Positions 1 through 64,000 of a stretch of DNA of 64,000 bases are shown here, piece by piece. Within the stretch, counting starts at the first letter, position 1. Each line of letters begins with the position of its first letter. The notes under the pieces are model-generated. The model worked only from the letters and a program-made list of their open reading frames with translations, did not search any database and was not told where the DNA came from. Source of the DNA: Siderastrea siderea. Its lineage: Eukaryota > Cnidaria > Anthozoa > Scleractinia > Rhizangiidae. The position numbers were made by a program, and so were the translations under genes. Location: the NCBI GenBank assembly GCA_964030785.1, contig OZ034975.1, positions 41,953,069 through 42,017,068 on the forward strand, read 5' to 3'.

Positions 1-194
1 TCAACTAATCAGAAGCACTACCAAGATATGGGTAGAGAAACGTTATCAGTATGGAATTTCTGCGCTCGTTACTCAGACGTCGTTTTGCGAGGGCTCAAGT
101 GGCGACCTCGTGAGACGTCAGCTGTTTTCTCAAGCTACTCACATGCGTCACCAGTAAAAACGAACTTGTCTTTGCTGCTTTTGTCTACTTGTAG

Positions 195-449
195 TGCCTG
201 TAGTGCCTTCATCCATCCAACCAATACAAAATGAGGAAATAGCCGAGGGCGGGAATGTGACACTGTTCTGTAATGCATCTGGGATCCCTCAACCAACTGT
301 ATCTTGGGTCAAGGTCAAAGATGGCCAGCGCCTCATTGGAAGTAAATTGGTGTTCACAAATATTAACAGGCGTGAAACTGGAGAATACAGATGTGAAGCC
401 CGCAATGACGGTGGCAGTGCTGCAGAAACTGTAGTCATTGACGTGCAGT
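195..449 (+). CDS. Gene A exon: Ig domain
   Basis: Acceptor AG at 193-194, donor GTGAGT at 450; phase 1 in and phase 1 out. The translation shows the Ig pattern: GGNVTLFCNASG (B-strand Cys), VSWVK (C-strand Trp), then ETGEYRCEARN (F-strand Tyr-x-Cys) and a closing beta strand VVIDVQ. An alternative acceptor at 202-203 would remove three codons. Confidence 0.85.
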
Positions 450-1639
450 GTGAGTTAATTTACTGATTAAAGTGGTGGTATTTCAGTGTTTCAGTTTTTC
501 AAGTGAATAGAGCTTTAATCTTTCCAATTGAATTATGCGTTCAGGTTACAGCCAATGAATTGCGTTCTTAGAGAAGACATTGATACTTTCTTATATTTGA
601 CATTTGCATATATGTACAGTTTCGTCTCAATAACGTTGAGAGGACGAGGTTAAAATTTGTTGTGTTATAGTCTTGCACACCTTTTGCGGTTCTGTAGCTA
701 GGCTTTGATATCTTAACCCCGAGGTAGAAACAAAACACATCTCACCAAAACATAAGCTTTGCTGGTGTATTGGTTATTCCACACCATACGTTTGGTTTCA
801 TAGTCGGTTTTTATTTTTTAGTGTCTGGCTTCACCAGACTAGTACCCAGGCCTTCTCTTCTTGCTCACTCGACTTGGGAGAAATTTCGTGACGTCACCGA
901 ATGGCATACCGCAAGTTCTCTGGGTGACTCATTCGGTGACGTCAGGACGTTTCGCGCCAAGCCGAGTGAGCAGGAGGAGAGTGCCTGGGTACTAGGCTGA
1001 GGTTCCACTTATTTGTGGTTCACTTTGCTCCACATCGGCCTTCTACACTTCGTTGTGTACTTAGGTGAATACTTGAAACGCAGACGAATGAACTTGAATG
1101 AACTAGAACGCCAGACGAATGAACTGTTAAGACAAGCTGATAAAATGATTAAAGGGACTGAACAATAAACCACGAAGAGAAGCTCGCTTAAAAAGTTTGT
1201 GGTTCTTAGGTGAACACAGAGTAATTTTTTTGTGAATTACTTAAAACCTCCACGGGAATCCCATGTTGCTTGTAACTCAAAGCTTGATGGAAAGTTCTGT
1301 CGTTGTTTTACACTCGCCGGTTATATAAGTATTAATTGCCTTCCTCACTTGGCAACTGGTAGTGAATTTCTATCCCTGTAATTTTCTCTATTTCCTTAGA
1401 TGCCCCAGAAATTACACACATTTCTAACGACCAGATAGTGAATGAAGGGGACGAAGTGACTTTGAACTGTATAGCTGATGGTAATCCAGAACCACGTATC
1501 ACCTGGACAAGAGTTTCTGATAAAAGTGTCATCACCTTTCCTTTGACCACCAAAGAACAGGATGAAGGGTACTACAGATGCACTGCTGACAATGGCATTG
1601 GGCGTCCTGTTACCAGTGATGTACTCATCGTTGTTGGTA
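195..1639 (+). CDS. Partial Ig-domain gene (gene A), two exons visible
   Basis: Two consecutive exons (195-449 and 1400-1639) each encode one I-set-like immunoglobulin domain and join in phase 1, the usual phase for shuffled extracellular domains. The gene starts before the window. Nothing in the next 6 kb clearly ends it: no transmembrane segment and no kinase exon appears before the signal-peptide exon of the next receptor at 7853. It could be the ectodomain of a cell-surface receptor or adhesion protein, a remnant of another receptor of this cluster, or an upstream alternative 5' part of the pentraxin receptor, since all the relevant junctions are phase 1. The Ig assignment is secure; the gene's identity is not known. 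Confidence 0.75.
450..1399 (+). other. Intron of gene A
   Basis: Non-coding. Between about 835 and 990 it holds an inverted pair: a tract of about 40 bases starting ACCAGACTAGTACCCAGGCC is mirrored near 975-1000, and AAATTTCGTGACGTCACCGA near 880-900 is mirrored around 925-960. This is consistent with a small foldback repeat. No gene is seen. Confidence 0.5.
1400..1639 (+). CDS. Gene A exon: Ig domain
   Basis: Acceptor TTTCCTTAG ending at 1399, donor GTAAGT at 1640; phase 1 in and out, so it joins the preceding Ig exon as TAT-GCC-CCA. Ig signature: GDEVTLNCIADG, ITWTR, then DEGYYRCTADN. If the donor is not used, the frame stays open to a stop at about 1744. Confidence 0.85.
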
Positions 1640-1837
1640 GTAAGTGTTTTAATCAGCACGTAATTCATACGTTACCCTATCCAGACCGAGTAGGGGAGGG
1701 GGGCCAAATTCTGTTGCCACGTGTTAATTACATGGGCACTTGTTGAAAGTAAATGATTTAAAAAGAGCTTTACTTTTTAATTCAGCAATAACCTAGTACC
1801 GATATATTTTCTTTCAATTTATAAAAATAAATTTGCA

Positions 1838-2215
1838 ACTTGGATTTCAGTGAACTGCAGAAATCTGATTTGCAAATATCTAATTTACAACTGGAATTTT
1901 CATTGCAAGAATTCGAGTTACAAATATCGTCAAAATTGCAACTCTGATTTCCAGTGCAAAAATCGGAGTGGTGTTAATTTAAAACTTGCAACGCGGATTT
2001 TCAATGCAGAAATCCGATTTGCAAATATCGTCGATTTTACAACTCGAATTTTTATTGCAAAAAATCCGAGTTGCAAATACCGGCAAAATTGCAACTCGGA
2101 TTTTTAGCGCTAAAATCTGAGATGCAAATATCGTCCAATATGCACCTTGGATTTTTATTTAAATGCGAGGTGTGTAATTTGAAAATTTTCAACTTGGATT
2201 AATCCAAGTTGAAAA
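1838..2215. repeat. Tandem array of about 50-bp hairpin-like units
   Basis: At least six diverged units of the form TTGCAACTCGGATTTTT ... AAAAATCCGAGTTGCAAATA. Each unit is itself an imperfect palindrome, so the tract is a tandem series of potential hairpins. The open frame through it (1850-2107) is a by-product of the repeat. Confidence 0.75.
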
Positions 2216-2421
2216 TGTCATAGGATTTGTAGCTCAGAGTTTTTGTGCACTTCATAGACGTGAATAGGTTCAGGACGTTGACACCTGCTACTGGAAGGTG
2301 TGTGCCACAATTGATGTGAAAAGGTTAGCTATACTTTATTAACACGTACAGTATACATTAATTATAAAAACACAAATTCAGGTTTTAATATGCAATGAAA
2401 AAAACCAGGGCTGTGCTAATG

Positions 2422-2429
<8 letters not shown>

Positions 2430-2479
<50 letters not shown>

Positions 2480-2482
2480 TTG
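2430..2482. repeat. (CTT)n microsatellite
   Basis: About 17 CTT units with one CCT interruption. Confidence 0.95.
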
Positions 2483-2750
2483 TAGATCTTGTTGTTTCAA
2501 ACGACTCTTGACTTTCTTAAGTAACGTTATCATCGCCGTAACCACCACTTGTTCAACTCAATCTTCCGTTTTTCACACCCTATCGATCGTTCTAGCGAGG
2601 TATATCTTCCTTGTTTTTCTCTTCCCATTGGTCTTCACACGAGTAGTTTGGAATTGTCACATACTTTGACGAGAGTTTGCATCAGGCTATGTAAACACGG
2701 GGGCTAACCCACTTCACTTGTTAGATGATTGATGATTTCTAGCGTATGTG

Positions 2751-2875
2751 TTGTGGTTCAATTTTATCCTTGGGTTAAATTTTATTTTCCTTTGTTTTTG
2801 GCTATGTTAATGTATGATAATGAGTTTGAAACAAAGGAAATTAAAATTTAAACCAAGGACAAAATTGAACCACAA
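2751..2875. mobile_element. Short inverted-repeat element (MITE-like), TTGTGGTTCAA family
   Basis: Arms start TTGTGGTTCAATTTTATCC and end with the complement (GGACAAAATTGAACCACAA). The two arms cover nearly the whole 125 bp, with CCTTTG / CAAAGG inside. A second copy with the same ends lies at 9801-9956, which supports a dispersed non-autonomous element. Confidence 0.75.
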
Positions 2876-3091
2876 AATATGCATTTGGGTATTGAGGCCG
2901 CGATAAAGCCACTCGCTCGCTCACATTTGCTTAAGAATTCTCGTTGTCGTACCATAATAAAAATATCATTATTTTACTGTGTCGTTCAACCAACTCTCCT
3001 CTCTCATAGCTATATGTTGCGTTGCGTAGACACGTTAACGTCGAAAAAGCCCAGACAGCGTGCTGTTTCTAGTGACACCATTCCATTTGCA

Positions 3092-3105
3092 GGGGGGGGG
3101 GGGGG
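3092..3105. repeat. Poly-G tract
   Basis: A run of about 14 G. Similar homopolymers occur at 16237-16252 (G) and 27932-27948 (C, i.e. G on the other strand). Confidence 0.9.
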
Positions 3106-3379
3106 ATGGTTGTTTTGTTTTGTTTCTCATTAGAGTGAGATAAAAGGCTCTGGGAGCTACATACCGGGTACCAGCAGATGCACCAAAGGCTTAGGAATGA
3201 CCACCACCTTGTTGTAGACAGGTGAGAGCCAGGTTCAGACGTTAAACTGATAGACCAATTACGTTTTCTGTTTGACCCTTTCCGTTAGGCAAAAGGTTAA
3301 AAAACCCATACCAAACCTTAGTCACACCTGCAAGAGGGTAGTTTCTAAAGAAACTGTGGTGTTGCGTCGGTGGGGACGT

Positions 3380-3808
3380 TAAATTGGCCACCGTAAAGAA
3401 ATTGAAAGCTGAAGTTTCGAGCGTTAGCCCTTCGTCAGAGGGAATCAAGGAACTGTGGGTTGCACTTGGTTTATAGGGAGAGTGTTGGAGCTACGCTATT
3501 GCTAGGAACATGGTAACTTGAAAAACAGGAATAAATTAGTTGAATGAAAAGCGTTCGTTGATACCGTAGGGATTAATCTACAACAAAAATTCATTTTTCA
3601 AATCGGCACACTTAATCCCCACGGTATCCACGAACGCTTTTCATTCAACTAATTTATTCTTGTTTTTCACGTTACCATGTTCCACCCAATAGCGTAGCTC
3701 CACCACTCTCCATATAAACCAAGTACAACCCACAATTCCTTGATTCGCTTTAACGAAGAGCTAACGCTTGAAACGTCAGCTTTCCATCTCTTTACGGTTG
3801 CCAATTTA
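3380..3808. mobile_element. Foldback element with about 200-bp inverted arms
   Basis: The left arm (3380-3579) reads from TTAAATTGGCCACCGTAAAG to ACCGTAGGGATTAA. The right arm (3611-3808) is its diverged reverse complement, from TTAATCCCCACGGT to GGTTGCCAATTTACC. The spacer is about 30 bp. Related fragments (AAATTGGCCACC, CCCTTCGTCAGAG) recur near 44210-44262. Confidence 0.85.
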
Positions 3809-6054
3809 CCTTATCGGCTCAGTTGATAAATCCAAAATTCTAAGTCACACCTGGCCTGAATCTAGAAGTGACACTTATTTTAGAAGTATATTTATATTGA
3901 ATCTTATTTTTTGGCATTTGCGAATGTGTTCCTCTGACAACCTTTATAGGTGACGTTTGTATTCTTCTTGCCTTTGTCTTACAGCAATAAATCCTTTTTT
4001 AAGGGTCGTGTAGAGGTAAAGTTTAAGGCGAATAATGGCTGGAATACCTGCATTTCAATCATGTGGGAAGAAAACGCATTTGACAACAATCAATCCTTTG
4101 ATTTCATCTAAGGGTACACGTAGGTGCATCACGAAAAGGATTGTCCTAATTTGGCATCAGTGATGGCATGTTTTTTCATGCAAATTTTTAAGTCTGAATC
4201 GGTGTTTACTAAATATAACTTTCGCACCCGTAATTATCCATCAGAAAGAAGGATTCGCGGTTGGAACATGTTTTTGTCACGTCACCACGCTTAGATGGAA
4301 ATGGTGGTAATTGAAACGTCGTAAGGTCAATGAACTGTTCTTCAATTCTGTACAAAGTGCACTGTATGAGGCGTGTAAATAGTCTTGGGCACAAACTATT
4401 TGTAGCATACTTGAAGATTTTATTTAGATTGGAGTACAGAGATATAGCTGTGCTATTTTAACGCCAAGGAAATCTTTAGATTGTTCCCTTGGCCCTAACG
4501 GCTACGACAAAAGCAACGGCTTTTCAAATAAAAAAATGCCGCACCAACAATAAAAACAAAGTAGTTGTAGAGTGACATATTCTTGTTGTTAAAATAGAGA
4601 TAAGATAAGAACCTTTATATAGAACGGTTGCATAAATCATGCACACATCTCACGGTTGTTTCATATTAAACAACGGGACCCAGGTCAAGATCATCAGGCG
4701 TTTGAATAAGAATTTGTAAGCAAACACAGGAAGTTTTAAGCTTCATTGGCATATAAACTGAACATAGTAGCTAATGAAGCATTTTTCCGGTGTCGGTTCT
4801 TTCACTACCGGAATAGGGTCAAGGAACGTTCCAATATGTTTATGAAATTATCAAGTGTGGCCAGTAAAATGAAAGCTAATTAAAAACTTCACCAATCTTT
4901 CCATGTTTCCCATGGTACTGAACATTTATTATGCTGAACAAAGTGGTTTTAACTTTTAAGACTGGTGATGAACTTCAAAAGAGTGACAATTCAATTGAAA
5001 GATGTTGAGCAGCAGCTTTTCTTAATTGAGATTTGGAATATTTTTAAACCTGAACTTTACTACTCCCAGGAGTAAAATTCAAAAGCGCCCTTATATACGT
5101 CACTGTTGACGTAAATCCATTATTGCGTGTTGACACAATAGAAAACAAACCACATCTATGATTGATTGCAATTTGGTTAAGTGCGATAGTAAACTGAAGT
5201 GTCTTTCAAGAAATTATTCGTAATTAGCGGATATGAAAGCAATATACGATCCCATTAAACAGGGCGCAGTCTTGGCCACTTGCGCATCGACCCGCATCTT
5301 GTAAACAGGAACCTGTAGACCCTGTCATTATTTAGACACTAATTCGGGTGGAAGGGAAAGCGTGTACTAGTGGCGAGCGGGAAGGGATTGTTAGTAGTCG
5401 GGGTGATAAAAGGAAATTAAAGGTGTTTGAAACCTGTTTCAGACTGAAATTTTAAAACAAGAGTTAAAACAAGAGACAATAAGGGGTGGCCTTTGTTTGT
5501 GTTTCTTGGCTATAGTCGCCACTTACTTAGAAAGTTTCCTTCAATTTCTTCATTGTAACTTGCAAATAATCACTATGTCAATCATACGTGGTTTAAGGTT
5601 TTCTTGTTATTTATCAGTCGTTTTTCGTTCCCTGACAAACCTATCAACTAATAGATCAATCTTTTGTCCAAAAAGTAACCATGTTGTGTGTTTCGCAGTA
5701 AATTGATCTTCAACCATGGAATTAGAAGGTGGTCTGAACAAGTGGTCTAAAGCACTCGACATGCAATCCGGAGATTCTGAGTTAAAGCCCTCCTCTCTGA
5801 CTTCTGGCTGGACTTGTAACACAGAAGACCCCGGTTCAACTGTTAGGATACGATACTAACGTAACTGGTCAGACTCCTATATGTTAAATTTAATGCCAAT
5901 GCTAGTACAAGTGGGGGCATGTTTCGTTATATCAAATGCTGTTTCTTTATGATCTTTTTTTGTTTTCATTAAGCCAATTCCTTTCTTGTTTTGATTCACA
6001 GAATGGACTTTACTGACAGCAGCAATAAGTGTTACAGTTGACCTGAATCTCGAC

Positions 6055-6109
<55 letters not shown>

Positions 6110-7126
6110 CGAGCGCCAAACCAAAGTATATGCATAACCATAATGCCTCCCGCTCAGTGTAATAATTCCACCATACATTTTTTTCCCTTGTTGTCGATTC
6201 TGATGTTTGCGAAATATTTGTCTTTCAGACGTTACTCAGAAAAGGACAGTTAGCTCCGTTCATCGCAAATTCTGTCTGATATTGATTTTTCCAACGTAAC
6301 AGCCCATCCAAGGTGAGGTAAAACAGACAGACAAAAGCATACGTATTCCACTTACTAAAGACAAAAAGACCCTTCAAAATGAAGATGAGAGACCTTATAG
6401 ACATTTTAGTACTTCAGTTAACAAAAGAGAATGTTCGCCTTCATTTGGAAAAAGCTGTTAGCACCACTGCCTTACTCAGGAGAAGTACAGCATAACCCCC
6501 TGACAAAAACAATAAATATATAAGTTGCGGATACGTTGTTACAAACCGAGTGAAGTAAGGTCAAATAGATAGCAGTAAGAGGAACATTATCAGGGTACTT
6601 TTTGCACCAGACGGCTTTGGGAATTAATGAAGAAAGTAACTTGGAAGCGGTAGCAACTTAGCGGTAGTACTACCTGGTAGGAGCTGTTACTCGACAGTAA
6701 GGCCTCTTACATTTGCTCGTGGCTCTGATTGTTCAACTAATGGCTAAAGGTGCATTTCATCGACTAAAATCGAATAGCAACTTATCCAACATACAAAAAT
6801 CTAATTATCCACTGTATGTTTGAATTGCAGGGGCCTTAACATAATACTGGCTGCAACTTCTAAAATTATACACCTGTTGCAAGTTTATATGTTGCTTAAA
6901 AGTTAATGTGGCAAACACGGACAAGGTGTGTGCATTTTTAGAATTCCTTGTGATGTTTGTATTTGACCGTGAATTGTTTCTAGACTAGTGTCGCTTATTA
7001 CTACACAGGCTATTTACATAAAACACTTGTGCAAAATGCAGCCGACCATTCCATGTGTTTCATTTGCTACCGTGCAAAATGTCTGTTTTGTAAATGACCG
7101 GAAATCTGTTTTCCGTTTTTGCGCAG
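3809..7126. other. Stretch without a recognised gene
   Basis: AT-rich DNA between the Ig exons and the first exons of the pentraxin receptor. Apart from the CA microsatellite at 6056-6107 I see no conserved coding segment on either strand. The short open frames here have no recognisable domain. Confidence 0.5.
6056..6107. repeat. (CA)n microsatellite
   Basis: About 26 CA units. The minus-strand frame through it reads as a Cys-Val run and is an artefact. Confidence 0.97.
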
Positions 7127-7227
7127 TGCTAGTCTTTAAACGGGAGGCTTACGGATCTCAGCGAGAGCGGGCGACGACACCGGAAGAAATAGAAGCTTTA
7201 AAACAGCGTTCAAAGGAAACATGCAAG
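7127..7227 (+). CDS. Candidate short exon between gene A and gene B
   Basis: A good acceptor (TTTTTGCGCAG ending at 7126) and a GTAAAA donor at 7228 bound a 101-bp open segment. In phase 1 it reads LVFKREAYGSQRERATTPEE and continues hydrophilic, ending RSKETCK. It accepts the phase-1 junction from gene A and leaves in phase 0. Joined to an acceptor at 7835 it would then stop after about 10 codons. It could therefore be a C-terminal tail of gene A or a 5' untranslated exon of gene B. No known domain is recognised. Confidence 0.3.
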
Positions 7228-7852
7228 GTAAAAAAATTGTTCAAAAGTTTTCAGTTATCGTTGAAATAACACCGATTGGGACATTTTCGAATGTATGGAC
7301 TTAAAGCAAAAGGTGGATAATTCAAATGACATTTAGAAGTTGTTTACGGACAGGTGTGACTCGAGTGTGAACCAGATTTAAGACTTATCAATCCAAATGA
7401 TGACTGATTTATACATGTTGAAGGCGCAGGACACAGACTATAAAGGAAACTATTAGCTAATTAGACTGACTTATGTAAAGTAGGTTTACATCTCCTTAAA
7501 TGCTCTCCAACCAGGTATGACTTTTAAAAAGGTGACTTACCTATAGATAGTTTTTTTTTAAATGTATAATTGGTTCCGTAAACTTCCACGCCAATTCAAT
7601 CGATTACGGCTTTCCTTAGCCCTTAAAGTTCTTTCTCCACTGAAGTCACAGATTTTAACTTTAAGTAGTGTTACGTTATGTTTTGTACTACATGTACTAC
7701 AATGAGTAAAGAACTTAAACGGAATGCAGAAATCAAAGCGCTGGTAGTTCTTACTCGCGAGGCTTCACAAGTGTTTCGAAGTAAATTCCCTCTGCAAATA
7801 AAAGGGACGACTTCGTCTTTTTGTCTTATTTACAGGTAAAAGAAGCTGCAGT

Positions 7853-7919
7853 ATGTTTGCGGCTTTGACTGCCTTTCTTTATTGCGTTGGAAACGTTAAC
7901 GGTTCCCCTCTGATCACAG
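7853..7919 (+). CDS. Gene B exon 1: start codon and signal peptide
   Basis: ATG at 7853 opens [20 protein letters not shown], a short hydrophobic signal peptide, and the exon ends in phase 1 at a GTATGA donor. An AG at 7834-7835 suggests the transcribed exon begins at 7836 after a 5' untranslated intron. The phase-1 end fits exon 2 exactly (G + AT gives Asp). Confidence 0.8.
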
Positions 7920-8440
7920 GTATGACATTTTCACCTTATATCTGTATTTTCCGTTACCGCAATTAATTTCCTGTACGTAAGAATACTACTATATGTCAGT
8001 TCCTATCAGAGACACCTACAGATGCGATGGGCAAGTAACTGGCTTGTTGTAATTTCTATCTTACGTCGGTTCCTGTCTCTGTCGTTGTGTTCCTACCTGA
8101 AAACGTCTTATACCAGAATCGTTTCACATTCATTAGTCTCCCTCTTCCAGGTGCATAATATACAATATACTGGCATGCCATGAAGAGAGAGAGATCGAGT
8201 TATGATAACCCTTAAGTTGTGATTTATGCAGTCTAGTAACAAACTGGGAAAACTCCGACTGTGTGGGCCACCTCAGTATGCCTTCAAGGGGAAAATGTGA
8301 CAATCGATGGCAACCAAGAGGCTGCCAATCTTTTCATAGGTGCTCCAAACATTGAAGTGATCACAAAATGAAGTGAACTGAGGTTTCTATGCCACATTAC
8401 AGAAACACAAGACTGAAGTGTTATAATGTGTCCTGTCGTG

Positions 8441-8472
<32 letters not shown>

Positions 8473-11400
8473 GATTTCGGGAACAATGATTCCCACTGTA
8501 TCTTGTAAAGAATGACGATTCTGAACATGACACTTCGATAATAGTTAAACATTTCTTATGTTAAAGACAAGCTAAAATAACAACTTTGTAGAAAGAGTAG
8601 TTTATATTTTTACGAATGACCTCTCAGGTTAAACACTAGAGTGTAGCTATACACACAAAAATCCTTATTTTTCAACAGATTATGCTCTAGAATTCCCAAA
8701 GAAGGATGTATCAGATATGGTCAACATCTGGGGTTTGCCGAGCATGAATGAGTTCACCGTGTGCTTCTGGATGAAGTCGAATGATTCCACTGATGGCACT
8801 CCTCTCAGCTACGCTGTACCTGCAGCTAACAACGAGATTCGTATAGCCAAACACAACAATTTTGACGTCTGGATCGGAAACGAGAAAGGGTAAGCTATCC
8901 CATGCGAAATAACTCTGAGAATTCCTAGGAATTCCTAAGAATATCCTAAGAATTCCTAGGAAAAAATTCTTAGGAATTCGTGAGAATTCCTAGGAATTCC
9001 TAAGAATCTGAGGTGTGAATTTTCACGGTAAATTTGGACTTGGAATTCCTAAGAATTCTTAGGAATTCCAAGTTTAAATGGTGCTGTCTTGAAATTCCTA
9101 GGAATTCCTAGGAATTCCAACTAAAAGAAAATTAAAGACAGAATTCCCAGTTACTTTCAGAAATTCCTAGGAATTCCAAGGAATGTTAAAGAACAACTGG
9201 GAATTTTTGGGAATATGTGGGAAAAAATAGGAATATGGTCAGGAATTTGTGGGAATAAATGGGAATTTCTTAAATAAGTGGGGGAAACATTAGAAACTTG
9301 ACCCAAAATGGTAACAAAAAAACAGCTGTTGGACACGATGCAATATCCCTCAATTTAAAGGCCAGTTGCTGATATTTAAAGTAGACAAATCGAGGGTCTG
9401 GTTTTTTAACCAGGCTTGGACCGGGGCAAAACCCTAGTTTTCCCGGGCTCTTGGTACAAGGGCACATTCAGTTTACCTCAGAATGTCTGTTTTCAACACA
9501 TCTTCAACAGGAGTTAAATGATAAAATTAGTTCAATTTCATTTTGGAAATACAATTCAACAATCATCGATTACCGCCTTCACTGATTTTACATATAAGGT
9601 CTTATCTGTTTTGGCTGCCTTAAGTTCACTTGCTGTAAGCAGTCTTCTGAGTTCGGTCCTCTGATGGCCTTATACATGTGGTCCTAGGAAAAAAAAATCG
9701 AAATTTTATATAAATTCTAGACCTGTCATACACTCAACATTATTACTAGGTTGCAGCGTTAATTTTCAATAAAATATAAGGTACATATGTACATGTACAG
9801 GTTGTGGTTCAAATTTTTCTTTGGTTTAAAAATTTTCAAACCAGTATAATTTCTATTTCCCTTTGTCTCAGATTCATTACCAAAATCTTAGGCAAAGGAA
9901 AATAAAAATTAATCTGGTTTGAAAAGTTTCAAACTAAAGAAAAATTTGAACCACAACATTTACAATTACAGTTCAAGTAGTAAACAAAATAAAGTAAACA
10001 ATCAAGTAGTGTGTTCCAAAGATGTGGAGGCCTGAGTGGCACAATAAGAATGATATCTGAAGCTAAGCTCTCACTTGAGTGACATTCACATTGCTTTAGC
10101 ATTACAGTGATAGACCATTTCAAATCCTTAAAACCACTAACCACAGAAGAATTTTCTGATACACCATAAAAGAACACTGTAAGTTGGTGAATACATGGTG
10201 ATGGCTTTCACATGTTCATGTATGGTTTCTCAAAATTCTCAAACTAATAATTATGTTCTAATTGAATGAGTGGGAAGGTAAGACAAGAATTAATGTTTGG
10301 CTTAAGGCTTAATGTTTGGCATATCGACCGAATGCAGGAGGTCTGTGTGCCATGCCTGAGAGCCAAATACATGGTATTTTACCATCCACCTGGACCTATG
10401 AGTGTACATGTAGGTGTTGAAATGGAATGAGGCCCCCAGAAAAGCTGAATCTGAGGTGTTCCCGTTTACCAATCAGGAGCTCTAACCACTTTTATTGTAC
10501 AGAATGAAGCTTACACGAGTCTAGAAGGAGCTATATTGTAGGTCATTGCTTACAAGGTCACCATACAGTCAGGATGCCCTCAACACTGCCCTTTCTAGCA
10601 AAATGCAGGACATGATGTAGTATGAACCTAGTAAGATTATCTACCTCACTACCAGTTTCCTTGCAGCTTAATTTATTTAGTAAAATGTATCATGTAGTTC
10701 AGCTGGAGAGCAGAAGGTCAGGGGTTTGATTTAAGTCAAGGGATTATTTACTATAAATGTTCTGCTTGCTATACGCAAAATGTTGAGCACATTTTAAAAA
10801 TTTTTAATAATTATGTTTCATCCTGGTTACTCCACCATCTTAAAAAATATAATCATTTTTGGTTAATGCATGACCAATCTCTGTAGTTATTTACAATATT
10901 TAGCCAGGGTTTTCAATAAGAAACTGAGTAGGTGGCAAAACGTTAGGAGTAGGCGGAGAATGAAAGGCGGGGGTCCGGGGGTATTCTCCCCCGGAAAATT
11001 TCGAAAATTTGGGCCTCTTAGAATGCATTTCCTGCATTCTAGAGCAAGAATTAGGGTATTTGAACAGAACAGGAAACGCAAATCACCGCTGAAATTACTC
11101 AGAATTCAGGCAAGATTCTTCTGTTTTTCGTGAACAAATCTTGGCCGATCCAGGGCCCGTTTTTTGTGGCGAATGTTTCTCATGTTAGTCGTAAATTATG
11201 AGGTAATTTCTCAATCAAATAGGCGGTGAGTTAATGGAGAATAGCCGGCGAGTTTCGCCGGCTGCCGGCCCTTATTGAAAACCCTGTTAGCACATGGTGT
11301 TTGTTTCAGTGACTGTTCAATATTGTAGTCACAATGTACATGTTCATGTAGTCCACTATAATCTACAATGAAGTATTCATGTCTTAATAATTCAAGCAGT

Positions 11401-14400
11401 TATCACCAAGGAGATATTGCCTTGATATGACATGAATCCATGGAAAAGTTCAACAACTCCAAACTCTGTGTACGTAATTCTGTCATAATCCCTGAAGAAA
11501 AGCCTGCGACCCAAAGCCTAATTACATGTTACACGTACTACCGGTACGTTTAAAGAAAACAGATCTAAGCAATACAAATTGAAGTGTTACAATGAGGATT
11601 CTAATGTATGTGTTTGAGTAACTTACCTGATCAAGTGTGATGCATTTCTTTGCCATGTACAATGTGAATCAACAAACTGTTTTGCTGTAGAACTGGGAGT
11701 ACATACAATGTGTACATATGTAGACCTTGAAGAAAAATATTCAGATTAATAACAATTTGGCTCATAAACAATAAATTTATTTACCATGCACTAATATTAA
11801 GCTAAGGTGAACGTAAACCATACTCTAATTCTATCTACACCACAGTACATGTAGTACAGTACTTTGCAGATCCTAGGAGATTGTTGAAGGAGCAATGTAG
11901 ATGTATATGCATGCAGAGGTTCAGTTTTAACTGAAATTTAAGTTCTAGTATGTAACTAACAGTGTCAGCCATCTAGCCCAGTTGCTTGACGTGTTACAGA
12001 CTTTTCAATAATTTTGCAATCAAAACAAGAATTAAGGTCATTCCCCGGAAATAAAATTTAACATATGATTTTTGTCAAACTTTCACTAGTTGTTATCTAT
12101 CGTCCAATGTTTTGAAATATAAAATAAAAAGAATAGGTCCCCATGTCCGTTCACGAGATATCATCGTCTTAAGTTACCCCATAATTCCATGCAATTTTTC
12201 CTGACAAAACACATGTGTATTTGATCAGTTTATGCTACTTTCCATTGGAACAGGAAGCACATAATTAAAGCAAATCTTGAAACAATCTACTAGATGTGAA
12301 ATACCGATAACAAGGAACAATTTACTAAATGTTTTATGGCAGATGCTCGAAGAATCAGAAGAAATTGACTTCAAACCTTCCTCATGTGCGTGTTCTCGAG
12401 GTTGTGATTTCATCTCCATGAGTAATGTGTTTCTAGCAATAACCTTTTTTCTGAACATGTGTTTTTTTCTAACTCTTTGAACAAAAAGAGGATGAATGGT
12501 AGGTCAAAAATAAGTGGAAAAAAAGATAGGTCACCATGCTTGTTTAAGAGTAAATGACCTTTCTTTTCCCTGGTGAGCTTAGCCTCATAGGAAATCCATT
12601 ACTCCCTGGACATGCGCACGCTTTGAGCGCGCGCCAATGACGCCACAAATCGTGCGCATTTAAAGGATGCGCAATGCAATACAGGGCAATGACCTTAAAA
12701 AAATTAGTGTGATACAAAAGATGTTCAGTAAGTTTAATTAATATTTGGTTCATGCCAGTCATGCAAAGAACTTACTAGAATCTAGCCTGCGAGCAGGCTC
12801 ACTTAGTGTGCTATTCGTGCAAGTATGTTGGCGGCGGAAGTTGGCAAGCAAAGCGGGCCAGCGAGAATGGTGCGAGGAAAAGTGAGCCTGCAGAAAAGCC
12901 ACTGAATTTGGAATTCTCCGCATTCATCCATGAACGCAGCATTCTGATTGGTTTGAAATGACACATGATAACAGACTTTATTATTGTGACAAATAACAAG
13001 CAAAGTGGTGTTACTGGTTGTCACCTTTCTCGGTTTCTTAGACTGCGAGCAGTATCTTTCTTATTCTAATTTTAGCGGGAAGGAAAATAGGACAACTGTT
13101 CACAGTCTGTCAGTTTTTCAATCGATTCAATTTCTTAACGTAACTCAGCTGGTTGCGTCTGGTTAGCGATTGCAGTTTTGTGTAATTTTTTGGAATATCA
13201 GCCACACTGGTTTTAGTGCATGGTGGTTTTCAAGCCTATCTTCTTGGGATCTCAGTAATGATAGGAAATGTAACATCTTTTTTTGACCATGCAATGGGCA
13301 TTATCTTGCAGTCATTGTTACACTGAGTTCGGTTATTTGTCATTGTGGGAAGATGGTATTGCTTGTTCCTGGTTACAGATGTTTGCAACGCATAATGTAA
13401 GGGTGATTAGTCTTCTGAGGTAGCAGCTCGATACTCTTTGTTATTGCAAGTTTCATATCCCTGGAGTTTGATATTTTTAACTTCTACAGTGTATATTGAT
13501 TTTGAATAGAACACATTTTTAAAAGGTACACTTTCAAAAAAGTCCTTTGTCCCATTTTATTTGTTGTAGGACTTCGTCGCTCCACCGCTTCGCAGCCTAA
13601 AAAGCTTGCTCCACTCACTTTACGGCTTTTGTGCTCTGAAACTCGTGAGGTCGACTTGTGGCAAGTCTAATTTAAACGCAGCAAAAATTGTCAACTGTGT
13701 TTATAATTTTCTTTTACACTATTCTGGTACACTCATAAAGAACTCGATCCTCTCGAGTGTGAAAATCTGCTGTGGCATTTGTTTAAATTTTGCTTCGCTT
13801 GCTGATTGGTTAGATAATTGATACCTTGACAGTTAAGACTTGTCACCTCACAGGGGCGGAATTCAAAATTCAACGGCTTTCGTGCAGGCTCACTTTTCCT
13901 CGCCCCATTCTTCTCGCTGGCTCGCTTTGCTCACCGACTTCTGCCGCCAAGATACTCGCGCGAATAGCACACTAAGTGTGCCTGCTCGCAGGCTAACTAG
14001 AGTCAGTTCAACACACTTTACACAGGGCACGAAATTGCGCCTAATAAAGTTGCCAATGTGCCTAAACTTTCTGCATTGTCAACCAAATCCTGAAAATTCG
14101 TTGCCAAATTGGTAACAAGAATTCTTCATCACACCCTACCCAAAGACCATGTGAATTTTTCAGTTATAAAATGGGGTTGGAAGGCCTGCACGACTCCTAC
14201 ACTGTACTTCACATCTTTGTCCACTGCACTTTATATACATGTGTGTATCTCAGTCTTTCAACCAATGCTGCTTCTTGCATTTTTGTAGTGGGTTTAGTTT
14301 GGAGGATTTTCAAATGGTGACTGAATTGAGCATTACAACTTAAAATAATGTCGCTTTCCAAGACTTTGATCTTGAGGTCACATCAATCTTTCTCAGATCA

Positions 14401-17400
14401 CTATATGATGGAGTTCAGTTAAATACATGTATGACCTCGGATTGTCTGTTAAGCGACATACAAGGTATGTTGAATTTACCTCATTTAAGAACTCGATAGG
14501 TTTTTCAGCCTCTCATATTTCAATTTGTCACAGACAATTATTAAAGAATCTAAATTACTATAATCTGCAACATGACGAGTTTCTTTCCTGATGTTTGTAA
14601 TGCCCGGTCCGGCTTAATATTGTGTTTAATTCTGTCGCAGGATGTTGTGTTTCGCATCACGGAGTGTGATCCAAAGACCCCTTTCGTCAAGAAATTGAAG
14701 TTTTAACATTTTTAAAGCTATGCAACATGTAATAGATGGCTGAACTCTGCTTCAAACAAACATGTGTCTTTAACCCTCTTGACAATGTGAGTTTCACGTT
14801 TTGGGGTTTTATATGCCCACATGATAAATTATTGCTCAGTACATGTATCTAGGCACACACTGGACATTCACAAATGCTTGGAACAAACCCATGAATCTGG
14901 TAACCACTTTAAAATTGTTGATTGGATTGGTTGATTGAAAGGAAACTTTTAGAAATGCACAAAATTCTACCTTAAGCCACTGGAGCATTGTCAAATGCAA
15001 ATGGGAAAGACCTGAAGTTGCTATTATGTTGCTATTATTCTAGGTCTCATTCTAATTTTATGAAATCATGTTGTTACATATCAGTATCTTTGATTTAAAA
15101 AATCAATAATATATTTAAATCACACAAAACGTTTAAGAACTCACTCCTTCTAAATTGGCAAATGTATGTTCATTTCAAGTTCAATCGCCTTTGACTGGTC
15201 ATTGAAGAACAATTTACAGATGTAGGCTTTTAATGCATTCAATTTAATGTGCTCACATATCTGAGAGAAACTGAATTGTTGCTTAGCGTGTAGGCAACAT
15301 GAAATTACCTTCAAATAAACAGTATGAAAAGCGTTAGTCACTCTACTAACACATGGTTTTGAATTCGTTATTACTTTTAACCAGTGAGAATTAACACTGT
15401 CCACCCTAGGGGCAATTTTACTGAACAACGGCCCTTTTGATTTCTGTTCCTTGAAGAATTGCACGCTTTACACACTGTATTAAGGCTTGTTACACTCATT
15501 TGGCAGAATGTCGCAAAGAAGGGAACTAATTTGTTTAAGCCCTCGATAGAGAATAAAATGTAAGTTACTCACCTTGAAATCGGTTAGTCCGTTTACAACC
15601 ATCTTGAATCGAACAATTATCCACCATCTTTACAATCAACTTCCACTGAAGCAATTTGGGTTGAGCCTCACTTATCGTAAGCGAAAGTAGTCCAAAAGGA
15701 TAGTGTAATAAACCATTTTCGCGTATGATAAACTTGCAACTCTTTGCACATTGATCAACGTAATTTGAAAATGGCCGCCTCACCGGTAAGACAGCCATGC
15801 GACCGGGCCGCTTTCAAGAGGTCATGTGACTTACAACCGCACGCTTCAAAATTGCAGGCGCGCGTAACCAGTGACCAGTGATTCTTTGCTGGAGTGTTCG
15901 GATTGTTTGTATTTGGTGGCTATCGCCGTGTCGTTTATGTACGCCAGAAAGGAAAACATGGATAGTTTTTTTATTCCAGTGGTTGAAGAGTTGTAGTATT
16001 CGATGCAGAGCTACCTTCTCTTACATAAAGGTACAGTATTAATCTTTAATTTCTTGAACAGATTCTGTCTTATGCAGTTGGACGCCATTGGGCCATGCCA
16101 TTTCATGTATGCACCCCCACTAAAAAAGGGAGATGTTTTTGAGAGATCAAAGGAACCGACATAGCTACTCCTTCATAAATGACTTTTGAAACCCCCTCCC
16201 TTCCCTTTTAGGATTTCCCTGTACCTCAATGGGAGTGGGGGGGGGGGGGGGGAGCTTCATTTGAAACATATTCAAATTTTAATAATGAGTTAGACTTTTA
16301 GAGGAATATAGAATATAATTCGGAGATATCGACTTTTCTTGCCATTGAATAGGTTGAATAAAAGAATTATTTGTATGCTTGAGTTTATACAGCTTTATAT
16401 CATCAAGGAGCACTCTCGTTCTGCAACCAGTTCAGAAACGATCTTTACAACAGCTCCCTTTGTATACAGTGCAGCAGCACAAACATTACTATTAATCAAA
16501 CTGTTACTCAGTCAAAAGATTGGATACAGCTGACCCTGTGGTCGACAAGCAAAAAATTAAGAATATCTGACCCCATTTGCATGTCATTGAATAAGAATGG
16601 TCTCTTTTGTTCATATTCAAAACATTGATGCACTTGTAAATAAGTGGCTGGGGGTTTTTAAATCCCTTCCTCGACATTACCTACTGTTGTATTCATTTTC
16701 TTTACTAACATGAAATCCACAAGAAAGTGAAGTTATTAGAGTGAAATAATCACAAGTCCTGTCATCAATTACGTGATACGCTCTTAAAAGTCGTTGTTGT
16801 GTAATTGTCTCCTAATAATAATATGTACTTATTGACTGAGTGGGAGGGCTGGATGGGAAAGTATTTGGCTCTAGCGCATAGAATACGGGCAGAGTAGTTC
16901 CATGCGCCATGACCGAGATCCAAATATTTTGCCGTCCGGCCTGACCTAACTTACAGCGTAGTCAAGAAGTATTTTATCATACCACCATTTTAAGGCTGAA
17001 TTTGATTGGAAAGTTACGGAAAGGTCTTGATAAATACTAAATGAATGAAGACTTGCGTGCACACTATAGTAATCAGGTGACAATGTGTGCGGAGCTGGAC
17101 AGCTCTTCTGGACCAGCTCACACCAACCTGCATGTATCTGCCCCTACACACATCATCTCCTGAGTATGTTTTCAATAAAATTGCATGAGTGAGGTCGTGT
17201 GCTGGTATGATAATAGTATTTATTTGAAGGCATCATTTCATGACTTCTCGTTTACTTTTATTTTATTCTTTATTTTTAGAGGTAAATTTCAACTGGCAAA
17301 GGAAGAGGACATTGTGGAAAAAAGTGTTCTTTCTCAAAGGGAACTCTGCAAATCCATGCCTAGTACACTGCCTAACTTCAATGGAGTGTGGTTGAAGCTG

Positions 17401-20400
17401 TGTCATGAACAATATTTTTTTAAAGATACTTTACAGTTACTTGTGTCATGGACAATTTTTAAGGATATACTTTTTTTGTGAACAGAAAATAGTAGCATAA
17501 TAAGATGCTTTTGCTGCTTTGGTACATGTATGTATTCATCCTTTATTCAGTTGGTGTCCTCAATTCAACAAGCGAACTAACACATAATTTACACAAGGAA
17601 TTTATTTATTTATTAATTTTTGAGTCATGTATGTACCTTTCAATTTTGTTTGCCTGACCTGTCCTCAAAGGTTCAGGAATACCTCAATGTTTAGAAAACA
17701 AGTTAAGACTTGTTTGACTGTGTGATACATTAAATGTCCTTTTTATAACTTCCTGGAAGTTCCAAAGACATTTTACTGAAATATCCTCAACTTGAAGTCT
17801 GTCAAGTATTTAAGTCAGGGACTTAAAGTTGCTATTCCAAGTAAATTGCCAATATTTCTCATATTTAATTTAGTCATTCGTATTTATTCTCATAAATTCC
17901 CAACCATTTTTATTAGCCCAAGCCATTTAATTTAGCCATTCCCATATATTCTCAGACATTCCCAAGCCCTTTCATTATCAGTTTTGGTATTATTGGGAAT
18001 TCCTAGGAATTTCTAATAATTCCAAGTACAGTTTTAACACATTGCCATATATTCCCAGAAATTCCAAGCTTTTATGTTTTTCCTAATTTACATGTCTTGG
18101 AATCGTTTGGAGTTCCTAGGAATTCTTAAGAATTCCTAGGAATTCCATCTTTTCTGGGAATTCAGTTCGCAAGGGAATTTGTGTGCTCCTACCAATATCG
18201 ACCATTTCAAGGGTAAATTTCTTTCTTGTAAAATGCTAAAACATAAACAGGTCCAGTGATAACTCCTGCTGAAAGGGTTTGATGCCCCTGGTCTAGTCCT
18301 TAGGGTTGTATCCAAGACTTAAATCAGTTAGAATTTTGTTACAAGACTCTAGGGCTGGTTGTTACGGTAAAAGTTTTCACAAATATCTTCTGCAGCTTAG
18401 CTTACTTCTAAAGTTGAAAGGAAATATCAATCTGACACGTATGTTGTCTCTTTTATGTGACAGGGCTCTAGGGGTGTCAGCTAATGACGGAGAATGGCAT
18501 CACATCTGTGTTTCCTGGGAAAACACCGCTGGATCTTTGGACTTCTACATGGACAGCGTCTTATCCGCAAATAAGACGAACTTCAAGAGAGGACACGTGA
18601 TAAGATCTGGTGGTTCTTTGGTGCTAGGCCAAGAGCAAGGTTCACTTGGTGGCGGCTTTAACAACGCGACATCATTTCGGGGGTTTCTGACTAACCTCAA
18701 CGTGTGGAATTACTCTTTGTCACCAGATACAATCGCGCGAATCTCCAAAGGTTGCTTGTTCGAAGAGCCGGGGACCGTGTACAAGTGGTCATATTTCAAA
18801 TATGGTGTTAGAGGGAGGCCCAGATTTCATGTTCCATCACCATGTAATGTAAAAGGTAAATGATTCTTGTTTCGGGTGGGGGAGCTATTCTTTGGTTTCT
18901 TTGGGCTTTTTGTTAGAGATGAGTAGCAATAGAACATAATATATACCCTATTTCAGAACAGTAGGAAAATCATACCCTTTAGTAGACTAAGACATTTGAA
19001 AGAATATCCTTTGGGGCTAGCCATAGTAAAAAGAGTGAGTGGTTATAAAACTTGGTCTTAAAAAGCTTCGTAAGTTTCTTTGTGCTCATTAACATTTCGG
19101 AATAAGGCATGCTCTACATGCAGCGTTAAAATATTAGCGTAACCGATAAGTTAACTTCGAGACTTCCAAGAAAAAAAAGTTCCAGCCAGCGGCTGCTCGA
19201 CGCAGCCACACTGCCTCCTCCAAATGTTACAGTAGTTACAGTATCTATCTGGCTAATATAGCAAAGTATACCAGAGAGATTGTACACCTCTCTGGCTTAA
19301 GGCTTATTTTCATGTGCTTATCTTTACCCGTTAATGCTAACAGGTGATAATGAAGGAAGTGCAACGAAAACACCGTCAATCACTTCAACAGCAAGATGTG
19401 CGATGCAAAGCTCTACAGCAGTAGTTTCAACAACAACAACTCTGGGGACAAAGGACAGCTCAACAGCGAATCCGTCTACTTCTAGAGCACTGCAAACTAC
19501 AAGCAGTGTTGTTAAGACAACTTTGGTAAGAGCGGAAAGTTCATTGAAACGTTCGCTAGCCACTTCCACACCGACAGTGGAGCTAACGACAACAAAAACA
19601 ACTATTAACATAAAAGATAGATCAACAATAAGTAGCGCTTTCAGCCTTGTTGCTCCAACTACTATATTACGCTCGGAAAGTTCACCCCAAAGTTCTCAAG
19701 CTACTTCCACCGTAAAAGTGGTGCTTAGTCCATTAAAGACAAGTAATCCGATGGGAGATAGCTCAACCGTAAATCCTTCAAAAACCAAAGGCGCGCTAAC
19801 ATCATCGCAAAGTTCTCAAGGCACCTCCAGCTCGGAGGTGCGACCAGCCTCATCCACGAGAGGCGAAGTGATTGAAGATAGCTCGAAAGTGGGTCATTCA
19901 ACTACTGCATCACCAAAAAGTACAACTGCAAGAAATGCTGTCGTTGAAACTTCTGGCTTAGTCTCTCGAAGTCCAGGCATACCTTTACAGCCTACTTCAT
20001 CTTTGTCATCAGTGAGGTTCACAAGTACAAGTACTAAAACTGGAGAAAGCTCGTTTACTGTCAAACCTTTTACCACCAGAGCATTACAAAGTATAAGTAG
20101 TGTTGTTGGGCCTGACTCAGGTAAGGTCTATGGCAGCTTAAATTAATCGTTGTAGCCTATTGTTGGATTTCGTTTACACTGGAAATAGCCAGCGGCTAGG
20201 ATAACATAATATATGGATTTAGCCAAGCCTAAAAGCGGAGCCGCGAAGGAATAAACTGGTGTTCGTTTCTCAAAAATAGTCCTGAAACTTTTCGGTCTGA
20301 AATATATTTCGTGGCTTTTTTTGTCTCGTTCGCTTTCGAAAAGTGTTTCTCAAAAAGCCTGAAAGTGTTCCCAATTGTCCTCCAATATTTTGGGGATCTG

Positions 20401-23400
20401 TTCTGTAAAACTAAGCTCGAAAGGTCATTCTAGAGGCTGAGCACAGCTTGATTATCCTGTCATTAACTGTCAAGGCTTGTCAAATCTCCTTGGATTATTG
20501 GTTGTTCGCTTGAATGAACTTGAAACGGCGCTCAATTACAAAAACAAAATAAAAATTATTCGAGTATTTAAATGGGTTATCTTCATCGCGTTCGGGTGTT
20601 AACAAATAACATGAACTGCTACTAAATAAAAATATTAGTCTGGTCAAAAATTTATACTGACATTTCACCGGCATTTTACTGGGATTACCCGAAAGACACG
20701 GTCTAGGGAGCTTCCAATCGAAGCACTTGTAATAAACTTATCGAAGAAATGTCGCGTAGGTTTTAGCAGCCGCGAAAAAATTCAAGCCCTTTGAGGAACA
20801 CACATTACTTACCGGATAAAATAGCTTTAAACTCAAAACTGCTTCGCTTATAGTTAGTTAAGTAACCCTTATATTTCGTTCTTTAACTTGAGACCATCGA
20901 GATTGAAAACAAACAAACAAACACCGTCCAAACATTCTTAACTCTGTGACATAAGTTTTGCGGCTGCAAATTGTCTGAAATTCGAGCGCTTTTAAAAATG
21001 CACAGAACTGTTTTTGGAAGCTTTTCGGATATAATAGGTTTAAACCTACAAATGCTTCGCTTATAGTTTTTCAAATAACTGTTATATTTCGTTCTCTAAC
21101 TAGAGACCATCAAGATTCAAAACAAAGAAACGCCAAACACGCTTTAATTAAATTATGCCGGCATCAGTTTTGCGGATGCGAAGTAAGCCTATATAAAGTA
21201 AGGCGCTTTGAGGAACGCACAAAACTGTTTTCGGAAGCTTTTGGGGTAAAATAGCTATAAACCGACAACTGCTTCGCTTAAAAGATTATTACTATTGAAA
21301 ACTTCTAGGACAAGAAAATCGACAGTTGCGCAAAGAGATGGACCGGACAGTCAAAATTGAAAGCAAAGCTTGTGCAGATGTCTTGCGGCTGTGCTTAGAC
21401 CTACTGTTATGAATAAACAAACACAAAATAATGGACAGAGAAATCATTTTTTAAAAAAGTTTATTCGAAAACCTGTACGTTTATACTTAAACGCAATTCG
21501 CGTTACACTTCCAAAATCGTAGGTCGGTCCACGCGAGTGAAATCGGGGGCAAAATATTCAAGAACCTGTCACAAATCTGAGCGCGTTTTCTAATAATTTT
21601 TTAAAGTCAAAAGTAAATGACCATTTCAAAACGTAATTTCTTTCATCGTAATACTCAAAATCATGTACCTTATACCCTTTAAAAACTTCACTTACTTAGT
21701 TGTGTTTCAGAACAGGGCAAAAACTCTCCGCCGTGAAGAAAACTTTGCGATGAAGTCCTTTCAATGCAGCTTTCGTAACTTTAAAAACTTTTTGCCTTCT
21801 ACCAGTATTCTTTTGAACTTTTTCTTTCCATTTATAGATATTACATGTTTTTTTGTCAAGTATAAAACTTCAGTACTCTCGAGCAGTCGTTAAATGCTAA
21901 AGAAGCTGAAGCTTTTAAAGAAACCTCTTTTTCAAAAGCGACGATGGTCATGCGATTTCCCGCCAAGAAAAGATGGCATTCTCTACCCCCGTCGGGTTGT
22001 CTTGGGACTCCCCTCCCCCTCCCACAGAGCCTGTGCGGACGGACGGACGTGCGGACGTATGGACGGACGGTCACGTGACTATTACGTCAGAACCAAAATT
22101 TCTTGGATTGATAGTTTACCAAATTTCATTAGCAATGGAGTTCCGCTGGCGGGCTTTGCCCGCAGGCTCCGCTATGAAGATTTATGAAGTTGAAGTGCCA
22201 AAAATATGTTTCATGTCCAATTTCCCTTCATCAGTTGATTACGTCCACTGAAAAAGGGCAATGGGCAAAGCGTCTGGACTTAAACCATTATGGGGCATGT
22301 GGACTTTATCAGACTTTCCAGAAGAGACTTCATCCAAGTGCAACGGAAACAAAAAAACGTTTAATTTGTTCAAATATGTATTAAAAACAATACAAAACAA
22401 AAGCTTTTACAAAGAGTTGACAAAGAGCGTTCAAAGTTCAAAATGTTTTATCTGAAAAGCAACAGAAATACCTTCTTCTACGTTAAAACTGGGTTTCACA
22501 GGTAGCTAAGAGTGCCTTTGATTCTTGTATTCTGAAAAATACATATATTTGTCTTTCCCTCTACAGCTGGGAAGTGCAAGGTGCAATGTACCAATGGGAA
22601 GAAATGTAGACAGTTTGGAAAATTTCTTTGTCTCTGTGAGAGGGGAAAGAAAGGAACAAGATGCGAAGAAGAAGGTAAATACTTTTAAAGTAAAATTGTG
22701 ACCTGTTTCATTGTGCGTCTATCCTCGTGCATTGTTCGTTTTTTAGTTCTTGTTAATAAAAAATAGCGTTTAGGGTTAAACATGCCCTTTGGTGTTTAAG
22801 ATTAGGTATTTGTCTAACTCTAAGCACCAATTATAGATATACTTTAAAATTTAAACACCCACACTGATGTACTCAGCTCATAATTTCATCACTTATTGCA
22901 CCCATGTACAGTGTTCCTTATTATATTAACCCTTTAAGCCCTAAAAGTGACGAAAATGAAATTTCTCTTCACATTATCACTACTTGTCCAAACATTCAAT
23001 CGATGAGAATAAAGAAAGTGATCACAAAGGATAAGATGTATGGATGTTTCGACAAATCCTCCTTACTAGTTCCATGGAAAATGTATGGAGAACAGAATAT
23101 CAGGGCTTAAAGGGTTAACAGGCAATTGAAATAAGTAAGCTCGAGCTCTCATTGGTTTCCTACTAATAGGCTAGCAGCTAATGTTGTACGAGAACAGGCA
23201 AAAAGCGACATAGGTGGCAATGAAAGAGCTCCTTTTAACAGAAAAAAATTATTTTGATAAGTTTCGAATATTTCTCGTGATCCGGGGTATCATAGGTAAA
23301 TCGGCCAACCACCCTGCGCTTGCGCTTTGTTAGCTATAAGCTCATGTGCAACTCAATTTCATGGAACATTTGTTAACCCTTTCACTCCGCAAGTCAGCAA

Positions 23401-25431
23401 TAGAGACATAAAGGTGATTCTAACTTCTGAGTCTGTGGATGAGGTCCTGTGGTGTGACCATTTCAGTGAAACCTCGTCAGCAGTACTTTCACATGGTCCT
23501 ATGTATATTTAAGTTTTTTACAAAATGAAAGTTGGAATTCGTCATGAATGTTGATTTCAGGCACTCTTGGGAGAGAAAAGGTTAAATATTTATATGGTTT
23601 TGGTAACGTCAGCCGCTGATTAATTTTAGAGCTGGCTGAGTTTGGCAGCTAGGTTCAAGTTTAATTTTTTCATCTTTAGGTAGCTTATGTAGAGGAGTGT
23701 ACGATTTAGACTACAGTACAACTAACTTCACATTTTAAAACGATTTTAGATTACTGAAGAAATTGGTAACTTGCTAGACATTTTGATCACAGACGTCACA
23801 ATCAAGACGCTACGGTGAGTTCGTCATGATAATAACCCACAAGCGTGAGTGCAATCATCGTTTTGTCAGATTCTGAACCTCGGAAATCGTTGCTGAATTT
23901 TTTGCCATATGATGGTGAAAACCGTGGTGAAAACGTTCGAACATCGCGGCACTTGACTACTCATGCATTTCCTTATAACGCAAAAAGCAAGGTTATGCCT
24001 TGATAACCCATGTGTGCGAGACACTAAGAAAGCTAGAAGCTCAAAAACCTAGATCAACAAACCTAGATCAATTTCCCTGATAGAATTAAAACCAAGTCAA
24101 GTTTTCCTCCCTGCATACGTAAAAAAATTCAACATCAGCAAAACTGCTGAGGAAGAACTGCTCTGAGGATTCACAGCTAGCTATTGCCACTTTATTTTGT
24201 TGGGTAACTTGATTAAACTTCATTATTTTGACAGGAAGGGAAGTGTGATAGCGGAAGTACAACTGTCTTTTGGTGAATCTGTTGGACAGAATGAGGTAGC
24301 ATCTTTACTGAATGACATGACCAAAGATGGACAGCTTGGCCAGTTTGACGTAAATGAACCTAGTGTAGCAATGGCTGCTATTTCAGGTAAATGGTAAAAG
24401 TTTAAGTTGGAGTGCTATTCTCCGCATCAATTTGAAAAGCTTCCTTTTAATGGGGACTGACTATTCAGTGACTTAATTGCCCGGTTATAGAAACATAAAT
24501 GATCAGGAGCTCTATCTGTGCTGTTATCAGAGGTGTCCGTTTATTAAATTAGTGTGAGATTAATTGGATGTAATGGAATTAACTATTATTAACTAGAGTA
24601 GGGATCAACTTCAATGTATCCCCCTTGTAGAGGTGGAAACTTCCAGTAAAAGGTAAGATACAGTAAGGACCAACACTTTGTGTCTATTTTATACAGTGTT
24701 TGCCCGTTATAACTTAAAAGCATAACTTAAAAGAAAGCGATTTGGCTATACTCACTACGGTAACATACGGTGCAACAGCACACTTATATCGCGGTCGAGA
24801 ATTTAGCATCATTCTTGGCATTGCTAACAAGCTTGTTTGTTTCTTTGTTTTTGTTTTCGTTTGTTTGTTTCTTTTTTCAACCATTGAACAGATTATAGGG
24901 GATCTATATTCTCAAATATAATTTTTTTTCTCTTGAACGCAGATTTCCCAACCACTGCACCAACTGAACCGGGGAAAATGAACATAGCATTCATATATGG
25001 ACCTGTGGCTGGTGTCCTTGTCTTGATGTTAGTTGCGTTTGTCATTTACGGATTACTTAAGCGTCGCAACCGTAAGTATAACCCTACATACCCCAACCTA
25101 TGAAACTATATACGTGTAATTCAATTTGTCAGAACTCTAAGAAAATTCAGAAAAGCCAAGTCGGATCACTCAGTGGTCCGATACTCTCACCAGCAACTCA
25201 GGTTACTATGTTGTTTGCAGAAATTATTGGCAAGTCCCGGCTTCCTGGCTTATACGTTTATGAAGACAGGCCAGAGGTTGATCGATACTAAAGAGGAAGC
25301 CAAGGGGTTAATTAAAACTTTCTTCTTGTACGGCCCTACTCCTATTTTTTCTTTTCATTCCAGCTGCTGCTAGCGTTTCGTCGTCATCATCGTCATCATT
25401 GTCACCATCATCATCACCATCGTAATCATCG

Positions 25432-25467
<36 letters not shown>

Positions 25468-26655
25468 ATTCATGTCTTCTTTTTCTTCTTTTTGTGTTAG
25501 GTTTTCTTATTCTTCTACGTCATTCTAAACCTTTTACTTTCAGAAAATCACTTAATATGTCCCCACTTAATGTTTTAGTCTGAGCGTAAGATCCGTGGAA
25601 GTCAAGTTCAAGGAATTTTTCTCTATTCAGGTTAAAGTTAGAACAGCGCTGGCAGGGACGCTCTCACGTTTAGCATGGAACGAATTTGCATTTTTCTGAC
25701 CTTGTAGTTGCCAAACGCTGACTATTTGGGTAAATTCCTAATTGAATAATAGTCTAGTACCAGTATCAATTTTTTGAATGCCACAAAAACCGGGTAAATT
25801 TGAAATGAAATCATAAAAAAACCATACCAAAGAGGCCTTATATTTTCCTTATAGGTCAGAGAAATAAGAAAGATACTAGGTAAGCAATTATTACTAAAAC
25901 AATTATATGACCCCCATATATTTATTCAGCATGACTTTTTCATGATCAAGCAAAATGGATTAGAAAACACTGCAATATTTCGCAATGACATTATTTTTCG
26001 ATCGATCAACTTGAAATATACCAACTGAAATGAAAAATTGAACTTTTAAGGAAACACTCATGAGATTTATTATGAAGCAGCACTATGAAGATTTTACTGT
26101 AAGTCCTTACCGAGTATACTTGATCAATAATAGTTTCTAACATAAGACCAATAGCTTTTGCATTTCACTTGCTTTTTTTTCTTTTCACTGTAGAAGGGAA
26201 ACAAAGCTGAGTGCCTATGAAACTTACGGGGCATACGAAGTAAGTAGGACGTTAAGTACAATAAAACTATAAAACAATGTATGGAAGCGATTTTCAATTG
26301 AGTGTCGAGATTAATTTACGTTTGCCGTAGTTTTGTTTATAAGCTCCGTAACTGATTTTTCAAAAAACTCATACCACTTTTCAAACCAATAAGAACTAGA
26401 ACTGAAACCAGCTGTGACTTTGTTGCAAGCAATTTTTTTCCACTTGGCACCGGCCGGCTACATGCGTTGGCATCACAATTTTCGATATCAGGGGCATTGA
26501 GCAACTACAAACGCCAACGAGTGGACAGCACTTGAAAAACAAAGGATGCTTTCCATATTGCCAGACCAACCGGTCAGAACCCAATGGAACTAACCAAGGG
26601 AAAATGGAATGACATTGTGCGACATTGCGACAAAATGCGCAATACAAATGTTAAA

Positions 26656-26707
<52 letters not shown>

Positions 26708-29700
26708 TGATGGAAGCAACATTTCCAACCGAGCCGAAGCGTTCCATTTACGTTTCGACCGAGATTTCGATTACTTCTCAGTGAAGTGGGACTGGAAACG
26801 AGAATTTTTGAAAATGGAACGGCAAGTTTCGGACGGACTGGACCGAACCCGTCAAAGAGGACCATCTGGATCGAAGCGTTCCATTTATGTTTCGACCGAA
26901 ATTTCCGGAAATTTTGGCAATAATGGAAAGCACCCGAATTCTCCTTCTTTAACCTACTTCGTGTCATCTACTAATTCTAGGTTTTTCCAAATCGTTCAGT
27001 TTGTGTCATAAGAAAATTGACCATCGAGTATTGGGGATTCGCAATTAATGGAGCTTTGAGATTGGTCATTTCACGTAATAATTGATTTCGGAGAATGTCA
27101 AATAAGTGTATATCAGAATGTTCAACGCACGTGCAGAACGATTGTGCCATGACGGTCTCCTCGTCGTAACTGGCGTGGCTGTTAGAATTGCGTGTGGTTG
27201 TCTGCCTACGTCTGTTATGATTGGTAGGAGTGATTATTTTGGCCTTGGTTTTACTGAACGCAGTTTAAAACGCTCCATATTCCTTTGATACTGTTCGTTT
27301 CTTTACTTTAGAAAATATAATAACCGTGACGATTATCTGTAACGGTTTGTATCCCTTTCCGCAGAATGCGGTGGATGAAATTGAAATGGCCACAGCGAAT
27401 AACAACACCGTTGACAATGAGAGAACTGTACAGCTCATGACATTCAGTCAAACTACAAGGGTTCCACAAGGGGGAGATGAAACAGTAGCAGAGGACGGAT
27501 CATCAGATTACATAGAAATAATAGAATATGCCCCACTTCGCCCAGCAACACAATCCTGGGAAGTTTCAAGAGAACACGTGACCATTCAAAAAATCATAGG
27601 AAAAGGTGCATTTGGACAAGTTGCTCAAGGAATAATTTTATCTCTTCAAGAGGGCGAAGAAGCAACTACAGTTGCCGTAAAAATGCTGAAAGGTAAAACA
27701 GCTTAATAAAAACAAATGCAATAATGCAAAAGGAAGTACAGAAAGGCGGGCAGTCAAACATGAACAACATTGAAAAGAATTGCGAAACTGTCACACACAA
27801 AATTTGGTAAAAGTTATATATAGGCGAGGTTATAAAATTTCCATCCAAGAATAACACTGTAGTGTCATTTTTAATATTTTTCAACTAACAGCCACTGAGG
27901 CCATGTCGAGTTACGAGGACCGAAGTCGGTGCCCCCCCCCCCCCCCCCAATTATTTATTTCTTTATTGTTTGCATTTCTGACTGTAGCAAAAGTGTAAAC
28001 AAATCTGTGTTGTAGACGTTTTTCGCACAAACGTCCTTCAGGAGAAAAATAACACAGACGCTAAACAGCCGAAGTATTCAAGCCGCCTTGCAGGACCTTT
28101 TAACAGCCATGGTCTCGTAGATTCAACGAGCATTTCCTAAACTAATAATTCTCAAGTCTATTTAACTTTCCAAGGCACTAATGCTCCAAAGAAAAACCTT
28201 TTTCTTGCTCTTGTGGTTGGTGAGCCGTTAAATTTTTTAAGTCTAATTTTGCTACAATTGTCGGGAATTACATTAAACTGCAGAAAACGCCCCTGAAGCA
28301 GAGAGGAAGGACTTGTTATCAGAACTTGAACTGATGAAGCAGCTCCATCCGCATCCACACGTAATCAAACTACTGGGATGCGTCACGGAATCTGGTAAGA
28401 GCACTGAGGTCCCAAAGTCACAACACGACGGATTTGTATAGGGATTTGTATAGGGATTTGTATAGGGTTTTATCGAAATTTGAGATAAAGTATCAAAGAA
28501 AAACAACCATTTAAGGGAAGGTACGTTTTTTCTTGGGGGGGGAGGGCTGGGGCCTCAGAGGGGAGGGTCATCAGTGAAAATGAGCACCAAAAGGGGAGGG
28601 CCATACCTCATGTGAGCTATTCAAGGGAGGGTCACACATCTTTTCCAGAATTTTTTAATGAGAATTTTTGTGATGTTGCTTTCCATTTTTCTTACAGATT
28701 AAGTTTTTCTTTTCACCTACTTTGATTTAATTTGTTGTTTTATTATAGGTACATTATGGGTAAATATTCTACATGTCTATTATGCCATGGCACATAATTT
28801 ATCTCCGAGGACTCGTATCCTTTTCCGTCCGTATCGAGAAGTACTTGACTCAGGTATCGTTTCTTCAGCTTTTTGCTGTTGGTTATCCGCTGCCTGATCT
28901 CCTGAGTCGTTTAGTTCTGAAGAGTTACTAGTATAGATCCAACAACGCGCTCCACGCTGTCGGAAATGTAGGAAATACTTGTTTTTGAGAGGCAGATTTC
29001 GCATGCTAAACAAATAAACCTTTCTGTTAAAATAACCAACAGTAATTCCGGCTAGTCGGAGACAGAAGCGCATGTATTTTCCCTTAGATATTTTATGTTC
29101 AAAACTTTTATAATACTCAAATACTTCCATATTCAAACTTCAGCTATAAAACGTAAATATCCCACATTGATTGTTCGCATTTTTCTTGTTTCAGCGCGCA
29201 CACATTCAATATCGAGATAAATATATCCATATTCAAACACATCGGTTCACAAGCGAAACGTTCTGAGGTTTCTACAGCATGGAACATACCATGTAGTAGT
29301 GAGGGGAGGGTCACACTTTTGTGAGTCACCTAAAGGTGGGGGGGTCAGAAGTTTTTTTATTAAAACGCAAGGGAGGGCCAACATTTTTCTGGGAAAAAAA
29401 TGCCAAAATTCCCCAGCCCTCCCCCCCCAAGAAAAAATGTACCTTCCCTAAGTGTACATGTACGTACCATATGAAACGATGTCTATGTGTCGTTTTTGGA
29501 CTGTTTTGTGCCTTCTTGATGGCAATTTAGCGAGTTTTGGGATTTTGGTTTCTCTTCACCTTTTTCATTTAAGGTCAGAAGACAAACCAAAAACTAAACT
29601 CGCTGAAAAGGAAGTCTAGAGGGCACAAAACAGTAAAGAATAGACATCATTAAACAAGGTGCGAACACTTTATACACAATTTTGAGAGTTTATCAAACTC

Positions 29701-32700
29701 ACGACTGGTAAAATCCCATTCAGTCTCTTTATTTTCCCTTAAGGAAGCCTGCTGAAAGTCTAGGTGCTCAGTGATAAAACAAGTTTCAGTTATACTTAAT
29801 TTATACGCGACCAGGGAAGTGTTAAATAAATGGTCAACATCATGCACATATAGTTCATTTCAATTAACTAAGAACAATCGAACCAATGTTAGTCCATTTC
29901 CTAGAAATTCTTTTCTGAAGACTATGACCTGCAACCCATGTTGCATTTTGTTTCTCCATTTCAGGGGGGGCCTGGGCCCCTCCCCAACTCTAGAACTAGA
30001 ACATTATGTTAAAACCTTTTTTTACACCGCAGATCCTTTGCTTGTCATCATTGAGTATGTCCCGTATGGTGATTTGCTGGGTTACTTAAGGAAAAGCCGA
30101 GGAATAAGTGACATGTACTTCAATGACCCGGATATCAAGCCGAAAACCAGCCTGTCGTCACAGCAGCTGATGAAGTTCGCTTGGCAGATCGCTGATGGAA
30201 TGCGTTACTTATCTTCGAGAAACGTAAGCTGCGTCACACGTTCCTCTTCCATTGTTTTGCTTGTTAGAGATACGGGATTTAAGATGCGCTTCTTTTTTAT
30301 TGAAGCGTTTGACCAGAAACTGCATTTAGATTATTTACACAAGGATGATTCAGTCTCACAGAATTTATTAGCCAAACTTCATTTAGACAAAACCACATGT
30401 CAACTCAAATCGGAACGTGTTTACAAGCCTGATTTCCTTTGTTTAACAGATTGCACAGTAGCAAGCGAAGTGGTCGCAAGTTGCATTTTACTCACTGAGT
30501 TACAATTGAATAAAGCAGAAGTTTCTGGCATGCAGCCACACAGGAAGATTAATTTTTGACACCATTTTGCGTTGTTGCCTCCTTCCTAGGGTAGGAAGAG
30601 GGCAGTTTGATGTTAGGTGTGGCAACTTTGTTGTATTATTTTTGTATTACTTTATTGTATTATTTTTATTAGATCATCCACCGTGACCTTGCTGCTCGTA
30701 ACGTGTTGGTTGGAGAAGGAGAAACCTGTAAAGTGACAGACTTTGGAATGGCCAGAGACGTGCAACAGAAAAGTATCTACGAGAAGAAATCAAAGGTTTA
30801 AGTTATTACTATGTGCAGTTCACGAGCGAATTTTAATGTGTTTGAAGGCACTGTAGTCAATGGTCATTTTTGCATCGAAAATTCGAACTAATATTCAGTG
30901 GTTCAATCTAACCTGGTGTTTTTGTCCTGGGAAAGGACACCTTACTCCACTTTTTCTCCCGGCTGTTCACAAAAGGCCTGGTTGCTCGAAAGCCGGTTAA
31001 TACTAACACTGGATTTAAAAAGTTTCTGTTTCTAGTTTCCACTGCTTCGTCAAGCCTTAAAACTGACTTAAAAATTCACGCTGATCATGGCTTAGCTTAA
31101 CACTACTTTGAACACCAGCTACCAAATGAATAATTATAATAAAGTTTCGATATAACGCGCGCTCTGATTGATTGAAACAGCGTGCTTTATCAGAGTACAG
31201 ACGCACGGAGTAGCCCGTAACGCCATTCTGCGCTCGTTAGCAAGCTGAAAACCTTTCTTGCAAGCTACGAATAAAACTTGTTTTCTTGCAATAAAAGCTC
31301 AAGAAGTAGGGAGAAACACTCGCCTCGCCACTCACCCTACACTTCTTTCGTGCTCTCGTCACTTCATTGCGTGCTTTATCACAGAACAAAGAACGGTCTT
31401 GGCTTTTTTATTTGTTAAATAAAGCACGGGTGGTGGCGAACAAAATGCTTAGTGCAACCGCTCGCAATGGACTAGCGTCCCAGCCGGAGGGTAAGTAGGG
31501 GAGCTAGGGATCAGCCCTAGATTTATACTCATGTTAAAACTGATCTTTTCTCCTCATATTCTTAGGGTCGGGTGCCTGTGAAATGGACAGCTCATGAAGC
31601 ACTCTTTTATGGATTCTACACCACAAAGAGTGATGTGTAAGTAACGCACCAAAACTACAGTATAAACTACCATTACGCTAGTTCCATAAAGACCTTATGC
31701 CTGGCATGAAAACGTATGCAGTTGAACCTCTCCTACATAGACATCTTTCCATTACGGGCAGTTTACTTGGTTCCAAAGAGGCAAAATTCGTAGAAATTGT
31801 GCCTCTTTAATACCTAGCTTGACCTACCTGCCTATAAGGACACCCCTTTTTTGGGTTGTTTGGGGGGAAACCAGTTGATCTACAGTTTGTGCGAATGGCA
31901 AGCAAAACCTCTCAAATGGGAAATTAGCATGCAATTCACTCTAATTTACAGAGAGTCTGGACCTATAATCGTCGTCATTAATATTGGGACACCTTCACAT
32001 CTCAGTAATTGCCAAGGACAATTCTGTGGAAACCTCCCCCCCCCCCCCCCACCCTGTACAATGTTGATTTTCCCATCCACAATCAATTTACCAGCAACAC
32101 AACATTGTTTAAGGGTGGTGGGGGAGGGAGGTGTGGAGTCCGGTTAAAGCGTGATTGAGTTCAAAAATTGAAATTCATGTAAAATAGGCAGGATTTCTTT
32201 AGGTGTCCCAAAACTTTTTGTCGAAAATTGTATTTTGACTATTGGCGCAGGACATGGAATTAATAGAAAATAGCAAGTGGAACACAATTTTCCGTTTGAA
32301 TATTTCGATTAGGAGTTTTGGACTACCTCTCAAGACGTTCCCTTTATTTTGGAAATTTTCCGGGTCAGGCAAACCAAAATAGCCTTACCATTTACAATCC
32401 AACCGAAATTTCCGAATTGTGTTTGTAAATGGTAAACACTCTTGGTGTCCGTCTAAAGAAGTTCCACTGTACAATTAAGAATATTTGACTAAAGGAACGG
32501 CACAGTTAAGAAATCCAGCTGAAATCTTACCTCACATAATTCTTTTTCTCATACTAAGACCTATTTAAAAACAATCACGCGTGCTTCCCAAACCGTTTCC
32601 CAAAAGCGTTTTACCACGTAAGTCTACTATAATGTCGTTGTCCAATAACGGTCTTCTAACACACGGTTCGACTCAATACGTTTTAATATCTTCTCTTTTT

Positions 32701-33373
32701 CATAGATGGAGTTTTGGAGTCGTGCTTTACGAGATATTCACCATAGGTATGTCACATGTGCCACGCTACTTTAAAACTCTTAACAACTTGTACACAATAT
32801 AACACGCTTAAGTTCATGAATGGTACTCGCAGTAAAAAAAATTCCTCAATTGCCTTTACGTACTGTCTCATGGAACAATTGTGCCCCATTTCGAAGAATT
32901 TGAAAGTTCATAACTTCTTAACTTTAAATGGAATCTAACCGGGATTTCTGTTTTTGTTTGTTTGTTTGTTTTGTTTTGTTTTTCTCGTGGTAATTTTTTT
33001 AACTGCACCTGTTGGAAATGGTTCTTCAGTCACCTAAATTATCTAATATACCTTTTCCCTGTATTCAGGGGGCTCACCCTATCCACGAACACCCGCCAGA
33101 AGAATGCCGGAGTTACTCGTTCAGGGTTACCGAATGCCAAAACCGAACCACGTGGATGATGCTCTGTAAGTACGGGATTTTAACTACCGTTTTCAAGTTC
33201 AAACAACTGCTGTAGCATTTAATAGTTACTTTCCACTTTCCAGGACATTGAGACCTTCCTATTATTAGTCGAAGAGAAAATATAAACGCATGTTGCTTGG
33301 CAATTGATTACACTATCATGATTGATTGATTGACTGACTGACTGACTGACTGATTGATTGATTGATTGATTTG

Positions 33374-33429
<56 letters not shown>

Positions 33430-35794
33430 CAACTAAGATTGAGAATTGTCAGACCATCCCCCTCTTCTATCGCGTGTAATGCCTTGTTTTGACTCTTTTT
33501 AACAAGGCTAGCTATTCCTTTACAATTACCATAAGGAAGGGAGTCATATATGTCCAGGCCTCAAGAAGGAGAGCCTTATCAAAGAAGACGGCTAAAGTGA
33601 GATCTAGAGGAGAACTTATTTAAAACGTAAATCTGAGAAAAACCCAACTCAGCTTTTTACAGAAATTTCTATTTCACCACTACAATGCCTACAAATTGCA
33701 ATAGACTGAAATGATGTTTCGACCATCTCCTCACCTAAAGTATCAGTTTTAGTGTATTCTTTCCCAAAATTTCAACCTGTATTTTAATTCTGACCTCTAA
33801 ATGAGGATAGGGGGCCTATTAAGAGGGAAGAGCTTAATGGAGCTTTTACGTTCTTTGATTCTTATGACACCATTTTATTTTAATAAATTGTATTAGTTTG
33901 AGCCAAGTGGGAGACTGAGTCCCAAACGGGAGGTGTTTTCTTTCTGCTCCCATGCTCGTAAAAAATAAAATAAAATAAAGAAAAGCAACAAACAAAAGCT
34001 GAATAAATTTTGGTTATTTCTTACCCATCTCCTCATTTGCATTATTTCTCTTCATCATGCCATCTTCGTTTCCTTCTCAGTTACAGCATCATGATTCAGT
34101 GCTGGCAGGAAAATCCTGATGATCGTCCAACGTTTGAAACTCTTGGGGATGAATTGAAAGACACGGAAAACCAGCACAAGGTAAAAACAAGGCAACAGAA
34201 ATGACAGCGATATAAAAAGATTATTAATCGTGCTCAATCGTTTCTTTTTTACTGTCTTTCATTCTTAAATGTTCTGATGAGAAAAGAGCCCTTTTACCTT
34301 TCACTCGTTTGATGAAAACCGCACCAGTTCGAAAATGAATTTATTTCTCTGTCTTTTAAAGATCTTCTGATAAACAGCAAAACCGGGAAGGTACCAAAGG
34401 AAAGGTTTTTTAAAGCTAAACTTTATTGAAAAAGGAAAACCAAGGAAACCCGAACAATAATGTACAGTAATTATCGAAACAGTATTTGTCAAATCTTAAC
34501 GTTGGAATACAAAGGGAACAGCAATCCCAAAAACAGCGGCAAAAAAAAACAACAATGCACAATTTAAAGAAACATATGGTGCTTTCTCGGTCCAAAAAAG
34601 GGAGTAAAGGTCAAAAGGTTTACGGTTGTGAAGTTCCCCTCTGCTGGGTCTCTAACGAGCATTATGATTTGATGAAATGATTGGACAAAAGTGGTGGGAA
34701 TATGAAAAAAAGAACATAAACATAAACATAGACACTAAGTAAGAAACTTATCATTGGAGAGAGATTCAATGTCTTTTTTATGCAGTCTTAGCCCAAGTAA
34801 AAACCTTTCTATAGTTGGAGTGCTCTATGTACCTCTGCAAAGGAAATTCAACATTTTTCTGTAGCTTTTGCTTCCTTGGTCACCTTGTAGAATTGTACCC
34901 ACAGTGAAAACGTAGAACAAACCTATACAGCAAAATAAACAACACCACAGGGAAATAAAGCTCAGTAGCTTCTGTTTCACAGAATCAAAAGTTATAAACA
35001 GTCTATGACCCAATGTATCCTTATGAGTAGTGAAAGGATTTTAAAACTTTAAAAAACGCATTGATAAAGCGAAAGTAAAAGGCTCATGTCTTTGCAAAAC
35101 AAAACCTTGGTTTCGCATATACCGCTTTAGCAGCTAATCATAATATCGCATTTTATTATCCAGCTCCACTAACTGTAGATCGATTAACGCGCAAAATGAG
35201 TACAAATATGCAGCCAGTTTCCTATTGTTAGTTATTTGTGTAGTAAAATACCGGCTTGGCAGTTACTTGTACAGTCAATAATTGGTTTCACTGTAAATGG
35301 TTTGAACCCAGGAACCGTATCATGAGTCGATAGGGTATGATCGTCCGGGTGAGTGCAGTCCTCTGCAGAAGGACTGTTAATGATGACATTGGCTAGTGTT
35401 TCGACCCTTGACTCTGATGATGACTTCCGCTCAGGTTGTCGAAACGTCAGTCAATGTCAGCACAAACAGGCCTTCTCAGGACTACACTCACTCTGGACAA
35501 TCATACTTTACCAACTAATAATTCGTTTGTTAGCGGTGCTTTGTTACTCAGAATACTTGACGCGTTGTTTGTATTTTGGCTCGTCTTGAAGGTTCGTCAC
35601 AATACAGCTCACCTCGTTAATATATACAGCAATCCTGTACATCAAAACATCTAATAAAATATATGAATTTTACTTACGTTCTCAAAAATATATATTTGAT
35701 TCTTCTTAACTAATATTGTGTTTTACAGAAACTGATAAACATGTGCGAGTACGAAGGGGACCTGTACGACTACGTGGATGATTTCACAGTTTAA
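7853..35794 (+). CDS. Gene B: pentraxin-mucin-EGF-SEA receptor tyrosine kinase (19 exons)
   Basis: Single-pass receptor of about 1,030 residues plus one missing exon. Coding exons: 7853-7919, 8679-8889, 18464-18855, 19344-20120, 22567-22674, 23750-23814, 24235-24386, 24943-25071, 25855-25879, 26194-26239, 27365-27692, 28284-28394, 30033-30223, 30673-30795, 31566-31636, 32706-32746, 33069-33165, 34081-34180, 35729-35794. Order: signal peptide, pentraxin domain (about residues 23-223), Ser/Thr-rich linker (224-482), EGF-like (483-518), SEA, transmembrane helix, juxtamembrane, kinase, 22-residue last exon. Every junction agrees in phase except 22674/23750 (phase 1 to phase 0), where an exon for the first half of SEA must be missing or unrecognised. 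Kinase hallmarks [24 protein letters not shown] and DFG are intact; the APE motif reads AHE. The kinase resembles the FGFR/RET/Cad96Ca-like group; I cannot assign it more closely. Ligand unknown. Confidence 0.9.
7920..8678 (+). other. Gene B intron 1
   Basis: About 760 bp. The CCCGAAAC TTTTCGGG inverted motif near 8455-8470 is shared with scattered repeats at about 20285 and 36140. No coding signal. Confidence 0.5.
8679..8889 (+). CDS. Gene B exon 2: N-terminal part of pentraxin domain
   Basis: Acceptor ends at 8678, donor GTAAGC at 8890; phase 1 in and phase 2 out. It reads [20 protein letters not shown] then [12 protein letters not shown], matching the first strands of pentraxins (a FP..... 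motif followed by a Cys-x-Trp strand). The next half is 9.6 kb away. Confidence 0.85.
8918..9260. repeat. Array of GAATTCCTAGGAATTCC palindromes
   Basis: Many overlapping and spaced copies of AATTCCTAGGAATTCC and its variant AATTCCTAAGAATTC, passing into repeats of GGGAATWTKTGGGAA. It starts 28 bp after the exon 2 donor. A similar array in the opposite order and orientation lies at the other end of the same intron. Confidence 0.85.
9801..9956. mobile_element. Second copy of the TTGTGGTTCAA inverted-repeat element
   Basis: Begins GTTGTGGTTCAAATTTTTC and ends GAAAAATTTGAACCACAAC, with internal CCCTTTG / CAAAGG as in the copy at 2751-2875. The whole 156 bp folds on itself. Confidence 0.75.
12785..13993. 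mobile_element. TA-flanked 1.2-kb DNA element with about 140-bp terminal inverted repeats
   Basis: Ends are GCCTGCGAGCAGGC (12785-12798) and GCCTGCTCGCAGGC (13980-13993), each flanked by TA, consistent with a TA target duplication. The inverted ends continue inward for about 140 bp: CACTTAGTGTGCTATTCG pairs with CGAATAGCACACTAAGTG. No transposase frame is visible inside, so it looks non-autonomous. Small open frames within it have no known domain. Confidence 0.85.
15573..15798 (-). CDS. Candidate first exon of a nested minus-strand transcript
   Basis: On the minus strand an ATG at 15798 opens a 75-codon frame ([20 protein letters not shown] and on), ending at a strong AAG|GTGAGT donor. A second in-frame choice is a downstream ATG giving [10 protein letters not shown] in phase 0 at the same donor. 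A phase-0 acceptor near 15450 would continue [18 protein letters not shown]. The upstream 100 bp is locally GC-rich. No domain is recognised; it could be a real small gene, a long non-coding RNA, or chance. Confidence 0.3.
16237..16252. repeat. Poly-G tract
   Basis: A run of about 16 G within intron 2. Confidence 0.9.
17280..17481 (+). CDS. Candidate terminal exon of a nested plus-strand transcript
   Basis: After a clean polypyrimidine acceptor (TTCTTTATTTTTAG) the frame reads [20 protein letters not shown] then [17 protein letters not shown] and stays open to TGA at 17479. The charged, unbiased composition is more protein-like than the surrounding frames. It cannot be an exon of gene B because it ends in a stop without a fitting donor. 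No family recognised. Confidence 0.25.
17870..18175. repeat. Inverted counterpart of the AATTCCTAGGAATTCC array
   Basis: TTCCCATATATTCTCAGACA-type repeats come first, then GGGAATTCCTAGGAATTTC and AGGAATTCTTAAGAATTCCT. This is the mirror order of the array at 8918-9260. It ends about 290 bp before the exon 3 acceptor. Confidence 0.8.
18464..18855 (+). CDS. Gene B exon 3: C-terminal part of pentraxin domain
   Basis: Acceptor ends at 18463, donor GTAAAT at 18856; phase 2 in and phase 1 out. It carries the pentraxin family signature H-x-C-x-S-W (HHICVSW, residues about 105-111) and then [27 protein letters not shown] and a closing Trp strand. In classical pentraxins the GQEQD segment and a Glu a few residues later bind calcium. 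Here the Asp is Gly and the later Glu region reads NNATS, so the canonical calcium and phosphocholine site is probably weakened or lost. Confidence 0.92.
19344..20120 (+). CDS. Gene B exon 4: Ser/Thr-rich mucin-like segment
   Basis: 777-bp exon, phase 1 in and out, about 259 residues dominated by Ser, Thr, Pro and Val, suited to dense O-glycosylation as an extended stalk. Degenerate repeats are visible, such as [40 protein letters not shown] and the related [20 protein letters not shown]. Only one Cys. The minus-strand frames here are shadows. Confidence 0.85.
20211..22173. mobile_element. Long non-autonomous element, AGCGGAGC family, copy 1
   Basis: Starts ATATGGATTTAGCCAAGCCT AAAAGCGGAGC and ends GCAGGCTCCGCT, so the ends are short inverted repeats (AGCGGAGC / GCTCCGCT). 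Internally there are several units with TGCTTCGCTTATAGTT and GTTCTCTAACTAGAGACC, and a GGACGGACGGACG tract near 22035-22070 followed by ACGTCAGAACCAAA. Copy 2 at 57911-60196 shares the ends, the internal unit and the GGAC tract. It lies in gene B intron 4. No transposase seen. Confidence 0.7.
22567..22674 (+). CDS. Gene B exon 5: EGF-like domain
   Basis: 108-bp exon, phase 1 in and out. Six cysteines in EGF spacing: [20 protein letters not shown] followed by [15 protein letters not shown]. No calcium-binding EGF consensus. Confidence 0.85.
22926..23118. mobile_element. TTAA-flanked MITE (piggyBac-like termini)
   Basis: TTAA followed by CCCTTTAAGCCCT on the left and AGGGCTTAAAGGG followed by TTAA on the right, 193 bp overall. 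A TTAA target with CCCTTT-type ends is typical of piggyBac-derived miniature elements. The open frame inside is not a gene. Confidence 0.75.
23373..23585. mobile_element. Second TTAA-flanked MITE
   Basis: TTAACCCTTTCACTCC at the left and GGGAGAGAAAAGGTTAA at the right, imperfect inverted ends flanked by TTAA. Same general type as the element at 22926-23118, with a different interior. Confidence 0.65.
23750..23814 (+). CDS. Gene B exon 6: central part of SEA domain
   Basis: Acceptor ends at 23749, donor GTGAGT at 23815. Only phase 0 is open: [22 protein letters not shown], out in phase 2, matching exon 7. The upstream junction is unresolved (see intron 5). Confidence 0.7.
24235..24386 (+). 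CDS. Gene B exon 7: SEA domain with GSVI motif
   Basis: Phase 2 in, phase 1 out. It reads [20 protein letters not shown] followed by [20 protein letters not shown]. The [12 protein letters not shown] strand is the hallmark of SEA domains. In mucin-type SEA domains the bond between Gly and Ser of G-S-V-V-V is broken by autoproteolysis; here Gly is at 24239-24241 and Ser at 24242-24244. Confidence 0.85.
24387..24942 (+). other. Gene B intron 7
   Basis: Non-coding, T-rich toward the acceptor. Nothing else recognised. Confidence 0.6.
24943..25071 (+). CDS. Gene B exon 8: transmembrane segment
   Basis: Phase 1 in and out. A Pro/Thr-rich spacer ([11 protein letters not shown]) precedes a hydrophobic helix of about 25 residues ([20 protein letters not shown] to IYGLL), followed by the basic stop-transfer KRRN. 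This fixes a type I orientation with the kinase inside the cell. Confidence 0.92.
25379..25467. repeat. (TCA/TCG)n microsatellite
   Basis: Imperfect ATC/GTC triplets becoming a pure (ATC) run at the 3' half, within gene B intron 8. Confidence 0.95.
25855..25879 (+). CDS. Gene B exon 9: 25-bp juxtamembrane microexon
   Basis: Bounded by CCTTATAG and GTAAGC. Phase 1 in and phase 2 out, encoding RQRNKKDTR with its neighbours. It is the only sequence seen that reconciles exon 8 (phase 1 out) with exon 10 (phase 2 in). Skipping it shifts the frame into a TGA after a few codons of exon 10. Confidence 0.8.
26194..26239 (+). CDS. Gene B exon 10: juxtamembrane Tyr motifs
   Basis: 46 bp, phase 2 in and phase 0 out: [15 protein letters not shown], three tyrosines in 8 residues. 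With the next exon the last forms Y-E-N, a Grb2 SH2-type motif if phosphorylated. Confidence 0.85.
26240..27364 (+). other. Gene B intron 10
   Basis: Contains an (ATT)n microsatellite at 26658-26707, flanked by a duplicated tract: GAAGCGTTCCATTTACGTTT at 26736 and its near copy at 26873 (GAAGCGTTCCATTTATGTTT). The ATT run therefore sits at the edge of a short direct repeat of about 137-bp spacing. Confidence 0.7.
26658..26707. repeat. (ATT)n microsatellite
   Basis: About 16 ATT units. Confidence 0.95.
27365..27692 (+). CDS. Gene B exon 11: juxtamembrane and kinase N-lobe start
   Basis: Phase 0 in, phase 1 out. An acidic juxtamembrane region includes [14 protein letters not shown], then [23 protein letters not shown] and TVAVKMLK. 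The glycine loop GKGAFG and the ATP-anchoring Lys of VAVK are present. Confidence 0.95.
27932..27948. repeat. Poly-C tract
   Basis: A run of about 17 C in intron 11. Confidence 0.9.
28284..28394 (+). CDS. Gene B exon 12: kinase helix C
   Basis: Phase 1 in and out: [20 protein letters not shown] then [17 protein letters not shown]. The first Glu of SELELM is the expected salt-bridge partner of the VAVK Lys. Gene D has a 108-bp equivalent, one codon shorter. Confidence 0.95.
28511..29451. mobile_element. 0.94-kb DNA element with G-rich about 42-bp terminal inverted repeats
   Basis: The left end TTAAGGGAAGGTACGTTTTT followed by CTTGGGGGGGGAGGGCTGGGG is mirrored at the right by CCCCAGCCCTCCCCCCCCAAG and AAAAAATGTACCTTCCCTAA. 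Sub-terminal GGGAGGGTCACAC copies are also shared. It sits in gene B intron 12. It includes a 118-codon minus-strand frame (28780-29136) of unknown nature. Confidence 0.85.
30033..30223 (+). CDS. Gene B exon 13: kinase hinge and helices D-E
   Basis: 191 bp, phase 1 in and phase 0 out: [20 protein letters not shown], a short kinase insert ([17 protein letters not shown]), then [19 protein letters not shown]. The same length and phases occur in gene D (63002-63192). Confidence 0.95.
30224..30672 (+). other. Gene B intron 13, open in frame for about 111 codons
   Basis: The exon 13 frame continues through the GTAAGC donor to a stop at about 30557, so intron retention would give a truncated kinase with a novel tail. 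No domain is recognised in that tail; probably chance. Confidence 0.4.
30673..30795 (+). CDS. Gene B exon 14: catalytic loop and DFG
   Basis: 123 bp, phase 0 in and out: [13 protein letters not shown] (catalytic Asp), [12 protein letters not shown] (metal-binding Asp), and the activation-loop Tyr in [17 protein letters not shown] is the tyrosine-kinase-specific form. The exon length equals that of the gene D counterpart. Confidence 0.97.
30796..31565 (+). other. Gene B intron 14
   Basis: Contains a dispersed tract near 31150-31400 (GCGTGCTTTATCAGAGTACA) that recurs in shorter form near 53330-53370 (GTGCGTTATCAGAGTACATA). No gene. Confidence 0.5.
31566..31636 (+). CDS. Gene B exon 15: P+1 loop with AHE motif
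   Basis: Phase 0 in, phase 2 out: [24 protein letters not shown]. The usual Ala-Pro-Glu is Ala-His-Glu, the His codon CAT lying at 31593-31595 (one base from the Pro codon CCT). The Glu that pairs with the C-lobe Arg is kept. Confidence 0.95.
31637..32705 (+). other. Gene B intron 15
   Basis: Holds a C-rich run at about 32035-32050 and a tract near 32330-32450 in which TTCCGGGTCAGGC and related motifs occur. No coding signal. Confidence 0.4.
32706..32746 (+). CDS. Gene B exon 16: kinase subdomain IX
   Basis: 41-bp exon, phase 2 in and phase 1 out, encoding [13 protein letters not shown] after the Asp-Val of the previous exon (DVWSFG motif). Confidence 0.95.
33069..33165 (+). CDS. Gene B exon 17: kinase subdomain X
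   Basis: Phase 1 in, phase 2 out: [20 protein letters not shown] followed by [19 protein letters not shown] and the G-x-R-M-x-x-P segment are standard receptor kinase C-lobe motifs. Confidence 0.95.
33166..34080 (+). other. Gene B intron 17
   Basis: Contains a (GATT)n microsatellite with a GACT block at 33319-33429. Otherwise AT-rich with no coding signal. Confidence 0.6.
33319..33429. repeat. (GATT)n / (GACT)n microsatellite
   Basis: About 110 bp of GATT units with five GACT units near the start. Confidence 0.95.
34081..34180 (+). CDS. Gene B exon 18: kinase subdomain XI
   Basis: Phase 2 in, phase 0 out: [20 protein letters not shown] then [13 protein letters not shown]. The CW...P..RPTF motif provides the Arg that pairs with the APE-type Glu. 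Confidence 0.96.
34181..35728 (+). other. Gene B intron 18
   Basis: Contains a 172-bp inverted-repeat element at 35335-35506. The rest shows no coding signal. Confidence 0.6.
35335..35506. mobile_element. Short inverted-repeat element (MITE-like)
   Basis: The left end GTATGATCGTCCGGGTGAGT then GCAGTCCT is mirrored at the right by AGGACTACACTCACTCTGGA then CAATCATAC. The interior includes TTTCGACCC...GTTGTCGAAAC, also self-complementary. Confidence 0.75.
35729..35794 (+). CDS. Gene B exon 19: C-terminal tail and stop
   Basis: Phase 0 in: [21 protein letters not shown] then TAA at 35792. Three tyrosines lie in a short acidic tail ([10 protein letters not shown]), plausible docking sites after phosphorylation. 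Confidence 0.92.
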   Translation, partial: KLINMCEYEGDLYDYVDDFTV

Positions 35795-36175
35795 AGCCAT
35801 ATCATTTGAATTAGATCCAGCGTTAGATGGTGGAGATTACCTGAGTCGAGCTGTTCAGAAGGAAAAAAAAGTGGCCCATCTTACGCGTCCTTTTTCAGTA
35901 GAACAAAACATTGTTAAAGGGTGTTTTTGAACTTGTTAGAACTCAAGAATTTCTTCCAAGGGGGTGTGGGGTTGTATACTCTCTTGTATGAGTTATATAT
36001 AGGTGTGTGGCGTCCCAAGGGTTGTGGTTTTCGAGCCATTTTGTTCTGAAATGGGTATGGATTTTCACCATTTTGGGCTAAATGTCTGATATGGGTATGG
36101 AATTCAAAGACCAGCCGTGCCTTTCTAGAATGACCCAAAACTTTTCAGGCACGATAATTCACGTTATATCTTGAA

Positions 36176-36181
36176 AATAAA
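36176..36181 (+). promoter_or_regulatory. Candidate polyadenylation signal of gene B
   Basis: AATAAA about 380 bp after the gene B stop. Further AATAAA motifs occur near 36890, so the true 3' end is uncertain. Confidence 0.35.
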
Positions 36182-37391
36182 GACGTTTTTAAGCATTAAA
36201 CTTTGCTATAAGTTAAACTTTTCCTCCCTTAAGGGCGGGTTAAGAAAACAGCTTTGTTGGATAAGTGGCTTACATTAAATGAGTTTTTGGGTGGAAAAGT
36301 TATCGGGAGTTTCGAGAAACGGACCCCAGGTCTGAAAGTGGGTATCGATTTTAGAGGCGAGGTCTGAAAACGGGTATTAGAGAATTTCATATATTGATCT
36401 GAAATAAGGTCAGGGTTCAAGACCGGGTGGGAAACAACACCAAAGAAATTTGAAATATCCCGCCCCTTTTTTGTAAAGGGTTTTTATGCCATTTTTGTGC
36501 GGACGCAGTACGCAGTACGCATGCGTCCGCATCTATGTCATCGTCTTTCAGACTTTGTTTGTTTGTTTGAGTTTGGTACGGGTTCCTGAGTCAACAGTAA
36601 ATTAGGGAAGCGGTTTCTTGGGCGGGGGAAGGGTTTATTCAGAGGTGACTTCAGAGGGAGGTGTAAGGAAGGGTGTGGTTTTCAGAAACTTCGGGCTCTT
36701 TGGTCAGCGGTATAGTGCCATGGTAACGAAACCGCTGATCAAAGAATTCTTGAAAAGCTGGAGGGTTTGTTTCTCTTGATTCCTGAAAATGTTGACACGA
36801 TCTGCTGACACAAGCTAAAGAGCTTACGTAGTGTGTGTACGATATTGCGTTCGCCTGTTTCTGCTTCATGTTTACTATAAATGTTAATAATAAATAAATG
36901 AAATAATGGTTTTCTTATTTTATTTTTGTTTGCTCAGTATTCTGGTTTGATTTCTGACGTATTTTTGGTTGTTTGATTATAAAACTGCTGGTCAACTTGG
37001 CTGTGTGAGCGTAAGATTGCGTGCTCTTTGTTTAATCATACGAGTGTATGGTCTTAAGTTCTGATTACGACACATTTCGCTCGTTGTTGATGCGAGTGTA
37101 TCGGTGCGTATTATTGTTTCAAAAACTTTGTATGACACGTTTCATGTTCTTCATTTATTGGAAAGGGGCTTAATTTCCGAAAGCACCAAATAAATCACCA
37201 ACCAAGATGAAACAAAAGTAGCTTTGATTTTTGGTAAGAGCAATAAACTAGTTACTTCTTCATATCGGAAAATGAGAAAATTGAATTTAACGCGAACATG
37301 AATGTCAAGATTGGCATAATGCCATTATGTGGTGATGATTCGTGCACTTTGCGAGGGATTTCAGTTTTCCGCTTACGTTCAGTAATCCTAA

Positions 37392-39666
37392 AGGAGGGGG
37401 ACATTGGGGAGAGGGGGACCCAAAACTGCAATACCGCGAAAAAAATCGGCAAAAACCGCAATACCGCATCGCAAATCACTACAATACCGAAACCGCATTT
37501 CGAAATGTCAGGTTATTGTTTACCACAAGCTGCATCTCGCCATATTGTTCTGAATTCCTTAACCTTCAAGTATTCGTTGGCGTTAGCATTGAATAAATTA
37601 AGGTAAATATTTTGTTTTGTTAGCAAAATTCCACGCAAAATAGCACACGAGTATCCTTTTGCATGTTCAAAAATAATAAAATCATTTTAGATTTACCTCG
37701 ACCGTTTCACTTATATTCCAGTTATTCAACAGCGAAACAATTGCAATCACTGTGTGTGGACTTCGTTTGTTTGTAGCTAGCATACTTCGCGATGTCTAGC
37801 GAACGCTCGGTAATCGAACCCAATTGACAGCTGAATCGAACTCAATCGAGCTATTGAGTTCGATTGGGTTCGGTAACCGAACATAATCGAACTCACCGAA
37901 ACATTGTGCCAATCGAACACAATCGAACGTTCGATAATCAAACTCTTCTTCAATCGAACATAATCGAACTCTCAAATGATCTAATTCCTAGGTCTGGTCT
38001 GCGCTAGTCGTGTCAATCTACGAGGTTATGAGAACACTCATAGCGCTAGTTATTCATTTTTATCAGTTTGCACATGCTGTACACTGTTGCCTACATGAAT
38101 ATCAAATTACTGAGGTCATTTTTACAGATCATAGTGCAGTTTTAACAGTAGTTTAGCTTGTCCGAGACTAGTGCGACAATCTTTAGCTTGAATTAAAATA
38201 CTTAAAGGTCATTGCCTTCAACGCAGTCTTTTTTGCCGCCCTGTTTCATTTTTCCTAGGATCTTGTTATCGTATCGACTTTTTAGTTTCTTGCAATAAGG
38301 ATTTGCGTTAATTAAAATGCGTTTATGCTCATTACACTCAGCTCACGTGGTTATAAGAGGGATGTCTCTCTATTTTATTACTCGAGTATGTTAAGAGTGC
38401 AGTGGTTAGCGATATATTTATCGTTTTTGTGTTTCACCGAACAAAATCGAACTAATCGCGCCGATTCAGTTCGATTGGTTCGAGTAAGTTCGGCAATCGA
38501 ACTCACCGAAAAGTTCCAGTTCGATTATGTTCGATTACCGAACCAATCGCAAATCAATCGAGCTGACTGGGTTCGATTGAGTTCGATTGATTTTTAGTTC
38601 GTTTTCGTTCGATTGACTACGTCGGGTGTTCATCAGGAAACAGTGTCTTGATCTTATAGGCCTGCTGATGGATTGCTTTGCAGTTTACAGTCCTTCAAGT
38701 CCTTTTATCGGTGGCTCTATTGAACCTTTGACTTATAGGTTGGCGTTTACAATACTGATCTCGGCTGTTGTTTTATGTCACTAGAATAAGAAACTTTGCT
38801 TAATATCTTCTCCAAGTCTTTGGAAACAATGTCGTTTTCAATGATGGCCCTGCTATCAAGCCACTAACATCGCCTATGCGTACAAATGGACAACAGCAAA
38901 GTAAAGGGGATCTTGTAGAGAGAGTCGCCTCAGTACAATAACCGATTGTTGAAGCCAACAACGTTTCCGAACTGGGACCGTGCGCCAAGGAGAAATGTTG
39001 CAGAACTACCAATTTCCCCTTGGATCACTGATCCACTTCCATCAGCACCTTCCAGTTCGACTTCTTCGTCACTGCTAGCGTCATACTCATCCTCATGGTC
39101 CTCGGTCGTGTCTCACGTGTCGTGTCACAAAGGTGACTGGTCTGTCTAATACGATACACTGTCGATGGTACGTGTTCTCAGGTAGAGTGGCATGCTTCGC
39201 CATTGTCGTTTCTTGGCATACTGTAGGTTGTCTTACAGCAGCTCCATAGTGAGAGGCCCAGTCCCGTAGAAGATCACAGTTGGCTTGGGACATTTCAACG
39301 ACCGGCAAAGGTTCAATGATGGGCATCTTTGAAAACGAAATTGTCTCCTCTGGCTTACCATGACCTTTTGATTGGATATTAGAACAATAACATCGTACAT
39401 TTAACTGAAACTGTAACAATAACCATCACGAAACGCTTCATTACGCAAAAAGTTTCAAATCATAAACTGTTTCAGAAATGATCAGAAACCGGAATCCGGA
39501 AAAAAATACTTCTTTTTACCAAATACCGTCGTTCAAAAGGCTTAAAAACCGCAAACTGAGGATCTGGATAAAACCGCAATGCCGCAAGTTAAGATTGAAA
39601 TTACCAAAATACCTTGCGAAAAATTGTCCAAAACCGCATCACCGTAAACCCCAATGTCCCCCTCCT
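37392..39666. mobile_element. 2.3-kb element with AGGAGGGGGACATTGGGG terminal inverted repeats
   Basis: AGGAGGGGGACATTGGGG at 37392-37409 and CCCCAATGTCCCCCTCCT at 39649-39666. Both sub-terminal regions carry repeated AAACCGCAATACCGC-like units in the same sense. It encloses a second element at about 37796-38625. Small frames at 38800-39419 on the minus strand (including CDLLRDWASHYGAAVRQPTV) may be remnants of a protein, not identified. Confidence 0.75.
37796..38625. mobile_element. Inner element with AATCGAAC sub-terminal repeats
   Basis: The left 190 bp is packed with AATCGAAC and the right 190 bp with GTTCGATT, its complement, with few copies between. That symmetric layout is typical of DNA transposons with repeated transposase-binding sites, here inserted inside the larger element. 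Confidence 0.75.
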
Positions 39667-40621
39667 AAAGTTAGTTAAGGACGTACTCTAACTATTTATG
39701 AGGAAACAACACTATGCTGTTCGGAAGATCAACATTTTAACTAGCGACGACAAAGCAAAAATGAATTACCTACAGCCTACCTAATAAAATCATGCAATCA
39801 TTTTGACAGATTTAAAAGGCTGTCACCTTTCAGTACTTATATGACTCCAGCCAAGAGTCACACAAAGTATTAATTGACTCAATGCAGTGGTTTTCTTTCC
39901 GTTTAGCGTAGTCAGAATTTATTTTCATTTCAAATTTGCTTCATTAATTGTTTACATGGGTAACTCATTTCGAACTTTATCTTTTATTAGGAAATGCCTT
40001 TTTTTAACTAACCTGAATTGAATAACAGGCACACTTTTAAACTCATTTTAAAAACGCGTTTCACTTTCCATTGCTAGATCACTGAGTCGAATTATAATAA
40101 GCAAATCGCGTTTTAAAAACACTCATGTGCACATTGCGGTAACAGTCGGCTAAACACCGATTCAAAACATTTATTTACCAGTTCCAGAGGTCCGAACATG
40201 CCCGCAATGCGCGGGCCGTTTATTAAAGAGGCTATGACTCTAGTACCTTTCTTCAAAGTGCTTTTAAGAGGAAGACAATAAATAAATTTTTGCAAGGACA
40301 GTAAAATATGATAATCATGAATTTTAAAGAATTTGTGGTTCGTTCGGTCGGTCGGTGTGGTTGGTTGGCTCCAAAGACATGTTGTTGCCCTTCATTCTAT
40401 GAAATATATTATAGGAAAAATCATTTCCTTTATCCACTTGTGACATAATAGTTACTGGGAAGGGTTTCGTCAGGATATCCAACCTTTCGACTTTCATGTA
40501 AAAATCTCCATTCTTCGTCGTTTGTTTCAAACTATTCTCTTGTATTGCATACCCGATAAACACTTTTTCGTGTTAAAGACAACATGTCATTTAGTAATTT
40601 TCTTTTTTCTTTCTTTTTATT

Positions 40622-40623
40622 AC

Positions 40624-40660
<37 letters not shown>

Positions 40661-40663
40661 TTT
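40622..40663. repeat. (ATT)n microsatellite
   Basis: About 13 ATT units. Confidence 0.93.
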
Positions 40664-40922
40664 ATTTATGTATTTTTATTTTATTTTTTCTTAATTAGTT
40701 AATCATTTACCATTTGTGTATTTTTAAAATTCAAATTTTTGGAGCCGTTATAGCATTTTTCTTCAGTATAGCTCTGGCCCTGAGGAAGGCTAATTTTGTT
40801 AGCCGAAATATTGGCCGTTAAAGAAATCAACCCTTTACCGTAGAGCCAGCCTTGCATTCAGTTTTGTTCTATTTTTTCGTGTTTCACATAGATTCAAAAC
40901 AATCAACCGGTAGCAGGTAGCG

Positions 40923-40950
40923 TTTGTTGTTGTTGTTGTTGTTGTTGTTG
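40923..40950. repeat. (TTG)n microsatellite
   Basis: About 9 TTG units followed by a T run and TG repeats. Confidence 0.93.
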
Positions 40951-43900
40951 TTTTTTTTTGTGTGTGTGTTGTTTTGTTGTTTAATGTTGTTCTTCAGTGT
41001 GTGCCGCTCTTAAACAAGGGTTCCACAATTCAGCGTAGGTAAAAGATGGCAGCTGTACACTTTACCACAATACCTTGCGAACCTAACGCAGCCAATAGGC
41101 ACATAAAAAGTCTTGCATAAATTTGTCCCTGTGCTAGCAACATTGTGTATGCTAAGTTTTTAGGGTTTTTGTGCGCTAACTATGAGTAAATGTACCAGTC
41201 GCCATCTTTTTCCGTGCGGTGGATTTTCCGATGGAGTTGCAAAACCATTTCGTCAGCGGGAACTAGATACAAAAAAAAAAAAAAAAGAAGAAAAAAAAAC
41301 TCCCCAGAACAATGATATAGATTGAAGTATGTAGTGTTTTCAAGAAGGACCATTCTTCCACAAACAATTGAACAAATTTTATCCGTTTTTGTCGTTGACA
41401 AGTAGCGTTTTGACTGTAAGTTGCTTACGCTGAAGTGATGCAACTCAGAGTTTAAACGCTAAGGACTCTAGTCTGGAACTTTTTGTTTGGATTCGTTCTT
41501 TGTACTTTAAAGTTAGAACGTTGAGTAAAATTTTAAATAAATCGTGCAAGACAAAATCTACTGTGTCGGGGAGGCGTGCACGGTGAGCAAGAACAAATAG
41601 CCACGCTTCAAACTTAAAACGTCGCACCCCAACACAGTAGCTTTTGCCATGTCCACGCCATTGTGCGAATTGTCCAGTGAGAATAGAACAGCGAGATGAG
41701 ATTAGTATATTTGCATATAATTGTGCGCAGAGGTCGGCTGTCGAATACCGACATTTGATTTCTCATACAGAAAGCTCAAAATATTGCCGTTTATGGCGAC
41801 AAATGTTGGGAAAGATGGAACTTTTCCGGCGTATAAGTGGGCTTACCTGCAGAATACCCCGCCACTTATTTCCATCTCATTGAATAACAAAAGTGCCTAT
41901 TGTGTTATGCCTCGTTCTTCAAAGCGTTCCGACACATGTAAATGAAGTGGCGGGGTATTCTGCAATTGCTCCTATAAGTGTTTTTCGACCATGGATTCAT
42001 TCAGGTTTGAGGAAATTGTGAGTGGAAATGGCGCATTTCAAGAAATATAGCCCATTTAGTGAAAAGAGGTATGCTTTTGTGCGGATGAAATGGCAGATTA
42101 GTGTGCAACCTTGCATAATATTATAATACTAATTGGGAGCAAAAATTAGAAAGACGCTTATTCTCGCTCGGAGAGCGAATATTTGCCCTAGATAGCAAGT
42201 ACGTAAGACAAACAAAGAAACACTGTTTATTTCATAAAATTTTATTAATTTCCAGTCATAACCCAAGCTTTGGCTACCTGTGGTGTGACAAAAACGTGTT
42301 GTTGTACTCAAATAATAAATAATGCAAAATAGGATATGTAAGGGTGATTATACAGAGTTACTGAAGAGTCCCGACTTCACAGGGTCCAGAGGAGTTACAT
42401 TTGTACGCAAGAATTATCCTTCGTTCATCTTACCTTGTAAAATACATAACCTCGTCATTTTGATCAATAAATTTGCCCAATGTAACCTTTGTGAATCCAA
42501 TTCAAACGGGTTTCTTCTCGTTCCATACGCTGTATTTCTCGATCTCGATCTTTGCGCTCGCACGCCATATCGTCCGCCATATTGAAATATGCTATTAACC
42601 GCAGAACATTCTTCCGCGGTCGCCTAACACGTTTCCCGAAGGGCAACGACTTTTCTTCGGAAAGCGAAGCTTTCCGAACGAGGCACGAAGTGCCGAGTAA
42701 TCAAATGCCGGTGATCCTAAGAGCCCACAGTAATTTGACCTGCGGTAAAAATATATGTAACGCGAGTAACGCAAGTTCGCAGCAAATTATGTCGGTTGTC
42801 TTTCGCAAGGAAAACTAAACGTTCTCCTCGAACTTCGCTCCTCTGCGCCCTCTGCCGACTTTCGTCTCTGGAAACATCGAGAGATGAGGGAAAACAAATT
42901 AAATTAATTAGGCCTAGCTAAGTTCAAACGTCGAACTTAACATCTGCCGAATCTAATGCAAATTATCAAAAACAATAGCTAGCTTTTGCTCATTGAACTA
43001 GGCCTTAGGAACCAATCATTTAGTTCATGTCTTGAAGATGGAGTTAACAATTTATGCTTCTTTCGGATAAGATCCCTCTTGTAATGTTTATATATGTAGA
43101 ACTGCAGTTATCCACAAAGTCCATTTTGATTTGTACAAATGTGACTAGTATTGCTTCTTTAAATGCCTTTTGTTTTTCGGATTGTTTCTTTATATACATT
43201 AGCCATGCACTGGTTTCAAAACTGCTAAAAAAAAAAACAACTTGAAAATCGACTAAATCGGAGTCAGCGACGAGCAAACTCCGCGAATTAGAAGCCTGGT
43301 TTGCCGTTGAAAACAACGAGCTTGCTATAATAAATATGAAGAAGAAATATGCATTAAAATTAAACAAAATTTATGTTTAAATGCGAGGGACTTGTGTTAA
43401 CAAGGTACTCATTGTTTCCCGATAATATCTCCTTGCTAATCACTGACCCAATTTAACAAAGCCTTGCTATTAAAATATAAATAAAGGTTAATTCTACAAA
43501 TAATAGTAAAGAAAAAGTGCTTCTTAAACAAAAAAAATTCGAACTTAACACGGTCACTTTGCAAAGCGTTTCTAGGAAAAAACCATTCTCTCGGGAAAGT
43601 AGTTAGTTTTGTTTTCCCTCGAATCTCATTGTTTTCCTCGGCGTCACGTCTCGGGAAACACCTGTCCTTAGTAAATAATGTCCCTAGTAAATACTAAGAC
43701 AGTCTAGGCAAATATTTTCCAAAGAAGACGAGCTTACCTTTTCACCAACTACATTTTTTCACGAATTACGGCATTTGTATAACAGAACACAGTAGATTTC
43801 AGCACTGTAAAGAAGGTACACCTATTTCTACAACTCTATCCGCATTTATTTGGTCAGTAAAGTCCAAAAGGAGAACGCACCAAGTATAAAACCAAAGTCC

Positions 43901-44855
43901 TAAAACTATATTTTTCCAGTCTTTCGCCTTTCAATTATGTTTTTATACATACAGTTCAAGCAATCATATGCAAAAAAAATAAGAAAGTTAACTTTCCAAT
44001 TTTTAAACTGTCAATGCCTCTTTTAACAAAACAAACCTAACGTTGTCATGATCATAGATACACCTAATTGCAATAACGTCATACAAAAAAAGGAAAAAAA
44101 AGAATAAAGAAAAAGGCCAAATAGGAATTAATTAGCCATGCAAAATATTTCTTAGATCTTCATAATTCTCAAAGCATTTGGACGACGGTGTGATACTTCA
44201 GTTTGATGTCAAATTGGCCACCTAAAAGACTTTTTGAGCCTTATCCCTTCGTCAGAGCAATTCAATGAATGTAGTGAGCTTACCTAATTTATTTCAATTT
44301 GGGTATTTTCTTTTCCCTTTTTTTTCATTTTTACATGACAACAATATTGCAATCAGGTGTATGTACTTCTACTCTAAAATACATTGATTTTTCTTCCTTT
44401 TTGTAAAATTAAAATGATGTAAAAACCAAGCTTGGGCCAAACCATGTTTCGCGTTAACATTTTCCCTAGTTTTAGGTACCATAACGCTTTGACAGGATTC
44501 ATACAATGTGAAAATAACATCTGTTTTATTGGACGGTTCCTTGATCGGAAAACAAAAGCTTTTTTCCATGACGAAGGCTATTAAAAAGCAGATGTTATTG
44601 AAACTGTCAGGTCGAGTCCAAATAATGCTGCTATTACCATATTAGCCAAATTCACCTTATTGTTTCAGCATCCTGTATTTTCCCTTTAAACCCTCTCGGG
44701 GTATTTATATTTTGACATTTGCTCAAAGAAAAGGGCTTCTTGGTTAATCAGCTAATCGTCTAGAAACCATACGTTTAGTAGTCTTAAACCAAATCCTCAA
44801 AGCTTGGGAACGTTTTGCCTCAAGGCAGCTCGAAATCAACTTCCTCGAATCAGCG

Positions 44856-45782
44856 ATGAGTCACGAAGAGGACCGCTATGAAGTTTTATGTCCCCTCTTC
44901 TACCCTGGCAACCACGACGACGATAAAACACCTCGCTCGTTAACAGTCATCATCATCTTCATAAACTGCATATTTTTATTGACAACATCGATATCCAACT
45001 TGCTAGTTGTTTTAGCAGTTATAAAGAGATCCTCGCTGCGTTCCAGTTCCAATATTATCTCGGCGTCTCAGGCAGGATCCAATATTGTTGTGTTTCTTTT
45101 GGCGCAGCCGACACTTATAGCGCAACAAATAGAAGAAGTTCTTGACAACAAGGGAGGCTTTTGCATGGCTCAGCTGCTTAACTTATCTGTGACTGTAATT
45201 TGTATGTTAATCTCCTTCTCGTCCGTTCTGGGAATGGCAATAAACCAGTATCTAAACTTACGATTTCCATCTTGGTACGCAACAATAGCTACCTCAAAAA
45301 CCACCGCAACGATGGTCGTTTTAATGTGGATTTTAATTACTTTCACATCTACATTGTTTGTCGCTTTCGGTTTTGCACAACTCAGCTTCTTCACGACAAT
45401 TATAGCAGCTACTGCTATTATTATTCTCACCGTCTTTCTGAACATCAAGAATTATTTTAGAATTCGAAAGTACGTTATGCAAGTTCAACAGCAACTTGAG
45501 ACACCTAATGCGACAGTCCCAGGAATAAGCGCGCTAAATATCTCCCACCACCAAAAAACAGTAGCATTGGTTTTCTATATCTTGGCAACGTCCTTGGTAA
45601 CACATGTCCCTTTATTCAGCACATTTGTTTCTACTTACATATCCGGATGGTCGGCTTCAACAAAAGTTGCTTACATAATAACATTGACAGTTGCTTACAT
45701 TAGTTGCTCCTTGCATGCCGCCATTTACTTTCGATTGAACAAGGAGATTCGCCAAGCCGTTATTTCGCTCTTGAATTATTGA
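44856..45782 (+). CDS. Single-exon class A GPCR, divergent orphan
   Basis: 308 residues with seven hydrophobic segments, no signal peptide, and no introns inside the frame. Class A landmarks: SNLLVVLAV in TM1 (Asn48), AQP at the TM2 end, Cys103 at the TM3 top, Trp158 in TM4, and Pro252 in TM6. Several motifs are altered: the TM2 Asp position is Asn76, the DRY motif reads NQY (130-132), the TM6 CWxP region reads VTHVP, and NPxxY reads HAAIY (287-291). The loop between TM4 and TM5 is very short and lacks the usual Cys, as in adenosine/melanocortin-type receptors. This suggests a member of the large cnidarian rhodopsin-like expansions with altered activation switches. Ligand unknown. The frame is intact with normal codon use, so it is not an obvious pseudogene. 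Confidence 0.88.
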   Translation: MSHEEDRYEVLCPLFYPGNHDDDKTPRSLTVIIIFINCIFLLTTSISNLLVVLAVIKRSSLRSSSNIISASQAGSNIVVFLLAQPTLIAQQIEEVLDNKGGFCMAQLLNLSVTVICMLISFSSVLGMAINQYLNLRFPSWYATIATSKTTATMVVLMWILITFTSTLFVAFGFAQLSFFTTIIAATAIIILTVFLNIKNYFRIRKYVMQVQQQLETPNATVPGISALNISHHQKTVALVFYILATSLVTHVPLFSTFVSTYISGWSASTKVAYIITLTVAYISCSLHAAIYFRLNKEIRQAVISLLNY

Positions 45783-45932
45783 AATGAAAACGTGAAACTC
45801 CCTTTATAATTTTAATTCAGACCTTCAGTGAAAGCCTCAAATTTAAAAGTACGAAACAAACTATATGGCAGAAATGTTTTTCATTGCTGTTTCTAGCAGC
45901 CAGCAAGGGCGCGTACGCACAATAATAATTAT

Positions 45933-45938
45933 AATAAA
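45933..45938 (+). promoter_or_regulatory. Candidate polyadenylation signal of the GPCR
   Basis: AATAAA about 150 bp after the GPCR stop codon. Confidence 0.4.
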
Positions 45939-47070
45939 TTTATTAATACTTCCCAAAAAGGCTTTTCAGGTATTAAGTACAATAATAAACGTGAAATATT
46001 AAAAAAAGGGATAAAAAAGGGCTAATATGGCACACGCCGTGAGCCGTCTCCACGTATCACATTTAGAGCATCCACAGGATAGCTTATCGTAGTAAATGAA
46101 AATGATTCTTATTTGTTACCACAGAGAACCCACACAGTGTGTGTCTGTATTGTTTACAATTTATAGGGAATTTACGAGAACATCAAAAGGTTCGTATTAT
46201 AGCAAAGTATCAACTGAGCTTATCATTGCAAGGAATATTTATACTTAAGTTGAAAATAAACGTAAACTTCAATTTATCGTTGTTCTTTGTTATCCGTCTG
46301 GCTCTTAACGGCGAAGTTTTGCAAACAGAAGGTTTTGTTCGTCTCGCAATCTTTGGTGAAAATATTTTAAATAGTCTAAGGGTTTTTATGTACGTGTTCC
46401 GACAATACACCCTTCCTTAAAGATTGCAATCAGCGGCTCAATATATTACGAGACAAAAAAGACAGAAACTTCCGTTAAAGTATTGGGCTGAATGTTAAGG
46501 GGTTCTCCCACACTTTTCATTTTCGTCTTTCTATGACCTGATTATAACACGCTGTGCCCTAGAGTAGGTCCTTTCCCAGAGGAAGTATTACTCCTGGGTG
46601 TGACTCTCAGCAGTTTCGTGCAATTTCTCTTACCTTGTATGGCAACAGCAAAGCAAAGTTGTCCAGATCATTGGAACACTTGTAGCAAACCTATGGTTCT
46701 CAAGTTGTTTTCGAGTCTGTGGTTAAAATGTTTAGTGGTGGTATTTACTGCAGTTTATTTGGAGTCTGCAGATAAAATAAAATCCTTATTTCGTTTTCAC
46801 TTTTTCGATTTTCTTTTTCCACGTGGAAAGTTAAAAAATGCTAACAATCATTTTTGTGCTGTTTCACTCCCAGGAAGCGTATAAAATCTCTTAAAAATAC
46901 TTTCGGTTTTGTCTTCTGACATGTTGGCCCACATCAAGGTGATATCCTGTGATAATATTCATGTGGTTTATGTGATAGTCAAATGAAAGCTCGTCCATTT
47001 GCTCGGAAGCGGAGGTTAAACTGGTCCAGTTGATAAATGTTTACCAACGTTGTTGTTTATGTTGTTTTAG

Positions 47071-47601
47071 GGGCCGATTACATGAGGCGGGCTAGCCAGG
47101 TTAGCCGCGGGCTGGCTCGGCTTGCCGGGATCTCGGTACGTCTGTTAAACACACCAAAATTTCAAATTCGCAGTTACATAGAAAAATCTCACCCCGGCTA
47201 GCTGGGATCCCACTTTTGCGACGCCGGGATCCCGGCTAGACGGGCTGACCGTTTTACCATGTAATCGCGATTGCCGGCCCAGCCCGGCAGCTGGGCCATC
47301 GCTTTCTAATCACTAAATTTCGCTACAGAGCAAAATTGCTCACCAGAAGATAGATATTTCTCTTTCTATGTAACACATAAAGGTTTATCAGACCATAAAG
47401 CTACATAAAACTGAAAATAATACATCAAAATAATGGATTAGCGGAAGTAAAATCACTCGATTGATTTTCTTTGATGCGGCCATCTTTTCACACGACAGCT
47501 TCTAAATTTAGCCACAGGCGGGCTCGCTCGCCTCATGTAATACGGGCTGAGCAGTCATCTCGGCAAAGCGAACCAGCCCACTGAGCTCATGTAATCGGCC
47601 C
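47071..47601. mobile_element. MITE-like element with GGGCCGATTACATGAG ends
   Basis: GGGCCGATTACATGAG at 47071-47086 and CTCATGTAATCGGCCC at 47586-47601, a perfect 16-bp inverted pair. The same word recurs inside (CATGTAAT). The interior has several GGCTAGC/GCCGGGATC blocks in both orientations. Confidence 0.8.
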
Positions 47602-48000
47602 TTATAGTCCCGCGGTAATTTGGTCATTCCTCATAGACAAGTTGTAGAAGATTTCATGAAAAAAAAAATAAAGTTCACACTTCTCCTCGAGCTAATTAAG
47701 TCCTATTTTAGCGAATCCACCCTTAAAGATTAACTCTTGGCTTAAAAAGACGAACGCTGCTGAAGGAACACTACTTGAACAATGCAAAAATACTCAAGTA
47801 TGACATTGGTTTGTCAACCAAGTCATCAGCCTGGCCGGGTCATGCTGAAAAAATGCCAGCTGTTTCGCTTCTCGGTAAAAAATAAGTTTTTTCCGACGTT
47901 AGGGAGAGGGGGGGTAGGTCCAAACTTCCCCTTTCATACATCCTTCAATTCCGGTCCCCCCTACCCCTCCCCGCAGTTCCCCTTTATACGGTTGCAAAAT

Positions 48001-48233
48001 ATAAATGATTGTCAAAATGACTACTGCAGGGACTGATCAAACAACGTGAAAAGACGTATGTTACAATATTTCGACTGGCCAATACCAGTCTTCATCAGGT
48101 TTATTAACCATTTATTATTCATCAGGTTAATAAACCTGATGAAGACTGGTATTGGCCAGTCGAAATATTGTAACATACGTCTTTTCACGTTGTTTGATCA
48201 GTCCCTGCAGTGGTCATTTAGACAATCATTTAT
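48001..48233. repeat. Near-perfect long hairpin, 109-bp arms
   Basis: Left arm 48001-48109 and right arm 48125-48233 are reverse complements with about two mismatches by eye, separated by 15 bp. The arms contain GACTGGCCAATACCAGTC, itself palindromic. The near identity implies a recent origin or strong conservation. Confidence 0.92.
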
Positions 48234-48902
48234 ATTTTTATTGTTCTTGACTGATCACGATCTTTCTGATCCAACGTTGAGTCAGGTTGATCGTACACGG
48301 TCTTTTGCAGTGGTTTTATTCCTTAACTTCGTATTAGGTTGCAAAATATTAAGCCCGCCACCTTGGGGATTCCGCTTGCCGCCCCTTCTTTCTCCTACAC
48401 TCCCCACCACTTTTCTCCCGTGTTTCTACCCCCCCCTCCCCCACCCCAAACCCCCACCATAACTATTGTGCAAATGTTACTATAAATATCCACAGACACG
48501 ACTTCCCTGAGAATTTGCTTTCCTTAGAGGCAATATCAAAGAAATTGTATTCTTATAACTTTCGATTCTGTGGAGAAATATTTTAAAAGTGGCCCTATAT
48601 ACTAAGCTTCTGATGAGTGTTAAATTCCACGTGGGCGATTTTAAGTTGAAAAATTAATTGATATTTAAGACTTTATTTTCAGTATAAACTTCTCTCAGGC
48701 ATTGTTTGGAATCGAATGTTGAGGTAAATATATAACTCACCCTTCGCCACAGTACATAATATGACATCATTCGAGTGGAATATTTAAGGAGGCTTGCTTA
48801 CACGATATTGTTTACAAGTACTCTTTATCGAGTGCTGACATGACTTGTCACACATTCTTTCAGTCCTAAGAGGAAGCCTCATCATTTCTGACCAACCAAA
48901 GG

Positions 48903-48972
48903 ATGAACCGCTTTCTTTTCTTGTTGATCACAACATGGATTTCAGGGAATCACTTTTTTCATTCCACATCAG
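48903..48972 (+). CDS. Gene D exon 1: start codon and signal peptide
   Basis: ATG at 48903 opens [23 protein letters not shown], a typical signal peptide, ending in phase 1 at a GTATTT donor. The phase fits exon 2. Confidence 0.8.
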
Positions 48973-51900
48973 GTATTTTAACTTAATTTGTAGTGAAACA
49001 AACATACCAGGATTTCTGTAGATATATTAGGGCTATTGTATTCCCTGTATCTCGCAATGGTCCAGCGAGCCTCGAAGGCTCGAACCTGTTGATTCACATA
49101 CCGACTGCATTTTCGCGTTTCCCATATTGCGTGGTAACTTATTAGCTCCCAGTAAATGCTACATATATCTCCCCCGATTCACGCTTTCGTTTGCAACTGA
49201 CGCAACTGACGCTAATTGTAGGTCCCACCTTTTACCGAGAAATAAATGTTTCGCAACTTACATCCTTACACTTTCGATAATCCGATCATTTTAATTCGAC
49301 TCTGCATTCAAAATTTCCGTCTGGTACCAGGCGCGTATAGTTCGCAGTCTCTATAAAGCTACAATAAGTTTCAATCGATATGTTCATACAGCGCCGGGAT
49401 AATTTCCTGCTATTTTCCTGCCGAGTTTTAATATGGCGTACAACTGTGGGCTACGAAAGATACTTCTATAACCGCGGTATTTTATTCTCCTGTATTTCAG
49501 TTTCGTTAATTCAGTTAAGCATAAAATCTCGATTATGGGAGATTGTTTAATCTGTGGGACCACGATTTAACAGTACCCCAGCGTATGTACGTGAAATTGT
49601 GTCAACTCATGACAAAGTTGACTTATGGGCCTCTCAATGAAATCTTAAAGTTATATTTGACAATCAGTCAACGTCGGTAAACAGTAGTTAATTGTTGTGT
49701 TAATGGTTATTTGTATTTAGCATTTAAACTTGGCCACTCCAGAGCTTGAAAAGGTTACAAAGATTGGTTAATTTGCGACTGAAGGCGTGCTGAAAAAAAA
49801 GAAGGAAAGAAAAAGAAATAATTTATTTTTTATGAATGACATTGCAAAATAGTAAATGCAAATAGTTTTGTGATCACGGAAGGAGAACGTGAAAAATGTG
49901 TATTTTTGCAGGCATCAAGCTAAGTTAACCCTAAAAATGATCTTTCATTTAGTGTTAGTTTGTGGTTAAACTTTGGCTCTTTCAGTTGAGAGTATACAAC
50001 AAAAGCTATCCCGTTTATGATCGATTCCCGCAAGATGGCGTTAGGTTGACGACGGAAAAGATCGACAGTTCGTCATGATTTACATGACATGTCACGCAAT
50101 GGATGCATTCAACGCACTGACCCACCACCGTTCATCACTCTTTATTATTTATTTATTTATTTATTCATTTCTATTAATTTATTTAAAACTAATGCTGTCT
50201 GACGTTTCGATTGCACTACCATCATTGTCGAGCCAAAGTAACTTTCATCGTTGTTTTAATATAAACGAGTGAAAACAATAATAGACATTTTGTTTCTTTG
50301 TGATCATGAAAATAACTTAGCGCGGATGGAGTCAGCTTGCACGTTGAAAGTTGGTTTGAGATCTTTGATGATCAGCATTTCGTCTGCAACCTGTGTTCAC
50401 GAGCCAAAAAGGAGGCGTGTTAAAAACAAGGGAACCAAAACCAAAAATCATCATCCAACAATATTTTGCTGTGTTTATTTTTAAAAATGTGGTCTAGCGA
50501 TATGGACCATGTCGGTTATACCAACCGACACTTTCATCAACGTGTTGCTAAACACAGCTCTTTCAATTCCTCCATTGGCAAGAATTTAATTAACAACTTT
50601 TTGGTACCGAGCTTGAAATGCGGAGTAAATTCGACTGCTTAATTCACGAAATGCTGATCAACAAAGATCTTAAACCAACTTTGAACGTGCAAAATGACTC
50701 CATCCGCGTTATTATTTACATGACCACAAAGAAACAAAATGTCTATTATTGTTTTCACTCATTTACATTCAAACCACGATGAAAGTCACTTTGCCTCGAT
50801 AATGATGGTAGTACCATCGAAACATCGGACCGCATTCAGTTTTAATTTCCCTACTGAAGTGTTTCAGCAAACCTCTTATCATTTGTTTTTTATTTATTCA
50901 TCTATTTATTTATTTATTTTGGGTTTTGTTTTGTCTCTTTTTCTGTGGTTTTCGTTCAAAATTAGCCTTTAATGATTTCCTCAACTCAGGAATAGACCGA
51001 ACACTTTTCGAAAATTTTGGCCACCATTGTTTTCTTCCACGTGATGAGATACGCTGGTACAACTGTTTTTTTTTTTTTTTTAATTGTGGTATTGTGGGTG
51101 TCGGACATACCTTAAAAATCTTCAGCTTTGACTGCAGATTTATATTGGACTACTCAGGACAGATTTACTTATACGTTCAACCAACTCTTGTTATTGATTG
51201 CTTATAAATGATCAACAGGGCCGATGCTTTTACGTCACAAGAAAAGCGAACTCCGGCTACGGTAAAATGAAATACTTAGAAGCTAAATCGAGCTCAAAAG
51301 TGACGTAAATTAACTCGCGCACAATATCTGTATCTCTGAGGGGCGGCAGTTTACACGGGCATTTTTTTATGCATTTTTTTCCACACGCGATTTGATGGCG
51401 ATTTTGATGCGACGCTGCACGCAAAATTGAGCCTTTTATACTCATATCGCATGAGCTGTGCTATCACTACTGTATAACGTTCAAAATCACTACGAAATAT
51501 CGCCGCCGATTTACACAGGCGATGTGAAATTGCGGTTGAAATCGCTTCAAAATTGGTGCTAAAATCACGTCATCGGCATGGCCCTTGACAACTGGCTTCA
51601 GCACATGCAACAACAATCGTACTCTTTTCAGCATTATGCTAGTTTAGATTTTCCTCAGCCGACTTTTCCCTATGCTCAAATGTGCCAGAAAAAATGTTTA
51701 TTCTACCGTCCCAAAAAAGTTACCAAATATTACCAGATAAACCAGTCTTATATAGATATTCCCTTCCACCATTTGATGCAATTTTAGCTCCGATTCCACT
51801 GGCTATTTCCGGTGCGGTGTCTGGGCGACTGGACTCAGTTCTCGATCATCGGACCGCGACAGTAAAGTTATTGCCGTTGTCTTCGTTGTCTTCCAAAGTC

Positions 51901-54408
51901 GCTTCTGGCCTCTTTCTTGTCTGGGAGTACCGGAGATATTATTTTGTTTGTTGGGAAAATAGAAAACAACTTTCGTAACAGACGTAACAGACCTGTTTTG
52001 GATCACCGTGAAGTCTATTTTTCAATGGAGTGGTTGGATGTTTGGAAAAAACATCGTGAAGTCATAAAGCTGATAGAGGCAGCTTTATACGGGCTGACTT
52101 TTAATCTTTTACCTTTTATCTTTTATCACGCATGTGAAGAATATTTGGCCCGCCATTAATTTTTTCTCTCTTTTTTATATTTCAGTAGCAAGTGTAATCG
52201 ATGTCTTTCCAAAATCCACGACAGTTAAAGAAGGGGAGAATGTCATATTTTTCAACTGTACACAATCAGCAAATCACAGGAACAGAACTAGTCTCAACTT
52301 TACGTGGACCAAATTTGGTAAAGATTCTGTGCTATCAAATTCAAGTCTGTTGCCTCTGGTGAACATTACAAGGGCTGCTTCAGGGAGTTACGTCTGCACT
52401 GCAACCAATGGAACAGCAAACTGGAGTGCTGTAGCTGTAGCTAACATAACAGTACTCTGTAAGTGCACCTTCGTGAGATGTGTTGTTTTTGTTCTTGTTG
52501 TTGCCTGATGTTCCGTTGGTCGTTTATCCTTGTATCAGGTGTAACCGGTCTCGACGTGCACCTGTAGTTGAGGAAGCTGGATTCGATCGTTGCAAATAAA
52601 AGGCAGACCGGAAGCCAGATTCTTAATAAAGTGAAATTCGCCACCTGAGTGACTTTTATGAGCAAAATTAAAACTGTTCGGTCATTGAATTAAATTCAAA
52701 ATTACCACCACAACAGAAAAATAAAAAGATTCAGAGCGATGAAAGGGAGTTACGACCATTTTGCATCTACTCCTTATTGGCGCAGATTTCACACCTGACG
52801 TACGTAAGACGTGCCAACACTTTCAAATTGGTGAAACTAACATAACATGTGCGCCCGAGCAAATGTCCAAAACTATTCTAGGGAGTTAGACACCTACATT
52901 AGTCTCGTTTTAAGGCGTGCGAACTGCAACTTTACTTGAAAAATAACTATTAATTATCGTTGCTGCATTTATTTCAGATCGACCAGAAATAGTGAGTTCC
53001 ACAGGAAACCTTACAGTAAACGAATCCTCTACGACAAACTTGTTCTGCAATGCCAGTGGTAACCCGCCCCCCACCATACGATGGAGTCTTCCAAACGGTT
53101 CATACGTTGTTCTTTCAAACAACAAAATCCTTGGATTTGTAAATACTCTAAGAAAAGAACATGGGAGATACTCTTGTCAAGCATCCAACAACGTTGATAA
53201 TAGTTCTTCTGAAGTGATGTATTTGAACGTCCAATGTAAGTATTTATACAATGGACAGAATACAACACGCGTTTTTGAAGATCATCAGTCATGCTGCTCG
53301 TAGCGCACTTCTTTGTTCTTACTACGTTTTGACGTCATCTGTGCGTTATCAGAGTACATACGCACGGTCAAATAGAATCTACTTGTTAAATACAGTATTC
53401 AGTGACATTGGCAATTGATAGCAACAGTTTATTCATGTTCTCCTTAGTTACATCTGGCGACAGAGAAGACAGCAAAACCTCCTCGTGACGTGCCACGCAG
53501 TAAAAAACACTTCCGTGGAGGGATAGATGGTCTTTAAAAATATTTGGGTCTGAAGCTGAGAATCAGAAAACTCCGAAACTCCGTTAAGCTTTTGTTGTGT
53601 TAGCTGTCTATCAGCAATTCTGTTTGCCTTGGAGAGTGTTGCATGAACACTGGATTGACAAGCTTAGCCTGTTAAGTGGAACTAACTTCATGACTTTTAT
53701 TTACTTCGCTTCAATTTCTCTAATTCTACAGATAAACCCAAGATAAATAACACCGGCCGTGAAAACAAAATCGAGTCATGGCTTCATCACAACTCAACGT
53801 TAACCTGCGAGGCAGTTGGAAACCCCCACCCGGAGATCACGTGGTCGAAAGACAATAAGAAACTGTTAAGCAAATCTGGAAACATCCTTGTTATTCCCAA
53901 AAATGACACGGATTTTGGTGTGTACGTTTGCACGGCATGGAATGTTCTGGGGAAAGACGAATTCCACGTAGAAGTTAATAGAACAGGTAAGAATTAAGTT
54001 GGCTGTGATATTGTTTTGTTTTCTCGCATTCAAATACGTTTTAATCGGAGACAAAGGCAGTTGAGAACGTTGGCAAAAATAGTGTTAAGTAAAGCTATAT
54101 TTTTATCTATTTATTTAGAAAGGCTAAGACTCCCAATTTACTCTTTATTTTGATGCTGCTTCTTTGCGATTGCCAGCTGTTAAATAGGAAATCCAACCTG
54201 GTTTGGACGGAAATGTAATATCTTTCCAAGATAAGGGAAAATAACCGTTGGAATGAAAGTGACGCCAAATGTCACTGTTCAAATTAACAAAGCGGACCAC
54301 TTGAGCAAACCAGTTATATTAGAGTTCAAGATCAACAAGACGACGATAGTCAAACTAATGAATCAAACAAACCACTGTAGATCAATCGGCAAATCAATCT
54401 GTCAGTCG

Positions 54409-54459
<51 letters not shown>

Positions 54460-57400
54460 CCATTAAAATCAAAATTAATCAGTCAGTCAATTCACTACTC
54501 TAGCCTCCCACCAGTGAGGCCAGGGCTTGAATTCCGAATTCGTCGTCATATGCAGGTTGAGTTTGTTGTTGGTTATCCTCCTTGCCACAAGAATATTTTT
54601 ACCGAGATTTTCCCTTTCTCTCCCGCGGCTCCCTCCTTAGAAACCACCATTTCTTAAATTCTAATTCAATCCTGAATTCGTGGGCCACAAGTTTGTTGGA
54701 TCCAGGACTGATAGGTGCCACCCTCAGCTCGTTAAAAAATGCTGATTTATTCATTAAATACTCAAAGAAATGAAAGCAACTTGAAACAAAATAATTTAAG
54801 CATACCAAGCCACAGCAAACACAGGAGAAGACGAACCCAAATCGTTTAAGGAATGTTTGGTTTTGTTTTTGCTTCTCATTTAGAAGCTTTTTGCCTCGAT
54901 TTGACTGAATCAAATTCCCAATAAGCCAATGAACCAATAAACCAATGTTGCTCTTCTGTGCTTGATCAGTGCACGTCTTTCTTGATCAGTGCACGTTTTT
55001 CTTCGGCAGCATTTGCACCAGATGCACCGACAATTTTAAACAAGGAAAGGCAGCTAAAAAGTCGCTATCTGCTTCTCAACTGGACAAGGCCTAATGACAG
55101 AGGACGGCATATTTTTCGTTACTGGGTCTGGGTACGGACACTGTACCCGAATTCTTCTAAGTGGAAGGGAACAGATGCAGGGAAGAACCTTTACTACAAT
55201 ATTACTCTGGAATGGGCATCGTCTTTTGAATTTGCTGTGCAGGCAGAGAACGATCAAGGAAGAGGTGCAAATAGTAGCATAACGAATTTCACTGTCCTAC
55301 CAGGTGAGGGATCTTGTTATGTCCCCATGTTGTTATGATAACTGTCACTGTAAATCAAGATTCACGGCCCCCTTATAACAAAATGATTTTGGCGAAAATG
55401 TGTAGCTCAAACGAAAGGATTTGGTCCCCGAGACTAGTCCCAAGGACCTGGGGCGTGCGTCCGGCGTAACAACTAACGTCAGGCGAGCAGTCAACGTCAC
55501 AGTTTTAACGTCTGACGTTAGCAGTTACACCCGGCGTTAGGTTTTATGCTACTGACTTCTGGTATCACGCAACTCTTTAGATTATCGAATTTCCTTGGAC
55601 CTCGTTAACACGCAGCTCTATTGCTTTCAGAACTAGCGTCGTTGTTTCTGTTGTTTGTTTCTTCCTAGTTTATTATTTTCTCAGCCAATCCTAACAGGAG
55701 TTCAAAAAGCTCCGTGCTGACCTTAAAATGTCAATGATCTGAAGAGGAGGATTGCCAGACCAGGGTGACTTAACTCATTAAGTGTCTGAAACTGGTATCA
55801 GTTATTTCAGCCTTTTAAGCTCTAATCACCAAAAATTCACATTCTTATTAGTCTTTTTATTTTGTTGTAGAGCCAACGACACTGGCTACCCAGCCAACCA
55901 AAACGTCTCCTAGTGCTAAGCCGACAGGTAAGACATGCTCAGAATATATAGCGATCTATTCTTTTAAAAAAAAATTGGTAAAGGACATTCACTCTTGGTT
56001 CTTTTCTCAAGTGCATGTTACTTTTTTTAGCAGATTCTACATTGCTTTATGCTGGCATTGCTGCGGGATGTGGTCTCTTTCTGGTTATTGTGGTCATAGT
56101 TACCTCATGTTGTCTCAAACGAAGGCGCCGGCGCAGAAGAGGTGAGGACATACTAGGTAGATAAGATCACACTAGATAAGTAACCTGGTTTCATTTACCT
56201 ACAGTGTATTTATGCACTGGATAATTAGTATTCTGCTTCATTTAATATTCTGATTATGGTAAACTGGGTCTGAGAAGAAGGGATTGTGTATATCTGATTA
56301 TGAAGGGTTAACTTTCAGTCTTGTGAGGTAAAAATGTTTGTCTCTGACTTGTTTTTAGTTACTTAATTATTACGTTTCGGCTAATGCTTAAGCCTTCGTC
56401 AGTTTGATACATTATTGTCATTACGGGTAATTTAACTTACAGCACTTAAATGCACGTGCTGAGAAGTTGTTAAAATGCTTGGCGTAACATTTTAAACATC
56501 TCGTGGGACTTAAGCACGCGCCAGAGATTTGCAGACCTCTGATGTGGCGATGTTGTCGTTCCAAGCGTTCACGTCTTTTGTTGATAACCAGGCTTCCGGA
56601 AGAAGTCGTCCTTGAAAATTTGCCTCACAATGTCACCTCCTGACTACAAATACTCAATTTTAGTTTTTAAACTGTTCCCTTTTTTCTCTCCAGCTCAACC
56701 AATGCAACCTCTTGTTGACTTAAAAGAGCTTCAATCGCAGTAAGTAACTCTTTTTAATTTAGTTGAAAGGTCTGCCCCGAGACGAGGCCGTTAGGTCTTT
56801 CAACTTGTCATCTTTAGGCAAATGTGTCTTATAGCGGAGCTCCTTTGCGGCCAAAGGCCGCAGGGCAAAGCACCATTGGTAAGCAAATTTGGTAACCTAT
56901 TGATGCGAGAAATATGGTTGTGGCATCAGTGTATGCCCGTACGTACGTCCCAAGGCAGCCCGTGACGGGGGGAGGAGAATGCTGTCTTTTCTTGGCGGAA
57001 ATCGCGCCGTACTTTTGGGCAACCAGCGTAGCCAAACGATTGTTCGACAGTGTTGAAATTTCAAACTTGAGGAAAAATATCTAATATCTATATATGGACA
57101 GAAAAAGTTCAAAAGAATACTCAGTTGTTTTTGTGGTGAAAGGCGAATAGTTCACGTTACGAAATTTGCCTTCAAGGAGTCATCTTTGTCGTGCTCAGTG
57201 CTGCGAACTCGGTCAGCGCATCGCTTGAGTTTGCAGTATTTGACAGCGGTCCCGACGCCAAATATAGCAGAGCTAGTGCAGTCTGTTTTTTTTTTTCTGT
57301 CCACAACCATAGCTTTTGTGGCAGTCCATACACAATTTCCCAAGGAAAAAACCACCCGAGTGTATACATCTCGATCGAGCTGCGAACAATAAACAGCTGG

Positions 57401-60400
57401 CTAAGTATTAAAATGAAGACCAAATTTGTTGTCATAGCAGGCGTGACCGAGTGGTCATCGCTGTTTCTTACAAATTTAGTGGCTCGGGCTCGATTCCCAG
57501 AGGGTAAACCAGCAGTTAAGACAGGAAATAACAACGCAAAACGCACGAAAGCTCGGAAACTTTGAGCAACTAAACCAAAGCAAACGAAGAAATGCGGAGG
57601 CCGTGAGATGTCCCAGTGTTTCCGCTTATCCTTGGAGTGTGAGAGAGGGTGTAAGGTTTGCTCTAGGTATATGAAAGGGGTACCATTTCTTTGAAAATCA
57701 GTATATTATATTAATAAGTGTTATGAGATGGCAAAAGCGAAAAATCGTTATGGCCTCCATTTCAGTTAAAAGGTCTACTAGTATTACTCCCAAGGGTTAG
57801 CTCTTTTTGTCGTCGTCGTTGTTGTTGTTTAAAAGAGAAGTATCTGGAATTTCATATGACACAAGTATTTTATCCGAAGTTAAAGGCCTTTTTTGCCAAA
57901 ATAATAAATAATATATAGATTTAGCCAAGCCTAAAAGCGGAGCTCCACATCTCTCTTTATAACAATATAATAATAATGCAATTCTTTATACAGATGGCCT
58001 ATATCACACAAGGTGGTTTTCAATAGGGCACTGTTAAAATATAACAAGATAAAATTTAACTAAAATACTAAAATGCTAATTTAATTATTAGAAAAATTAA
58101 GAGGGATTAAACACCTAAGTTCTACTTAAAAGTTGAAGAAAATGGAAAGCTATTTTAAAATTTAAACCTATTATGTAACGATATTCCAAAAGCATTATAA
58201 GATAGGTTTCTCATCTCCATGGGCAGGGCATTCCAGTCAAGTAAGGCACTATTAAGGGATCTAAGCAGTCCCCAGTTAGTATCTGATTTTATGATTCGAA
58301 CAGTGTCCTTTGACCGAGTGTTGTGACTGTGATGGTCCGAACCTCGGATGATCATGTTGTTTCTATTGTCCGAGTTTATTAAATTGTACATATAAAGGCA
58401 GCGTTTCATTTGTTTTCTGTGAGTGAGTGTGAACTCTTTCATGCTTGTTGGCCCGTAAAGTCTTTAAAGTTTAGTTGTACAGTTATTCGCCAAGAGGTGA
58501 AAAACAGCAAAGGAAAACATGCGGACCACTGAGCAAACTGTGACGGCTTATTTTTCTTCAAAGAGAAGACTTCAGCACGACTTTCACCGACAGCTCTTCT
58601 TGTAGCGTTCTTTCGAAAGCTAGCTAATTAAGTTCAAGAAGAGTACTTGTAAAACTACAATTGCTCCCGGTAGCGACTCAGGCTTTTCCCTGCAAATACA
58701 CATTTCTCAATTATTCCAATTCATCCCTCTGGCTGTTTAATTCTGTTAACCACGAAACATTTCTCGAAATCTATTTTGCTAAAATAAAAGATATTTTCCC
58801 AGCATCAAACCGTTTATTGACAAAAAATTACACAATATTTTCATCCGCGAAGTATTATTAATCGGGCGCTTTCAAGAACTCACCCTGAACTAATTTTAGG
58901 AAGCTTTTAGACTTAAACCGAGAAATGCTTTGCTTATAGTTACTTAAATAAAGATTTCATTTCGATCTGTAACTAAAGACACACTAAAATGGCTTACCGG
59001 TTAAAAACAAAACGAACACGAAAACGTGCCACACTGAACTCACTCACTGAAACGGCGATTCTAAGTTTAGTCGCTAAATTGGGACAGAAATGTCATTCAC
59101 TTCAAATGAAGAAATCAAAAATATATAAAAATATAAGGAAGATAAAATATTCCACAACTGAATAAAAAACATATGGAGCTTTACACTAAGACTATAAACT
59201 TAATAAAAAAATATTGACGACAGAGCGACTCTTCAGGTGTTGAATACTAAATTACGAATTAGTCAAAACAACCCAATATGCGGTGCCGAAGAAAAAGAAC
59301 CTAGATTGAAAAACCAACACAGACTCAATCTAGAATAGTCACGATTTCTACTTTTCGAATAAAATACACTACTGACTAGAATTGCTCAAAGGAAAATATT
59401 GAAAATTAGGGACTAAATTTCAAAAGAAAATTGCGCATATATATCAGATTGCTTGCTAATGGAAATTCCTTTGATGAATAAACACAGAAAAAGGGACAAG
59501 AAACCTTCAAAAACATGAAATGTCATTGACATACGAAGCACTTGTTTGCCTAGGAAAGCAAACTGCATTCAATTTTCCCCTCGAGTGAAGTTACTCGCAA
59601 GCCGACAAACGGGAACTACAAGGTAATTCCAAACAAGTTTTTAAAACATTTCAAGAAAATTACCGTAAATTACTAAACATGTAAAGTCGCTCAATTAAAC
59701 AATTTTTACAATGTAAATCCACAATCAAATCTGTAACTTACTTTACTACTGAACTGAAAGAAGGACTTGAAAATCTAAGCGAAAGTCGCCGGGTTCTTTC
59801 CAGATCTCCTTAGCTTTGAAAAAAAAAAGTGTGTCCTCGAACAAGGATTTCTTGCCTTCAAGCTCTCCAATATCTTCTATATGCGCCATCGAGATTGAAG
59901 CAATCCTTTTCCTTTTCATGATGAACTGTTACAAGTCTTCATTCCAAGAATGTATTACAATTATCGTATTGAAAATCGAGCGTACGACGAACCGGCCGCC
60001 GTATTGTTTACTTCAGCTACAAGAAAAAAAGGGCATTCCGCCTCCCCCGGTCGGGTTGTCTTGGGACCCCCCTCACCCTCCCCCAGAGTCTGTACGGACG
60101 GACGGACGGACGGACGGACGCTGACGTCAGAACCAAAGTTTTTCGGATCAACGGGTTACCAAATTTGCTTACCCATGGTGCTCCGCGAGCTCCGCTAATA
60201 AGTAAACAATAATTGGCGTAACGTCGTTGTTATTAGGGTCTCAGATTGACCGCGTTTCTAGCGGTTCTTTTTCTCGGACAGAATATTTGTTTTACTGATT
60301 GAATTATCGCATGTGCAGTCGAAAGTCCCCGAACTACTTTGTGCTGGTTTAAGAGCCTGAGAATATATTTGTGGATCAAACTAACGTAAAGTTATCTTAT

Positions 60401-63400
60401 TGTTTGCATGCATATTTATTATTACTTCATTATTGTTATTATTATTTCTTACTGTTTGTTTGTTGTTGTTGTTTTGTAACAGCTTATCTACAAAGAATTC
60501 TCCGAGGCCTCCAAATAAAAACACTTACAATGCGGTAGGAAAAGTTTATTTCTAAAGCTTTAAATTTAACATATTCTTTTGTATTTGTTGTGCAAAGGTA
60601 CTAATTTAGTCTAATAGCGTAAAGACACAACTCTGTGAATCTTTGTTTCCCCATTTTCCTCAATTGTTAGTTACACGAAATCTAATTTTCTTTATTTTAA
60701 ATTTCAAAGAATCGGCCTGGAAGTTTCTGAACTCTTGTTCTAAACATTCCTTGGATACAATATAATCATTAAATAAGATCCTTAGACAAGATTATTTGCC
60801 AATAATAATAGTATTAATAGTTGAGAAAGTTTTGTTTACATGAAAACGGCTTGAATGTTCCAAATACATGTTTCTTTGCGTACAGCATAATGCACTAACA
60901 ACTTGCCTTGCAAACAGCTCCGCCCCACCCCCGTTTACTTTCAAAAATCCTGGATTTACCCCTAGAGATAACTCTTATTCTTAGCCTTTGTTGGAGTAAC
61001 ATGCTGTCCAATTTCGTTGAAATTGTGTGAGGCTGTATCACTGGTTACAATTTATTAACGACAGCGTAGCATCTAATACAAGCAAAGTTCTTACTATCTA
61101 ATTAATACCCAATTATATAACACTGGTCTAGTACACAGAACAGCCAAACCTCCATTTTCTGGACTTTCGGGTTTTTTCAGACTCTCGGATCTGAATTTAT
61201 TGGTGAAAATTTCTAGTCGCGATCGGGACAACTTTGAACACCTTGGCGCTCCTAAAACACAGTGAACGAGCTTTTATGCAAGGAAACTCCTGTTGTTGTT
61301 TCCACTCGTAGACTCGTACACACGGCAAAAAAGTGGCGTTTTCCTGTTCATACTAACTATTTGGTAACCTAACTCTTAACCAAACTAATATTATACTTTC
61401 AAATTCAATAATTTCCTTAAGTCCCTCAACTTCGATACACTACAGGTTCCTCGCGCACGAGTCCCAACCAGAAATGAAAGTAGACCAACACAGCAGGTCA
61501 CACCAACATCCCATAACCTGGCAATATACACCAACATGACGTGCATGGATGAGGAAAAACCTGACTGGGAGTTCCCACGAGAAAAGGTTCATATAGAGAA
61601 GTACGTTGGCAAGGGAGCGTTCTGTGTGGTCGCCAAAGCTTACGCGGAAGGACTTGGAATAGTGGCTGTCAAAATTCCAAAAGGTAAACCGAATGCATAA
61701 AAAATCAGCCTTTCAGTCTCATTGAAAGGCAATTAGCTCGCACTTGCAACTCTGACTAATGAGTAAAAAGTATTACAAATCATGAACTATTTTCGCACGC
61801 GACGTAGATACATGCAACTATCGCCAACCGCGACAAATCGCGTGGAAGCAACCCACCATTTTCTTTCTTTTTTTATATATTATTTTCGGTTCATTGAGAA
61901 AGTGTCATGCGAAAAGCAAAAGCGTAGTAAACACCTGTTATATTTACTAAGGAATGTTTCTTTGTTACGCCAGAAAAAGCTCCGGACTCGAACAAGAAAG
62001 ACCTGTTGGCTGAATATGAACTGATGAAGCAGCTTCGACATCCGAATGTTATTCGCTTGATGGGTGCTGTTACACGGTCAGGTAGGCCTAAATTTCCAAA
62101 AATACTATTCTTTATATGAACTGTTTTCAGAAGACCCTATATTCAAGTGTGTTAATACAAAAGTATTAGTGACGTCTGATTTTGACTACGATGGATAGCT
62201 TTTAAAAGGAAATGACTTTGCATAAAAAACTTATAAAAGGGAAGAGTTTTTATTGGCTAAGGTTATTTCAGACTTGGACGTTTCGGTCGTTTCTGTCGCC
62301 TTCATTAGCTACTGTTAAAATGGCGTCCTGAGGCTGGGCATCTGGCTCTCGGTCTCGTTTAGAGTCTCAGAACGCCATTTTACATGGGCTGATAAAGGCT
62401 GCAGTGACAATTCTGACAATTCTTTCTTTTTATAAACTTTCATTGCATTTGGACGCTAATAAATTATCTGCGCTCCCAATTACTTTGTCAAAGGAAGCGA
62501 GAACGATAACCATATATCAGATCCTTGTCGTGGAGAGTGAAATAGATATGGGCGAGGAATATAGGCGTGTAGCAATATCAAGCAATCGTGAGTGGAATAA
62601 TTGGTTTGAATTGGTTTGTTTATCGCAACTGTGGTAATCATTGTTGAATTTTTTTGCCCATATTTTTGCACAAGACTTTTCCTTTGCGGTGAAAACTTTA
62701 AACACCGCAGCACTTGACAGGGCGTCCCTGATTTCCTTATAAGGCAAAAAGCTGTGCAATTCGCCGATAACCTATTTGCGGTTAAACAGTCAGAAAGCTA
62801 GAAATTCAATAACCAAGATGGAGAATTTAATGGTGCTATTTTAACGTTACTGGGTTTAAAAACTTTGATAAAAAAGGAAAAACGAAGAGAATTGTGGTGA
62901 CTGTAGTAAAATGACACTTTCGTGAAAATCGCCAATCTTTGCGAGTTTAACTTCCGAAAAGTAATTTTTAAAAATGTAATCTTCGACTTCTTAATTTGCA
63001 GATCCTGTCATGGTTATGTTCGAGTATATACCATACGGAGATTTACTTGGATTCTTGAGAAGAAGCCGAGGTCTGGATGATAAATATTATAAAGACCCGG
63101 ATATTAGACCGTCAAGTTCTCTAACGTCAGAACAGCTTCTCAAGTTTGCACGGGAAATCGCTGATGGCATGGCATATCTGGCTGCCAATAAGGTAAAAGG
63201 AGGCTCTTGAAATGTATTTATTGCTGTAAAGATTTAAACAACAATTTCGTGTATATAGGGCTTTGTGTGAACGCACAAACAACGCGCGTATTCTCTTGGA
63301 CCATTATTGGTGAAATTTGTTCAAATTTGTGAAGAAAAAGGTAATGATTCTTGATTCGCTGGAGAGATATTTTGTTTTTTTACGCAATTTGAAGCACGTG

Positions 63401-63815
63401 AGACTCGAGTAGACCACACTACATAACTGAAAAGATGTCTGGATTGTCTGATGTCTGGATTGAAGTGTTAAATGAAAGATTTCCTTTTTTCATGTGGAAG
63501 ACAGAGAAAGGAAAGCAACGTCGTAGGATTCGTTGAATTTATAACGCAATTCAGATGCGACATCAAAACGGAAACACCCCTGTTTGTGTCTGACATAATT
63601 TCACGAAGTGCTTGCTCTGTAATTTTCAATTAAGGCACTTAGATTGCTTTGTTTCAAACGTAGAATGTCTTTTTTTCCTTTACTCTCTGCAGATAATTCA
63701 CCGAGATTTGGCAGCTAGGAATGTGCTTGTAGGAGAAGAAGAAACGTGCAAAATAACAGACTTTGGGATGGCCAGAGATGTGCAACTAAATGATATTTAT
63801 CAAAAACGGACAAAG
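48903..63815 (+). CDS. Gene D: Ig(3)-FN3 receptor tyrosine kinase, truncated by window end
   Basis: Thirteen coding exons: 48903-48972, 52186-52458, 52978-53235, 53732-53986, 55010-55303, 55871-55927, 56034-56141, 56694-56739, 60483-60534, 61446-61683, 61974-62081, 63002-63192, 63693-63815. They join in consistent phase to 691 codons without a stop. Order: signal peptide (1-23), three Ig domains (24-285), FN3 (286-383), Thr/Pro linker, transmembrane helix (about 406-428), basic juxtamembrane stretch, then kinase from about 520. Lys547 (VAVK), Glu564 (helix C), HRDLAARN (653-660) and DFG (673-675) are present. The third glycine of the nucleotide loop is Cys531 (GKGAFC). The rest of the C-lobe lies beyond 64000. 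The kinase is paralogous to gene B, whereas the ectodomain is of the FGFR/VEGFR-like Ig type plus FN3. Ligand unknown. Confidence 0.9.
48973..52185 (+). other. Gene D intron 1 (3.2 kb)
   Basis: Contains the foldback element at 50203-50830 and a TTTA-rich tract at about 50145-50185. No additional exon recognised. Confidence 0.6.
50203..50830. mobile_element. Foldback element with about 175-bp inverted arms
   Basis: The left arm (about 50203-50382) begins CGTTTCGATTGCACTACCAT and ends GATGATCAGCATTTCG. The right arm (about 50647-50830) starts CGAAATGCTGATCA and ends TGATGGTAGTACCATCGAAA. Arms are diverged but clearly complementary, with a spacer of about 265 bp. Confidence 0.8.
52186..52458 (+). 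CDS. Gene D exon 2: Ig domain 1
   Basis: Phase 1 in and out. Ig pattern: [34 protein letters not shown], closing AVANITVL. Several N-x-S/T sites. Confidence 0.9.
52459..52977 (+). other. Gene D intron 2
   Basis: Non-coding, nothing recognised. Confidence 0.6.
52978..53235 (+). CDS. Gene D exon 3: Ig domain 2
   Basis: Phase 1 in and out. Ig pattern: [20 protein letters not shown] with B-strand Cys and C-strand Trp, [12 protein letters not shown], closing VMYLNVQ. Resembles the first gene A exon (both FCNASG.P.P and closing VQ). Confidence 0.92.
53236..53731 (+). other. Gene D intron 3
   Basis: Contains the GCGTTATCAGAGTACATACG tract related to one in gene B intron 14. No gene. Confidence 0.5.
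53732..53986 (+). CDS. Gene D exon 4: Ig domain 3
   Basis: Phase 1 in and out. Ig pattern: [32 protein letters not shown], closing FHVEVNRT. Confidence 0.92.
53987..55009 (+). other. Gene D intron 4
   Basis: Contains a (CAAT)n microsatellite at 54409-54457. A direct repeat CTTGATCAGTGCACGT occurs twice just before the exon 5 acceptor (54961 and 54981). Confidence 0.65.
54409..54457. repeat. (CAAT)n microsatellite
   Basis: About 12 CAAT units. Confidence 0.95.
55010..55303 (+). CDS. Gene D exon 5: fibronectin type III domain
   Basis: 294 bp, phase 1 in and out. FN3 pattern: [17 protein letters not shown] (Trp), [29 protein letters not shown] (Tyr position is Phe) and closing NFTVLP. Confidence 0.88.
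55304..55870 (+). other. Gene D intron 5
   Basis: Near 55440-55550 a palindromic cluster of AACGTC/GACGTT with CCGGCGTAAC ... GTTACACCCGGCGTTAG forms a small foldback. No gene. Confidence 0.5.
55871..55927 (+). CDS. Gene D exon 6: Thr/Pro-rich linker
   Basis: 57 bp, phase 1 in and out: [19 protein letters not shown], a short extracellular stalk probably O-glycosylated. Confidence 0.85.
56034..56141 (+). CDS. Gene D exon 7: transmembrane segment
   Basis: Phase 1 in and out: [26 protein letters not shown] followed by six Arg. A tandem acceptor (TTTAGCAG) allows one extra codon. The position and phase match gene B exon 8. Confidence 0.92.
56142..56693 (+). other. Gene D intron 7
   Basis: A tract at 56370-56400 (TTTCGGCTAATGCTTAAGCC TTCGTCAG) resembles the foldback family at 3380-3808. 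No gene. Confidence 0.45.
56694..56739 (+). CDS. Gene D exon 8: juxtamembrane
   Basis: 46 bp, phase 1 in and phase 2 out: [16 protein letters not shown]. Standard GTAAGT donor. Confidence 0.75.
56833..57130. mobile_element. Inverted fragment of the AGCGGAGC element
   Basis: Starts AGCGGAGCTCC and contains CCATTGGTAAGCAAATTTGG, the complement of the 3' end of the copy at 57911-60196. It is a third, partial copy in opposite orientation, 0.8 kb away in the same intron. Confidence 0.65.
57911..60196. mobile_element. AGCGGAGC-family element, copy 2, with a LINE fragment inside
   Basis: Begins ATATAGATTTAGCCAAGCCT AAAAGCGGAGCTCC and ends GAGCTCCGCT. It shares with copy 1 (20211-22173) the ends, the TGCTTTGCTTATAGTTACTT unit near 58927, and the GGACGGACGGACG plus ACGTCAGAACCAAA segment near 60095-60140. 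It fills most of gene D intron 8. Confidence 0.7.
57960..58445 (-). pseudogene. LINE retrotransposon 3' fragment
   Basis: The minus-strand frame 58442-58155 reads a region containing [28 protein letters not shown] and a final NRFKF. The HNTRSK ... WN.LP pattern is typical of the C-terminal end of non-LTR (CR1-like) reverse transcriptase proteins. A short A/T-rich simple tail (AATAATA) on the 3' side fits a LINE end. 5' truncated; no catalytic part remains. Confidence 0.65.
60483..60534 (+). CDS. Gene D exon 9: juxtamembrane
   Basis: 52 bp, phase 2 in and phase 0 out: [17 protein letters not shown]. The donor is GTAGGA, weaker than average. Its end (Y-N-A then V) aligns with the gene B exon 10/11 junction (Y-E then N-A-V). 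Confidence 0.75.
60535..61445 (+). other. Gene D intron 9
   Basis: AT-rich, nothing recognised. Confidence 0.6.
61446..61683 (+). CDS. Gene D exon 10: juxtamembrane and kinase N-lobe start
   Basis: Phase 0 in, phase 1 out, as in gene B exon 11 but 30 codons shorter. It contains LAIYTNMTC (Tyr at 61527-61529, a YTNM motif), [20 protein letters not shown] and IVAVKIPK. The third loop Gly is Cys (TGT, 61623-61625). Confidence 0.94.
61974..62081 (+). CDS. Gene D exon 11: kinase helix C
   Basis: 108 bp, phase 1 in and out: [20 protein letters not shown] then [16 protein letters not shown]. Helix C Glu present. Confidence 0.95.
62082..63001 (+). other. Gene D intron 11
   Basis: Contains a short inverted pair near 62312-62386 (AAAATGGCGTCCTGAG / CTCAGAACGCCATTTT). 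No coding exon recognised; the frame at 62404-62637 has no domain. Confidence 0.5.
63002..63192 (+). CDS. Gene D exon 12: kinase hinge and helices D-E
   Basis: 191 bp, phase 1 in and phase 0 out, identical in length and phase to gene B exon 13: [20 protein letters not shown], insert [17 protein letters not shown], then [19 protein letters not shown]. Confidence 0.96.
63193..63692 (+). other. Gene D intron 12
   Basis: Non-coding, nothing recognised beyond a duplicated GATGTCTGGATTG at 63434-63461. Confidence 0.5.
63693..63815 (+). CDS. Gene D exon 13: catalytic loop and DFG
   Basis: 123 bp, phase 0 in and out: [25 protein letters not shown], activation-loop NDIYQKRTK. The remaining C-lobe exons lie past the window end. 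Confidence 0.97.
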
Positions 63816-64000
63816 GTATAAGTTATGCATGTAGGTGTTTGCATCTAATTAGCGTGTGGAATCTCTTAGGTTACATTAGTTCTTTAGTGAATTTTCTGTA
63901 CGAGGGAAACAGGCATCCTCACTAGATGTGACAATCGTAAGCTGGAGTCCGTTTCTCGAAAGTCCTGGTAACTTTTCTATAGCACGTTGGCGTAGTTTTT
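63816..64000 (+). other. Gene D intron 13, cut by window end
   Basis: GTATAA donor followed by non-coding sequence to the end of the window. Confidence 0.8.

What the first reader, a model, noticed from the sequence alone, without database searches (positions are those of the whole stretch)
7853..35794. Receptor tyrosine kinase with a pentraxin-mucin-EGF-SEA ectodomain
The exons read in one direction and consistent phase (apart from one gap) from a pentraxin domain with the H-x-C-x-S-W signature, through a 259-residue Ser/Thr stalk, EGF and SEA modules, into a transmembrane helix and a complete tyrosine kinase. I know of no well-described receptor tyrosine kinase with this domain order. A pentraxin is a pattern-recognition fold, so this could be a receptor linking microbial or glycan sensing to tyrosine phosphorylation.
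Basis: partly seen in the sequence, partly recalled or inferred. Interest (0 to 1): 0.82.

Follow-up and report, generated by a model that had tools for sequence, protein, structure and literature searches.

The report
Coral receptor kinase with pentraxin-mucin module
A stony-coral-like gene for a cell-surface signalling enzyme carries, besides its family's usual outer parts, exons for a pentraxin domain on a mucin-like stalk, which may give the same receptor a second kind of sensing head; only RNA can show that the pieces are joined.

Summary
Seventeen + strand exons (7853-35794) join into one open frame of 1023 residues: signal-like start, pentraxin (Pfam 1.7e-34), 259-residue Ser/Thr stalk, six-cysteine EGF-like exon, later part of a SEA domain, TM helix, tyrosine kinase with its catalytic motifs (5e-94). 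The first SEA part is not found in the window. The kinase falls among stony-coral receptor kinases with an EGF-SEA-TM-kinase base and differing outer heads. Joined to the EGF-SEA-kinase exons they align with a Pocillopora Ig-Ig-EGF-SEA-kinase protein at 56%. So the pentraxin and mucin exons sit where the intron between Ig and EGF would be. All these modules are symmetrical phase 1-1, so either head fits. Best reading: one gene, two heads, the pentraxin-mucin head with its own first exon. There is no transcript evidence, and the Ig2 donor is weak. No pentraxin-kinase protein turned up in the searches made. Four of seven (recalled) calcium-ligand positions are replaced, so classical pathogen binding is not supported. 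A new variant of a known kind.

The parts
204..449 (+). Ig exon 1 (phase 1-1), family head upstream of the pentraxin exons
   Evidence: Pfam Ig_3 1.6e-13; with exon 2, 58% identical to P0045 over 161 positions; acceptor score 0.3, donor 5.3
1400..1639 (+). Ig exon 2 (phase 1-1); donor at 1639 or 1636
   Evidence: Pfam Ig_3 8.4e-14; acceptor score 12.5, donor weak at either site (0.6, -1.8)
7836..7919 (+). first coding exon of the pentraxin form: acceptor at 7836, ATG at 7853, signal-like [17 protein letters not shown]; phase-1 donor
   Evidence: acceptor ranks 9 of 3581 AG sites; signal peptide judged by eye
8679..8889 (+). pentraxin domain, first exon
   Evidence: Pfam Pentaxin 27-211 of the joined protein, 1.7e-34; PDB NPTX1 8.3e-33
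18464..18855 (+). pentraxin domain, second exon (HHICVSW, GQEQ)
19344..20120 (+). mucin-like stalk exon, 259 aa, 108 Ser+Thr (42%), phase 1-1
22567..22674 (+). six-cysteine EGF-like exon, phase 1-1
   Evidence: family profile 1.2e-15; alignment
23750..23814 (+). SEA middle part (ITEEIGNLL...TLR); acceptor 23750 needs an unseen upstream exon, acceptor 23760 keeps the frame without it
   Evidence: (23750 scores 2.7; 23760 not scored)
24235..24386 (+). SEA later part with GSVIAEV, the G-S cleavage-type motif of SEA domains
   Evidence: family profile 2.6e-16; G-S in 23 of 23 relatives aligned
24943..25071 (+). transmembrane helix exon
   Evidence: family profile 1.2e-9; sequence
27312..27692 (+). 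juxtamembrane part and glycine-rich loop, VAVK
28284..28394 (+). kinase exon
   Evidence: 86% to P0062 over 37 residues; acceptor scores low (-2.5)
30033..30223 (+). kinase exon
30673..30795 (+). kinase exon: [11 protein letters not shown], activation-loop Tyr; weak donor GTTTAA (2.6)
31566..31636 (+). kinase exon
32706..32746 (+). kinase exon
33069..33165 (+). kinase exon
34081..34180 (+). kinase exon
35729..35794 (+). last coding exon with three tyrosines in the tail, and stop
   Evidence: no tblastn hit of its own; aligned with the end of P0045 in the joined protein

Best explanation
The locus is one gene of a multigene stony-coral receptor tyrosine kinase family; its subgroup has an EGF-SEA-TM-juxtamembrane-kinase base and outer heads that differ. 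This copy has two heads in line: Ig-Ig (204-1639, its start lies outside the window) and pentraxin-mucin (7836-20120), which sits where the intron between Ig2 and EGF would be. A second first exon with a signal peptide starts a transcript that reads pentraxin-mucin-EGF-SEA-TM-kinase. At the surface the mucin stalk would hold the pentraxin away from the membrane. Ligand binding or pairing of pentraxins would bring two receptors together, and the kinases would then phosphorylate each other. Shown: domains, phases, family placement. Inferred: the second promoter, both joints to the EGF exon, dimerisation, signalling.
For: One 1023-aa frame with GT-AG borders. Pentaxin 1.7e-34 and kinase 5.1e-94. 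The mucin exon ends in a good donor (8.1) with no stop before it. Signal-like start, and the acceptor before it ranks 9 of 3581 AG sites. The kinase falls in a clade of 26 rows (98/92), 19 of which carry the EGF/SEA-TM module, as sister (87/94, not a starred branch) to P0048, a D8C-EGF-SEA-kinase protein. Within that clade heads are Ig or D8C; in the wider family also FN3 or C-lectin with Sushi. Ig-Ig joined to the base aligns with P0045 at 56% over 744 positions. Six of six joins tested stay open. In Oculina, P0041 and P0043 share an identical 73-residue Ig block and an identical 548-residue end, and the EGF segment is in one and not in the other: probably predicted isoforms of one gene, though their names differ.
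Against: No transcript or proteome evidence. No pentraxin-kinase protein was found in the searches made. The first part of SEA is not found in the window, so this copy may be damaged or the assembly may lack an exon. The Ig2 donor is weak (0.6 or -1.8; the gene's own donors score 2.6 to 10.5) and the Ig1 acceptor too (0.3). Symmetrical phase-1 modules fit together by chance in many extracellular genes. A stop follows 8 codons beyond the mucin donor, and an AATAAA lies at 20250 (such signals are frequent in this AT-rich window), so a secreted pentraxin-mucin product is possible.
Confidence: 0.5

Rival explanations
1. One long receptor: Ig(n)-Ig-pentraxin-mucin-EGF-SEA-TM-kinase from a start upstream of the window; exon 7836-7919 is skipped or read as an internal exon.
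For: All joints are phase 1 and the models of 1162 and 1190 residues stay open; the strong acceptor at 7836 also fits an internal exon.
Against: Exon 7836-7919 reads like a signal peptide ([17 protein letters not shown]), odd in mid-ectodomain. None of the 120 listed relatives carries a pentraxin. Weak Ig2 donor.
Confidence: 0.2
2. Two genes: a secreted pentraxin-mucin protein nested in an intron of an Ig-Ig-EGF-SEA receptor kinase. The kinase never carries the pentraxin.
For: Ig-Ig joined straight to EGF gives the P0045 arrangement (56% over 744 positions). 87 of 88 fetched proteins that match the Ig pair carry the kinase (these proteins were mostly fetched with kinase words, so the share is biased). 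Stop 8 codons past the mucin donor and AATAAA at 20250.
Against: The mucin exon ends in a good donor with a phase-fitting acceptor downstream, so the nested gene would have to ignore its own donor. Weak Ig2 donor.
Confidence: 0.18
3. The Ig exons are a left-over of a neighbouring tandem copy and the gene simply starts at 7853.
For: A second Ig-FN3-kinase gene starts at 52 kb, so family copies stand in tandem. Signal-like first exon. Weak splice sites of the Ig exons (donor of Ig2, acceptor of Ig1).
Against: The Ig exons have no stops, and between 1.7 and 22 kb tblastn and a Pfam scan found no other family exon.
Confidence: 0.08

Closest known systems
P0045, 'fibroblast growth factor receptor 3' of Pocillopora verrucosa (and P0041, P0043 of Oculina, P0047 of Pocillopora)
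   Same: SEA-TM-juxtamembrane-kinase base, with the EGF segment in all but P0043; Ig-Ig head of P0045 like the upstream exons here; P0045 56% over 744 positions
   Different: no pentraxin, no mucin stalk; SEA of P0045 complete enough to pass Pfam (29.2 bits)
P0048, unnamed record with D8C-EGF-SEA-TM-kinase
   Same: sister in the kinase tree (87/94; P0042 lies equally near by path, 0.47); different head directly before the EGF segment
   Different: two D8C (uromodulin-like) stretches instead of pentraxin-mucin
ADGRG4 (GPR112), adhesion GPCR
   Same: pentraxin-like tip, long Ser/Thr mucin stalk, then a predicted SEA domain (PMC10687090, passages read)
   Different: GPCR instead of kinase; its SEA lacks the G-S cleavage motif; by sequence its pentraxin is far from this one (E 0.028; ADGRG6 0.0014; NPTX1 8e-33), so the likeness looks convergent
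Neuronal pentraxins NPTX1/2 and C-reactive protein
   Same: pentraxin fold by sequence, conserved cysteine pair
   Different: secreted oligomers (recalled); four of seven recalled calcium ligands are replaced here
RET and FGFR (FPVR subgroup of PMC8662651, passages read)
   Same: nearest solved kinases by sequence: RET 300 bits, FGFR1 287 (an EGFR chain stands first through two kinase copies of 173 bits each)
   Different: no RET cadherin repeats and no Ig domains in the pentraxin form

Membership tests
receptor tyrosine kinase | tyrosine kinase domain with catalytic residues | tested here: met
   PF07714 5.1e-94; [23 protein letters not shown] present
receptor tyrosine kinase | single TM helix between ectodomain and kinase | tested here: met
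   exon 24943-25071, family profile 1.2e-9; helix judged from sequence
receptor tyrosine kinase | ligand-induced dimerisation and autophosphorylation | not testable with these tools
   needs protein
pentraxin domain family | Pfam PF00354 above cut-off | tested here: met
   119.7 bits, cut-off 25
pentraxin domain family | two conserved cysteines (Cys36, Cys97 in CRP, numbering recalled) | tested here: met
   FTVCFW and HHICVSW aligned to CRP
pentraxin domain family | signature H-x-C-x-[ST]-W-x-[ST] (recalled) | tested here: not met
   HICVSWEN: last position Asn (sequence)
classical Ca2+-dependent pentraxin | seven Ca2+ ligands D60 N61 E138 Q139 D140 E147 Q150 (recalled) | tested here: not met
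   3 kept, 4 replaced (N, G, N, T) in the alignment to CRP (read by eye)
coral EGF-SEA receptor kinase subgroup | kinase in the EGF-SEA clade | tested here: met
   clade of 26 of 102 rows, 98/92
coral EGF-SEA receptor kinase subgroup | EGF-like exon before SEA | tested here: met
   1.2e-15
coral EGF-SEA receptor kinase subgroup | complete SEA domain | tested here: not met
   first ~40 residues not found in the window; later part 2.6e-16; an assembly gap is not excluded
FGFR | ectodomain of three Ig domains (recalled) | tested here: inconclusive
   none in the pentraxin form; two Ig exons upstream and the gene's start is outside the window
RET | cadherin-like ectodomain repeats | tested here: not met
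   no such Pfam hit in the pentraxin form
ADGRG4-like adhesion GPCR | GAIN and 7TM | tested here: not met
   no such Pfam hit

The most novel reading that the evidence does not exclude
One coral receptor kinase gene with interchangeable sensing heads: the same EGF-SEA-TM-kinase base is joined either to Ig-Ig or, from a second first exon in the intervening intron, to a pentraxin on a mucin stalk. It would be a receptor kinase with an ADGRG4-like outer end, in a coral family whose outer heads turn over.
Probability: 0.42. Interest if true: 0.72.

Novelty: new variant of a known kind. Interest (0 to 1): 0.55.

Why it matters
If the joint is real, a pentraxin, a fold known from soluble recognition proteins and adhesion GPCRs, is wired directly to tyrosine phosphorylation. 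The locus also shows how a receptor kinase may gain a new outer head: a symmetrical phase-1 module lodged in an intron ahead of a fixed membrane-proximal base. Among the 120 nearest kinases listed, 105 are named from stony corals (counted by eye; 15 unnamed) and their heads differ widely. The ten paper searches and the passages seen in eight papers brought up no description of this set of receptors; the library holds open-licence papers only, and most listed papers were seen by title and start of abstract alone. It would be a testable system for how corals diversify surface receptors.

Tried and rejected
The genome search on the window's own assembly did not complete (ten identical requests), so species, copy number and other loci of the same genome are untested. 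One search failed because a spliced exon starts in another frame than its first base; I left that exon out and repeated the rest. The first whole-protein search (27 proteins, mostly kinases of other kinds) drew many words from the mucin part; region searches followed. Acceptor 27365 for the juxtamembrane exon, though it scores well (10.6), breaks the frame after the TM exon; 27312 keeps it. My first SEA acceptor, 23757, was an error (the intron would end in TG), corrected to 23760; 23760 itself was not scored. The earlier 1024-aa model, with one extra Glu between EGF and SEA, was used and in the scripts; I see no effect on any domain hit, but residue numbers from those calls are one higher beyond that point. 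A hunt for hidden exons among 106 ORFs of at least 48 codons on the + strand of 1-36500, outside known exons, gave one weak hit (PBZ, 0.0031), taken as chance; shorter exons and the other strand were not scanned that way. NCBIfam gave nothing for the pentraxin part or the GPCR. A BLASTP of the mucin exon against itself showed no second match, so no repeat unit is claimed. Derivation of the pentraxin from adhesion GPCRs was rejected on scores. Structure prediction was not used: spliced proteins fall outside its stated rule.

Full report
What is in the sequence. On the + strand between 7853 and 35794, seventeen exons with GT donors and AG acceptors join into one reading frame of 1023 residues with no internal stop (exon list first made). 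In order: a signal-like start ([17 protein letters not shown]), a pentraxin domain over two exons, one exon of 259 residues with 108 Ser or Thr, an EGF-like exon with six cysteines, two exons of a SEA domain, a transmembrane exon, and nine exons of juxtamembrane part, kinase and tail. Pfam gives Pentaxin at 1.7e-34 and tyrosine kinase at 5.1e-94, and nothing above cut-off for EGF or SEA. The open frame of the mucin exon (281 codons) is longer than any ORF in 60 Markov copies of the window (maximum 197).

The SEA gap. A profile of 23 relatives (of 150 proteins fetched) recognises the EGF exon (1.2e-15), the exon with GSVIAEV (2.6e-16) and the TM exon (1.2e-9), but not the first part of SEA. A profile of that part alone (22 relatives) finds nothing in six frames of the window: best E 1 over the window, and within 20100-24400 best 0.55 for the known exon 23750 itself and 0.64 for an ORF at 23035-23115. 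The residues ITEEIG at 23750 stand where P0048 has VVEEIG (read by eye), which speaks for acceptor 23750 and an unseen exon before it; acceptor 23760 keeps the frame without that exon. The score of 23750 is low (2.7); 23760 was not scored. The window holds no N runs. So this copy either has a shortened SEA or lacks an exon in the assembly. The G-S of the SEA cleavage-type motif is kept here and in 23 of 23 relatives aligned; cleavage itself is untested.

The family. A search with kinase words gave 1504 proteins at E 1e-60 or better among 7712 candidates, of which the best 120 were listed. The total may include other receptor kinases; only the listed ones were looked at. Counted by eye, 105 of 120 are named from stony corals (Oculina, Pocillopora, Montipora, Acropora, Porites, Stylophora) and 15 are unnamed records; nine of the unnamed are only 33-45% identical. 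Source names are FGFR-like, Cad96Ca-like, RET-like and others. Heads differ: Ig, FN3, SEA only, C-lectin with Sushi, D8C. For Montipora foliosa 30 of 31 entries, for M. capricornis 12 of 12 and for Oculina patagonica 9 of 9 carry one contig length per species, so they may share a chromosome; for Acropora millepora it is 5 of 9, and four Pocillopora verrucosa entries show no contig. This does not show tight clustering. The window itself holds two family genes in 64 kb. A tree of 102 distinct kinase segments (116 extracted, 14 duplicates dropped) puts the window's kinase in a clade of 26 rows (98/92), 19 with the EGF/SEA-TM module, 6 without, and beside P0048 (87/94, not starred). The tool warned of long branches: P0003, P0033, P0035, P0037, P0038.

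Ig exons upstream. Two Ig exons without stops, 204-449 and 1400-1639, lie upstream on the same strand. Of the 150 fetched proteins 88 match them at 1e-10 or better, and 87 of these carry the kinase; most of these proteins were fetched with kinase words, so this share is biased. Joined straight to the EGF exon and onward, they align with P0045 of Pocillopora verrucosa from residue 44 to its end, 420 of 744 identical with 54 gap positions, most of them at the missing SEA part. Between 1.7 and 22 kb, tblastn with the 150 proteins and the Pfam scan of 106 ORFs found no other family exon apart from the pentraxin pair. The pentraxin and mucin exons therefore lie where the intron between Ig2 and EGF would be. 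Against this: the donor of Ig2 is weak (0.6 or -1.8, the gene's own donors 2.6 to 10.5), as is the acceptor of Ig1 (0.3).

How the parts can be joined. Ig1, Ig2, the exon 7836-7919, the pentraxin pair, the mucin exon and the EGF exon are all symmetrical phase 1-1 modules, so all six joins that I translated stay open. That is permissive, not proof. The acceptor before the signal-like exon scores 13.2 and ranks 9 of 3581 AG sites, so this exon probably follows an intron: either a 5'UTR intron, or it is an internal exon. The mucin exon ends in a good donor and has no stop before it; eight codons past the donor a stop follows, and AATAAA stands at 20250 among several in that intron. In Oculina, P0041 and P0043 share an identical 73-residue Ig block and an identical 548-residue end, and only P0041 has the EGF segment between them; they look like predicted isoforms of one gene, though their names differ, and the phase of that joint was not seen.

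Is pentraxin plus kinase known? A search with pentraxin words gave 4 proteins at 1e-5 or better among 392 candidates, none with a kinase domain listed. None of the 120 listed kinases carries the Pentaxin family (by eye). In a direct comparison, 5 of the 150 fetched proteins match the pentraxin and none of these is a kinase. The search tool needs shared 5-residue words and lengths of 0.55 to 1.75 times the query, so this is not proof of absence. Ten paper searches brought up no title or abstract start describing a pentraxin kinase or this set of coral receptors; most listed papers were not opened. By passages only, I looked into eight papers: PMC12549020, PMC8662651, PMC10687090, PMC12960093, PMC10236652, PMC12314368, PMC12005167, PMC13044578. 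In PMC12314368 and PMC13044578 none of the terms asked occurred.

Function. The kinase keeps its catalytic motifs. The pentraxin keeps its cysteine pair, but in the alignment to CRP four of the seven residues that I recall as calcium ligands are replaced. The other pentraxins in the comparison vary at some of these positions too (by eye). A classical calcium-dependent recognition of phosphocholine or microbes is thus not supported; it is not excluded either. The layout tip-stalk-SEA is that of ADGRG4, whose pentraxin-like domain dimerises without calcium and whose stalk is mucin-like (PMC10687090); by sequence the pentraxin here is much nearer NPTX1 (8.3e-33) than ADGRG6 (0.0014) or ADGRG4 (0.028), so this looks convergent. 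My most likely mechanism: the pentraxin on its stalk binds a ligand or its like, brings receptors together, and the kinases activate each other. Only the anatomy is shown.

Verdict. It is a new variant within a known kind.

Noticed in passing
window 52098-63818, + strand: A second receptor kinase gene of the same family: three Ig exons, a FN3 match below Pfam's cut-off (21.9 bits), a hydrophobic TM-like stretch near 56.0 kb (by eye) and kinase exons at 61.4-63.8 kb, cut by the window's end.
   Followed up: partly
window 44748-45782, + strand: An open frame of 344 codons; its part 44844-45779 matches 7tm_1 (7e-9) and Srx (7.5e-7), a rhodopsin-type GPCR apparently in one exon.
   Followed up: partly
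window 8916-9270 and 17863-18153: Arrays of an AATTCCTAGG-like 10-base unit stand near both ends of the 9.6-kb intron inside the pentraxin domain; origin unknown.
   Followed up: no
P0148 (Oculina patagonica LOC144643983): A protein of 1448 residues with six Pentaxin stretches and two F5/F8 type C stretches.
   Followed up: no
P0091 (Montipora foliosa): A kinase of the wider family with four C-lectin and six Sushi stretches, a lectin-type head on the same kind of kinase, outside the EGF-SEA clade.
   Followed up: no
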